Below are positions 1 through 64,000 of a stretch of DNA of 64,000 bases, piece after piece; within the stretch, counting starts at the first letter, position 1; every line of letters begins with the position of its first letter. A program made the translations under genes and the position numbers. Source of the DNA: Daphnia pulex (taxonomy: Eukaryota > Arthropoda > Branchiopoda > Diplostraca > Daphniidae); assembly GCF_021134715.1 (NCBI RefSeq), contig NC_060024.1:13008974-13072973 (forward strand), written 5' to 3'. The notes beneath the pieces are model-generated. The model made no database searches. It had not been told where the DNA came from and saw only the letters and a program-made list of their open reading frames with translations.

Positions 1-1372
1 GTTGACGTTGATGGCTTTGATAATATCCTTCGGGGTTTGACTGACGGTGAAGTCCTGAAGCACCTTCAACTTCCCGTGCAGTGACGTCAAGAAAGTGGTG
101 ACCTTTTTCATCTTGACTCCGTCGTTAATAGACGCTCCCAAATCCGCCTTAGTCTGGGTCAGGGTGCTGTTGGTCTGTAGTTGTTCAGCCGAAACTCTTT
201 GGGCCAGTGTTTCGGTCTCTTCGTAGTCTTTCAGCAAAGAATCCAACTCTTTTTGCAGCTTGGTTAAATGCGCTTCAGATAGTTTGACTTCGGCCACAAG
301 ATCTCGAATTTTGTACTCGGCTGTTTCGGCATCTTCAATTAACGCCAGCACATCCCAACTCAAAACGCAGCACATCACTGAAAAAGAGCGTTTGAAAATT
401 GTTATGCAGTTACGGAGACGAACTTTGATTATATAAAATTTAAGTAAACATTAGAAATGAGATTTACGTCCAAGAAAATTTTTTTCCTTGGCTTGGCTCT
501 TCTGTAATTTATGCAAATTATCAAGTACGGCGACTTGTTGATTTTTTGTGTCGTTCAATTTGGAAAGCGACGCGGCGACTTTTACTTTTTCGGTTTCCAT
601 CTGACGTAATGTTAGCTTCCTGTTGCTGTTTATGCTCTGGCTGTCTATGAATTCCTTTCCAAGACTGAAGGATTTCTCTTCCAGATAGGAAACAAAAGCC
701 ACGATGATTGGGACAGATTTACGGTACTTTGCAATGTGATTTTCAGCTTCTGTAACTGCCCCTGAAATTGAAATGAGTGAATCGTTGACGAACGGCAAGA
801 TATCGGAATTATTGTAGCGATCCTGAAAATAGCTGATCATCTGAGATGTACTAAGGCCTTTGAGGTCCGTGGTAACAGCTGCGTCAAAGCTAGACCAATC
901 GCCATCAGATAAATTATCTTCAAGGGGATCGCCACTGGTGTAGTCTTTGACGCAACGCTGATCTTTCTCATTATTCCGGCAACTGCTGCTGTCATTCATT
1001 TTGAATATATCGACCAATAAATGACTGAAATGCGTCAAGGTTTCGTTGAATGGCCAGCTAACGTCTTTCAACATATTTTTTATTGACGGCCGCTCAAGCT
1101 CGTGATAGTTGAAGTCTTCGTAAAATTCGTCAAATGATTGGTTCGTATCGTCGGTTAGACCTGATTAAACAAAAATAAATGGATAATCGACCGAAAATTG
1201 ACATGAAACTTAAACAAAAATAATTCACAAAAATTAACAAAATTATTGAGATCGTTGTAAATGCAGGCCTACCGTTGTGTAGAATCATTGACAAAATTGC
1301 AAAGGCACACCAAAAAGACAAGTAAAACATTGACCGATTTGGCATTGATTTTTTAACCCGTTGATTTGCCAT
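1..1372 (-). CDS. Gene A: secreted coiled-coil protein, 3' end beyond window
   Basis: Product not recognised. Three exons keep one frame: 1273-1372, 468-1160 and 374 down to base 1, where the gene runs off the window. The chosen start at 1372 begins with MANQRVKK and is followed by a hydrophobic stretch (about residues 15-33, FYLSFWCAFAILSM), so the protein is probably secreted or signal-anchored. An in-frame ATG lies further upstream, so the exact start is open. The rest is Lys/Glu-rich heptad-like helix with an ETLAQRV stretch and a late segment containing KLKVLQDF. Both introns split a codon after its first base. It is transcribed in the same direction as gene B. The late segment loosely resembles gene D (WDKLNRFF), but I could not align them with confidence. 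Confidence 0.6.
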
Positions 1373-1759
1373 AGTTACCAACCTAAAACCTATAGTGATG
1401 ATTTTTAACGACTCCCGACAAAACAAGAGTGCTCTCACTCAAAACTACGCATCGACATTTATACGTTTTTTACAAAGAAGTTAAAAAATCTGTTAAATTC
1501 TCTGGCCCATGCAAAGAGTTCAAAGAGGTTCACATTCAGATTTCATCAAGGGTTTTCCCAAAAAAAAAAAAACTTTATCTTTCTGTATGACGCTAAAAGT
1601 AACAGACATGCAGTAATTCAAGAAGAGTTAATAATTTCGCAATTCAGCAGTAGTTATCTGAATGAACCCGAACTCAGAGTGTATACAAAACACAGTCCTT
1701 GAGAATGAGTTATTTCTAAACAAGTCCATGAAATTATCCAATATCTGAACATATGTTTA

Positions 1760-4700
1760 TTAAGACACAAACATCCACTGTTGACCTAAAACACCGGGAA
1801 CGCAGCTCATGGCCCACACTTCAACTCCGTCGGCCACGGAATCTTGCGACACCGTCAGACACTTTTTCCAGTCGTTCTCCAGACGGCCTCGATTCAACTT
1901 CCACTTCTGGCCGGCGCCCTGTTGGCCGTTCTTTTTTTCTGACTGAACGAGGCGAATGTTGGCGACCGTGTTGAACGGTGCCGTGATGCATTTGTTCCAG
2001 CCGTTGCAGATGCGGTCGCCGTCTTTCATCCGCCAATACTGACCAAGTTCGTGACGGCAAGACTGCTGGACGAGCTTGGTTCCATCACCTCCGTCGTTGT
2101 TCAGACTGGCCAGACACTTGCCGGAGCCGTTTTTCAAACGCATCGATGACCTAGCGTTTCGCCGACTGTTGTCAGCGATAGGATTCTGATACCGAGTGGG
2201 TGATGGCGTTGTGATGCTAAAGTTTGGGTCGGACCTCATTTCGGAATTGTCGATACCCTGCAATAGTTGCGCTTGTTTCTGGAAGCAACAGCCACAGGGA
2301 AAATTAGAATAATTATTAGACTATTAAATGGCAGTTCAGTTTTTATACCAACAGTTCCAGTAATGTTTTCCAAGGAGAAGGCGTTGTTGTGATTGGGTCC
2401 TCTTGTCTTTGATTTATCGGGTACAGCAACCACGAATAACGTTCCAACAGGTTTTTTACTGCGATCATTTGATCTTGATAAATTTGATTCGTTTCGTTTC
2501 GCAGCCGTGCTTCGAGTAATTCCTATTGAAATAAAATTCCGTTGGTTAATATAGTCTAATAAAAAAAGAAATGAGTACTCTGCACCATTTGAACTGCGTA
2601 TGTCCGATCGACGACCATCATTTGCTGGGCGAGGCCGATTTTCAGTTTGATTAATTCGTCACTACGGCGCTGATAGCTAGCTTCGAGTTCTTCCCGCAGC
2701 TTACGCTCCGTTACGTTGGCCTTATAATAGAAACATGATACGTCAAGACAGATTTACTTGCAGCTTAACAAGTCAATAAACTTACATTCTGTTCCCCGGC
2801 GTCTATTTTTTGAAAAATGATTTTAAGGGCTGAAGTCTGAAGTTGACGTTCAACTCCCATCTGTCGAAAAGAAAGCGAACGTTTCTTGTTATTTATTCTT
2901 TGTAAAATTAGAAAAAGAATCAAACACAAAAATGGGGCTACAACTTACGTCGGTTTGGATTTGATCTATCATTTTTTGGAGTAATTCCTGGTCTCTTTGA
3001 ACCTGTCCAAAGGCAAAATCAAATGTGAGTCGAGACGTATTAATCAAGGCATTTTTTAATTATACACAAACCTTTGATTCGATTCTCTGAAAGCTGTCGA
3101 TGACGGTGGTATTGATTGATTTGAAGTCTCCTTGTAAAGCTGCAATCTAGGTACACGGACTAAATGAATTATTACACTAATAAATGATTAAAATTAAAAT
3201 CACATACCTGACTTCTAATAAGATCATCAATTTTTTTATTCGATTCCACGTGACCAGAAAGTAAACCATCCATAATAGTCTGCAACTGTAATTTAACGAG
3301 CGTATTATTAAGAACTGATGCTAAGTAGAAGACTAATAATTTACCCTAGTGGTTTCCATTTTGTAGCGGCTGTCTATGTCGGACATGACGGATTCGAAGC
3401 GCTCTTGAATCTGGCGCTCGATGGACATGTGAATGGACTCGTCAATTTTGACAGACATGACCAGCAAAGACGATGCGTAAGAGACGAAAAGCTTCCTATC
3501 CGTAAAATCTTGGTTGGCGTAGTTTTTCATAATTCGGCCCAGATCGAGTTTGGAGGCCAGGATGGACTTTGGACGGAAGCGGTATCCGCTCCACTGGATC
3601 GATTTTTTCGCTTCTCTCAGTAACTGCTGAAAAGTTACCGTGTTCATCTGCCGAAACTGTGAAAATTGGCCTAGCGAACTTGAATTGGCCGAATTCTTGT
3701 CTCCAAAGAGTGCTGGATTTTTCAACAAACTCTCTAGCATGCCGTCAAAATCGTTTATAGTTTCATTAGTCGAATGCCCACCATCAGCGAAAAAATCGAC
3801 AAGCATTTGTCGGCCTTTAGAGTCGGTTGTGTTGTAGATGCGATTGATCATCGAGGCCATTTTGTCTGGCCGCTGGTTCTCCTTTTCCCAGTAGAGCGAC
3901 TCCCAATTGTGTAGATTATCTGACTGGACCACCCGTTGTTTAGTCATGGCCAGCAGTTGTTTCACAGCCCAGTAAATGTTGGAATGCTGATGGTCGACAA
4001 CTTCGGTGTCGTCGAAAGTCTCGGCGAAGATGCTGTTGGCCGACTCGGCGATGAGGCGCTTGGCATCTTGTGGCGTAAGCAAGACAGTCTCATTGTTGGG
4101 GAAGCGACCCATCAGCCGGTTGAAGAACTCGCCGGATTGAACGCTGCTGAGGCGGACCGTCGTTTCCTTCCGCCTGGTTTTCTGCGACTCCAGTCCCAAT
4201 TTCAATTTCAAGTGGTAAAATTGCTGAGGATTGAACTTCATTTGCTCGGTCAGAGTGTCGCAATCTTCGACCGATGAGCAAATCATGCTGAACCGCAGGA
4301 ATTTTTCCTGCTGGTATTGTTGCCGGACGCCGCTCAGAGCGTATTGGCCCGTGAGTTTGTGTCTGGGCGTCGTCGCCACGACCCATTCGAACGGCAAGAC
4401 TTCCAGCTGGTGTTTCTTGACGACTTCCCCGAGAACGCCACTCAAATACTCGGCAATCTTTTCTTCCAGCTCATCATCCCACAGGTGAATAACGAAACGC
4501 AATTCCGCCTCGCCAGTCACGTTGTTGTGAGAACTGACGGCGCTCCGGTGATCCAGCAGAGCAATGGGCGTGAAGAAATAGCGCTGATGGTGCGGGTGAC
4601 TCTTCCGGATCGTTTGGTCGCCACCGTGCTGGTAGATTTTGACGCGGAAGTCGCGATAAGGCATCGATTTGACGGCCAGCGGAGACAACTGGAGATTGGC

Positions 4701-4844
4701 CCAGGACGATTCCAATCCTGACGATGTTGGGGCTGGAACCTTGCCGTTCTTGTCCTTGGTTGCCTGCAGTACGCTGAAACTCTGAACTCTAGAAATGGCA
4801 ATCAATAAGGCTAACAATAGTCGAAACAAAAATTTTAGCATCAT
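1760..4844 (-). CDS. Gene B: secreted protein, novel N-terminal domain + coiled coil + ricin-type lectin
   Basis: Eight exons: 3345-4844, 3208-3285, 3072-3146, 2949-3002, 2786-2860, 2586-2720, 2349-2522 and 1760-2278. All junctions are phase 0. The start at 4844 gives a signal peptide (LKFLFRLLLALLIAISRVQS). Residues 50-500 form a domain I do not recognise, with landmarks SPLAVKSMPYRDFR, LDHRSAVS, HLWDDELE and IQWSGYRF. Exons 2-7 are short coiled-coil units. The last exon carries a Ser/Thr/Pro linker and a beta-trefoil lectin with three QxW-type turns (GQYWRM, GQKWKL, GQQWMF), typical of ricin B carbohydrate binding. Gene C, head to head with it, shares the N-terminal domain but ends in C1q. 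The donor of exon 6 (GTGCAG) is weak, so the 2520-2590 junction could differ. A carbohydrate-recognition or defence role is inferred. Confidence 0.8.
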
Positions 4845-5654
4845 GATGGTATTTTAAGTTGTGACGTGGCTGATCACAGACAGAAGTGCGGCAGTTCTCG
4901 GCAGTTCTCTCATTACAGCCACCCATCATCATACAGCCGACGAGGTTTTTATTCCATTCTTGTGCACGAAAATTTCTGTTGGGATGTGGGGTGTTCGTCG
5001 GTAGTTCGGTGATCCTACGCAGCTTAGGTGATCATAGGTCACACAGATAAACAGTCAACCGAACTGGAAATGTGTGAATTAATGTAAACACTCAAATGAT
5101 AAGTCAGTGTGAGTTTCAAGTCTGGAAAAAACCAAAGGTGAAAGGGTAATGGTCAAATAGCAAGAAGTTAGTCGTCCGGAGCAAAGAGTAAATTTAACAT
5201 TTAGATTGATATCTTGTTACATTTGGGGATAGTTCATTTTCGTTTAGCCAAACTAAATTTAGGAAAAAACCCAGGACGTCATAAAACAAAATCAGGAAAA
5301 TCCAGGAGATGTTCAGACTTTTCTTCGACAAAAAGCGCTTCACTTTCTGCTTCGACCGCAAGTAGGAAATAAGATATTGTCACTGCGACAGTGCGACTGG
5401 AAAAATTTGAATAAATAAAATAAGAGTGCAGACGTGCCTCCTTCGCTTGGCTTGCAACACTATATAGATAGCCGTTACAGCAGGCGAATCGAAATCCATA
5501 TTTCATTCCTACAAAAGACCTCATTTCACCATTTCGTAATGATGTTTTTTTTTCAAATTAGAAATTAAAGTGTAATTATCCTTAAATGTTATTTTATATG
5601 GTAATATATAATATATTTTGTTTTATAATAACACATGTAGGTTCCGTTTTGATC
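4845..5654. promoter_or_regulatory. Shared intergenic region between divergent genes B and C
   Basis: This 810 bp spacer separates the start codons of the head-to-head paralogues B (minus) and C (plus). On the plus strand a TATA-like run (tatataga, from 5461) lies about 190 bp before the gene C start. On the minus strand an AATAAAAA stretch near 4945 lies about 100 bp before the gene B start. Either could be a core promoter. No other conserved site was identified by eye. Shared control of the two genes is an inference from position only. Confidence 0.4.
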
Positions 5655-8600
5655 ATGGACCGCCAATCCGTCTTGGCACTAGTTCTGCAGATCTTGCTGA
5701 TAAGCGCCGAGTCGGAAAGTCAACCGAAAGCCCCGTCATCTTGGCCAGCAGCAGACGTCATCCATCTATCCCCGTTGGCTGTCAAATCGATGCCCTATCG
5801 TGATTTCCGCATTAAATTCTACCGTCGCCAGAACGATTTAATCTACGATGTTAGTAGAAGTGCAGGTGAAAATCAGCAACCGGCATCCATTGGTGACGTG
5901 CGCTATTTTTACACGCCCATAGGATCACTCGATCACCGGAGTGCCGTCAGCTACCACAACAACGTGACCGGTGAGTCCGAATTGCGTTTCGTTATTCACC
6001 TGTGGGATGATGAGCTAGAGGACGCGATTGCCAAGTATTTGAAAAACGTTCTCAAGACACCGGTAAGAAAAGAAGATTTGGAAGTCATCCCTTTTCAGCG
6101 GATCTACCTAGAACTCAACACCAAGCTGCAAGAATTTGTCCAATTCGAATCGAGAAAAGCTTGGACTCATTATTACGTGCAAGAGAGGTACATCTGGCCC
6201 CGAATGAAGTGCCCATCCACCATGGATTGCAACAAGATGGCTGAGCAAATGAGGCTCAATCCAACCCAGTTCTCCGACTGCTTCCAACTGAAATTCCTAA
6301 TGGAAGCCCAGCAGCGGAGCACACAATTGTTGAAAAAAGAGATTTCCATCGAAGCCAGCAGTCTTGTATTAGGTCGACTCTACAGCCGAGTCGAATCGAA
6401 ATTCCAGCGTCAAAATTACGTTCTACTAACTCCACTAGACACTCGACAGCTCATCTTCGAATCAGTCAATAAAATCATTTCGCAAAATTTCGACGACGGA
6501 GCAGTGGTGGACGATTCCAACATGTACGCTTCACTCGAGCAGCTGCTGGTACCTTCGAAACAAAACATGAATGGTCAGCCGAAAAATCCATCCGACGGCG
6601 GTTGGGATTTACTTTACTGGGAGCAGGACGAAAATTACCGACCCGACAAACTGGCCACAATCATAAATCAAATTTACAATTTCTCAGATTCAAATGGTAA
6701 ACGCAAGTTGATTGAGGTTTTTCGACTAAAAAGTGACCGCTCCAAAAGTTATTCCGACGCCGATTTGAGCGCCATGTTCGAAAAATTCGCATTCACGGTC
6801 GGAGATTTTCTACAAAGGATCGAAGTGGTAGATGAACCGACTCCTGACGATTACGATTGCGACGTTGTAAACGTTACAAAAGTGGCAGAGGACAAAGCAC
6901 ATCTCCCAAGCTTCAAAAGGGAGATGATGACGTCTGAAGCCCTCTTCAGCCAAAGCGGTTTCCATGTCATACCAGATCAAATCAATCAAACAAAGAGCGA
7001 CTGGGACGCCGAATTTTCAGACATTTCGGAGGAACACAAGACATTGGCCTTGAAGATGCTCATGGCGAGTGGAAATGTTATAAAATGGACGGGAAAAGAA
7101 TTTGTCTTAAAGCCGCAGAAATTTTCCAAATTGAATTTGGCTAAATTGAGAGGTAGGCAGGCAGATAGCAGGGCCATGTTTAAGATTTCAGTTCCCTACC
7201 TCGAAGCCGACATGGTAATGAATCCTAAAATTGACGTCAATTTCTACTGGACTCCTGAGCGTGACTTGAAGGTTCGTCTGCAAGATGCGCTTCTCATTGT
7301 AGAGGAAAAATTCAAGCAAATCAAATCCAAGGTAAACACGTTGTCGCCCAGTTATTTGAGCCACTTATCACATTTTTACCTCTCCATAGATGACATCAAA
7401 TTATACGGCACTAGTAAATGATCGAGAAAAGGAAATTATCGAGTCAACAGCGGCCCGTCTGCATGATGCGCTTCGAGATGTAGACGAAAAATTTCATCAA
7501 ATGGAATTGAAGGTATAATTGTTGCCGTCAAGTCATTCTTAAACACTTATTATACTACAATTCTATACAGATGAAATCAAATTACACCGCAATGACATCA
7601 AATTACACGGCCCTAGTAAATGATCGAGAAAAGGAAATTGTTGAGTCAACAGCGGCCCGCCTGCAAGATGCGCTTCTGGCTGTAGACGAAAAATTCCAAC
7701 AAATGGAATTCAAGGTATAAATGTTGCCGTCAAGTCAATTAAATCACTTATCGTATTTTAATCCTACATATAGATGGCATCAAATTACACCGAAATAATA
7801 AATGTTCGTCAAAAGGTAATTTGGGTTTTTGTTCGATAAGCCTATCATGACTCTATTGGCCTTCTGACTTTATTGGCGATGCATGATTGCGTTTTCAGAT
7901 GCTGCACGATTACACAACCCGACACGAAGCCTTAGAGGAGAACACGTCGAAAAAAATCAACGAGTTGCATCATTTGGTCGAACAAGAGGTGTCGAATTTG
8001 GGCAACCAGACAAATAGGCAATTTTCCGAGCAAACTGCTATTCGAAATGCTCTGATTGTAAGTGATGCGTACAACTATTGATGCATTATCTACTATAATC
8101 CATTTACATGCTACATCACATTGTTGGGGATTCTACCAGCAATCTGTGAAGAAGGGACAGGCGATTGCACTGCAGTTGTCGAATGAAGCCTACGAAGAAA
8201 GTCTGCGTCAACTACGTGCCCAAATAAACCGAGGGGCGAAACTCGGCCGGATGCCGTCGTCATGCCGAGACTTGTGGACGATCGGCCACTCCCACACGGG
8301 CTACTACATCGTCCAGGGCAACAACAACAAACATCCGATCGAAATCCTTTACTGCGACATGGCCGACAGAGGAAATGCCTCCAGCAGCAGCGCATTGCAA
8401 CGAGACTGTACTAAATGTTTCATTCCTTTGCCTACTCTACAAATTGACTAATTCGAAATGTTGACGTCTTACAGACAGCAGAGCCGATTCCAATGAAAAG
8501 TGGATCGGTTATTCCGACGTCAAAACTTCCTCCGTTTACTTTTACGCCCAGCGCTTGACGACGTTCAGCCAGCAAGGAGCGCCAGTTCCATTTCAGGCAG

Positions 8601-8944
8601 AGATTTTGAATGCTGGCGGAGCCTTCCGCTTGTCAGACGGGACATTCAGCGTGCCCACGCCGGGAATTTATCATTTCTCCTTCAGCGGACTGAGAGCGGC
8701 CGCCTATCATTTCGTTCACGTAACGCTGCAAGTCAACGGCAAACGATTCGGCTCCGCTTATTCGGGCACACCGGAGAGCAACAAAGTTCCCTATCGCCCC
8801 ACCAGCCTGTCGTTGCAATCGGTTCTCGAACTGAGACGAGGAGACCAAGTCCGTCTGTTTCTGGAAGCTGGAGCCATCGGAGCCGAAACACCGTGCCAAG
8901 ACTGCGTCCATTTTAGTGGCATGCTTCTGACAGAATATTTGTAG
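5655..8944 (+). CDS. Gene C: secreted protein, novel N-terminal domain + repeated coiled coil + C1q domain
   Basis: Seven exons: 5655-7331, 7390-7512, 7571-7714, 7774-7815, 7899-8057, 8140-8407 and 8475-8944. The start at 5655 (MDRQSVLALVLQ) gives a signal peptide; an in-frame ATG at 5586 is less suitable. Exon 1 encodes the same domain as gene B (SPLAVKSMPYRDFR, LDHRSAVS, HLWDDELE). Exons 2, 3 and part of 4 are tandem copies of one coiled-coil unit (SNYTALVNDREKE, STAARL). Exon 6 has the CRDLWTIGHSHTGYYIVQG and YCDM segment that precedes C1q domains in many Daphnia proteins. Exon 7 is a C1q/TNF-like fold (SVYFYAQRL, GIYHFSFSGL, LRRGDQVRLFLEAG). Such proteins oligomerise and bind ligands outside the cell; the ligand here is unknown. 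AATAAA follows at 8995. Confidence 0.85.
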
Positions 8945-9962
8945 CCTGACCCGTAGCTATAGAAAAATGTCATATACAATACGCATAATACAAAAATAAA
9001 AGACACAGAAAGAGACAGTAGGAGAAAGCGGACCTAAACTAGAAACTGAGAATAATTTAGATAAGGGAAGAAAATGTAGTACGAATAATAAGTACACTTG
9101 AATGTGTGACTCCTATTTTCTTTTTCAATAAAAATCCATATAGTTGTCAAGTGCTTTAGTCGTAATTGAATTGACACAAACTGGAAAAAGTTAAGGTGGC
9201 CAAAAATAAATGACTAAAACGCATTATCGCGAAAAATCTGGGAAAATGTTTGCAAAAATGGTTTTTCCCCTTTGCAGAGACTAGTAATACACTTTAACTC
9301 GCACATCGAGTCTTGTAAGTCTCCTTCTTAAGGTCATGTTCTCATCCTTCTTAAATAAGTAACAACCCTAAAAATCTATAGGAACTGGGATACCTGGGAT
9401 ATTATAACGGAATGAAAATAAAGCGTTTTTGTACCCGAAGATTAAAATAATTTTTAATAATTTGGTTGTTGAGCCAATTTAAAAAAAAAGTCAATAAAAC
9501 ATATCAAAATAAAACCCGTTTTTGAATGTTTTCTCCCAAAATACAAGAATAAGTTACAATAGATTAATAAAAATTTTTCCCCAAATGAGAGGCGAAACCC
9601 AAATGTAGTACAGCAGTTACTTTTATTTAATTTTAGTAAATTAATTCCCAAGGTTTCCATCTTCGCAGTTGTACAAGCTCAGCTTGGGAACTCTCTCTCC
9701 TATAGCATATACATCATGCTCGCAGAAAATTATTATTCCAGATTGATGAAAGTGGAAATCAGATGCACCAATCAAAAGGGTTGGCGTCAGCAGCCCTTAT
9801 CGTGATTCAAGAGATCCTCTTTCTTAGCGGTTGGGTATTTCCAGTGAAATTAATACCGAAGATTCAATCGCGGATAAGATGCAGACTGCAGGCAAAACTG
9901 CAAGGACCAATAAAGTTGCGGCGATTACGCCACTACCATGCAAATGGCCACTCCACAACGCG
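8945..9962. other. Gene C 3' flank and spacer before gene D
   Basis: A polyadenylation signal AATAAA lies at 8995-9000 and a second at about 9126. The rest is AT-rich. I see no gene, RNA or repeat in it. Confidence 0.5.
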
Positions 9963-9972
9963 TATATATAAA
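9963..9972 (+). promoter_or_regulatory. TATA box of gene D
   Basis: The run tatatataaa lies 74 bp upstream of the chosen gene D start codon, which fits a core promoter with a short 5' leader. Confidence 0.6.
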
Positions 9973-10045
9973 GGTGGATTGGAGTTCTGCATTTTGGAAG
10001 AAGTTGAATCAGTAAGATTTTACTTCGCTTGGGATCAACATCGAG

Positions 10046-12656
10046 ATGCAGCGTCCCGGCATCGGAGCCTCACGATACGCCAGCACCGGGCTCATTTTAC
10101 TGGTGCTGCTGATGACGCAATTGACGACAGCAGTTCCTCAACAACGTAAGTCTCGATCGTGTTTCGTTCTTTCAACTGTTTAATAAGTTGACTTCAATTG
10201 ATTGTACAATTCACGCATGTAGGGAGAGCTGGAAATAAGCAAAGGGGAACGACAACTAGAGCCCCCACCACTCCAAGAGCACGTAATATACCATTTTGTC
10301 TAGCCTAAGATTGAATGATGCGGAATGATGGTCATGTTGACTTGTGTTACAACCTACTGGATCTTAATTACCGAATTTGGCAGTGACTATATATGAGAAA
10401 CTGGATGCAGCCGACAACAAGGAGGGAGGAATCGCTAAAGGGATTGAGAATTTCAAGATGATGATTGGCGGCAAATTCAACTGGGAACATCTTCTCTCGC
10501 CTGCACCGCTCAGCGTCTCCGTTCTCGGTGACCTGATGGTGCTCTCCAGCGTGGCTCAGGATTTCTCACTGGAAAAAGGTCGCCCGGAAAATGGATTCCA
10601 GTACATGGAGTTCCCCAAGAGCTTCCGCGCCACTCTGGTACAGATCAGCAACACAGGCTACACTACGTTTCTCAAGGCCCACACCAATATGGACCAGATC
10701 CGGCTGCACACGATGGCCGTTCCGGCTCAAATGAAGGAGGCAACGACTATCCTGTTCTCCAGGAATCCTGCAGTTATCGAAAAGTTTATAAGCCTTCCTC
10801 TTCAGCGCGTTCTAAGCTCCAGCCAAAGTTGCGTCACGCTGTCGCAGGACGTGGTCGATGGCTTTGAAAGCCTTATCTCTTTGACGATGGAAGTCATCGC
10901 CGTTTCGACAGCCACCAAGGGCATCTCAGAAGTGGAACAGGCAAACATCAATCGCCAGTTAAAGACAGCTAACGCCACTTTGGCCGAAAAGAGACACATG
11001 AAGGACCTACTCGAAAAAGAACACTCCGAAATGAAAGTTCTTTTAGAGAAAAACCAACAAATCTACGAGAAAACCTTGGATGGCATTCCGACCGGTTGGC
11101 AAACTGTCTCTATGAATTTCTTCGGAGGGATAGCCAATTTATTCTCACGAAAACTCAATTCGGCTCTGGACGAAGAAGGTACTTCACCTTCGGTTCCACC
11201 GGAGTCACAAAGCGGTAAAGGGGCAGAGTTCGTCGACTCGAGTTCCTCTGACTCTGACCGTTACTACAACAACAAATATCGGTCAAAGAACATCCAATGT
11301 TTGCAAAAGTCGAACATTCTAGATAGCATCATCGAAATACAAGAGATGGCAAACAAACTCGACGAAAGAGACGAGGAATTCAAGCCGTTGAATTTGGCAT
11401 CGAATGGCGGATTCAAACCAAAGGAAGATTTAAAAGTACTGAAAGGCATTAGTAATCAACACTTTAAATGCTCTCCGGTTGAGGACAGTGTTAAATCTCT
11501 TCGAAAATTGTTAACGACACTGAAAGAGTATTTCTCTGAGTTAGCAAAACCTCAGGAAGTCGCCGCCAATAAAACGAAGGCGGCAAATACTACAGAGGAG
11601 GAAAACGAGATTCCAGTCACAACTGCAACTAAACCAATGTCACTGTTAGAGAGTGCCATCAAAGAATTGGAGGCAGTGAAGGAGTTGACTCACTGGATGC
11701 GTGCCAAAGCCTCGGAGGGAAAACAGCCGATCCAGAGCAAGAGCCCGCTGTCTCCGCCCACGCCGAAAGGCGGCCTTCCAGGCGACAACGCCGTGGCCAA
11801 CGCCCGTTTCAAGGTGACGCAGGCCACCGAGGTGTTGAGGCAAGCGCGAGAGAGTGCCGAAAGTACCCGAGCCCAGATGATCCAAGTCAACAACGAGTAC
11901 ATTCAGTACATGGAAAAAGCCCAAAGCCTTCAAATCGAGTCGGTGTCGTACGACGAAATCATCAAAATGCTGTCGGAAGGCCTGGACATCCTCAGCAAAC
12001 TAAAGGGCCACTGGGACAAGCTCAATCGATTTTTCCTCACCATCAACAATTTGATCAAAATCACGATGGACACTGAGCTCAGGATGTTTGTCAAAAAATT
12101 GGAGAGTGCCAAAGACGTCAAAATCCTGACGGACGATGTCGGTCTCCAGTTAACTGCCAATCTCATCTTCGAGTCGGCCATGAAAGCCAATCAGGCGAGC
12201 TTCTACGTCTATTCCATGTCCAGTTTGTATGTCAAAGTCTCCGACAACCACATCATGGACAGCCTGGCCAGTTTAGACACCATGATCAACATGGATCCTA
12301 AGAAACACGACATTCAGTCAGTAAGGAATAAATTGCTGGCCAAATGCAAGAAAGACTCGGAGGAGATCATCAAATTGGTCCTCGACGAAAAGCAGAAACT
12401 TGTTGAAGCAATCGACACGCGCGAGAGGGAAATTAAAGAATCCTACGCTTTTCTCAAGAAAATTCCCCGGACGCAAATAGCGACGACACCGCGACCCAAG
12501 TCGAGGGGAAGACCGACAACAGCGAATCCTGTTTCGAACGATGACGAGTACGATTACTCAGATGGTGGGGATGAAGAACAAGAAACGGACGATTCCGCTG
12601 ACTACGGTGAGCCGCAACCTGAAGATCTTGAATCGGCTTTCGACATACCCTTATAA
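10046..12656 (+). CDS. Gene D: large secreted coiled-coil protein
   Basis: Three exons (10046-10145, 10223-10282, 10384-12656) encode about 810 residues; both introns are phase 1. The start at 10046 gives MQRPGIGASRYAS followed by a hydrophobic signal core (GLILLVLLMTQLTTA). Exon 2 is a short Thr/Pro/Arg linker. Exon 3 is mostly alpha-helical. It has an N-terminal helical part, a segment GIPTGWQTVSMNFFGG, a Ser-rich insert, a second helical part with KGHWDKLNRFF, and an acidic tail rich in Asp, Glu and Tyr (DDEYDYSDGGDEE). I do not recognise the family. The two-part helical layout around GWQ and W-KL-FF motifs suggests one folded helical bundle rather than a simple rod. It lies downstream of gene C on the same strand with its own TATA box. 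Confidence 0.75.
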
Positions 12657-15306
12657 ATGGTCTTGTTCTATCAATCAATCCTCTATCAAGACTCAAGAGT
12701 AAATACTGACGTATTCCTCGATCTATCTAGATTTCTCTTCAAAGGTGATTATTGATTACTCTTCAATATGAATCTGTTTAGATATTTCCTACATGTCATT
12801 GTCTCAGTAGATGCTGTGTCTGTATACAATACACAAATATTAGTGCAAAGTATATACGTATACGTACTAACCGAATGGGACGAAAAACAAGCTTTGCATG
12901 GTAGTTACCTACTTCATTTATACGCGACACGTTCTCCTACAATAATACCGGCAATCAATTTCCAAAAGAAAATTACTGTAACGCAGAGCCTTGAAGCGCC
13001 TTGAAGGGACACCATTATTCACACCAACAACTCAGGAATAATCATACTACGACACGATTGATAATCAACGCCACCAAAGAAAGAATAGAGATCAATTTTG
13101 TCCTACCTTTAAGCCTGGGAAATCCACAGCCAGGTATCCAAAAGTGCTCCATCCACAGAAATAAGTTGAATCCACCAGGCGGAATAGGAAAAAGGGTGAA
13201 TACACCCACACTCACATATGGGTGTACTCACAAGGGGAAGAAGAGATCCGGAACTCTGCCGACATCGGTATAGTTTCTTCAATCAAGAAGAATGCTGATT
13301 TATCTAAACAAAAAAAATAAATTAAAAATTAAAAAAAGGGTTATGAAAATAATATTGACAAAAACAACAAGTAAGGACAAAGTTGAAAATGAGATGGTGT
13401 CTCACCTTTAACCCTTATTGTTAATAAACAGGACAACTTAAAGTTTCTATGCAATATAATAGGCCTAATACTGCATTTGTGCAAGTCATGAATCATTAAA
13501 ATATATAACAGGTCACAGGGGAAAAATACACAAATCATTATCCTAGCGATGATAGTGAGATTGTGGTCAGTGACAGTAACAGCACATGCAAAACTGGGCA
13601 TGTCTTATTGTTGAGATGGCTGTGAGCCCGCCTCAAATCTGCACAAAGGAGAAAGTTAAAGTGCAACATCAACTTTCAGCCATTACGTTCTGCCATGCAT
13701 CAAAATGATAAATATGACAAATGCTCGTCAAGCACCAACATTTCACAAATTTTAAACAGGTTTAACTCTTCTATTTAAGCTTCAATAATCATTCTTATCT
13801 TTCTTCCCCATTTGCATTCTTAATTTTAGGCTATTACCTGCCAAACATGGAGAGATGGGAGTTCACACGACGACCACATTTTTACAATTTTAATTGCTGC
13901 ACTATTTTGCGTGCAGCCAATTAGGATATAGTTCCGTTTTCTATTTAATCTCAAACTTGGTCTGTTTTAAGTGCTTTTCGTTCACAAAAGTTATGAAGGA
14001 AACAGAGCAGACGACAGAAATTTTAATTCGTCATGCTAATTAAGGTATCGCGATAGAAAATTCAAAATCGATTCCCCTAAATCCAAAACGCTCGATTAAA
14101 ACGATTAAAGCGGTTTTTCACGGGATTTCAAATAGTTCGTCTCCTCAAGTTACACTGAGCCTGAGCCGAAGTTAAGATAAAAAGTAAAAATTCCCTGATT
14201 GAATCTTTTTTACGGACTAGTTTGACTTGCAACAAATTAGAAAATTACCCGGCCCATTTTTTTTTTCTGACTACTGAAATTTGGATCCAATTAACCATAT
14301 TATTCCGATTTCATAATTTTTTTTCGAATCGTCAAGAGAGTAACGTCAAACGTGTCCTGGACGGCTGGACGTTTCCTTGCAGCACGCACAATCTATGCAG
14401 GTGACATCTCGGGCATTTAAATTTTTCTTCAGTTCGGTTTCGGGACTTGCACCAAAATTGGATGCAAAGATGCAAACGCCGCCACACCTTCATTTCTCCC
14501 AGTGACACGCATGTCTGCCACGATCTCGTGCTGCTATACGAATAATAATAATAAAATAGCGTCGTTATCAGCCACGCAACAAGCGGCACGCTGATGCACC
14601 AAATCTTCGATGATTGACTGTTTTATCAATTTGATAAAATTTTCTTTTCAATTTTATAATAAATAATAAAACTCTGTGGTGGAACAGGTAGCAACAATCG
14701 TGTCTATGTTGTATTACAGCTCCCCTGTTGCCAAATCGTTTTCTCGCCCTCAGGTTTTAATGTTGGCAATTGTTTGACGTTTAAGACTTTAAGACTATAA
14801 AGAATGTAGGTCCACCAAAGTAACTAAGTATACTTATTGTTGCGCAACAGCGTCTTTTGTTTATCACAACAGCTCGAGGCCGGGAAATTCTACCACAATT
14901 TGAATAGACGCGCCATCATTTAGGCTAAAAATATTCAGTCCGTCTTTTCCCCCACATTCAAAATTGCCAACCGGATACACGCCTTTTTATTTGAGCACGT
15001 AATAATACGCCCCACATTTTTTCACTTAAACGAATACTAGGCGAGCATACAACATGAGCGGACAACGTCACTGGTCTCACAACTTGGTTTCGGTTTTCCG
15101 GTGCAATAAGAAATAATGCAAATATGTAGGTGCGCTTCAGTTGTGCGTGAGCGCAGTTTTCTTATAGATTGATTGATTCAAATGAAATTTATTATGATGT
15201 AACACTTGTTGCCTCTCACCGGGTATACTTCATCTTAGTTTAACAATGAAAAAGAAAAAAACAAACAAACAGATTTAACATAATCTCATACCCAATCGGT
15301 TGCCGG
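12657..15306. other. Gene-poor spacer
   Basis: No reading frame here has convincing codon use, splice partners or a recognisable product. It contains one short imperfect hairpin (13196-13231) and AT-rich tracts. I see no transposon ends. Confidence 0.5.
13196..13231. repeat. Short inverted repeat
   Basis: Two 13-base arms (13196-13208 and 13219-13231) are complementary except for one position, with a 10-base loop. Function unknown; there is no gene beside it. Confidence 0.5.
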
Positions 15307-16391
15307 TTAAAGTAAAAAGCTCAGCGTGACAACACCCAACAACAGCGTCCATCCAGCGACGGATGAAGCCGCTCCTTGTGTTGTTGGCTTTGGCGTAGTC
15401 GTCGTTGGTGGGGTTGTTGTTGTCTCCTCCGTGGTAGTTGATACGGTAGTTGCTTCCTCAGTGGTAGTCGTCGGAACCTATAATAGTTAAGCGAATTTCG
15501 TGAGTTGTATCTTCTTGTACCTAACAATTTAAAACTTACGGTTGAAGTTGTCCCTGGATCGGGAACGATTTGAACGGGTCTCGAAGATTCTTTGACCCAG
15601 ATGACGTCTTTCTCGTGGACAAAAGTCGCCCTATAATTATGCGCACCGAATACATTCAGCGATTCAATTCATTTTCTGTTAACAAAGCGCAAAATGTGAA
15701 ACTTATATACGAGATGATAATGGGTCCGATGAGATCAGCCGGTGGCGTCCAGAGAACTTCGACGGATTTTTTGAAGCCGTTATTGGTATGGGTTACGCCA
15801 GACTATGTCATTTAGATTTCAATAATAATCAGGGTTACCAGTTTATATACAGATGAAAAAGAATAAATGTCATATTAATTGATTTTTACCTTTGGTGCCT
15901 TGTAGTTGGGACCTTTCGACGGAGTTGGGCAGTCCATGGTCTGGATTTCGCTATTGGGAGTTGTCCCATCGAAAATGCCAAGCGGCTCGGTATTCTGGCC
16001 AGCGGCGTCAAAGGCCATGATCATGAAACCTTTGAATCCACGAGAAAACGGGTCGTTGGCTTCCAATCCGCTTTTGATTCCCAACTGAATCTTGAGACTT
16101 TCGCCCACATAAATGGTCGACTGTTAAATTGAAACCAGCAAATATTTAAGAATTTAAAAACAAATTGTATGCGATGGAAAACAGCCAAAAATTTTATGTC
16201 ACCTTTTCAACAATGATTTCAAACGGGCAATCCTTCTGTTGCCAGTCCACTCCGTGTTGTGGAGTCATCGTTGCGCAAGCTTCTGGCGGAGCGCCATTGG
16301 GAGTGGCGTCGACGGAAATGCGGCAGCATCCGATAACCAATAAAACGAGGCATCCGGCCACGAATGGAAACGATCGCTTCGACTCCATCAT
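15307..16391 (-). CDS. Gene E: Reeler-domain protein with Thr-rich stalk and hydrophobic tail
   Basis: Five exons (16203-16391, 15890-16120, 15711-15802, 15540-15630, 15307-15477) give 257 residues in one frame. Residues 1-30 are a signal peptide. The Reeler domain follows, with NGAPPEACATMTPQHG at its start, GFMIMAFDAAG in the middle, VLWTPPADLIGP, then SATFVHEKDVIWV at its end. Reeler domains occur in reelin, in DOMON/b561 reductases and in arthropod defence proteins. The tail is a Thr/Pro/Glu stalk followed by a hydrophobic end (GWTLLLGVVTLSFLL), which predicts a GPI anchor or a single membrane segment. Compared with genes N-Q, the intron inside the Reeler domain after FKG is absent here. 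The start is one of two adjacent ATG codons (16391 or 16388). Confidence 0.85.
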
Positions 16392-19383
16392 GTCTCCGAT
16401 CTCAATTGACTGTTGGAAAATATGGCGTCTGCTGTGTGTATGGCGATCCGAACCAGTACAGACGGGAGATATCAGTCAGACAACAAATAATATCTGAAGG
16501 GACTCGAAAAGGTTAATCGTGTTTTGATGTCGGTTTGTTTTCCCAATCTATCAGGTGTATACTTAACAAATCATCTTATCTTCGTCACATTTGGTTTATT
16601 TTGACAGAGTGAGCCTGCAAAGTGCGTTACTTGTCCAGATAATCAGTTTTATCGTGAGGACTAAAAAGCAAAAGACATTTTGGCTTTAGTTTCGTAACGT
16701 GTGGGAATAACCCACTTGAATTTTCTATTTAACAAATAAGAAAGTCGATTTGATTTAAATTTAAAAAATAACCAAAAGAAAATTAGAATTCTTGAGGCGG
16801 TCACCTGGTCAAAAGTCCAACTCTTCCTCGTCGACACCCCCGAAAATTCACCCTCCTTGACCTTTTCCCCTCATTTGCATCTTTACCTTTAGGCACCGTA
16901 ATAACACCGATAGGCGATAACCAAACCACCCCTCACTGTCTGCTTGAGGTTTGACCTTAACCAACTAACGGGAAAATTTTTAAGTGTAACCGTTTCGTTA
17001 TTTTAAAAGAATAAAAAGACACCAATGACTCGAATCAGTTTTTACGATCTTACTCAAGCCTAAAATCGTATACACAAAAGTAACTTTTTCAAAAGAGGAA
17101 AATGGCGGATTGAAATCATGCACCTTTGGCGCGTGTTTTGAATTCCCCCTCCGGTGCGTGTGTGTTTAGGAAATGCGCAATTATTGTTTTCCTTTTTTAC
17201 TTGTTGCGCATTTCACCGGTCCATTACGTGGGTACATGAAAGTATGTGTATAAATACGTCTTATTATCATCTATACAACTAACACGGTACAGACCTATTT
17301 CCGCGTTCCCGACGTATAGTAAAAAGAATTATTTACCCATCGCTGCGGTCGCCGAGGAATAACTATCTTATATAGACCCATTGATGAAAACCAACCGCTG
17401 GGCAGCGCGTCATCCCATTGCGGTTTCGTCACGGTCGGTCTACATTTCGCCCGCCATTGAATCGTGACGAGAAATTCGAATAGTCTCTACCCACTTCCAG
17501 GAAGTCAAATGCGCCTATAAGAAACACACGCAAGGATAGTGCGCCAAATTAAATGCCGTTTTAGAATCCTGGCGGGGTCAACGCTCACGAGAAATAATCA
17601 GCTGGTTAAAATTTTACATGTCGTTTGTAATTTACGTAACATGAGAAAACAAAAAAGGCAATTTCCTTTGAAATAATCAAATAAAATATTGCGCCGCTTG
17701 AGTGGACTAGATACGACCGAGCGACTCTTGTTGTCTGATGTTTAGGATATTTTCGTATGTTATTCCTCTGGTCCCTGTATATGCGCAAGGATTGCTGCAC
17801 CTGCTGCGTTATATGTGTTACATTCGGCTATATTAGATGTAGGTATATTATTTCTATATAACAACAACGACTTTATATAGTAACGGGTATATCATAACTA
17901 TCCGCTATAGATAATGGTGAGTGCCTATATGCTGCCTGAAGTTCATTGATTACACATCCAGCAAGATGGAGAGAAACGAGGAAAAAAAGGAATAAGAAAG
18001 TTCTATATAACAGGATTGCGTGTAGCCTATGTGCGTGTATTTGGAGTAGATATGCTACTGCAATCATAATGAGCGTCCAGCATATGGCTGGACGGAGAAA
18101 ATCACAGATATCATATAGTATGCATCCACAATAACTAATCATTGAGGTCATCGCGGCTAACTACCTGACAGCAGCTGGATGTAGTTATAGGCTAGGACGT
18201 TTCCTCTACTTTTCTCTCTTCTCGCTTTTATTACTTTTGCCCAACTGATTTTCTTCTTTTTCAAAAGAAAAAAAAAAAATTTGTTTTTCTACCTGTTGGA
18301 TGACCGTGAACTGACCTGGAAACCTCACCGGAAATTCCGTATTCCACTCAACAAGTCACAGCGCGCATATAGACACACACACACACAATATACCGGCCCA
18401 TCCCAGCACAGCAGCGAATATATAGTCTTATTTCTCCGATTCTTGCACAGTCATCGTGTTGGTTAATATGCACTCCACCCTGGAGCGCGTACGTGCCAAA
18501 ATCAGATTGATATCACCAGGTCATTGTGTAATGTCATTAAATAATTTCCCAATCGGGCTACAAACGTATTCACAATTTGTGTACAGCGATTGACGACATT
18601 CTGGGCTAGTTGCCAACAGAGCGAAAGCGATGTGTAAGACACGACGAAATCATTCAACCTGAATAACATTTGAATGAATAATAAAACCAGTTTGAATTTA
18701 AACTCGTATACATGTGTCCTAGCACACAGCAGCAGCAGGAGTCGCCCGTGCATCACGGTGGTATGTGGCGGGCGGGCGTCCGCCTCTAGGCGATACATAT
18801 AACGGTTCTTTCTATTTTCTCTTTTCTCTTTTCCCTTTGAAATAACAACTGACCCCTCTAGACCGGAGAGAGAAATTTTGAGAAAGAAGAAGAAGAAGAA
18901 GAAAGGCGCAGGTAATCGGGATCCGCGGTCCGCTCTCCAAAACCGTCGGTCGACAGTTTTTTGGCCGCCAAGTCGGCCGCCACACCGTTTGGGTTTTTCA
19001 CCATTTCTCTATTTATTTTTCCCAAACTTAGACTATTTTCAAGTGAGTGCGCGGTTCGCTCGGAATCCAAGGGATGGGCTTGCGGAGTCGAAATTTTTAG
19101 ACAAAAGGGATTCCCCCCTTTTTGTGTGTGCTGTGTGTGTGTGGCTGTGGCTGCTGTTGGTTTCTCTCTTATATTGCACGATAGGTTCACACTCGTCGAA
19201 CACCGTCAGTCCAGTCTCAGTGTTGCCCATCAGAGCCGACAGTGCGGTTCGTCCGTCTCTCTCCGGTCCTCTGCCTTATAGTGCTGTGTCGTGTCTAAAG
19301 CGACAGAGTGTTTCTCTCTATACGCAGGTGATTGCTCATCCCCAACACACTAGTCAGGTACACATTACACATCCGCCTTGGAT
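16392..19383. other. Gene-poor spacer
   Basis: About 3 kb without a convincing gene. It holds small simple repeats: a CA run near 18372-18387 and an AAG run near 18880-18904. The end may include untranslated exons of gene F, which I cannot define. Confidence 0.45.
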
Positions 19384-19390
19384 TATAAAT
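19384..19390 (+). promoter_or_regulatory. Candidate TATA box of gene F
   Basis: The string tataaat lies 77 bp upstream of the gene F start codon, at a plausible distance for a short 5' leader. Confidence 0.4.
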
Positions 19391-19466
19391 ATCAAACACT
19401 TGCTGGTTCAGCTGTGCGCCTATAGCTTCATTATTAAACTGTTGCTGATTATACAAGACCCGAGAG

Positions 19467-20350
19467 ATGAATTCCGGAATGGTTCACCTTGCCACTTGGC
19501 TCATCCTCATCGTCGGTGGATTGTTGGTGGTCGAGAGCCGGACCGTCAGATTGCTGGCCAACTCTTTGCCGACTTCCGTCAACAAACAACAACCTACTGC
19601 TGGCCGCCATCCCCTGAATACTGCTGCTGCCGAGATCAAAGGCCAGCACAATGACAAGAGGGTCTCATCATCACCTTACACACATCAAGGAGGCGCAATA
19701 ATGGATGGCTCGAAGCTTTTCGACGGACTCACCTTGGCCACCTACGGGTATGATTAATGACATTCCTGGATTTATTTCCCTATCATTAGGAGTGGTAGGG
19801 GAAGGGGGAGAAAAAATTGAAGCGATCCTATCGTCTTTTTACACAGGACCAAGAATTTCGTTCAAGAGTCTGGTAGTAATAATCTCCCCAAATTAAAAAA
19901 TCGCCAGGGCCTTGGCGGGGCTTTCAGCGATTTCGGACCCTACATGGGCAAATTCATCTACAAACTTTTCGTCAGACGGGTAAGAGAATTAAATTTCACT
20001 TGATCATATAATTACAATACGAAATGTGTGAGAACACTCGAGGCCTTTTTTTTTTTCCATTCTCGATTGATTAATAGCAACTGTGTGTGTGTATATAATC
20101 AAATATCTATCCATCAATGGCGCAGGCATTAATCAAACCGATGGTGAAAGGAATGAAGAGACTCATTCCCGGAACCATGTACCACTATTACAACGACATC
20201 ATGTCCAGCAACCGCGTCTTCAAGATGATGGAGCCCCTCTCACCGGCCATCTCTTCCTACACGTATAACAAATTCGAGCAGGGCATTTTCTGGAGCCTCA
20301 ATCGGGCCGGCTCATTTGTTATGGACAATTTCATCGAATTCGAGCGATAA
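19467..20350 (+). CDS. Gene F: small secreted protein, 212 aa, family unknown
   Basis: Three exons (19467-19747, 19847-19979, 20126-20350) keep one frame through a phase 2 and a phase 0 junction. The N-terminus (MNSGMVHLATWLILIVGGLLVVES) is a clear signal peptide. The middle is polar and Gln/Asn-rich; the C-terminal 120 residues are Lys/Arg/Phe/Tyr-rich with amphipathic helices (MGKFIYKLFVRR, MVKGMKRLIPGTMYHYYND). There are no cysteines in the mature part. I do not recognise it. Basic amphipathic character would suit a membrane- or lipid-interacting secreted protein, but this is speculation. Genes G and V have a similar build but no obvious sequence match. Confidence 0.65.
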
Positions 20351-21488
20351 AATCGATAAGAGTTTATAGGGATGGGTGGGCTGAAACAAATTCCTGTAGG
20401 TTTTCATGTCCAAATTCTTGTCAGTTAGTTTTTGGGGTTTAAACGATGAAAAATGAGTCGACAGCCGAGATGGACTAGTATTTTTCTAAAAAATTTATAT
20501 CGAAAGCCATACGTAGTAATTTGTTTAAGTTATAGTCGAAATTAGTAAATTTGTTTTTCGTGTGTTGTCATGGCTCCGTTGTATTGCTCAATCCTGGTGT
20601 ACGTGTAACGGTGTAATTTATTCGAAAAGTTCTAGACATTTGAAAATGGAACCCGTAGACAGCGATGCATGGTTAAATTATATGTGTCGAACCCTTTTGG
20701 CGCGATCGAATTTAGGTTTTAAAATATAAAATCTAGATTAAAAACGTTAGAGAATATCGATTTAGTTTTTAAAAATATTCTAGGTAAGATTCAAGTTGAT
20801 GTAATTGAATAATTTTAATGTTTTCCCCTGTTTAGAAATAACGTTTGTTTGTTTCGGTGCAATAATTCTATGACGAGCTTTTTTTTTGTCCGATCTTGTT
20901 AAATTATTATTGTATCTAATGCGCGGATGACGGAATTTACGGAATGTCGATAGCGAAATAACGTGAGATGGATACCTTCAATTCCTATTCTGAGGATATA
21001 ACGGAACGATTGTACATTTGGAGACTAGCCAAGTCCAGAATTTGATTCGTGAAATTGATCAATACACTACTACGTTCACTGTACACATCGCCTTTTTATT
21101 ACTGCTGAGATCTTTCAATTTAATGCAATTAAATTAATCGATTTAAAATTCAGGTGGGGGCGTTTTTATTCGACAGGTGGATATCACCTGAGGACTGTAT
21201 ACAGGATTAAGTGATTTTCGCACGCCCCTATAGACAAAGATGAGCGGTAATTTTGATACCCCCATCCTTAAATTATTGGTTAAAGAGGCTGGGTGATCAT
21301 TTGATTGCAGGTATTTAAGGGTCCAATCTTCCTCCAATCATTCAGTGTGTATTCCAGTATAATTGCGCACTCTCCGCATTTATTTACTATAGTCAAAATT
21401 CAAAAGGTAAGATTCCATCCTATTAAATTTTACGTTGAAATAGTTTGATATGACGTCAGATGTGTGCCTATATTCCTTCCAGGAAAAA
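20351..21488. other. Spacer between genes F and G
   Basis: AT-rich, with no convincing coding region. An acceptor-like tract (ttccttccag) ends just before the gene G start codon, so gene G probably has an untranslated first exon in this stretch. Confidence 0.45.
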
Positions 21489-22054
21489 ATGTCGGCAACC
21501 AAAGTGATGGCGGTATTAGTGATGGTTCTAGCTGTCGCCATGGCGGCATCAACAGATGGCAACAAGAATAAGACGAATTCCAGCCATGCCCAGCACGTAG
21601 GTTCGTTGGTCGCCAAGGCCCGTCTGTCGCCCGTTAACGCCACCGTGAATAACATCACCAGCACCGAGTCGAATAAGAATTCAACCGCAGAAAAGACCGT
21701 GACGAAGCGCAGTGATGGCAGCATCGATAAAAGCGATGGCACCAGGTGACGACTCGATTTCTCAAATACTGAAAAAATTTCAATTGTTTTCTGGCCTGGG
21801 CCTCAATGAGTTATTTTTGTAGCCAATTGATGTCGGTGTGGTGGAGATTTCCAACAGCCATCTGGGATTTTATCAGCCAAGTCTTTCTCCAGCCTCTTCT
21901 GTCATCATTGCGCCGATTGCTGTCCGTCTTTGGACTGTACAACGAGCAGATGATGATGCCGCTGCCGTTGGTGGTGCCGTCGTCGTCGCCGTTGGACTTT
22001 GTCTCTCAGTTTGTGCCTCAATTCACCACTCCGATTAATCCGATGGTCGTCTGA
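21489..22054 (+). CDS. Gene G: small secreted protein, 162 aa, family unknown
   Basis: Two exons (21489-21745, 21823-22054) join in phase 2. The first encodes a signal peptide (MSATKVMAVLVMVLAVAMAA) and a Thr/Asn/Ser-rich part with several N-glycosylation motifs (NKT, NSS, NAT, NIT, NST). The second encodes a hydrophobic segment (IWDFISQVFLQPLLSSLRRL) and a Pro/Met/Val-rich end. Translation of exon 2 in the next frame is also open, but only the frame used here fits the splice phase. No cysteine pairs and no known domain. Polyadenylation signals lie near 22165. Confidence 0.6.
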
Positions 22055-22346
22055 TCAATCAGCCAGTTTTGGGGCCATTTTAATTGAAATTATTTTGTAT
22101 GGGTGGTTTTTTATTCAGTGCAATCTGCTTTATTGTATAGCGTGTTCTTGGAAGTGCAAAAAAAAATAAAATAAACGATGTTTTTTTAACCAAATGGTTT
22201 TTGTTAATTCGTTACTTAATTCAATATCGAGTTTTTATTAATTTACTTTTTTGGGGGAAATAACTCGGGGTATGAATTATTGTTTATGTATTTGGCATGA
22301 CAGGGAAGCCCTCTTAATACATGTCACATGTTAACAACTGTATTAA

Positions 22347-22373
22347 TTCCAACACATGTAACATGTGTTGGAA
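22347..22373. repeat. Perfect 12-bp inverted repeat
   Basis: The arms ttccaacacatg and catgtgttggaa are separated by three bases (taa). The palindrome sits about 10 bp upstream of a TATA-like sequence (22382-22387), so it could be a protein-binding site for that promoter, or a chance hairpin. Confidence 0.5.
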
Positions 22374-22381
22374 ACCTCGAG

Positions 22382-22943
22382 TATATAGGGAGCGTTGTAT
22401 TGGTTAAACACATTCATCGTCGTCCAGCGCAGTAGGCAAGTGAGATTGTGATGGCAATTACAACATGTCTTGTAAGTTACTGAATTGAGTAAACGTGTTC
22501 TAAAATTTCAAACATCCAGGGAATATTTTAAATATTTTCATTCCCAAAAATTACATGATATGTAAGATTTGCAACCATCTGTTTTCTCAAGCCTTTATAG
22601 CTCAGTGGTAGAGCGTTGGTCTCGTATGTACGAATAGATAACCAAAGGCCGAGAGTTCAATCCTCTCTGAAGGCATTGTTAAATTTTGATAGATTTTTAT
22701 TGGGAAAAGTATTGGCTTTATGTTTCAATTAATTGCCCAAAGTCATACGTCATACATTCCCTTCCTTTTCTTTAAATGAAACGTACTATCTTTATTCGGA
22801 TAACTCATCCTATATTCCTTATCCTATTTAGTGCATCCTATTAGTGCAGCAGTCGCAAAATGGCCATTGATTTTCCGTATTCAATTAATTCCCGAGTTCC
22901 ACTTCCGTTGCAGGCCATTAGCGGGTTTTATCAACGGCATTGA
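22382..22943 (+). other. Orphan promoter and first exon, possibly a 39-aa peptide gene hosting a tRNA
   Basis: A TATA box (22382-22387) is followed at 22451 by an ATG and seven codons (MAITTCL) that end exactly at a good donor (gtaagt, 22472). This resembles the TATA plus very short first exon layout of genes H, I and M. The only in-frame continuation I find is 22845-22943, after ctattag, giving 32 more residues and a stop. If it is real, tRNA-Thr copy 1 sits inside the intron. It may equally be the stump of a gene whose body was lost. Confidence 0.25.
22591..22675 (+). tRNA. tRNA-Thr(CGT) copy 1, 13-nt intron
   Basis: The 72-base mature cloverleaf has acceptor GCCTTTA/TGAAGGC, an intact D arm, anticodon stem TTGGT/ACCAA, loop CTCGTAA with anticodon CGT, and T arm GAGAG/CTCTC. 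The 13-nt intron follows position 37 and contains ACGA, complementary to the loop bases TCGT. A box and B box are intact; a T run follows at about 22683. Confidence 0.93.
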
Positions 22944-23070
22944 AGAACTCGTAAACGGCGTCCCTCGTTCAAAGTGACCATCCAATTCACGAAAAGAATC
23001 TTACGCAAAATTATTCAAAACACCTTTGAATTTATGCACATTTGAATTGATGAATTTTCACGATGTTTGC

Positions 23071-23156
23071 GCCTTCTTAGCTCAGTGGTAGAGCGTTGGT
23101 CTCGTATGTTAATTGTAGTAAACCAAAGGTCGAGAGTTCAATCCTCTCAGGAGGCA
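23071..23156 (+). tRNA. tRNA-Thr(CGT) copy 2, 14-nt intron
   Basis: Same cloverleaf as copy 1 with acceptor GCCTTCT/AGGAGGC (one G-U pair) and stem TTGGT/ACCAA. The 14-nt intron (tgttaattgtagta) is unrelated to that of copy 1. Confidence 0.93.
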
Positions 23157-23529
23157 GATAATCACAAAATAATATTCCAAATTTCGTTCTCCATTTGATT
23201 GCTTTTGATGTACTCAATACAAACGCGCATTCGAGTTGTCGACTTTATCTGTTAGACAACGACACACTTTTGAAAGTGTTTTGTAAAAAAAATTGTATGA
23301 CCTCATCAGTAAACTCAACTGTTTGCCAATTAAGGCCAATTATAATGAAAGAAAAGATATCACGGAGATTATCGAAAAAAAACTTCTGTTGTTACTGAAA
23401 AGTCTAATAGAATTGGGTAAGAGACTCGACCGCAATTTCTCATTTTCATGCAGGAAACTCAACTGTACAGTAGACGAACTTGCGTGAGTGTCTAGTAGCA
23501 GTGCGGTATTTTTAAAGGTTTATTTCCAA

Positions 23530-23629
23530 TGCCTTCAGAGAGGATTGAACTCTCGACATCCGGTTTTCTTTTCTTTATCATCTTTTCTTTTCATACGAGA
23601 CCGACGCTCTACCACTGAGCTATAAAGGC
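23530..23629 (-). tRNA. tRNA-Thr(CGT) copy 3, 28-nt intron
   Basis: The anticodon stem is TCGGT/ACCGG and the intron is a 28-nt purine-rich run that differs at one base from that of copy 9. This gene is the outer end of the 1.75-kb inverted duplication shared with 33840-35587. Confidence 0.93.
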
Positions 23630-23721
23630 TGCTATGACAACAAATTCAATGATAAAAGTTTTAATGCATTTATGAACAAATCAAATAGTCCAGCTACTGC
23701 AGGAAGCCAGGAACCAAGGAA

Positions 23722-23913
23722 CTATATTTCCGCCTTGGCAGCCATCAAGGCATGGAAGAATTTCAGTTGAGCTGCCGGAATTGCGGACCTATTTTGTCTT
23801 GTTGAGGATGCGAGCAATGCGAAAATTTCATCTTCGACTGCTCCTTCAACTATCTCCTCGACTGGTTGAACTGCCTGCTGGGCAGCGGCAACTGGAAAAG
23901 CCCGGCTGCTCAA
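23722..23913 (-). pseudogene. 3' relic of a gene I paralogue (left arm)
   Basis: The minus strand encodes SRAFPVAAAQQAVQPVEE, then AIPAAQLKFFHALMAAKAE, matching the C-terminal half of gene I (SRAFPVAAARQAV, AIPAAQTTFFQTSMAAEAE). No signal peptide exon or start is attached, so it is a truncated copy. It lies about 100 bp from tRNA copy 3, as gene I does from copy 4. Confidence 0.65.
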
Positions 23914-24187
23914 AAAATGTCAATTCGGATAAACATTTGATTTTGTTGCTATCGGGCAGGTTCAAACCACACCCCATTAGAAACAGAGCGGTTTTGTGTG
24001 GGATAAAAAAAACATCGGATTTTTTGGTGGACCGAAAGCAAAATGGACCATTACCAGCCTTAATTCCAACTATGAAAAGTAACGTTATGAGACAGAGAAG
24101 CGCTATAATATCACGAGTAGTTTCATAATTTGTGTGTATTCTTTTTCTTGGATAAAGTAACTGTATTAACAAATCCTTCCCATACAA
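23846..24187 (-). other. Possible small secreted reading frame between H and the relic
   Basis: A 113-codon frame contains a hydrophobic stretch (IIALLCLITLLFIVGIKAG) followed by CFRSTKKSDVFFIPHKTA and FLMGCGLNLPDS. It looks like a signal peptide plus a small domain, but its 3' part runs into the gene I relic. In the right arm the equivalent frame is interrupted after the hydrophobic part. It may be a decayed small gene. Confidence 0.3.
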
Positions 24188-24345
24188 TATTATAGGATTG
24201 ACATGAAAAATCAGTTGTATAAGGGAAGCTTATGGATTAGTTAATTGCCGAAATTACCAAAATGTAGAAATTAAGTTTTCAATTGTCAAACGCCTAAAAG
24301 ATGTCTGATATAGCTGGGTCAGTAGTCGCCATTTCCAAAAGAAAG

Positions 24346-25000
24346 TTAAGCAAAAATGTCATCATCAAATTCAGAAAAATCGGCAAATGTAGCGTCAGTA
24401 TCTTGGAACTCGAAGTTGGCGAACTGATCAAAGTTGACATCGACAGCAGGAGCGGCAGGAATGACAACAGGAGCGGCGGCAGGAGCGGCAGGAGCAACGC
24501 TACTTTCCACGGCCTTTTCAGTTGGTTCCACGGCCTTTTTAGCGTCGACGGCAGCAGCGCCGGACTTGATCAAAGTCTTTTTCTCGTAGCAGAGGTCGCC
24601 GATAGTGCAAGGAAATTCCTCCTCCTGTTCGCCGAACAGTTCGGATAAAAGCGAAGCGATGTTAACATTGCTGTTTTTGTTGTCGTTGATGTTGACATTG
24701 GAGTTGCCGAGATTCTTCATCGGGCGATAGGTTGGACGATGGGTAGGACGGTGGGTTGGGCGGTGAGTTGGGCGGTGAGTTGGGCGGTAAGTTGGACGGT
24801 AAGTTGGACGTGTTGGGTAATAAGTTGGACGATGAGTCGTTGGTCGATGGGTCCCGTAACCGGAAACGTAGACCACGCAAACTAGCAAGATCAAAGCTGC
24901 TGATGCCTAAAAATTAATTACAATTGAATATTAATTCACAAAAAAAAATCAAAGTGAATAAGAAAATGAATTGGAAATGAATTTATACCGAGAACTTCAT
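24346..25000 (-). CDS. Gene H: secreted THRP-repeat protein, 190 aa
   Basis: Exon 1 (24989-25000) encodes only MKFS; exon 2 (24346-24906) supplies the rest in phase 0. The signal peptide (ASAALILLVCVVYVSG) is followed by about ten THRP/TYRP tetrapeptides, then GNSNVNINDNKNSNVN, a short segment with two cysteines (PCTIGDLCYEKK), an Ala/Pro-rich stretch and an acidic Phe/Asp tail. It is nearly identical to gene M in the opposite arm of the inverted duplication. The Thr/His/Arg/Pro repeats suggest an extended, possibly O-glycosylated, matrix or cuticle-type or antimicrobial secreted protein; none of these is shown. A TATA box lies at 25076-25083. Confidence 0.8.
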
Positions 25001-25075
25001 GTTGATTCGAGGAAAAGGACTGCTGATGCAAAGAACGAGAAGGGAAGTGTGATGAATTTGGAATGGTTCGTACCC

Positions 25076-25083
25076 TATTTATA
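25076..25083 (-). promoter_or_regulatory. TATA box of gene H
   Basis: On the minus strand the sequence reads TATAAATA, 76 bp upstream of the start codon. The paralogue M has TATAAAAA in the matching position. Confidence 0.65.
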
Positions 25084-25603
25084 CGAATTTGCTACCAATG
25101 TTCTTCCCTTAAGGACTTGGTTTAGAGAAAATAATTTTAATGAACGGAACCCAATGACGTTTAGACATCATTTAATCTGAACGAATTCACCGTGTATCTT
25201 ACCAATCTGGGTTAATTGCTGGCCAAATTGTATTCGGGAAACATTCCTCATTTGAACGTCGAGAAGAGAAAGCAATCCCGAATCACGATGACCCTGAATT
25301 ATTTTCAACTCTATTACATGAATCCTCGTAACTCGTTGGGTCGCTTTGGGCTAAATTATTCGTCACTAGCGCATTTATAATAATGAACGCGTATCAGACT
25401 GGAACTTGTGATTTGCAAAGTTGCACATTTTCTTCACAAAATGTCAGACTGTTAATATTAAACCGCTTATTATACGGATATAGCACGCTCGCGCAGAATC
25501 CTAAGAACTTTCCGGCTATTAGTTAATTAGCAAACTCTAAACAGAAAAATTTTCAAAGTCAATCACACACTAGCTGCAAGTCTCTTTTGGTTCCCAGCAT
25601 CAC

Positions 25604-25609
25604 TATATA
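25604..25609 (+). promoter_or_regulatory. TATA box of gene I
   Basis: The string tatata lies 91 bp upstream of the gene I start codon. Confidence 0.6.
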
Positions 25610-25699
25610 GGTCACGTCTATACCCATCTTTAAACATCATCGACTCCCATCTTCAGCAGTTGAAACATCTCCAGCTCTCTTTCTTTTTAGCGAATCAAT

Positions 25700-26165
25700 A
25701 TGAAGTCCTTTGTAAGTATCTAAAAATGAATTTATTCTCTTCTGTTTCCGCTCGTCAGGAAAATTGTCTTAAATTTAATTTGAAAATGTTTTTTAGGTTG
25801 CCCTTTCCGCCTTGGTCTTGGCCGTTTGCGTCGTGAGTAGCCAGGGCAAGTCTTTCGGCAACAAGAACGTCAACAAAAATGTCAACGACAATTCCAACGG
25901 TGATTTCGATTTCCTGTCCAGTTTTCTCGACTCCATGTTGAGCCAGGAAAGGAAAGGCAAGGCTGTGGCCAGCCGGGCCTTTCCAGTTGCCGCTGCCCGG
26001 CAGGCAGTTCAACAAGACGCGGAGATAGTTGAAACGGCAGCAGCCGATGACGTCAATGCTTCCGCCTCTGCGCCTCAACAGGACGAAATATCGGCAATTC
26101 CGGCAGCTCAGACGACATTCTTCCAAACTTCGATGGCTGCCGAGGCGGAAGAGTTCCTGCAGTAA
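25700..26165 (+). CDS. Gene I: small secreted protein, 126 aa, relative of H and M
   Basis: Exon 1 (25700-25711) encodes MKSF and exon 2 (25797-26165) the rest, the same four-codon first exon as genes H and M. The signal peptide is VALSALVLAVCVVSSQG. The mature part has an Asn-rich NKNVNKNVNDNSN motif, also seen in shorter form in H and M, then FDFLSSFLDSML and an Ala/Gln/Glu-rich tail ending EEFLQ. It has no cysteines after the signal peptide and no known domain. tRNA copy 4 begins 97 bp after the stop. Two truncated copies of its 3' half (23722-23913, 35213-35440) also lie beside tRNA-Thr genes. Confidence 0.75.
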
Positions 26166-26261
26166 AATCTATACGGAATGATTGACCTATTAATGAATTC
26201 AATAAACGCAATAACCCTTTTACCATAAAATTTGCATAGACTGTAATATTCACAATAATCC

Positions 26262-26346
26262 GCCTTTATAGCTCAGTGGCAGAGCGTCGGTCTCGTATGT
26301 GATATTAGTTAACCGGATGTCGAGAGTTCAATCCTCTCTGAAGGCA
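26262..26346 (+). tRNA. tRNA-Thr(CGT) copy 4, 13-nt intron
   Basis: Complete cloverleaf, anticodon stem TCGGT/ACCGG as in copies 3 and 9, but with a different 13-nt intron (tgtgatattagtt). It lies 97 bp downstream of gene I on the same strand. Confidence 0.93.
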
Positions 26347-26399
26347 AACGTTAATATCTGGCAGCAGTGCTTCACGATTATCACAAAAGTTCGTCTGCT

Positions 26400-26930
26400 G
26401 GATTGCAAAATTTTACTCAGTCGAACTTCCTAGCCTAGCGTTCTAAAAGTGTCTTGGGAACTTGAGGTAATTACTTCTTTTTTTATAAAAAGATAAAACA
26501 AAAACATTCAGCAATAAGAACTTTTGATCATATATTCTGTGCATTTGCAAAATAAGTCCGTTCACATGAAACACTTGGCTTTTTTTTTAGTTTTCCCCTG
26601 ACCCTCTGTGCTATTCTCGGTTTTACCGTTTCCCTACACGTGGTTGACACAGGTAGAACTAAAGAAAATATTGAAAATGACTTGGATGCCAGATCATGTC
26701 GGTACAAGAATTGAAAATCAATGGTTTGTTTTGCCTGCTTTGGATATCTATCCATGCTGGAAAATGGGCAATACAAGAATGTGTGTCTTTGACTCTTTGT
26801 CGGGTCCATGTTGCACCAAGAATTAACTTAAAGACAAGTCTAGACTTTTCAAGTGCATTGTTGCTGTTCCAACTTCTGTTTATGAACTTTTCCACAGTGA
26901 CGATAAGTTCTTGATTTTAAGTGAGCTCGA
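26400..26930 (+). pseudogene. Degenerate coding-like fragment shared with 35640-36130
   Basis: This stretch and 35640-36130 share blocks such as ccctacacgtggtt, LDARSC-encoding sequence and GQYKK/N-encoding sequence, each just downstream of a tRNA-Thr (copies 4 and 9). The frames are interrupted, so it looks like a piece of an old gene copied along with the tRNA. I cannot name the parent gene. Confidence 0.4.
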
Positions 26931-28446
26931 AGTGAGGGAAATTTTAATTGGTGTTTGAGATCATTTCACCTTAATGCTCACTTGCTAACTGGATAACATC
27001 AACAGCAAAATTCAGACATTCTTCCAAGTGTCGTGGCACGAACCACAAAGTTTTTGGGGTAAGATTTATTATGCAACTCTAAATGGTGTTTGTAATCAAA
27101 TTAACAGTTTCTGGATTCCTTGTCATAATCCATTATTTCTCTTCTCAATCTGTATTTCATTTTTTATGTCATATGTGTTTCCAGGGAAAATTTAAAGACA
27201 TTAACTATTCTGTTGTATTTATCATCTATAGGACAAACAGTCAAGACACGTATCCGCAAATGTAATTGCAAAAGGAACGGTCCATTTTAGCCCCTTGGAC
27301 AGCGACTCGTGTGTGTCCACCTCCGCATGAGCGACTCTCCCAGCGATACTGAACATTAATAGGTAGCTGCCCGGCCCCAGGATGAACCCTTAAACCAAAG
27401 TGAGTTGCATCAAAGATCAAACACATCAAGCGTTCTCTTTTGCATGTATCAATTCGTCCTGCCATTTGCTGATTTTTGTAACACACGTGGGACGGTGGGA
27501 GGAGTGAAATCGGTCAAACCAAAACCAATATTATATCGCTAAGGATCAACAACACGGAAAAGATTTTTGTTTCTCTTGAGAAATCACGTCGCTAGCTTAA
27601 AAAAAACTTAAAATCAAACTTGGCCGCATCTCTTCATACTTTGAACAAATGCGTTTCGAATTAAACCAATGATTAATGTTTTTCGGCTTGTACATGTGGA
27701 ATGCGAATTCACTCATCGCTTTCCGTATGGATCGAACATACCTCGCAGACCTGGTCCATACAAGCTTCATAATAGCTAACTAAGGTTCTTGATTTTTCAT
27801 TTTCCGAGAAAGAAATCGTTGGGAATAATTCGACAATCTCTGATCCCGATTTTCCAAGTCCGTTTTTGAAGGTCCTGGACGGAAGCACTGGACATCGTTT
27901 TGTACAGTGCCACCTACCGGTTTCCATTTATCCTTGCCCAGTTGCTTGGCCCAGTATGTTGACAAAAAATGTCTCGCATTTTTTATTATACTAAAAAATA
28001 ACAATTTGAAACTAAAGTAATTACGTTACCTATAACACGCTGCTGTTAATCTACACCTGAGTCGTTGTCAAGGGCAGAATCTTCGTCTCCCTCCTCGGCC
28101 ATCTCGAGAGCCCATTTCTCTTAAGATATCCTCTCCTCCCGTTGGGAGCTTCTGCCGCCACAAGGCTTTCCAATGTCCATCAGGGCATGGGTGCTGATCA
28201 CGATCTTGGGCGTTTTGATAGCCAAAACAATTGGGATAAAAGCGAAGCGTTAAGTGAATCGCCGTTATTGTTGGTTGTGGGTAAAAAATCTTCCGATAAG
28301 AGTTTGAATACGAGCTACTCCTCACAACGATAATATGTTGGATAGAACGATAGAACATTTCTATTTATTAAGAATTCTATTTACATGTAAAATTTCTGAT
28401 GTGACGATTCTCCTCTGTATCGGCGGGTATTTATTATCTATTCTAT
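26931..28446. other. Spacer with no clear gene
   Basis: Several minus-strand frames between 27241 and 28358 are open for 70-95 codons, but they have no recognisable product, splice partner or promoter. I do not annotate them. Confidence 0.4.
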
Positions 28447-28543
28447 TGCCTTCTGAGAGGATTGAACTCTCGACCTTCGGTTTTCTTCGGTTTATATCTT
28501 TATTACTTACGAGACCGACGCTCTACCACTGAGCTAAGAAGGC
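28447..28543 (-). tRNA. tRNA-Thr(CGT) copy 5, 25-nt intron
   Basis: Complete cloverleaf with stem TCGGT/ACCGA. The 25-nt intron ends with AACCGAAGAA, a near copy of the following AACCGAAGG of the tRNA body. The intron therefore probably grew by duplicating the 3' anticodon stem. Confidence 0.92.
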
Positions 28544-28884
28544 TGTGATGCTGAAGGAATAGGAAAAACAAAATGCCATTTAAAAATGATTAAACCCTGG
28601 ATGAAATTCTATTTAAATCCGTCGGTTCGAAACAGTTGTTTTTCGTTAAAAAAAAGATAAATCACTCAAAACCGAACAGATGGCAACTGACGTTGTCAAA
28701 AAGTGTTGCACCACATCGTTCGAAATGTTGTATGGAAATACTCCCTGTGTACAATGGTGACGGAGCAAGAATTGTGTACGCACCGAATTCGTTTCAGTCC
28801 TTGACGGACCGCAGTGATTACTGATTACTGAACATTGTGCAACGTTTCAGTGTGTTCCCATTTATCTAGTATAGACTTTGGATG

Positions 28885-28890
28885 TATATA
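28885..28890 (+). promoter_or_regulatory. TATA box of gene J
   Basis: The string tatata lies 105 bp upstream of the gene J start codon. Confidence 0.5.
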
Positions 28891-28989
28891 ACGGGCATAT
28901 GATAAAAGCTCATTTTAGAAAATGTATACCGTCGACGACAGCCTGCACCTGACACATTCACCTGCTGTTCTCATTAACGCCAAGACAAA

Positions 28990-30748
28990 ATGAAATATCT
29001 CCTGGCCGCCCTACATATCGTAATTTTCCTCACTAACACTCAAATCAATCTTAAACTAGAAATAAGCTTGGACGATTAAACCCTTCAATATTCTGTGTAT
29101 TTGCGCTCATGTTCTGTTAAACCATTTTCTCTGCAGGTCCTAATAGTGACAGTGGCTGCCGAAAATGTGGCCCGCATGTCGATGGCTCGTGGTCAAAACG
29201 CGGAAAGAATTGAAAATCGTCCAACCGGTGATGTTAGTGTCGTCGACGCCTGCCAAGAGGATTATTCCCCGTGCACCTGCTACACATATCCTTCGGAGGC
29301 AATCCCTTCTCTCTATGTGCAATGTACCAACGTTCCGTCCTTCGAATCCGTCCAGTCCGTCTTCCTGCGCACCACGGCCCGGCAGGTGAAGGAATTCGTT
29401 TTGACCATCCCGTCATTCGAAACAAACAAAACCATTCCTGCCGATTTGCTCAGTGGCAAAGGTGCCCAAGAGATCACGCTGAATTGCCCTGACTCGGAGA
29501 CGCAGTTGACGGTCGATCCTGCAGCATTCAACTCATCGAAAGACTACACCAATTTCATTAAATTCAGCACATGCGATCTGAGCCAACTGAACTACGCATT
29601 CCTAGCAAATTTCAATGTCTTGAGGGAGGTTTCATATTTTAGTTCGATTAACGTCGCTCAGTGGTCCGGCCTCCCCTTTCTTCCCAGCCTTCAGAAGCTA
29701 TCAATGAGCAGCTCTCCTGACTTTAAAGACTTTGGAAACGTGCCCTTCTCCAAGTTACCAGCTCTGAGCGAGTACTCCATTTTATCGTGTCCGAATTTCG
29801 AATTGTTGCCCAACACGACAGCAATGAAGTTGTTGAGAATAGAGTCGTGTCCGCTTTTCAAACAGTGGGACATTTTGGCCCAGCAGAGCAAGATGACCTC
29901 TCTCACCCTCCTTGGCCTGGATAGTCAGACTATCAAAGATGCCTTGGATTCCGTCATCTCCTCTCCTTCGGTTGGCACTTTGACAGATTTAATTTTGTCA
30001 GAAAATGGACTGAACGAGGTCCCTGCACGAATTCAACTGTTCTCCCAACTGCGAACCTTTTCTCTGTCCAGGAATATCATTTCCTCCGTTGGAAATGGTT
30101 CGCTATCTTTCAGTACACTTAACCTTCAATATTTGGATCTATCAAGAAATGGTCTCGATACCATCGAACCAAACGCCTTTCAAGGTTTGTTTTCTACTTT
30201 TTTCATTCCTTTCTTCTTATTTTAATTTTCTGTATGGTTGTGTCTAGGTAATTTTGGCAAGACTGTGATCACCCTGTCGTATAATCAGTTGAGCAGACTT
30301 GAGTCGTCCATCTTCAAGCCGATACTGGAACAGATGGAGTCCACCGACCAATACGGTTACGTCGACATATACGAAAGTACTACATTAGCTACTCCTACAT
30401 CTTATTTGAATTCATAAATATAATTTCCTTTTATTCTTGTGTGAAATTCAAGATCCCATCGAATGCGATTGCCACCTGGACTGGTTATTCGTTGATAACA
30501 GTAATTTAGTAGATCGAGTTCACGATGGGCAATGCTCCAACGGCACGTCCTTTTCATGGCTTAAACCACAAGATTTCTCCTCTTGCAAATTCGGTTCAAC
30601 CATTTCCACCACTACCAACAATCCACTGACGCCGCCATCTATTGGAGGAGCATCAAGTTCTCTTCAACTTTTCAGCCCCATTCATTTTGTTATACTGCTA
30701 TTCACGTTCTTGTTTTTGCAGAAAACATCTTTAGTTTATGTCTGGTAA
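28990..30748 (+). CDS. Gene J: LRR surface protein, 500 aa
   Basis: Four exons (28990-29019, 29137-30184, 30248-30376, 30453-30748). The ten-codon first exon joins exon 2 to make a signal peptide (MKYLLAALHI + VLIVTVAA). A Cys-rich cap (DACQEDYSPCTCYTYP) is followed by leucine-rich repeats (LTDLILSENGL, LQYLDLSRNGL), a C-terminal cap (PIECDCHLDWLF), a Thr/Pro stalk and a hydrophobic tail (FVILLFTFLFL), which suggests a GPI anchor. Crustacean proteins of this kind are often named after the non-catalytic subunit of Oplophorus luciferase; that name says nothing about function. Gene K is its closest paralogue. tRNA copy 6 lies 70 bp downstream in convergent orientation. Confidence 0.85.
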
Positions 30749-30818
30749 AATCTAAAATTGTTTCCCTTGCAAGGAAATTAGCTTTCTTTTTTAATTATCT
30801 TTCGCCCACAGAAAAATT

Positions 30819-30903
30819 TGCCTCCTGAGAGGATTGAACTCTCGGCCTTTGGTTATCTAATCGTACGTACGAGACCAACGCTCTACCACTCAGCTAAGAA
30901 GGC
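30819..30903 (-). tRNA. tRNA-Thr(CGT) copy 6, 13-nt intron
   Basis: Cloverleaf as in copy 2 (acceptor GCCTTCT/AGGAGGC). The D stem reads GCTG opposite GAGC, so its last pair is mismatched, unlike the GCTC of all other copies. The intron contains ACGA, complementary to the loop TCGT. It is convergent with gene J. Confidence 0.88.
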
Positions 30904-31253
30904 CACAACCTTTTTTTTTACTTTCTTTTTGATTATTTGTTTTGGTTTTGTAACACATATACCTTTCACTCTGGTGATACATGAGTCATTCACAGAAATG
31001 TTAGACAAGTTGATGTCAATGGTCTATGTATTACAAATCCATCACGCCAAAGGTGTTCGTTGAATTCGGCAAACATTTATGTAGTAGCAGTAGCAGTAGA
31101 AAATCTTTTAACATGTTCCTGTAATAACTGAATCATAACGTACACACGAACTGATAAGGAGCGGCCTGCAACTTGTTTGATTAGTCATACCTGATTCGTC
31201 AGTCTCATTAATCTGTGCAAAGATACCATCTCATTTCCCGTTCAGTGTTCCCG

Positions 31254-31259
31254 TATAAA
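31254..31259 (+). promoter_or_regulatory. TATA box of gene L
   Basis: The string tataaa is followed by an apparent untranslated first exon with a donor (gtaaat) at about 31336, and an acceptor (ttttag) at 31395-31400 just before the gene L start. Confidence 0.6.
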
Positions 31260-31402
31260 TGAGCAGTCGTGAAACCCACCAGGTAAACAGAATTGGGAGC
31301 TGAACGAGGACAACAACACCACCAATTGTACAGCGGTAAATATAATATCACAGTCGGCATTAAAAATTGAAAATATTTACGTCTTTCTTTTTCCTTTTAG
31401 CG

Positions 31403-32766
31403 ATGCCGTTTGTTCTTTTCTTTCTGCTCGTTTCGTTGGAGGCAGCTACTGCAACTATCCGTGACGGACTCACCTGTGAAGATTATTCGCCGTGTTCTTG
31501 CGAAGTCTACCAGCCCTACGGATTGGTCATACATTGTGGAAATGAGTTCGATGACCACCAATCGGTTACCACTCACGACGTTCAAAAAGTTTTCAGTCGC
31601 ACCAAAGCCCAACACATTTATTGGTTAGATTTGTTTCTATCATCGTCTCCGGAGATGGATTCCGGCGACTTCATCAATATTCCGGCCAATTTCCTGAGTG
31701 ACAAGAGCGTCGTCCGTATTGGAGTTGGTTGTGCATCAACGTCCACTTACCCTTGGCGCTTAAAAATTCATCCGGAGGCTTTCCGCTCTTCCGGCCACCG
31801 TATGGAGCACTTTGAAGTTGACGGATGTGACCTTAGCCGATTTAATTTCAACTTCCTCGCTAAAACAAATCGTTTGATTAGTATCAGCATCGGTCGTTCT
31901 GTCCATTTCCAAGGATTCCCTCCACTGAATTTTCTATCCCGAATCATTTCACTGAGAATCTACAAGTGCCTGGATTTCCAGAACTGGAACGAGATTTCCG
32001 TCAGATTCCCCCGCTTAGAATCGCTCTTTTTAGATGGAAATCAGTTGGGTGACCTGTTGGTAAACGACCTTTTAGGTTCCATCGCCTCTTCGCCGACTGG
32101 AAACGACACGCTCCAGCAGCTGAGTCTGTGGGAAAACAAACTCACCCGCATTCCGGAGCACATTTCATCTTTCAAAAAGTTGAGCTACGTCAATCTGTTC
32201 GGCAATTCCATCCTGTCTTTCCCGATAGGTTCACTCGCATTTCATAAGGGGATTCGAGTCACTTTTCTCATTTTAACCGGAAATGCCCTGGAAACAATCG
32301 AGTCAGGTGCTTTTCAAGGTAAACTTGATTTAAATTTTATTCACTTATTCTGTTACTGTTCACCGATTAATTATATTTAATTCCTTGTTTCGTCCAGGTG
32401 ATTTTTCTGAAGCTGTCGTTTACCTCGATGTTAACCATTTGACTCGATTCGATTCTGATGTTTACGAGAATTTGCTGGAACAGATGCATCGCTCAACGTC
32501 AGATGCTGGCCTCTACGTTCGAAACAGTAACATTTCAAATCAATAGTCAACATTAGGTGTGAATTAATAGCTAGCATGTGCTGTTTAACCAAATAGATCC
32601 TTTCGACTGTAACGACTGTCATCTCACCTGGTTGATTCGGGACAAGCGACATCTTCTGGGACGCGTCCACGGTGGCTGCTGTTCGAATGGTACGTGGTTT
32701 GAAGATTTGAATCCCGAAGGTTATGACCATTGTTCCCAGAACAACGGACAATATCGCGATGCGTAA
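31403..32766 (+). CDS. Gene L: secreted LRR protein without membrane tail, 404 aa
   Basis: Coding exons 31403-32318, 32398-32526 and 32597-32766 join in phase 1, the same phases as genes J and K. The signal peptide (MPFVLFFLLVSLEAATA) is encoded in the main exon instead of a separate small one. The N-terminal cap (CEDYSPCSCEVYQP), leucine-rich repeats (LQQLSLWENKL) and C-terminal cap (DPFDCNDCHLTWLI) match the family. It stops soon after the cap (NNGQYRDA), with no stalk or hydrophobic tail, so it should be a free secreted form of the same fold. Two tRNA-Thr genes follow on the same strand at 310 and 473 bp. Confidence 0.83.
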
Positions 32767-33075
32767 TTTTATGAAAGAATTAATGTTAGTACTTTCATTA
32801 CTTTCAGAATCACGAATTCAGTAACTTTTTTATCTAATTTCGTCTAACTTGCTTTTTTACCTACAATACTACTTTAAAGGGGAAATTGCAATGGAAATAA
32901 CTAACGTCAATTTATAAAGAAATCGGTTTTCTGTTTACACCATTAAATTGCGTTGTTTTATCAGATTAGGAACTAAACTAGAATATTAAAAAGTAGCTGT
33001 GAAATTCAGCTCGAACTGTTCGTGAGTCAGAACGGGCATATGCCGTTTCTCTTGATAAATTTAACTTATTATAGC

Positions 33076-33161
33076 GCCTTCTTAGCTCAGTGGTAGAGCG
33101 TTGGTCTCGTACTGATGGATAAGACAACCAAAGGCCGGGAGTTCAATCCTCTCAGAAGGCA
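33076..33161 (+). tRNA. tRNA-Thr(CGT) copy 7, 14-nt intron
   Basis: Complete cloverleaf, stem TTGGT/ACCAA, 14-nt intron ctgatggataagac. The T stem has one G-U pair (GGGAG/CTCTC). Confidence 0.92.
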
Positions 33162-33238
33162 AACGAACATGGCATATTTTGCGAATTTGATTTATTATAC
33201 GCGTTTGTATTGAAACACCAGCTAGTTACAACATTCAA

Positions 33239-33323
33239 GCCTTCATAGCTCAGTGGTAGAGCGTTGGTCTCGTATAATAAAATGGATAACCAAAGGCCGA
33301 GAGTTCAATCCTCTCTGAAGGCA
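33239..33323 (+). tRNA. tRNA-Thr(CGT) copy 8, 13-nt intron
   Basis: Complete cloverleaf 77 bp after copy 7 on the same strand, with acceptor GCCTTCA/TGAAGGC and intron taataaaatggat. The two neighbours do not share intron sequence. Confidence 0.93.
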
Positions 33324-33839
33324 GGTAATAAACAATACGAGTTAAGCAATCAAACCGAATCAAAGTAATTTTGGCAATGGTAAGTAAATTTGTTACTTTA
33401 TGGCTTTATCTGATCCACATTGATTATTTATTCTTCAAATACTTAGTTGGATTCCATATCTTACGATACCAAATAAACTAACCCTGAATTTTCCACAATA
33501 ATTGAATAGTTGAAAGAGACTTGACGAGAACTATTTCTGCAATCATGGAAGCACTATCGCTCTACTAACGAGTTGGAATAAGTCACCAATGTATTGCCAA
33601 ATTACGCAAAAAAGAAAAAGAAAGTACCGGATGTAATTTTACCTCAAATCCACAATTACAGAACTGCCAGAAGTTTGCAAAGTAAATTTTCAATGTCAAA
33701 GCGCTTATTAAGAGCGACGCTATTATGCAACAACAGCTAAGTTCTCTCAACAATCAACTGAGCTATGTTATGTTATAATTTAAAATATTCCTAACGTAGA
33801 ATTTACATAATTAAAATTTTTTTGCGGTAGTGCGTCATC
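33324..33839. other. Spacer with no gene seen
   Basis: AT-rich sequence between tRNA copy 8 and the start of the right duplication arm. No supported feature. Confidence 0.5.
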
Positions 33840-34032
33840 GAGGGTCATCGTGATTCGGGATTGCTTTCTATTTTCGCCGTTTAAATGAGGAATATTACGC
33901 CAACACAATTTGGCCAGCAATTAACCCAGATTGGCGCGGTACAAGGCGAATTCGTTCAGATTATATGGTGTACACATAATTGGATTCCGTTCATTAAAAG
34001 TCCTTAATGGAAGACCATTGACAGCAAATTTG

Positions 34033-34040
34033 TATAAAAA
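34033..34040 (+). promoter_or_regulatory. TATA box of gene M
   Basis: The string tataaaaa lies 89 bp upstream of the gene M start codon, matching the gene H promoter. Confidence 0.65.
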
Positions 34041-34121
34041 GGGTAAAAATCATTTCAAATTCATCACACTTCTCTTCTCTTTCTTGTTCTTAGCATCAAC
34101 AGTCCTTTTTCTCGAAACAAC

Positions 34122-34776
34122 ATGAAGTTCTCGGTATGAATTAATTTCCAATTCATTTTCTTATTCACTTTCATTTTTAATTGTGAATTAATATTCAATT
34201 GCAATCAATTTTTAGGCATCAGCAGCTTTGGTCTTGCTAGTTTGCGTGGTCTACGTTTCCGGTTACGGGACCCATCGACCAACCACTCATCGTCCAACTC
34301 ATTACCCAACACGTCCAACTTACCGTCCAACTTACCGCCCCACTCACCGCCCTACCCATCGCCCCACTTACCGCCCCACCCATCGCCCCACCTATCGCCC
34401 AATAAAGAATCTCGGCAACTCCAATGTCAACATCAACGACAACAAAAACAGCAATGTTAACATCGCTTCGCTTTTATCCGAACTGTTCGGCGACCAGGAG
34501 GAGGAATTTCCTTGCACTATCGGCGACCTCTGTTACGAGAAAAAGAATTTGATCAAGTCCGGCGCTGCTGCCGTCGACGCTAAAAAGGCCGAGGAACCAA
34601 CTGAAAAGGCCGTGGAAAGTAGCGCTGCCCCAGCCGCTCCTGCCGCCGCTCCTGTTGTCATTCCTGCCGCTCCTGCTGCCGATGTCAACTTTGATCAGTT
34701 CGCCAACTTCGAGTTCCAAGATACTGACGCTACATTTGCCGATTTTTCTGAATTTGATGATGACATTTTTGCTTAA
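34122..34776 (+). CDS. Gene M: secreted THRP-repeat protein, 190 aa
   Basis: Exon 1 (34122-34133, MKFS) and exon 2 (34216-34776) give a protein of the same length as gene H. The number of tetrapeptides is unchanged; differences are scattered substitutions (for example HYP for YYP early in the repeat and KNL for KTL after the paired cysteines). The layout is signal peptide, THRP/TYRP repeats, Asn-rich linker, PCTIGDLCYEKK, Ala/Pro-rich stretch, acidic tail. Both copies have intact frames, splice sites and TATA boxes, so both are probably expressed. The duplication is young relative to the rest of the cluster. Confidence 0.8.
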
Positions 34777-35212
34777 CTTTCCTTTTGGATGTGGTGACCC
34801 ACAACCAGTTGTATTAGACATCCCTTCCGGCGTTTGACAACTGAAAACTTAATTTTCTACATTTTGGTAATTTCGGCAATTAACTAATCCATAAGCTTCC
34901 CTTATACAACTGATTTTTCATGTCAATCCTATAATATTTTATGGGAAGGATTTGTTAATACAGTTACTTTATCCAAGAAAAAGAATACACACAAATTATG
35001 AAACTACTCGTGATATTATAGCGCTTCTCTGTCTCATAACGTTACTTTTCATACTTGGAATTAAGGCTGATAATGGTTTTATTTTGCTTTCGGTCCACCA
35101 AAAAATCCGATGTTTTTTTTATCCCACACAAAACCGCTCTGTTTCTAATGGGGTGTGGTTCGAACCTGCCCGATAGCAACAAAATCCAAATGTTTATCCG
35201 AATTGACATTTT

Positions 35213-35440
35213 TTGAGCAGCCTGGCTTTTCCAGTTGCCGCTGCCCAGCAGGCAGTTCAACCAGTCGCGGAGATAGTTGAAGGAGCAGTCGAAGATGAAA
35301 TTTTCGCATTGCTCGCATCCTCAACAAGACAAAATAGGTCCGCAATTCCGGCAGCTCAACTGAAATTCTTCCATGCCTTCATGGCTGCCAAGGCGGAATA
35401 TAGTTCCTTGGTTCCTGCTGTAGCTGGACTATTTGATTTA
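35213..35440 (+). pseudogene. 3' relic of a gene I paralogue (right arm)
   Basis: Encodes AFPVAAAQQAVQPVAEIVEG and AIPAAQLKFFHAFMAAKAE, matching the C-terminal half of gene I, without a signal exon. It lies 48 bp upstream of tRNA copy 9 and mirrors 23722-23913. Confidence 0.65.
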
Positions 35441-35487
35441 TTCATAAATGCATTAAAACTTTTATCGTTGAATTTGTTGTCAAAGCA

Positions 35488-35587
35488 GCCTTTATAGCTC
35501 AGTGGTAGAGCGTCGGTCTCGTATGAAAAGAAAAGATGATAATGAAAAGAAAACCGGATGTCGAGAGTTCAATCCTCTCTGAAGGCA
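35488..35587 (+). tRNA. tRNA-Thr(CGT) copy 9, 28-nt intron
   Basis: Complete cloverleaf, stem TCGGT/ACCGG. The 28-nt purine-rich intron matches that of copy 3 except at one base, which confirms the two arose by the inverted duplication. Confidence 0.93.
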
Positions 35588-35639
35588 AGCTATATAAATT
35601 GGCAACACTGTTTACCTGTCCTTTTATAAGTCGTCTGCT

Positions 35640-36130
35640 AGTCTATACGAGTTAGCGGAGCTACATAGTTTTGGACTTTTGGTTAGTAGAATTCTTACCC
35701 CAGCTGTGCGTTATTAAACGATAAATCTTTCGGAATTAGTAAGTTTTGATCATGGCATACATTTGCACAATAAGTGTGTTGACTTGAAATTGTCTGTAGT
35801 CATAACCGGTCATAACTATTACCTTCTGCCATTCTCGGTTTTACTGTTCCCCTACACGTGGTTAACACAAAGAAGGCAATTCAAGAAAACGTTAAAAAAG
35901 CCCTGGATGCTAGATCATGTCTTTTCAAGAAGTGGAAGAAGAATCCATCCATCCATGCTGAAAGGGGTGGGCAATACAAGAAAGTGATTCTGTGTGTCTG
36001 TTGGGACAATGTCACACCGTGAGTTTGCCTCTAGACCTGCTCTAGACCTTTTAAAGGCAGAGTGCCTGTTCATGTTGTTTCTGTTTACAAAGTATTCAAT
36101 GTTGAAGAACAAGTACTTGATTTCTCAATC
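35640..36130 (+). pseudogene. Degenerate coding-like fragment shared with 26400-26930
   Basis: One frame gives NVKKALDARSCLFKKWKKNP, then GGQYKKV and later YKVFNVEEQVLDF, so this copy is better preserved than 26400-26930 but has no start and interrupted frames. The parent gene is unknown. It runs directly into the broken FRRS1-type fragment. Confidence 0.4.
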
Positions 36131-36134
36131 TTCC

Positions 36135-36950
36135 CAGTTTTATAATTATTCAAATTTGCATCCTAAAGGAGTGCTGAAGCAGTTGCACGGTTCCTTTATA
36201 GTCATCGCCTGGCTTATGGCCGCCTCCGTAGGAATGTTAATGCCGCGCTACATGAAAAAGACTTGGGTCGGCAAGCAGTTTAGGATCTCTGGTTTGTGGT
36301 AAGTTTCTCTTACGGGAAATAATCGTTCAACAAATTCTTAATTGATGTTATTTCATCTGTTAATGGTAGTACCACCGAGGATTGATGGTGCTGGCCTGGA
36401 CTCTGACGGTGATCGGCTTCATCATCATTTTCGTCGACGTCGATGGCGTGGTGTCCGTTTCCGAGAATTCCCATCCGCTTATCGGATGTATCACCACTGG
36501 TAAGTGGCTATATCTCTGAACTCATGAAATGTACTCATGAAACTTACTGGATCTTGACGGACAAAATTTGCTGCTACGTGGGCGCACATCTCCTTTTGAC
36601 TGTAACGTTACAAAGATGATTTTCGATAATTTGGATCAACTTCCATAGTTTTTGGCACGAAGAAACGCAGCCGTCCGAGATGTATTTAAGGGTGATGCCC
36701 CGAGAGATGAAACGGTACTTTTATTTAATAGAAAAAATCAGCTTAATTTGAATTGCACCATAAAACTTGAGCTGTCTCTGAATCGGATTGTAAAGGGATC
36801 TCTTGGAAGGGAAATCATCGTCGTCTGTTACACCTGCATTTTTGTTGAGCTAGGTTTTACCGTCATTGCCTTCATCGCTCATTGTAATGACTTTTCCGAT
36901 TATTTTAGGAAGATAGAACTTTCGATATTTTTAAATTTGCATTGAGACTT
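36135..36950 (+). pseudogene. Broken 3' half of a Reeler-DOMON-b561 gene
   Basis: Exons equivalent to 10, 11, 13, 14 and 15 of gene N are recognisable with their flanking splice sites (for example LKQLHGSFIVIAWLMAAS from 36169 and FLARRNAAVRDV near 36650), so this is a DNA-level copy, not a retrocopy. It is not functional: the Reeler and DOMON half is absent, exon 12 and the start of exon 13 are deleted, and about seven bases are missing in exon 10. The exon 10 sequence is closest to gene O, while exons 14-15 are closest to gene N. Confidence 0.85.
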
Positions 36951-36956
36951 TTAATT

Positions 36957-36980
36957 AACGCTCTGCCACTGTGTAAAGAA
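36957..36980 (-). pseudogene. tRNA-Thr remnant
   Basis: The minus strand preserves a degraded D arm (ACAGTGGCAGAGCGTT against CTCAGTGGTAGAGCGTT). The flanking sequence (tccaagaatg..ttcgccattagtttc) also flanks the remnant at 45421-45498, so the two were copied together. Confidence 0.55.
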
Positions 36981-37207
36981 TCCAAGAATGACTTCGCCAT
37001 TAGTTTCTAAATGTTGCAATGCCGATTTTAGCAAAGATTCTCGTCAAGATAGGTAGATTCCTGTGTTTGGGGGGATTAAATCGATGGTATTTTATAAGTA
37101 GATTCATTCTATTTTTGTGTCTAAATTTATAACCATTTCTAATCGCATATGCAATTCGCGAAACAAGTAAAATCCAACACGTAAAAGATGTAATGTAATT
37201 TAACGTT

Positions 37208-37293
37208 TGCCTTCAGAGAGGATTGAACTCTCGGCCTTTGGTTATCTACTGTGTATTTACGAGACCAACGCTCTACCACTGAGCTATAAAGGC
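37208..37293 (-). tRNA. tRNA-Thr(CGT) copy 10, 14-nt intron
   Basis: Complete cloverleaf, acceptor GCCTTTA/TGAAGGC, stem TTGGT/ACCAA, 14-nt intron AATACACAGTAGAT. It lies downstream of the broken FRRS1-type fragment, in opposite orientation, as copy 11 does after gene N. Confidence 0.93.
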
Positions 37294-37623
37294 TGGTGAA
37301 TTAAAATGAGATATAAATTAATATCATAGCATCGCAAAAATGTTAAAATCTAATATTATCTAAAAGCTTTACAACACAACTTCGTTCCTCTTTAGATTGC
37401 CTTGATCTAGCGCCTTAGATTGCACCATGTGTAATGACACAAATAGCGTTCAAGATATTGTACGACCACTTTACGTAGCATGATGCGGTCTAACAGCTGA
37501 AATAGCCTAAATTTTCGTGTTGATTAACAAGAAAGTGAACTTAAACTCGATCTACCATGAAACTAAAGTGCATACGCTGTAAGTTTAAAATAGGTTCGTT
37601 AACGGTTTTCTAGGATCAATGAA

Positions 37624-40592
37624 TTACGCCCTATTAGATTTGAGGCGAAAAATGGTCTCAACGAGAAAGGCGAATGTTGCTAGACTGAAACCAATTCCAA
37701 GAATTAAAAAGGCGCCAGTCAGATCCTCCAGACGAATGGGCACTTTTTGGACTTGTAATTTTGAATTTTTAAAATACTCTGGCGCTCGTGGAATGCTGTT
37801 TTTCACCCAAAATTGAGGCAGTCCGGTCTCCCAAAGTTCCAACAAACTGTGTTATAACAATTTAAGAAAAAATGTATCGATGAACAAAAGTGAAATTTTT
37901 TAATTGAACTTACGCTTGTTTAAAAATTGGCGTAAACTTGCTGTTCTTTTGCAAAGACATGGACAGAAAGATGGTCATTGACAGAGGGCCTGTTGTTTTG
38001 AAACGATCATTCCGGGTCTTCTCAAATTGAATAGCGACGAAATTGTCGCAAAATGATTGTGGCTGAATAAAGAATGTTAAATTTTATGGTAGTCGAAAAC
38101 TAGAAGATGTTGCTGGGTGCATTGTGCAACGTGAATAATGATTATTGAAAAGAGAAATAAACTTACGCTTGGGAAAGCATAACGTTCAGATTCCAACTGA
38201 ATGCTAACCTTCTCTAAGTTGTTAATCATTCGAGCTGGATTTTGTCGAATCTCATCACCAAGAGTCTTTAGTGCGCCAGAGGAAGCTTCCTTAATAGAAA
38301 ATTATTCATGGTAAATGTTTCTTATTCTTCCAAGAAAATTTTATTATAATATTATTTGGAGCTTTTACCAATATCTGCTTCTTTGTGATGGAGTCAGCTA
38401 GAAGAATGAGTTTGATGTCCTTGCTCGCCACCAAATCTTCGAATGTGTTGATGGCTGATTTCATTTTGGGGACTGTCAGGTAAGAAATAATGGTGCTTGA
38501 ATAACAGTTGACTAAAACCGTGGCAACCAGTACCCACGCCCCGATAAGGATTCGGAAGGAAAGGCGATTCACATGAATTGGATGTCCTTAGAAGTAAATC
38601 AATTTACCAATTATCGATTTTAACAAAGAATGAGATTTACCTTGGTTTGTCATTATGTTGACCATGTAAGTCAAATATTCAGTGGCGCGCTCAAACATCG
38701 GAACTCGTCTAGACTTGCTGACCGAATCAATGGATATGGATAACTTTGAGTAAATTCTAGCGAATGCGGTCAACGAACCCACAATGGCGAGCGTCGCAAT
38801 TAGGATGAAAGTCCATACCTTAGAAATCAATGCAATAAATAACGAGTGGATAAACGTGAAATTTTTTATACTCGATTGTAATTATTTACCGGTAGTTGAA
38901 ACGGACGAACGAAGGCAAAGAGTCGAGGCTCTTCTCCTGGTCGAGGGACCACCATAGCTATCGGTTCCGCCCACATGAAATACGCAAAGTCCACCAACTT
39001 TCTTCTCTCTAAAGTCTCAGTTATCATTCTAGCTGACCCATCGACTTTCTATTTCAATCATCAAACAAAAGTATACAATAAATAGTTATTTTTTGGCAAT
39101 GGTTATGCACAAACGTGAAACCCTGAAAAAGTTAAATGACTCACTTTCTCGGCGACGAGTTTCAGAAGAATAGAAATGTCGCTCATGGTCCCAAACTGAG
39201 ATTCAGTCATTTTTCGTGATAGATAATGATGAGAAATCCTGTCGTGATGAAAATGAACTATTTTACAAGCTATATCAACTTAACGATGAATAAATATTTT
39301 TGGTATATTTGATAGTTAATAAAATAAAAGGAAAGTAATTGCAGTTCAACACAACATACGTAAAATTTAGTTTTTCTGTGAGCCAGGCGAAGAATAACGG
39401 GGTACTTCCGGTGTCGGTGTAATTTCCATCAGGGCTCAAAGTCAACACGTTGTGGGGCGGGAACTGTTCATGTTTTTATTTTATGAAATATCCGAATTAA
39501 TTAAAATAAAATGGCCGAAATATCTTAGGGCCCTAGGGGGAGAGGGAGGCTTGTTGTCAGATCTCAGATGGGGCAAATCGACCCCTCAGGAATAAAAACA
39601 ATTTAAGTCACCAGACGTTTCACCTTGCGAATTCATTAGGACAAGTTGTCTGAAAGGTGAAAGTCTGTATAAGTGTAACTATTACAACTTATTTTGTTTA
39701 TTTTTTTGTTAATCTAAAACTCGTTGTGACAGGTGTCTATGATTTTCAAAGTTATAGGGTTGCAAATCGACATAGCATTGGATGAAATGGTCCACCATGC
39801 TGCTTGCCTTGCAGTCATGAGACTGGCTGAAATATAAAGTATGTGAGTTCAGCCTTTTTATTGAGACTGACTACAATTTTAAAATAGTACTCCAGGTAAG
39901 CAGTAAGCTCTTTCTTTTCCATACTAAATGCTTTGTGAAATTAATGAAAAATTCTTTCAACCAGAGTCCAAATCTGGTGAACGATTTCAGCCAGTATTTT
40001 CAACTCACACAAAATACCTTTACTAGAATCATCAGACATTCAAAATCAAGTAAGCCTTTAGCATTTGGACTATTTTTTTATGTTATATTAAGCTAAGATA
40101 AGAAAAATTTGTAGAGAGTATGTCAAGCTAGGCAAACGAAAGCCCAGATCTATCCTTTTTTATCCCAGTCTTGTTACCTTTCTCAAGTAAGTACATTTTC
40201 AAGAACTCAAGATAACAGTAAAATAATAAATAGCAAAAAATGGGAACATTGTGATAGAGACATAGATTTTTAAACAGATTGTAAATTGGATGACTCCAAA
40301 GTAAACAAAAGAAGCCCCCTCCCCCGAAAGAAAAAAAAAAAATACCCTAACAACTAGCCCCCTCTCCCCTAATAGGGTAATACACTTACAGGTATATTTT
40401 AGCCCGGATTTGTTAATTAAGGTAAAAAAAAAGTAAGCTGATGTATAGTTAACTTACATGAGTTGCTGCAAATATTAAGTGGGCACCATTCAACAGTTGA
40501 TTCGAATTCTTTCTCTTAGCAACAGATAGAGAACAAAAAATGCTCATCAGAAGTAAAAATATAATAAAGCAGCGAATCATCGTAGAGTTCAT
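37624..40592 (-). CDS. Gene U: short ionotropic (glutamate-type) receptor, 460 aa
   Basis: Nine exons: 40458-40592, 39360-39463, 39145-39238, 38890-39048, 38641-38818, 38369-38586, 38167-38289, 37914-38062 and 37624-37846. Phases are consistent throughout. The signal peptide ([16 protein letters not shown]) is followed by ligand-binding half S1 ([30 protein letters not shown]), first membrane helix ([16 protein letters not shown]), third helix ([24 protein letters not shown]), half S2 and a last helix ([17 protein letters not shown]). This is the ligand-gated ion channel fold of insect and crustacean chemosensory ionotropic receptors. There is no large amino-terminal domain, as in divergent IRs. 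Intron 1 is nearly 1 kb, long for this window. Ligand unknown. Confidence 0.85.
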
Positions 40593-42547
40593 CTGTAAAA
40601 GAATAAGTTTTAGTACGCCGAACGATATTGGCTTTTTAATATCACGTATCGATACTGGAAATAATTCGGATCGAGTTCGAATGTTAGATTTTCACCTGGA
40701 GCTAAATAGGCTACTGACTTTATACTGTTCTTGTAGTTCGGATTTTATAGGGAGTTAGGAGAGTTGCCGTGTCCTTTACACTTGCGTGCAGAGCTTCGCG
40801 CCCCTTGGAATAATGAAATCCTATACTTATTCGGTCCACTGCATATTTAGACTAGTTGAAATTTCGATTAAGCCTCAGTCTCCGTGAAATTCGTCGAGTC
40901 ATAAATAATTGAAATGCAAATCAAATATATTTCAATTGAGGAGCCGAAGAAACCTAGATCCAATTTAAAAGAGCCTATACAAACAGTTCGGCGCTCTTCA
41001 CAAGAAGTATAAGCACAAAGCCACAAAGTTGTTGGAATAGGTCATCTAATTACGCAGGGCCGAATGGCCGAAACTAATTCCATTCGACCAAATGATTGAA
41101 CAGCATCTCCTATCTGATGCATTTCCTATTATTATTAGAATTGTACGATATTGATGGAGTCTACGTTACCCCATACCAAGCCACTGGAAGAAAAAATTGT
41201 AATTATAAATCGATTTAGATCACTTGATTCCTCTCCTTGTGCTCGTTTCTTCTTCTCTTTGCCAAAGGCAGATTTTGAAAATTGGCTGTTGAAATCGTTA
41301 ATTATTTTTTTCTCTCTTTGAAGTTCCGTGTAATGTGAATGCATACTTTGGTCGGAATGCTATTGCCCTATCAAACTTTGTTTATGATAACATGTAGTGA
41401 CTAACTGTTGATATTGTAAGAACGATGAGAAAAAAGTCCAACCGTCCATCAATGTATCACGTATTTCAAGACTTTTTTTTGGCACGTAGTCCATTACTAT
41501 ATCAATAAGACGAACATATTAGTTTTGAAACAGGACAAGGTTTCTATTTACTTACTCGGATTGAAGGCCATAGTATGATAATCGATGTGGTGAAATTATG
41601 GCTCTAGTAAATCAATAGAAAAAGAAAATAAATAGATAAAATAAATTAAACGTGAAATTGCGACTTGTGATTAATGGAAAATCAAAATGTTCTAATGAAA
41701 TTGAATAATTGAACCTTTCGAATTTTCAATATCAAGGCTGTGTCAGCAGAGTAGCGGAGAATAGACTTTAAAAGCGAGGTAGGAAGTTTACGCAGGCAAT
41801 GTATCCGATAAGAGTCAATTTCCGAACCATATGTCCTATGTTTGAAAGCAAAATAACTAAACAAACACACGCATCTTATTTTTAGGACACAGTTTTGCGT
41901 TGTGAACCGTGACTTGTATAATAGCTATCGATATCGGTTTTCTATCGAGTCATGTAAAATATCTTTTTTTTTTTTCAATTCTCATTAGTCACGTTCACAT
42001 TTGATTTTACGATGAGCCGATGACGACAAAATATTCCAGGCGTCTAGATAAGCAATACAATTCGGTTTATCTTTAATTAATTATATTTTAATTATAATAT
42101 TTTTTATAGTTCATTTTTTATTCATTTGTATTAGTGAAAGTGACTTGCAAATGTGCACGCGTTAGTCGATATTCCTTTAATGACAGCAATGAACAATCAC
42201 AATTTTTCGAGATAAGACGGATTAGTTTATCTCATCGTTAAACGTTAACAGGATATGTCTAAACTATTTTATGTGCCACAGTCATAAGGTGAAGGAGTAT
42301 TATTTCATAGTCCTTCAACGATGACGTATTTTCACAGGCATGAGTTTGGCTCGTGCGTCATATTTACTGGTGTATTATCAGTTAAGTGAGAGCGTGTGAG
42401 TGGTCGGCTAAAGAGATAGTGTTAATCAAATTTGATTTTGTGCCGTATCGCTGAGATTTAAAGAGTGAAAACCCCAAATGCCAGCAGCCAGTACTGTAGA
42501 TCAGTGTGGATTTGTCGGAGGTTCCAATAGTTTTTTAGTCGTCCGTT
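40593..42547. other. Divergent spacer between genes U and N
   Basis: AT-rich, no supported gene. It must hold the promoters of both flanking genes, but no clear TATA box was found. Confidence 0.4.
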
Positions 42548-45337
42548 ATGTCTTGGCACGGTTTTTTGTTAGCCGTAATGTTCTGCTTATCCCAGAGCGG
42601 GGTGGCAGCGTCTCCTGATGGAGCGCCGACCTCGGCGTGTAATTCCATGAAACCAGGACATGGCAGACAGTCGAACGCTGCGTGTCCATTTCAAACTATT
42701 TTCGATAAGGTAATAGTCGCATTTTACTGTTCCTAATTTCAGTATTGATTTAGCAGCCTAAAAACACATTATTTTTGTTTTCCGTCGCTCCGTCCAGACG
42801 GAAATGTTTTCCAATGGTACCTTGAAAGTGACGTTACAAAGACCTCCAACATCGATAAGCGATACATTCAAAGGTATAAATTTAGACATTGAAATCATTT
42901 CCATTGAATTGAAGTTATCAGAATATGTTTCTAATGCAGGTTTTTTGGTCATGGCGTTCAACAAAGCAACGAATGCTGTTATTGGAACATTTTTTATTCC
43001 GTCGGCAGACCAGAACAGCAAAACTCTAAATTGTGGTCAATATGATGTAAATCTATAGACTATGAGGCTAAACAGCGGTAAATATGATTTGTGCGCAATT
43101 TTAATGCAATTTATTTAAAATACAGAATGCTGCAACGCACAAAATTAACAGTGCAAAGTCAAGTATTTCGATGGATTGGATTCCTCCTCAAGGATTCGAC
43201 GGTGATGTCGAATTCAAGTAATTAAATTAACCTTAAGCGTACAGAAGGTTCAACTTGTTTTCTCAACTTTAATTGTGGGGTTTTCATTTCGACAGAACTA
43301 CTTTTATATTGGACAAAAATATTGATTATTGGGTCAAAGAATCTTCCGGGACGATCCGTATTATTGCCTCCGAGCCTATACCTACAAACCCAACCACCGA
43401 CTCGGCAAACACTCAAGTACGTATTATATCTCCATCGTAAAAATCATTACTACTACCATACGAAACAGTTAAATATGATGAATTTGTGATGCCATTCACT
43501 TACAGCCTCCGCTCCCAGATCTTTATGTCGGATGCGGGGAAACTAAAGGCTGTATTGCCACACCTGATGAATGCATCGCCACAAAAAGCTGCTCCATGTT
43601 GACAACATACAGAAAATTCGACAACGATCATTTGGAGCTGGAGATCTATGGTGAAATCACAGGGGATCAATATGTGGCTGTTGGATTTTCCACTGATTCA
43701 AAAATGGTAAATATTGACTCGAATGTGTTCTAATTTGACTTGATTACAGCATCTGAGGTGCTTTCTTTTCAGGGATCCGACAGTGTGGTTCAATGCGTCC
43801 AATACCGCAGTGCGCCGAAAACGTATCAGTCATACAATACTCAGGACCACGACAACAAAAGGCTTACATCGAACGTAAGGAATTATTTCGCAATCCTATT
43901 TTTTACTTATGATATTTGTTGCTGACTGCATTCTGACAATTTTCAGTTGCAAGGGTTTCAAGAAACTTCCTCCTCATTTGTTGACGGATACATTTATTGC
44001 AGCGTAATACATCCTGTTGTATTCAAAAATTCCAACCAAGACTTTGATCTGAATCAACCGCATTATATTCTGATGGCCACGGGGACCGCTGGACAAGGTA
44101 TAAATAATAAACAGTCAGCAGTAAAGTAGCTTCCAATAGGAGATGAATTTTATCGATTGATTTCCTCAACTTTTAGATAAAATTGAACGTCACTCTAAAG
44201 ACGAAAAGAGCAGTGCATCCATTAATTTAACAAGTGATACCGGCATCTCGTATTACAAAGAATCAAGTAATTATATTTTCAAATTTTTCCTCCATTTTCA
44301 CAGTTTCCTTATAATTCTCTTTGAATCCTAAAGGAGTACTGAAACAGTTACATGGTTCCTTCATGGTTATCGCCTGGCTTATGGCCGCATCCACTGGGTT
44401 ACTGATGCCGCGCTACATGAAAAAGACGTGGGTCGGCAAGCAGTTCATGAAAAAGGACCTCTGGTTTGTGGTAAGTTTCTTTACGCGGGAATGAATCGGT
44501 CAACCAATTCTTAATTGATGTTATTTCATCTGTAAATGGCAGTATCACCGAGGATTGATGGTGCTGGCCTGGACTCTGACGGTGATCGGCTTCATCATCA
44601 TTTTCGTTGACGTTGATGGCTGGGTGTCCGAGTCCGTCTCCGAGAATCCCCATCCGCTTATCGGATGCATCACCACTGGTAAGTGGCCATCTCTGAACTC
44701 CTTTTGACAACAATTATTGAATAATTTTGGTCTTGAAACAGTTTTGGCCTTCATCCAACCTTTCATGGCCTTAATGAGACCCATGCCCAACGCTCCGAAT
44801 CGATACATTTTCAATTGGGCCCATATGCTCGTCGGATACTCTGCTCACATCTTAGCTAGTAACTAAATTTCTTGGCGAAACCGATTTACTTTGTGCTAAT
44901 ACCCCTTTTTGCAATATTTAGTTACCTGTATATTTTTGGCCGTCGAAATGGAAGAGGCGGAATTACCTTATGAAACTTACTGGATCTTGACGGCCCACAT
45001 TTGCTGCTACGTCGGCGCACATCTTCTTCTGACCGTATGAACAATATTTAGTGTTTTGAAATATTTTAAGCTGACACTTTTTTACCATTTGCATTCAATT
45101 TCCATAGTTTTTGGCACGAAGAAACACCACCGTGCGTGATGTACTGAAGGATGCTCCGAGAGATGAAACGGTATTTCTTTTCAACTGCAATTATCAGCTT
45201 AACTTTATTACTAACTTGGGCTGTTTGTGACTGTAATTTTGAAGGGATCTCTTGGAAGGAAAATCATCGTCATCTGTTACATCTGCATTGTAGTTGGACT
45301 GGGCTCAACTGTCATTGCCTTTATCGCTGGAGCGTAG
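42548..45337 (+). CDS. Gene N: Reeler-DOMON-cytochrome b561 protein (ferric-chelate reductase 1-like), 586 aa
   Basis: Fifteen exons: 42548-42709, 42798-42873, 42940-43046, 43126-43217, 43296-43416, 43506-43706, 43773-43874, 43947-44097, 44177-44266, 44334-44470, 44543-44678, 44742-44858, 44922-45034, 45108-45170 and 45245-45337. After the signal peptide come a Reeler domain (about 24-165), a heme-binding-type DOMON domain (about 187-338, GCIATPDECIATKSC, LEIYGEITGDQYVAVGFS) and five to six membrane helices of b561 type. Candidate heme histidines lie in LHGSFM, NPHPLIG, NWAHMLVGYSAH and TAHICCYVGAH. Animal relatives (FRRS1/SDR2) move electrons across membranes and reduce ferric iron. A degraded tRNA-Thr and then tRNA copy 11 follow it. 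Confidence 0.9.
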
Positions 45338-45420
45338 TAACATTTCCGATTCAATTTTTTTCATGTAGGATATAGTTTGTGATTTACTTAACCTTGGCTA
45401 AAATATGTACGAATTTATTG

Positions 45421-45498
45421 ACTACTGAGAGGATCGAACTCTTGGTACTTTTTTTTTATTTTCAATTTCGCTCTTCGGTCTCTACCATTATGTGAATT
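45421..45498 (-). pseudogene. tRNA-Thr remnant
   Basis: The minus strand keeps a mutated T arm (gaggatcgaactctt region on the plus strand), while the D arm and the stem in between are degraded. The sequence beyond it matches the tract beyond 36957-36980. Confidence 0.6.
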
Positions 45499-45949
45499 AT
45501 CCAAGAATGATTTCGCCATTAGTTTCTAAATGTTGCAATGCCGATCATAACAAAGAGTCGTTCAATTTGGTAGATATTTGTGTTTCCAATCGTTATTTCT
45601 TTGAAATAATACATTCATTTATCAATTCTTCCGTGAATTTATTGTGAATTGATCGAATTGCGCTTCGATCCTAGAGCATGCAGAGGCAGAAGAGTTAAAT
45701 CAGTTGAATCCTTAAACCTACAGATATTGTTTGTTTACAATTTGAAGTCATTGATAGTGATACGAGAATAATCTAACCTTCTACTCAACGAAAGAGAACA
45801 AAGTCCCAGCATATTGTGTTTTACTTATCGTTTTTATTTTTGTCACCGTTAATCAAATACAACAGTAAATGTGTAAAATTAGCCAATCATGCACTATTAA
45901 TAAATAGATATCTAAACATTAATAATTCTTTTAAATTAATTACTTTGAT

Positions 45950-46064
45950 TGCCTTCTGAGAGGATTGAACTCTCGACCTTCGGTTATCTTCTATGTGTTA
46001 TCACTTTGGCAATGATTAATGCGTAATGTACGAGACCGACGCTCTACCACTGAGCTAAGAAGGC
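45950..46064 (-). tRNA. tRNA-Thr(CGT) copy 11, 43-nt intron
   Basis: Complete cloverleaf with stem TCGGT/ACCGA. The 43-nt intron is the longest of the set and is unrelated to the others. Acceptor and T arm are intact. Confidence 0.9.
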
Positions 46065-46726
46065 TTGATACTTATCTTGAGTGATCGTGAGCGCACCAGT
46101 ATACCTGACCACAGTATGTTGAGTTCAAGAAGCATCAGCCAAGATCCTCCATTCCAAAGTTGACGACATTGAATTCGTTTGGACTTTGCATCCAGCACCG
46201 TCTCCCATTATTTCTCAGCTACTTGCAGAGTCTTGTCGCAATGCTCTCTACCTCTCGAGACATAGCAGCAAAGATAAGTATGCAAATGCAACTTGAATTT
46301 GGCGTGAACCACTCGCCAAAAGTCCCACAAACCTAGTTGATCTTTACAATAACTTCCTTATGAAACTCAGTTCGTTAATGTTTATCGGAAAAAATAACAG
46401 TTAAACGTTGTAAAGGTTTATACAAAATTGTTTTCAAATTTTTTAAAATAGAATTCGAAACCCTCACCAGAAAGGGGTTTGGAGGAAGAGGTATATTTTG
46501 TTTCCGAGAAAAAAAAAAACAGGTGGCCATGATGAAACCAAATAAGGTCACCCGATTGGCGGCATTTTCCTTCGTTTCTTTTGGGTTTTGTTTTTTGTTT
46601 TTCTTACCCTTTCCTGGAATCGTGTTCAGTGTTGAACTGCATGGCGTCGTTACGAGTCGCAAGTAATACTATCTCCCGGAATTGTCGTAATTTTAAACCT
46701 GTGTTAAAGCGCAACTATAGGATCAG

Positions 46727-47164
46727 ATGAATTGCCATTTGTGTTATTTGACGCTGATTTTTTTCGTGTTGTGTTTGGTTCATCGAAGCGAAGCTGCGAG
46801 TGGAGATGGAGCTCGTACGAAACTCAACAGTCAGACGGCGTTGGCTTTGGAGTAAGTTGAAATTTTGATTACTTGTTTTTTAAATGAAATGTAAAAGTTA
46901 TTGTATGGTATGTTCAGATCGAGAGATAAGCGCTGGGTTGTTCAAGAAGTATTTCACTCGACTGTCAATTTTATCAAATGGAATTTTGTCAGTCGCATAT
47001 CTGTTTCGTTAATTAACGAGCTCATGAAGGTGATCGATCCTGTCGTCTATCTTCTGCTACCTCGTGGAGCATCCACAATCGCCTCTGTAATCCTTTCTTT
47101 CGTCTACAAAAAGTTACAATTCTTTATCATGTACTGGTTCAACAACCTCTTCTTCAATCTCTGA
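46727..47164 (+). CDS. Gene V: small secreted hydrophobic protein, 123 aa
   Basis: Two exons (46727-46851, 46918-47164) join in phase 2. The signal peptide (CYLTLIFFVLCLVHRSEA) precedes a short polar part, then an amphipathic, Val/Phe/Leu-rich region (WVVQEVFHSTVNFIKWNFV, VIDPVVYLLLPRGAS, FFIMYWFNNLFFNL). No mature cysteines and no domain I recognise. Its size, two-exon form and helical C-terminus recall gene G and the end of gene F, but I see no convincing alignment. tRNA copy 12 starts 170 bp after the stop. Confidence 0.6.
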
Positions 47165-47333
47165 CGAAATTTCTTAAATTTAGATTTCTCGTAATTTATA
47201 GCCTCACTATTTTAAAATTGCTTGATTATCGACAGCTATTATGACTTAAAATAAATGACGAGGCTTATTTTTATTTTAACATTATTGCGCTAACTTTGTT
47301 TTAAATTTTGGTCGTATTTTACTTTGTGACATC

Positions 47334-47419
47334 GCCTTCTTAGCTCAGTGGTAGAGCGTTGGTCTCGTACGATTGTTGAGGACAACCAAAGGCCGAGAGT
47401 TCAATCCTCTCAGGAGGCA
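47334..47419 (+). tRNA. tRNA-Thr(CGT) copy 12, 14-nt intron
   Basis: Complete cloverleaf with acceptor GCCTTCT/AGGAGGC, as in copies 2 and 6. The intron is cgattgttgaggac. It is convergent with gene K, 51 bp beyond its stop, just as copy 6 is with gene J. Confidence 0.93.
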
Positions 47420-47470
47420 TCTGTCAGTACCATTTTAAGATTTGTATTTTTGTGCCGGTAAGCAAAAGCT

Positions 47471-49154
47471 TTAGATTAGGACAAGAACTTGAAATGAAAA
47501 AATGGCGAATGTAATAAGAAAGGAAACAGGATCGAATAGCGGACATGATGCAACACCAGTACTCGGCGTCGTTGGCGATTGAACGGTAGTAGAGGATAGT
47601 GAAGTAGAGGTGTCTTTGTTACAATAAGCGAAATCTGTCGGGCCAAGCGATGAAAAGTAACTTCCGTTGGTGCATTTTCCATTTTTGATTTGATCTCTTA
47701 AGTAAAGATTATCGCGAAATATCCAGGCCAGGTCACAATCGCATTCGAAAGGATCTTTTTCAAAATTGTATAGTGAAGAATTAACATAGACAATTAAATC
47801 ATTAAAGAAACTGCCTACTATTTTCGACGGAAAAATATCCAACATCAGTCGCATCCATTTGTTCAAGGACCGACTTGAAAACGGAAGATTCCAATTTTGT
47901 TAAATTGTTATACCCCAATAGGACTTCGCACACGCTAAAATCACCTGTATAAAATGTTAATAACTAAACCAAATTTTCAATTACAATTTTTCAATGAGGA
48001 CAAACCTTGGAAAGCCTCTGGTTCAAAATGAGACAGTCCGTTCCGATTCAAGAACAATCTTTTTAGTTTAGGTGTACTAAAAGCGAGTGAACCATTTCCA
48101 GCCGTTGAAATGTTGTTGTCGGACAGAGTGACATTTTGTAGCTGAGAAAACAGTTGAATTTGCGATGGAACTTGCGTCAGACCGTTAAACGTCAAAATCA
48201 ATTCTTCCAAGATGTCGACCACAGGAGAAGATGAAATCTTATCCAGAGCATTTTCAATAGTCTGACTGTCCAAACTGATTAGCGATAGAGAAGTTAATCT
48301 ATTCTGTCGGGCCACATTATCCCATTCGTTGAAAAGTGGACATGATTCGATTATCAGTGTTTTCGTTGCAGTTGTGTTGGGCAATAGTTCGAAATTAGGA
48401 CACAGTCGAATGGAATACTCGCTCAGAGCTGGTAATTGGGAGATTGGTAGACTTTTAAAGTCTTTAAAATCAGGTGAACTGTTGATTGATAACTTCCGAA
48501 GGCTTGGCAGATTGGGAAGGTTGGGCCAGCGAGAAACGTTAATCGAACTTGCATAATAAATCTCTTTCAAAACGTTGAAATTTGTCAGAAATTTGTAGTC
48601 CAATTGGCTCAGATCGCATGTGCTGAATTTGATGAAATTTGTGTAGTCTTCCGATGAGTTAAATGCCGCAGGATCGACCGTCAACTGCGTCTCCGTGCTA
48701 GGACAATTCAGCGTGATCTCTTGGGCACCTTTGCCACTCAGCAAATTGGCAGGAATGGTTTTGTTTGTTTCGAAGATCGGAATGGTCAAAATGAATTCTT
48801 TGACTTGTGGGGCCGAAGTGCGCCGGAAGGCGGCCTGAACGGACTCGAACGAAGGAACGTCTTTACAATTTACATAGAGAGAAGGAATCAGGTCGAATGG
48901 ATATGTCTCGCAGGTGCACGGGTAATAATCCTCTTGGCAAATGTTCACAACGTTAATCAGTCCTTCATTGATCGGTGATTTCAGGATCGTTTCCTCTGCC
49001 GTCGTCACTGCCACCATCACCTAAGTTAACGATACAGAATGAAGATGAAGTTGATTAGGTGATTGCCTTTTTATATTAGAGTATGGCTAAAAAATGGAGA
49101 TGAATGTTAGGAAAATGGTTTCACGACCTGTAGGAGAATCACGTAAACCTTCAT
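47471..49154 (-). CDS. Gene K: LRR surface protein, 483 aa, paralogue of J
   Basis: Four exons (49128-49154, 48006-49020, 47819-47944, 47471-47754) with the same phases as gene J. The nine-codon first exon (MKVYVILLQ) and exon 2 (VMVAVTTAEE) form the signal peptide. Cap (NICQEDYYPCTCETYP), leucine-rich repeats (LEELILTFNGL, LKRLFLNRNGL) and C-terminal cap (NPFECDCDLAWIF) are followed by a Thr/Ser/Pro stalk and hydrophobic end (FLITFAIFSFQVLVLI), so it is probably GPI-anchored. Exon 1 could end three bases later (donor GTGAAA) without changing frame. The exon 4 acceptor (AAAAAG) is poor but matches gene J in position. A TATA-like GGATAAAAGG lies near 49177-49187 on the minus strand. Confidence 0.85.
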
Positions 49155-49187
49155 TTCGTCGCGTGAGAGAATGTGATCCTTTTATCC

Positions 49188-49813
49188 GTTCACGGTCCTG
49201 GTTTTGTCTGCGGAACATTAAAAGAGTATCGGGTTCGCAAAGATAATTTTTGACTGTCGTTTTATCATTGATTTTGTCGCCAACCTGTAGTCTAAAAATT
49301 GTTTGTTCTTTGCAACAAACCTTTCATCTCTCCATTTTGTTAGACTTAATCGCACTCATTTTAATCTCTTGTATACTCTCTATTGCAATTCCGTAGCATT
49401 GCATTTCTTTTGTCGAAAATATTTAGAATCAAATTATGTCATACGTGTAATTTTGTCAATGTACTACATTGTTCTGTTAATTGTCCTATTCGGCTTGTTA
49501 TCGCTCGATTTTCTCAACAACTAGTCAAGATTGTTATGTAAACGCTTAATGGCGCCGTGTTTGATGTCTGGCTATGCCGACAAGTTTCGTTGCGGCCAGG
49601 TCGACTATGAATATAGCATTGTTTTCCGCTCTGCCCGTCACCACATGACTCTTGGGTTCCAAAGAAGCTTCAAAATTCTACTCAATGAAGAAACTAGGAA
49701 TAGTGCTGGGCATTAGTGGTTGAAATTGTGTGTCTTGGCGTACGTGACACGCGATAGAGAAGGTCGTACAAAAGCGTGATCCAGTGGGTGTAGGGTACAC
49801 TTAGTTGGTGTTG
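49188..49813. other. Divergent spacer between genes K and O
   Basis: No supported gene; it presumably carries the promoters of both. Confidence 0.4.
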
Positions 49814-52576
49814 ATGATGAAGGCGGCTGGATCTATCGGAAACATGGCTTCTTTTCCATCGACCATTTGTTACCTGTGGGTGCTATCTATGCTGTGTTCG
49901 TGTCTCTGGTTTGAATTTGGCGCGGCCTATTCTGCTGGAGCTCCGGTTACTTCGTGTTCTACCATGAAACCCGATCATGGATCACCATCAAACAACCCCA
50001 GTCCTTTCGAAAGTCTTACTAGCCAGGTTAACATTTATTTTGTAAGCTTGCGTGAAGTCGTAACGTTTAAAATAAAAATTTCTATTCCAGACGGAAATCT
50101 GTTCTAACGAGAGCGTGATACTCACCATCCAATCCTCAACGTCCAAGACTTTTAAAGGTAACTTATTTACATTGATGGGTTTAAAGTATTCCTAATTATT
50201 GCTTGCGTCTTAACTTGAATTTTAATTTTAGGATTCTTAATTATGGGTTTTGATGCTGCCACGGATTCTGTTATTGGAACATTTAATGTTGATTTGAGCC
50301 AGGGTCAGAGCCAAACTCTTAAATGTTTTGACACATATGATGTAATAAGCTAGAAAGCTACGCATACAATTTTAAGATGTGTTTTTTTAATTATAATTTT
50401 TATCTGTGTAGACTGCTGCTACGCACCGGTCGTCAACTGGAAAGAAATTGGTTACAGTCGAGTGGATTCCACCAGTGGATTTTGAAGGTGTCGTCATATT
50501 CAAGTGAGTGAAACCCCATTGATCTCCGTGAAGACATAAAATGTAACAAAAATTGACGTCATTTCGCAGAACTACATTTGCCGAATCAAAGTCTACGTAT
50601 TGGGACAAACAGATTTCTCCGGAAGTCAAGGTTACCCGCTTGGATACGGCAGTTTCCTCAACAATTGATCCACTCATAACTACGGAGAAAGTAAAGATTT
50701 TATATATTATTACAATAATTCCTTTAAAATTAAATGGTGACCTATTTGTTCATTTAGCCCGCGGCACCAAATGTTTACGAAGGATGCGGAATTTCCAAAG
50801 GATGTATTGCTACGCCAAGCGGATGCATCAACTTGAAGACTTGCTCGATGATGACAACCTACCAGAAACTAAACGACGACTATCTTCAGCTGGAGATTTA
50901 CGGCCAGATAACAGGAGATGAATATGTGGCTGTTGGATTCTCAACAGATCGCAAAATGGTATGCGCAAAGCTTATTCACAGCGCTATAATTTATAACCGG
51001 ACATTCTGTTGTATAGGGGGACGATAGTGTGGTAGAATGTGTCAACAACAGAAATACTTTGAAGGCCTATCCATCGTTTAATACTCCGGATAAGAGTAAT
51101 GCGAGGATTGAACCGCAAGTAGAAACGCGCAACTTGTAAATATGAAAATTCAATTTTGCTTACCTGTACTATTTTTCTTTTAGCAATTGCCAGGATTTAA
51201 TTTGACTTCGTCGGCCTTTATCGATGGCTTCATTCACTGCAAATTTCAGTATCCAATCCGTTATGCAATAAATGGCATTGATTTTGATTTAAGTAAACCT
51301 CATTACCTGCTGATGGCGAGTGGTCCAACCGGCGACTGTAATTAATTAAAAATCTAAGGAAGCTAGCTCATTGCTTAATATTAATCGTTTGTTCTATTGG
51401 GTTCTTTTTAAAGACAACATTCAAGAACATTCCACAGAAGAAAGTAGCAGTTCATCGCTAACAATTACAACTGCCTTGAACATTCAGTATTTCACTGAAG
51501 CTTCAAGTAATTTCAGCGCACTTCTTCACTCAATCCTTTTATCTAATGTCATTTCACATTTTCCGCCTTAAAGGAGTGTTGAAGCAGTTACATGGGTCCT
51601 TCATGGTTATTGCCTGGCTTATGGCCGCCTCCGTAGGAATGTTAATGCCACGCTACATGAAAAAGACTTGGGTCGGCAAAAAGTTTATGAAAAAGGATCT
51701 CTGGTTTGTGGTAAGACAAAGGCAGTTACATTTCAGTTATAATTTTCAAAAAGCTCGAATGGTTTCATCTGTTGATTCAGTGCCACCAAGGATTGATGGT
51801 GCTGGCCTGGACTCTGACGGTGATCGGCTTCATCATCATTTTCGTCGACGTTGATGGCTGGGTGTCCGAGTCCGTCTCCGAGAATCCCCATCCGCTTATC
51901 GGATGCATCACCACTGGTAAGTGGCCATCTTTGAACTCATTTTGACAACAATTATTGAATAATTTTGGTCTTGAAACAGTTTTGGCCTTCATCCAACCGT
52001 TCATGGCCTTAATGAGACCCATGCCCAACGCTCCGAATCGATACATTTTCAACTGGGCCCATATGCTCGTCGGATACTCTGCCCATATCTTAGCTAGTAA
52101 CAACATTTCTTGGCGAAACTGATTTACTATTTTTGCTTATAATCCTTTTGCATTATTTAGTTACCTGCATCTTTCTGGCCGTCGAAATGGAAGAGGCGGA
52201 ATTACCTTATGAAACTTACTGGATCTTGACGGCCCACATTTGCTGCTACGTGGGCGCGCATCTCCTTTTGACCGTAACCTTGCAAGATTATGCTAAAAAT
52301 GTGACTTTCGACTAACAACGTTCAACTTTTACTTTTTGGCAGTATCTAGCGAACAGAAATAACAGGAATCCTGGTGCTGTTTCAAAGGAAGGCTCTCCTA
52401 AAGACGACAAGGTAATTTTTCTTTTTATCTTCTAACGAGTAGTTTTGCACACTAATTTGGTTTTGCGCTTTATCCGTGTGAAGGGCTCGTCGTTAAGGAA
52501 AGGAATTCTAGCAGGATATGTTTGCGTTGTCGTCGGTTTAGGAATTGCCGTCATTGCCTTTATCGCTGGGGCGTAA
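49814..52576 (+). CDS. Gene O: Reeler-DOMON-cytochrome b561 protein (ferric-chelate reductase 1-like), 605 aa
   Basis: Fifteen exons with the same phases as gene N: 49814-50026, 50091-50157, 50232-50341, 50412-50503, 50570-50690, 50758-50958, 51017-51118, 51184-51337, 51414-51506, 51574-51710, 51781-51916, 51980-52096, 52161-52273, 52343-52411 and 52484-52576. Order: signal peptide, Reeler (AYSAGAPVTSCSTMKPDHG), DOMON (GCIATPSGCINLKTC, GQITGDEYVAVGFS), linker, b561 membrane helices. Exons 10-13 and the introns between them are almost identical to gene N, whereas exons 1-9 and 14-15 differ clearly. CHQG replaces YHRG at the start of exon 11. The start could also be the ATG at 49844, which places the signal peptide closer to the N-terminus. 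Confidence 0.9.
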
Positions 52577-53396
52577 CAACCACGTTATATGTTAAGTTTT
52601 TGAATGTTAATTATCGCACAAATGCTCACAAATTGATTGCTTATTCCGTTACAGTTTTTTTTAACCAATAAATAATTTGACATTGAACATGTTGATTCGC
52701 ATCGGAATTGAATTTTACACAAAGATAACGCATTACAATTGTTTTCTGCTGTTTGTATACAATTTCGCATACGAACAGATGAAAATTTAATAAAAGTTGT
52801 TGCGTAAAGAGGGGTTGGGTTTTATTTAAAGAATTTAAACGGAGAGAAAATCTAACGTCCTACATGCACATTTGATTGTAGAATGAAACATGTACGGTAA
52901 GATAGACGTTAGTCTTTCTCTCATGGTACTAACTACTTATGGGTTTTTCCGATAGTTAAAATAAGGGGTGTTTTTATGGCTGTGATGTCAAACTAAAATG
53001 TGGATCATTTAAGGCCGGTATCAAGTTTTTTTTTATAAAACCCAGAGTCCACGCCGACCTCAAAAAACAGTGTGTAGCTTACGACATTTTAAACATTTTA
53101 AACTCAATGCACCATGATGATAAAATCTTAAGCCTGGTATGTTCAGTTATTCTGCCTGAGATGAAAGGTTAAATTTTTTAATCTTGTTGTTGATGTAAAA
53201 ATCTTTGGGTCCGGTTTTGTCTTATTTACAGACAAACAAGAAAATTGACACGTTTCCCCCCTCGAGCTTCATCATCTCTTCATCTTCTATGTAAGCGACC
53301 GAATGATGTAGAAGCAGTGCTAGTTTCATTTCGGTTAACGACTAAAGCACAATTCGTTTGTATTAGGTCTGCAGCTTAATTCTATACCTCGTCACA
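52577..53396. other. Spacer between genes O and P
   Basis: AT-rich, no supported gene. Confidence 0.45.
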
Positions 53397-54188
53397 ATGA
53401 ATGCCAATTTCTTTGCAACTGTCTTGTTGACGCTTTCTGCATTCGTCTCCATCGTTTATGGACTCCCGACCGGAGCACCGACCACTGCCTGTAAGGACAT
53501 GACGCCCAACCATTTGAATTACCGTCCGCAAACTTCCGCATCTCCATTCCGTACTGTTCCGGCAAATGTAAATCTATTGTTTTCTATCATTTTCAAACTT
53601 CCTAAAAATTTCCTTTACCATTTCCGTTTATTTTATTACAATTAGACATTGATGGCTGCAGGAGAAAACCTGGACATTTTACTAGAAACCACTGCCACTA
53701 ATCAATTCCGAGGTATGAATTAAATTGCTGTTGTTAAATTTCTTCAAACAAATAATACCTAATCCGCCGATTAGGTTTTCTCACCATGGCGTTCGATGCA
53801 TCGAATACCGGTGCCGGACCCATCGGCATCATCAGCAGCGTGAGTGACGGGCAGGTGATTGAATGCACAGCTGGATTTCTCGTGAGTATTTACTCAAATG
53901 ACATATGAATTTGCATTTACCCTGTAAGAATATTGATTTACTTTTGGGGGATGAAACAGAATGCTGCTACCCATGTGGACAATGTAGATAAGAGCCAAGT
54001 CAGTTTGGTTTGGACCGCCCCTGCTGATTTCACTGGCACTGTAGTCTTTTGGTAAATCGTAATCTTTTTCCGATTTAAACACTCATCTACTGATCACAGG
54101 TCGTTTCTTGGGGTACAGGACTACCTTTGTTCAAGCACAAGATATTTTCTGGGTCCAGGTACCTTCAGCGACTGTCACTGTGGCATAA
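53397..54188 (+). CDS. Gene P: secreted Reeler-domain protein, 168 aa
   Basis: Five exons (53397-53567, 53646-53712, 53775-53881, 53960-54051, 54119-54188) with the Reeler phase pattern of genes N, O and Q. The signal peptide (NFFATVLLTLSAFVSIVYG) is followed by one Reeler domain: GAPTTACKDMTPNH, GFLTMAFDASNTG, VSLVWTAPADFTG, WTTFVQAQDIFWV. The protein ends eight codons later (TVTVA), with no stalk or hydrophobic tail, so it should be freely secreted. Single-Reeler proteins of similar length in insects are known as defence proteins. A role in immunity here is inferred from that and from the cluster. Confidence 0.87.
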
Positions 54189-55063
54189 ACTGTCAAATTC
54201 TTTGCTTTCCCTTATTGATTGTTGCCGCTTGTAGTCGGGCAATTGATGTGCGTTAGTCCAATCAAATGTAACGAAAGAAGAAAAATATAACGAAATTTTA
54301 CCAGTATATTGACCAGAATGATGCTAACAAAATTTAAGATCAATCGAAAATTTGGTCGACATAAAAGAATGAAATTGTCAAATTTTTCTAGTTCAACTGT
54401 TCGCCTAGTTACTAAATAGCTACTAACACACTAAATGTCCATCTACTACAAGCGGCTACAAGAATCTTATCTTTATTAGAAGCCCCGCTATTTTTATGTA
54501 GCCAATAGATGTGTATTGTGTACACATTGACGCGGTCTACGTGACTGTTCCTCTTTGGGGGACGATCTGCCGAATCAAAGGCCTTCATTCATCTCAGAAG
54601 TAAGCATTTTTACGTCACAGGCATATACCGAAAAATTCATAGACACAAGCGAAAATATAATAACCGTCATTCATATCAAGAGACTTTTAACTAAAAGAAA
54701 CGCCTATTTCTATGGAAATTGGTTTTTGCAGTTTTTTTACGTTTTTCCATTTGGTAAAACAATAGAAATGAAATTTAATAGTTACTAAATAATTAAGTAT
54801 ACTAATAACCTTTGAAGTGTTTGTTAAGCGGCTACTGGCTACTAGCTCGTCATAGGCCAGAGTTGGTCACGTGAAAGTAATCAGTCAACTCCCGACACAT
54901 CGTCGCTTGAGTAACCTTTAATTTTGACAATGCTTCTTTTGTTCGTGATACTCGGCGGATTATTTCAACACAATATGTATCGCAAGGAGCACGAGTATAA
55001 AAGGGTCGGACAAACATTTTCGGTCGCTCTTTGATTTTGGGGTTTTATTTGAAACGCTTCGAA
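54189..55063. other. Spacer between genes P and Q
   Basis: No supported gene. A TATA-like gagtataaaagg lies near 54991-55002, about 65 bp before the gene Q start, and is a good core-promoter candidate. Confidence 0.5.
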
Positions 55064-56099
55064 ATGAATTTTCGACCAAACTTTCTACTTGCCTTGAGCG
55101 TGCAATTGTTGTGTTTCGTTTCTGTTCTGGAAGCCTATTCAAATGGAAGTCTGACAGATGCTTGCTACACCATGGCTCCTGTACATGGAGATGCTCAACC
55201 AAATACAGGTCCCTGCTCGTATGAAACGGCCCTATCTGAGGTAAGTTATTCGCTAAAACGATTATTTTAAAAACAAAATTAATTAACCATTGGTGCTGCA
55301 TTTCAGACGACGATCATTCAAGGAGAAAGTCTCACTATCACATTACGAAATATTACAAATAATTCTTTCAGAGGTGAACTTTATTTAAATTTCATTATTT
55401 GATTGCACCAACTTTCAGTGGTATGATTAAGGTTACATGACGATGGCCTTCGATGCCTCCAAACCGGACGATGCTGGACCAGTCGGAACGTTTGGTATGC
55501 CGACTGACGGCCAGATATTGAGCTGCCCAGATGGTGCTAATGTAAGTCTGATTTTCACTGCACGCGTACCAGCTAGTTTCATTTCTCAAGCAAATAATTT
55601 GGGTTACGCAGAATACTATTTCTCACAAAGACAACAATTCTCTCAAGAGGAATGTGCAGGCTAATTGGACGGCGCCGGTTGATTTCGTTGGCACTGTCGT
55701 CTTCAAGTAAAAGTTACTTTAGTCTATTTTAAAATTTCCAATTTTCTTTGGGAAGGGGTGGTCGTGTCCAATGCATATTGTCTAAAATAAATTTGATGAT
55801 TATTTTAGGACGACCTTTGTGAAAGGAGAATCCACATTCTGGGTAAAGGAACCGTCAGCAGAAAGTGTTACTATATTGACCAGTACGCCCAGTACAGAGA
55901 CTCAACCAAGTACACCATCTCCAACAACAGTTCCGCCGGTAAGATTTTAAACTGGGAACCCAACATTTATCTATATTAGAAGTCATCTGTGATATTTCTT
56001 TATTATTCAAATGATACGGCCTCTTAGAGTGGTGCACCCTCGCTTAGCTACAGCTGGATCACTGGATTCATTCTACTTATGTTGGCCTTTTCTCATTAA
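55064..56099 (+). CDS. Gene Q: Reeler-domain protein with stalk and hydrophobic tail, 216 aa
   Basis: Six exons: 55064-55240, 55307-55373, 55432-55541, 55612-55706, 55809-55938 and 56028-56099. The signal peptide (FLLALSVQLLCFVSVLEA) precedes a Reeler domain (NGSLTDACYTMAPVHG, GYMTMAFDASK, VQANWTAPVDFVG, KTTFVKGESTFWV), a Thr/Pro/Ser stalk encoded with the domain end, and a separate last exon giving SWITGFILLMLAFSH, a likely GPI-anchor signal. This is the same layout as gene E, 39 kb away on the other strand, but with the intra-domain intron retained. A polyadenylation signal lies near 56216. Confidence 0.86.
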
Positions 56100-56794
56100 C
56101 AATTCAAAGCCGTTTGAATTTGAAAGGAGCCCGCGCCAAGCCTAACCTGGTGAAACGGATGCAACAATAATGTAGTTCTTGATAGTATTTTTTACTGTAA
56201 AATAGTTTCCGCATGCAATAAATTGTATCAACTTGTCATTTATATCTTTAATTTGACCTTGATCATTAATGATAATTGCATGCCATACATGAACATTTAA
56301 TTGATGTCATTCATACACTAATTTACGAGAAAACTCATCGGAAAATTTATTGAACAGAGTTTTTTAAGTCTTTAGGTGTATATGGATAAGCAAGTGGTAA
56401 TTGCAAGTTTGCAACTTTTGTATAGGCAAAATCGAAGTAATAAATTATTAAATTTTACTTGTGATTCTTGAGGTTAATTAGAAAGGTATGTCGTAGTTTC
56501 GTTTGCCCATTATGATCTTTTCGTAAAATCCTGGCGCTGTAAGACTACCATAAAATGTTGCAGTTCTTTTTTGGGATGCGAATTGAAAAACCAAGAACAA
56601 AAAACAAAAACAAAATACAAAATTTCGCGCGGTTCGTTTTATATTGGGTTACTTCCAACAGATGGCGAAAAACCCCACCTAGCGTTTGAAATTTAAACTC
56701 TTCTTCATTTCCCGACCAAGTGTTGAAGGCGCATTCAATTCTGTCCTGTCATTCAATAACTGAACAGAACAGAACTAAAAAATCTAACTAGACC
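56100..56794. other. Spacer before PSMA2
   Basis: No gene seen. It marks the change from the secreted-protein cluster to housekeeping genes. Confidence 0.5.
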
Positions 56795-57696
56795 ATGGCT
56801 TCCGAAAGATATAGTTTCTCCCTAACAACTTTCAGGTTTTCTATCATTTACTTTCTAAGTTTTGACTAAATATAACATTTATTTTCATTGTTTAGTCCTT
56901 CTGGAAAACTGGTACAAATCGAGTATGCTTTGGCCGCAGTAGCTGCCGGTGCTGCATCAGTCGGCATTAAAGGTATATTGAAATTTCAGCATGTAAAAGA
57001 TTGTAACAATGTAAATAATGTTATGTTATAGCTGCCAATGGTGTCGTTCTGGCCACTGAGAAGAAGCATCGGTCAATCTTATATGAAGAACACAGTGTTC
57101 ACAAGATTGAAATGATTACCCCCAAGATCGGTATGGTCTACAGTGGAATGGGTCCTGATTATCGCCTCTTGGTTCGTCAAGCAAGGAAAATGGCTCAACA
57201 ATATTGGGTAACTTATCAAGAACAGATACCAACTGCCCAGCTTGTCCAGCGTGTTGCTACCCTCATGCAAGAGTACACACAGTCTGGGTAAATATTTGGT
57301 TTTGTCACAAAAAAATAGTTCTTAAATAGTATAGATGAACATTTCAATGAATTTTTGTAATGCAGAGGTGTCAGGCCATTTGGTGTTTCACTCTTGATGT
57401 GTGGCTGGGATGAAGGACGTCCATATCTGTTTCAGTGTGATCCATCAGGAGCCTACTTTGCCTGGAAAGCCACTGCCATGGGAAAGAATTACATCAATGG
57501 CAAAACTTTCCTCGAGAAAAGATACAATGAAGACCTCGAGCTCGACGATGCTGTCCACACTGCGATTCTTACTCTCAAAGAGGGTTTTGAAGGAGGCATG
57601 ACAGAAGATAATGTTGAAATTGGTATTTGTAACGAGCAGGGTTTCCGCCGATTATCTCCCGCTGAGGTTAAGGATTACTTGGCGAACATTGCCTAA
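56795..57696 (+). CDS. PSMA2: Proteasome subunit alpha type-2
   Basis: Four exons (56795-56835, 56896-56972, 57032-57287, 57366-57696) give 234 residues, the same length as the human protein as I remember it. The N-terminus [19 protein letters not shown] has the alpha-subunit signature that gates the 20S proteasome ring. Conserved stretches include [56 protein letters not shown] and [15 protein letters not shown]. As an alpha subunit it lacks the catalytic N-terminal threonine and acts structurally in the outer ring, in cytosol and nucleus. It is the first conserved housekeeping gene at this end of the window. The polyadenylation signal is near 57737. Confidence 0.97.
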
Positions 57697-58413
57697 ACGG
57701 CTCGAAAATTCTTTGATTTCAAACAAGTGTCGAAAAATAAATCTGATGGTTGCTTAATGAATTTTCTCTTGGATTTTAAAAACAAAATTCCTTTTCTTTG
57801 TTCATTGCTAAACAATCATTTTCCTACTATCTTCACTCAAATTGCCTGTTAGAAATCTTAAAATCTATCAGATAAAAGATCTAAAAGATCCAGTCATAAT
57901 TCCTCAATCAGTTCAAAGTGGTTGTATTTTTTATACTTGATCATTGTTGTTTAACGTTCAAGTTTATTCTAAATTCTTACTACATACTTTCTTCATTTCT
58001 TGTATCGATTCAAACGAGCAAACAGATGAATGAACCGAATGAACTATGAATTTGGATATGATTTTGTTTTGGTACTTGACATATATTAGTGAATTCCGTA
58101 TAATTCAACAGTATAGTTCAAGGGATTCTTTTTCTGAATTGAACTAATAGCAGATAAGAGTTTAACAATTTTTTCTAGGTGGAAAAAAGTGGGAAGAAGT
58201 CGGAATCGGAATTCGGAAGAAGTGGGCGCCACACTGAAATTAAACAGTCTGACAACATTGTAGCGGATAGACAGCAACGTTTTGTTGCGTTCTGCTGTTA
58301 AAGCCGGAACAGAAAAACGCTATTTAACTCACATTTTAGAAATAGAATCAGTTTTTAATTTTGACGTGAGAATCTGACAATTTCATACATCAGAATAGAG
58401 TTTGATAGTCAGC
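57697..58413. other. Spacer between PSMA2 and SF3A1
   Basis: AT-rich, no gene seen. Confidence 0.5.
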
Positions 58414-60827
58414 ATGCCACCTGCTGTGGAAACATTGCCAGTTTCTGGTGAAGTAAATATGCCCGAGAATGCTTCTACCAAGCCTACTGTCGGCATCATT
58501 TACCCACCTCCTGAAGTCAGAAGTAAGTTTGTTGTCAACTTACAAGTTCGTGAATAATTCATAACAATTTTCTTCTTAGATATTGTGGACAAGACAGCCA
58601 GCTTTGTAGCCAGAAATGGGTTGGAGTTTGAAGCACGGATTAGGAAAAATGAGCAGAATAACCCAAAATTCAACTTTCTTAATACTGGAGATCCTTATCA
58701 TGCATACTACCAGTACAAAGTTAAGGATATCAGAGAAGGAAAGCTTGCAGAAGGTGCACCTGCAGCAGCACCTGTCCCAGGCCCACCGGGAAAACCACCA
58801 CCATCAGCCCCTACATCAGCACCAGCTTCGTTGGCACAGCAGCAGAAACAGCAAGAAATTTTGAAACAATTCCAGCAAGAAGCCCCTGTAATCCCAAAAG
58901 AGCCACCTCCAGAGTTTGAATTCATTGTTGATCCTCCATCGATTTCAGCCATGGAATTGTGAGTTTTTTAAATAACTATTTAAATATTATGAAGCTAAAA
59001 CTTAACAACACTTGTGTCTTATTTCAGAGACATTGTGAAACTCACTGCCCAATTTGTAGCTAGGAATGGTCGCCAGTTCCTCACAAGTCTGATGAATCGT
59101 GAGGCCAGAAATTATCAGTTTGACTTTCTGCGTCCTCAGCACTCGCTTTTTCAATATTTCACTCGTCTCCTAGAACAGTACACCAAAGTATTTTGATTGG
59201 TAGATTATTTTGTTTGAATGAAAGTCTAAATGATTTTGTTATTCTTTAGGTTCTTATCCCACCGAAAGACTTGATGACCCGTTTGAACGAGGGTTGCACT
59301 AATACTAGCGTTGTCTTACAAGAAGTCAAACGACGAGCCGACTGGCAACGTCATCAAGAGGCTCAGAAACGCCGAGAAGAAGAAGAAGCTGAAAGGGAAC
59401 GCGTGTCATATGCGCAAATTGATTGGCACGACTTTGTAGTCGTCGAATCAGTTGACTATCAACCATTCGAAATTGGTAATTTCCCTCCTCCCACAACCCC
59501 AGAGGAGGTCGGTGCCCGTATTCTTCTCCAGGAGCGCTACGAAGAAGGACAAGATGTTGAGATGCAGCTGGAGAGTGAAGAGGAAGACGATGATGAAGAA
59601 GACGATTCAGACACGGAACAGACAAAGCCACCACCACCACCAGGCGCACCGCCCTCTCAAGCCATCAAGGGAGATGGACTACAGCCTCCTCCAGTGGCTC
59701 CTTCTGCCGAAAACGTCATCGTGCGTAAAGACTACAATCCCAAAGCTGTGGCAAAACCACAAGCCCGTCCGCCTGCTCCAGACGAGTACCTCATCTCACC
59801 CATCACTGGAGAGCGAATTCCGGCTAGCCAAGTGGCTGAGCACATGCGTATCGGTTTGCTGGATCCGCGTTGGTTGGAGCAGCGCGATCGACAAATGCAA
59901 GAAAAGATGACTCAAGAGTCTGTGTACGCGCCCGGATCAGCCATCGAAAACAGCTTGCGAGCATTGGCTGAACGTCGTACAGATATTTTCGGTGTCGGTG
60001 ACGAAGAGACAGCCATCGGTAAAAAGATTGGTGAAGAAGAGCGTCGCAAAGACGAGACCAAATGGGAAGGACAACAACCGCCTGCCCCGCCACCATCAGG
60101 TGGAGAGGGAGGATCAACGTTCCAACCCCGACCTGGTCCACCTGCTGGCCTGGTTACCATACAAGAGCAGATTGCGCAGATCCACAAGAACAAGGCGCTC
60201 ATGACTGGCATGAGCGAGGAAGAAGATGGGCTAGGATCTAATGGCGTTGTAGCAGCAGCGCCACCTAAACCTCCACAACAATTAATGAGCATTCCACCAA
60301 GACCACCGGTCATGATGTCTGCTCCGCAGCCGCCACCCATGATGATGATGTCCATCCCTCAGCCGCCAATGCCAATGCCCATGGTCCCCCAGAATTCTTT
60401 CATGACGCAGATGCCTCAGTCTATGGGCATGATGCAGCAACAGCAGCAGGGTCAGGGTGGTCGAGATGTCATGGAGGAGGAGCCTCCTTCTAAACGACAG
60501 CGCAACGAGGATCAACTTATGCCTGAGGAAGCCTTTTTGGTCAGATATCCCGGTCTGCTCCACTTCCATATTGGTGCACCAGTTTACGCCGAAAAACCCG
60601 AGTGGAGATTGCAGGGCCAGCAGCTCAGCTTTTCCTTGTTGCCCACGGAACCAATCTCCGTTGTTAAGCAGAAGATTAGTGAAGCGACAGGAATGCCGCC
60701 GGCCAAGCAAAAGCTCTTTTGGGAGGGGCTCTACTTCAAGGACAATCATTCTCTGGCATTTTACAATGTTACCCCCGATGCTGTTGTCCAGCTTCAGGTG
60801 AAGGAACGAGGCGGTCGTAAGAAGTAA
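58414..60827 (+). CDS. SF3A1: Splicing factor 3A subunit 1
   Basis: Four exons (58414-58522, 58580-58958, 59028-59187, 59250-60827) encode 741 residues. There are two SURP modules (about 37-85, NIVDKTASFVARNG; about 163-216, DIVKLTAQFVARNG), a charged helical region (LQEVKRRADWQRHQEAQKRR), an acidic stretch, long Pro/Met/Gln-rich segments and a C-terminal ubiquitin-like domain (about 655-735, LPTEPISVVKQKISEATG, KLFWEGLYFKDN) ending GGRKK. SF3A1 is part of the U2 snRNP, where it helps to bind the branch site and contacts U1 snRNA through the ubiquitin-like domain. Nothing about it is unusual. Confidence 0.97.
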
Positions 60828-61849
60828 AAAACAATTCTGGAAAATCCTAAACCATCAAAAAACCTCATTTACATCAGTACGGACCTTGGGGGATAATTAC
60901 GTAATCGGAAAGCATTTTACAACCATTTTGTCTCTCCCTCTGCTACACTGTCATCGATTCCTTCCTGGTCTCAGAAATGGAAATATATTCAACTTTTCTC
61001 ATTTCTCCATTTATCGGTTGTCAGGTAAATCATTATTATTAGCACAAATTATCTCATCTCATTTGGACTTGGGACAAACTCAAAGGTGACCCATTTCTAC
61101 TTTTGATATAAAATCCGTCTACAGTTTATTTATTTTATATTTCAACGACGAGATAACAACGTCAACCGTTCAAGTTGACCATATTTCAATATTTGCTGTT
61201 TGTGGGCATCCGGGTGCCAGACGTTCCAAGTCAACGAAAATATGAATAGATTGAGTAAACAGGTTAAATCACGACCTTTAATATCCACATTCAAAGTCTC
61301 AAACTCAAACTACTAGACTTCAAGGTGAACGACAGAATGTGTATGTCAAACACGCGCAAAGACTAAACAGCCGTGAGGTTTTTCGGCTGAAACTGGTGCG
61401 AACTGGTTTTTTAAATTTAATTTTTCCGTCCAACGAACCGGTTCCATGGGAGAATCGACTGATTTTTCAAAATGAATGCGGGGCAATGAATTTATTAATT
61501 GATTAGCCGAATTGGAAGTGTATTACGTCGTATAACATGTCTCTCAAATTTAGTAGCGAGAGTTTGTGTATGTGTGTTCAAGGTTTTCAATATGTTGAAT
61601 TCACTTGATTGATACAAACAGGTAAAATTCGGCCAAGAAATATTCGAGTCGGATAATGTTATTAAACTCGATCAAAGCCAGATAGGATTTAATAATAAGA
61701 CTAAGTATAGAGAACCCCGAACAAAAAGAAAAAGGGTGATGGAATGATGCTCTCAACAGCTTTGATGATTTGGTTGGTTAAATATATAAATTTTAATAAG
61801 GATTGTTTCTAGATGTTATATATAAGTTCATGCTGATTGGGTGTGGTTG
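60828..61849. other. Convergent 3' spacer between SF3A1 and the bZIP gene
   Basis: Presumably holds the 3' untranslated regions of the two convergent genes. No other feature seen. Confidence 0.5.
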
Positions 61850-63286
61850 CTAAGGCGTGGTCGTCAACTTATTGCTGCCCGTCATGTACTTCATAATTTC
61901 GGCTTTCAGCGATTCAAGCTCTTTAATTGTGTTCTGCAAACGTCGACCTTCTTCCTCCAAAACATCGACTAGCTGCGCTTGGGTCTGCAACTTGTTGCGT
62001 CTATTCTGCCTCGACTTCCTTGACGCTTCGTTGTTCCTCACGCGACGTATGTCGCTGTTATTGCTCGCACGTTTGGTGTTGGTTCTAGTGCGGGAAATCG
62101 GCGTTGGGGGTAAGGAGCTCTCGGTGGCAGAATCGCTGCTGATGTCTTGAAGGACTAGAGGCAGATTGGAACAAACCAAAGATGTCGGTTTGATGTCGAC
62201 TGGTTCTGGTATCTGCGATATTCAAAATGATTTTAAATAAATATTTGGCGGGTAAATAATCAATTGATAAGAAGATTCCATACCTGTTTACGGATTTCTT
62301 CCTTCTCCAAAAGCATGTTAATAAGAACAGGAGTTGTTACAACTCCTTCTGAAGGGGTGGTGATGGGCTGCAGGATCGGCGGCAAATTTAGATGAAGGGA
62401 CTCTCGCTTAACGTTTTCTTCCATTTGATAGTTAGAAATTGATGAGAAAGAGCACATTTCTTCGTAATTCATTTCGACATCCTCAGTCTTAATTTGAATT
62501 GGATGCTGAACGTCAACGAATTCAAAAGGTGGTGGAGATGGTTCAACAGACATTTGAACGTCCGCATTCGAGTTTCGTCGTCTGTTTGTTTGGGAATGGT
62601 AGCTCCCGGCATCGCAAAGAACAGTGCCATAACTGCTGTCTTCTTCTTTTATCAGTTCCTCAATATTAAAAGGAACATTCTCCAGGTAATCAAACAGGTC
62701 TAATGGTAATTCAATCTGCTCATCAGGTGATTGATGAGGAAGAGCATTTGTAGGGCTTGCTTCTGCTGTGCCGCTGAATTTTAGTGTAGTATTTTGTGGT
62801 AGCATGTTGAGATGAATATTTTCCTGCAATTGGAATTCCTGATCAAAGGAATTGCAAACAGGGACTAAAATGAGAATAAAAAGAAACATTATGTGATCTG
62901 AAATCAAAAGTTTACAGAAATAAATAATTACTGCAGAGGGGTGTAGTAGGATCATCCATAGCAAAGTTGTTGAATGAATTCATTATGTCCATATTGGTTT
63001 CCATATTTGAAGGTGATGCTAAGAAGCTCATCAGTGCTGGCGAGGCAGTACTTGGAGGCTTGGATATTTGGAGACATTCGAGTGGGTTCAAGTTCCATCT
63101 GGGATGACCTGCTGGTGATATGCATACTTTCGTTCTCTGAAATTTCAACATTCAACAGGTAAGAATAAGTTGAGAAACTCCTTGACAAAAAACTAACCTC
63201 GAGTGTGTTCCCTTTTTGAGAAATGATGGCAGAGGTTTGCTGACGCTGTGAGAGAGCAGCAGGCTCCGTGTCCTGTCATCATCCAT
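61850..63286 (-). CDS. Gene T: bZIP transcription factor, 411 aa
   Basis: Four exons: 63198-63286, 62932-63134, 62284-62864 and 61850-62212. The start is MDDDRTRSLLLSHSVSK. The long N-terminal part is acidic and Pro/Ser-rich (LPLDLFDYLENVPFNIEEL), as in activation domains. The last exon carries a bZIP: basic region RRVRNNEASRKSRQNRRNK with the N-x7-R pattern, then a leucine zipper (LVDVLEEEGRRLQNTIKELE). It binds DNA as a dimer in the nucleus. It resembles C/EBP- or ATF-like bZIPs, but I cannot assign a subfamily. Exon 2 must begin at the second AG of TTTCAGAG to stay in frame. An upstream untranslated exon is likely. Confidence 0.85.
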
Positions 63287-64000
63287 ATTCAAAGGAGAAA
63301 ACAAATGTTAACAATTATGTCAAGTCACAACAATCCAGCCACCTGGCAGTGGCCTTTAAAAGCTCAAGAATGCACATAACCTGAAGCAACTGAAATTGAG
63401 GTTAGTGAATTATGTAATATAAGACTTTACCTGTCTTTTGGGGAATCGGTGAAAAGTCAACCAGGAATCCAGTTATGTTTCTTTTGAGATACTTTTTCAC
63501 TGAGAAATAACCAAAAACTAGGAGCTGAGTCACCAGGGCGCAGACCAGTAGTTTGCGGGAAAAATCGGTCGATTGCGTCAGTCAAGACGCGCTGACTGTG
63601 TAGAGAGAGTTGGCTGCAGTGCACAATAGCTTCGAACGAAGATTCACGCGGGACTGAGCTCGAAGGGCGTGTTTGGGTTCTATTTAAGCTCTCGGATGAC
63701 GATACATATTTTTTTTACAAGTTTAGCTGCCGGCTATACAATCGTAGGCGGGACTGACCGGTTGCCAGTGCCTGGCAGTGGTTTCCTGGCAAATCGGCGA
63801 GTCCCTTTCTAAGGCATTTTGACGTTTTGGCACGCGGGTCACGATTCACGCGCTCTCTCTGGCGTCCAATGGAAACAAATCTTGGTCAAATGTTTGAAGA
63901 AAATCGGAGGCTCGAGACATGGTACACTGTAAAAGCGATGAATTTTCGTGCGGCTACTCCTGTGGACTCTTGCCTATGCAAAATGACCCGCGGGATTAAA
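63287..64000. other. Upstream region of the bZIP gene
   Basis: Minus-strand sequence TTAAATA at 63681-63687 is a weak core-promoter candidate, about 400 bp before the start codon, so a 5' untranslated exon and intron would lie between. The end of the window (63701-64000) shows no gene. Confidence 0.35.

What the first reader, a model, noticed from the sequence alone, without database searches (positions are those of the whole stretch)
22591..47419. Twelve intron-bearing tRNA-Thr(CGT) genes in 25 kb with constant bodies and hypervariable introns
All twelve fold into the same 72-nt cloverleaf with loop CTCGTAA, and all carry an intron after position 37. Intron length is 13, 14, 28, 13, 25, 13, 14, 13, 28, 14, 43 and 14 nt in order. 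Apart from the duplicated pair (copies 3 and 9) the introns are mostly unrelated. Seven copies are on plus and five on minus, with no other tRNA type among them. Introns in tRNA-Thr(CGT) are not among the common animal cases I know (Tyr, Leu-CAA, Ile-UAU). The pattern suggests selection on the body and the splice structure, with free turnover inside the intron.
Basis: partly seen in the sequence, partly recalled or inferred. Interest (0 to 1): 0.8.

Follow-up and report, generated by a model that had tools for sequence, protein, structure and literature searches.

The report
Intron-bearing threonine tRNA gene cluster
This stretch of what is very probably the water flea Daphnia pulex genome holds twelve ordinary-looking threonine tRNA genes, each interrupted by a small, fast-changing intron that keeps the one base the tRNA-splicing enzyme is known to need; it is an unusual tRNA type for animal introns rather than a new mechanism.

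Summary
Corrections: bodies are near-constant (9 distinct of 12); introns 1 and 6 are a second related pair; two weak relics were missed. The genome is very probably Daphnia pulex. I found 45 Thr-CGT genes of this body, a lower bound; 43 carry introns, on six chromosomes. All 47 introns of the wider family have G at -3, placed to pair with C32: the 'proximal base pair' reported for all 16 Drosophila intron tRNAs. Base -4 is a purine in 46 of 47. Eight Tyr genes examined here (of 49 places) obey the same rule. Predicted folding does not by itself favour the pair. In homologous duplicates introns diverge like downstream flank, bodies two to three times less and without indels. TSEN and RtcB genes are present. 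So: a standard tRNA-splicing family in an unusual isotype, grown by segmental duplication and decay. Transcription and splicing are untested.

The parts
22591..22675 (+). tRNA-Thr(CGT) copy 1; intron 22627-22639 (13 nt)
   Evidence: Rfam 62.8 bits; parse
23071..23156 (+). tRNA-Thr(CGT) copy 2; intron 23107-23120 (14 nt)
   Evidence: Rfam 61.2 bits; parse
23530..23629 (-). tRNA-Thr(CGT) copy 3; intron 23566-23593 (28 nt)
   Evidence: Rfam 57.2 bits; parse
26262..26346 (+). tRNA-Thr(CGT) copy 4; intron 26298-26310 (13 nt)
   Evidence: Rfam 56 bits; parse
28447..28543 (-). tRNA-Thr(CGT) copy 5; intron 28483-28507 (25 nt)
   Evidence: Rfam 62.3 bits; parse
30819..30903 (-). tRNA-Thr(CGT) copy 6; intron 30855-30867 (13 nt); one D-stem G-G mispair (body positions 13 and 21)
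   Evidence: Rfam 56.3 bits; parse; mispair
33076..33161 (+). tRNA-Thr(CGT) copy 7; intron 33112-33125 (14 nt)
   Evidence: Rfam 61.3 bits; parse
33239..33323 (+). tRNA-Thr(CGT) copy 8; intron 33275-33287 (13 nt)
   Evidence: Rfam 64.3 bits; parse
35488..35587 (+). tRNA-Thr(CGT) copy 9; intron 35524-35551 (28 nt)
   Evidence: Rfam 57.2 bits; parse
37208..37293 (-). tRNA-Thr(CGT) copy 10; intron 37244-37257 (14 nt)
   Evidence: Rfam 62.7 bits; parse
45950..46064 (-). tRNA-Thr(CGT) copy 11; intron 45986-46028 (43 nt)
   Evidence: Rfam 60.7 bits; parse
47334..47419 (+). tRNA-Thr(CGT) copy 12; intron 47370-47383 (14 nt)
   Evidence: Rfam 61.2 bits; parse
36900..36980 (-). probable decayed relic of a Thr gene (D-arm region still readable)
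   Evidence: model R1 13.2 bits, E 0.35 over the window; 15-nt local match; weak alone, supported by its place in a direct duplication
45419..45501 (-). probable decayed relic of a Thr gene (T-arm and 3' acceptor still readable), at the corresponding place of the duplicate
   Evidence: model R1 11.9 bits, E 0.74 over the window; 27-nt local match; weak alone
23519..25295 (+). arm of an inverted segmental duplication carrying copy 3 (partner 33841-35598 carries copy 9); pieces 86-98% identical
   Evidence: inverted repeats I1, I3-I7, I10
33841..35598 (-). partner arm of the inverted duplication, carrying copy 9
   Evidence: inverted repeats I1, I3-I7, I10
29095..30225 (+). leucine-rich-repeat ORF between copies 5 and 6; paralogue at 47977-49020 beside copy 12
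   Evidence: Pfam LRR_8 1.6e-9; 70% protein identity
47977..49020 (-). leucine-rich-repeat ORF beside copy 12
   Evidence: Pfam LRR_8 5.6e-9

Best explanation
These are mostly functional nuclear tRNA-Thr(CGU) genes of Daphnia pulex. They would be transcribed by RNA polymerase III as intron-bearing precursors, cut by the TSEN endonuclease at 37/38 and at the intron 3' end, and joined by the RtcB ligase. TSEN measures from the tRNA body and needs one pair, C32 with intron base -3 (the anticodon-intron or proximal base pair), which leaves a 3-nt bulge at the 3' cut. Most of the rest of the intron is nearly free, so it drifts in sequence and length at about the rate of flanking DNA, while selection, possibly with gene conversion, holds the exons. 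The family grew by local segmental duplication together with neighbouring protein genes, and by spread to other chromosomes; some copies are decaying (birth-and-death). Shown: gene identity, intron position, invariance of G(-3), relative divergence, duplicated segments, presence of TSEN and RtcB genes. Inferred: transcription, splicing, charging with threonine, and the species name.
For: Twelve Rfam matches and compensatory stem changes in 11 cells. With exons fixed by the cloverleaf register (36 + 36 nt), the 47 intron-bearing family members have G at -3 in 47, C32 in 47, A38 in 47, and a purine at -4 in 46 (A in 37); the next most uniform positions of those tabulated are -2 (A in 26) and -1 (A in 25). 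Grouping introns by similarity gives 34 groups; one representative of each has G(-3) in 34 of 34. This equals the rule for Drosophila in PMC6614914 (passages): C-G proximal pair in all 16 intron tRNAs, 3-nt bulge at the 3' cut, 6 nt from the pair to the exon end. Eight Tyr genes of the same genome, all that I fetched of 49 pattern places, obey it. Flanks are unrelated across copies (mean pair identity 0.28-0.31, body 0.916). In 17 homologous-slot pairs divergence is body 6% with no indels, intron 20% with 18% gaps, upstream 11% and downstream 21%. A TSEN catalytic domain and RtcB are encoded.
Against: No RNA evidence was available. With the cloverleaf enforced, ViennaRNA gives the C32-G(-3) pair only 0.09 probability on average, above 0.5 in 1 of 47; that exceeds fully shuffled introns (0.027) but is below introns shuffled with their last four bases kept (0.219), so the pair rests on invariance and precedent, not on predicted stability. 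C32 is invariant and C34 nearly so, so covariation cannot say which C the G pairs with; several predicted folds use C34. The downstream T-run test does not discriminate: TTTT within 40 nt in 26 of 52, background 29%, but the upstream 40 nt show it in 29 of 52. Nine of 52 members have mispaired stems and two have shifted anticodons (TAT, CAT). The 17 slot pairs are not independent, 16 of them are from C7, and body divergence is only about half that of the upstream flank. The introns share ancestry, so 47 or 34 are not independent events.
Confidence: 0.88

Rival explanations
1. The copies are tRNA-derived dispersed repeats (SINE-like) or mostly silent pseudogenes.
For: Many copies (52 family members found), several decayed: 9 of 52 with stem mispairs, two probable relics in the window, two anticodon-shifted copies. 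Downstream T-runs are no more frequent than upstream ones.
Against: No shared 3' body or tail: pair identity of flanks across copies is 0.28-0.31, close to what base composition alone would give (my estimate), against 0.916 for bodies. No clear excess of flanking repeats: shared words of 8 or more in 5 of 52 (10%), control 6%. CCA directly 3' in 0 of 52. Stems show compensatory changes. 36 of 43 intron-bearing CGT copies have no mispair. 36 of the 43 lie on C7 and C8, many in clusters.
Confidence: 0.07
2. The introns carry a function of their own (for example circular tricRNAs with specific targets, or an intron-dependent modification of C34 or A37), and the expansion served that.
For: All 43 intron-bearing CGT copies keep the splice rule; animal tRNA introns can become circular RNAs (PMC6614914 passages); G at -5, which would extend pairing to C34, occurs in 1 of 34 intron groups where 6-7 are expected (post hoc, p about 0.006-0.01 before any correction for the positions looked at).
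Against: Intron interiors fall into 34 groups without mutual similarity at z above 4 and diverge about like downstream flank; one gene with the commonest body has no intron at all (L048), so the intron is not tied to that body.
Confidence: 0.05

Closest known systems
Intron-bearing nuclear tRNA genes of animals (Tyr-GTA, Leu-CAA, Ile-TAT)
   Same: Intron at 37/38; C32 and G(-3) placed as the proximal pair, 3-nt bulge at the 3' cut, 6 nt from the pair to the exon end (rule from PMC6614914 passages); TSEN and RtcB genes in the genome.
   Different: Isotype is Thr-CGU, which I did not see listed as intron-bearing in any animal in the passages read; at least 43 intron-bearing CGT copies.
Intron-bearing tRNA-Tyr genes of the same genome
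   Same: 8 of 8 fetched genes (of 49 pattern places) carry introns of 11-38 nt with the same C32/G(-3)/A38 geometry.
   Different: 36 of the 49 Tyr places lie in one tandem array on C10, of which I read one gene; the Thr-CGU genes of the window are irregularly spaced on both strands.
Other Thr tRNA genes of the same genome (Thr-AGT/Thr-TGT type of the C5 array; intronless Thr-TGT on C4 and C11)
   Same: Same amino acid; the three C4/C11 Thr-TGT bodies differ from the intron-bearing Thr-CGT of C11 at 5, 8 and 9 of 72 positions.
   Different: No intron in the anticodon loop: three of three C4/C11 genes, and the 100 listed of 206 places of the other type match straight through the anticodon stem-loop.

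Membership tests
nuclear tRNA-Thr(CGU) gene | cloverleaf fitting the tRNA covariance model above the curated score | tested here: met
   12 of 12 in the window above 29 bits
nuclear tRNA-Thr(CGU) gene | anticodon CGU after intron removal, with threonine identity bases G1-C72, C2-G71, G35, U36 (identity set recalled) | tested here: met
   all 12 sequences
nuclear tRNA-Thr(CGU) gene | transcribed, processed and charged with threonine | not testable with these tools
   no RNA data
animal TSEN-spliced tRNA intron | intron at 37/38 | tested here: met
   12 of 12 in the window; in 47 of 47 of the family the cloverleaf register (36 + 36 nt exons, set by the parse) leaves C32, A37 and A38 in place
animal TSEN-spliced tRNA intron | C-G proximal pair (C32 with intron -3), 3-nt bulge, 6 nt from pair to 5' exon end (PMC6614914) | tested here: met
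   bases and spacing met in 47 of 47; that the pair forms is not shown: predicted pairing probability is low
animal TSEN-spliced tRNA intron | TSEN endonuclease and RtcB ligase encoded | tested here: met
   PF01974 at C1 (1.6e-22) and a partial match at C11 (31 bits); PF01139 in six matches on C3. Structural TSEN subunits not searched
animal TSEN-spliced tRNA intron | intron actually excised | not testable with these tools
   no RNA data
tRNA-derived SINE | shared tRNA-unrelated body or tail downstream | tested here: not met
   downstream pair identity 0.306 (1-50) and 0.281 (51-100)
tRNA-derived SINE | target-site duplications | tested here: not met
   shared flank word of 8 or more in 5 of 52, control 6%; mean longest word 5.9 against 5.6

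The most novel reading that the evidence does not exclude
One threonine isoacceptor, and not its AGU/UGU sisters, carries introns in this lineage. If the intron was gained or kept and then carried through more than 40 duplications, the family is a natural mutagenesis library for animal tRNA splicing: some 34 diverged intron sequences that keep only G(-3) and a purine at -4 and seem to avoid G at -5, which would over-extend the anticodon-intron helix.
Probability: 0.45. Interest if true: 0.5.

Novelty: new member of a known kind. Interest (0 to 1): 0.4.

Why it matters
It adds an isotype that I did not see named as intron-bearing in animals in the papers searched, and gives a large within-genome set of diverged introns. 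From that set the sequence requirement of animal tRNA splicing can be read directly: one G, a purine beside it, and spacing from the body. It also offers slot-matched duplicates for measuring how fast tRNA introns, exons and flanks evolve, and one intronless gene with the commonest body for testing whether the intron does anything.

Tried and rejected
SINE/dispersed-repeat origin: rejected on flanks, target-site words and CCA. Retrocopy of a spliced tRNA for the intronless gene L048: no CCA, and a longest shared flank word of 8 nt, which 6% of controls reach, so left open. Downstream T-runs as evidence of Pol III termination: not discriminating. Thermodynamic support for the anticodon-intron pair: weak. 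Sequences outside this genome: no exact match of the exon-1 core in viral contigs or genome contigs; I had no other crustacean genome to search, so age and spread of the intron are unknown. Literature: nine paper searches (one search was only for the assembly). Several gave capped lists (for example 15 of 109, 20 of 45, 10 of 1,138). No listed title or abstract start reported introns in animal Thr-CGU genes or in Daphnia nuclear tRNAs. Papers seen as passages only: PMC11705514, PMC8450103, PMC5427498, PMC12926508, PMC6614914, PMC2888827, PMC9858662, PMC3706591, PMC11408192; PMC4090602 as passages and one section; all others as search listings. GtRNAdb was not available.
Full report
Source. The window lies at G000:C8:13008974-13072973 of a 133,188,837-base genome in 13 contigs. 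C13 is 15,333 bases long. D. pulex is given as 133.2 Mb, with assembly KAP4 under GCF_021134715.1, in passages of PMC12926508, and a passage of PMC5427498 gives 12 chromosomes for D. pulex; 15,333 as the D. pulex mitochondrial length is recalled. So the organism is very probably Daphnia pulex.

Observation. Rfam finds exactly 12 tRNA genes in the window, all within 22591-47419. The 12 bodies are 9 distinct sequences varying at 12 of 72 positions. The cloverleaf with the C32/G(-3) pair is 99.6% paired over 264 cells; 11 cells carry double changes against 5.0 in shuffles, from only two pairs, a number of pairs that shuffles reach too (2 against 1.8). Among 66 intron pairs, 3/9 and 1/6 are clearly related and 4/9 marginally.

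Genome-wide. An exact exon-1 pattern has 38 places; a looser one with up to two mismatches has 64. Sixty of those 64 lie in stretches I fetched or in the window; the other four (one on C2, three on C7) read as other isotypes from their anticodon loops. The covariance model R1, built from the 12 window genes, gave 73 matches at E up to 0.1 over 38 sources. Sixty were parsed, leaving out 12 in L001-L007 (other tRNAs fetched by the first search) and one 22-bit match in L051. Eight more rows (L060, L061, L062, L064, L068 and three of L066), other tRNAs or poor fits, were dropped, leaving 52 family members on 8 chromosomes. Of these 45 have anticodon CGT and 43 of the 45 carry an intron, on six chromosomes. 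The intronless CGT genes are L048:2817-2888 (C8, body identical to the commonest one) and L057:2703-2774 (C2). Four other intron-bearing members have TGT (two), TAT and CAT; three TGT members have no intron. A DNA search with the intronless body found 57 matches (40 of 45 first-look candidates scored), all in loci already known. These are lower bounds. The other Thr body of the genome (stem-loop GCGCCTGCCTNGTAAGCAGG) has no exact CGT match: the list, ordered by mismatches, begins at one mismatch; of 206 places 100 were listed and all listed ones read A or T at the wobble base, so an unlisted CGT copy with another mismatch is not excluded.

The splice rule. In 47 of 47 introns base -3 is G, with C32 and A38 invariant; -4 is A or G in 46 of 47 (A in 37); the other tabulated intron positions are mixed. 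The parse fixes the exons at 36 + 36 nt from the model's ends, so these counts rest on the cloverleaf register. Grouping introns by similarity (z above 4, last three bases held in the shuffles) gives 34 groups, and one representative of each has G(-3) in 34 of 34; with intron G content 0.196 this would be about 1e-24 for independent draws, which the introns are not, since they share ancestry. PMC6614914 (passages) reports the C-G proximal pair in all 16 Drosophila intron tRNAs, a constant 3-nt bulge at the 3' cut and a constant 6 nt from the pair to the end of the 5' exon; the Daphnia Thr introns meet all three in base and spacing. Eight of eight Tyr genes fetched in this genome, of 49 pattern places, do too. 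Against: constrained folding does not strongly predict the pair (mean 0.09, 1 of 47 above 0.5; shuffled 0.027; shuffled with the last four bases kept 0.219).

Evolution. Across copies flanks are unrelated (0.28-0.31 pair identity) while bodies are at 0.916 (47 intron-bearing members). Copies 3 and 9 lie in an inverted duplication of about 1.8 kb, whose relatives recur about 0.4 Mb away with two more Thr genes (L051). Many C7 genes lie in repeated blocks (L039-L043, output cut in the middle). In 17 homologous-slot pairs (15 from C7 slots A-C, one from C7 slot D, one from the window, slot F) divergence was body 6.0% with 0 gaps, intron 19.5% with 18% gaps, 60 nt upstream 11.2% with 10% gaps, 60 nt downstream 21.1% with 21% gaps. 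Four other slot pairs (F2, G, H, I) were printed but not summed. Random pairs aligned the same way reach about 0.73 identity over aligned columns, so these divergences are underestimates and the comparison is rough. Decay is visible: 9 of 52 members have stem mispairs, and two probable relics sit at matching places of a direct duplication in the window, though a third match at 15447-15524, outside the cluster, scores higher than either. Leucine-rich-repeat and PT-repeat open frames are duplicated with the tRNA genes (the PT match is below Pfam's cut-off).

Machinery. A TSEN catalytic domain is encoded at C1 (80 bits; 1.6e-22), and a partial match lies at C11; RtcB is encoded at C3:1649685-1651461.

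Judgement. This is a real, largely intact tRNA-Thr(CGU) family whose introns follow the known animal rule. The mechanism is known; the isotype and the scale are unusual. Function rests on inference until RNA is sequenced.

Corrected: which intron positions are next most uniform, the share of slot pairs from C7 (16 of 17), the statement on body against flank divergence, the shuffle measures that do not exceed chance, the third weak match, and that only one gene of the Tyr array was read.

Noticed in passing
G000:C5:5472165-5540678: Large tandem array of Thr-AGT and Thr-TGT genes (about 484-base spacing), mixed along the array; 206-211 pattern places genome-wide on this motif, 100 listed per call.
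   Followed up: partly
G000:C10:9820622-9881006: Tandem array of tRNA-Tyr genes at about 1,423-base spacing (36 of 49 Tyr places), with another tRNA at the same spacing in the region. The one array gene read (L076) carries an intron.
   Followed up: partly
L066 (G000:C1:1142500-1144500): Bacterial-looking tRNA cluster Leu-TAG, Thr-TGT, Pro-TGG, Tyr-GTA; the first three are followed by an encoded CCA. A neighbouring 114-aa open frame has no Pfam or phage match. Possible transfer or contamination.
   Followed up: partly
L041:3411-3523 and L042:1971-2094: Intron-bearing Thr-type bodies whose anticodons read TAT and CAT, with one and four stem mispairs.
   Followed up: no
window 3333-4844 (-) and 5586-7421 (+): Two divergently oriented paralogous open frames, 35% identical, with no Pfam match.
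   Followed up: no
family introns, position -5: G at -5 (would pair with C34) in 1 of 34 intron groups, 6-7 expected; post hoc, p about 0.006-0.01 uncorrected.
   Followed up: partly
C7 versus C8 members: Introns on C7 are longer (median 36 nt) than on C8 (median 14 nt).
   Followed up: no
window 15447-15524 (+): Weak match to the Thr model (14.3 bits, E 0.18), outside the cluster; possible relic or chance.
   Followed up: no
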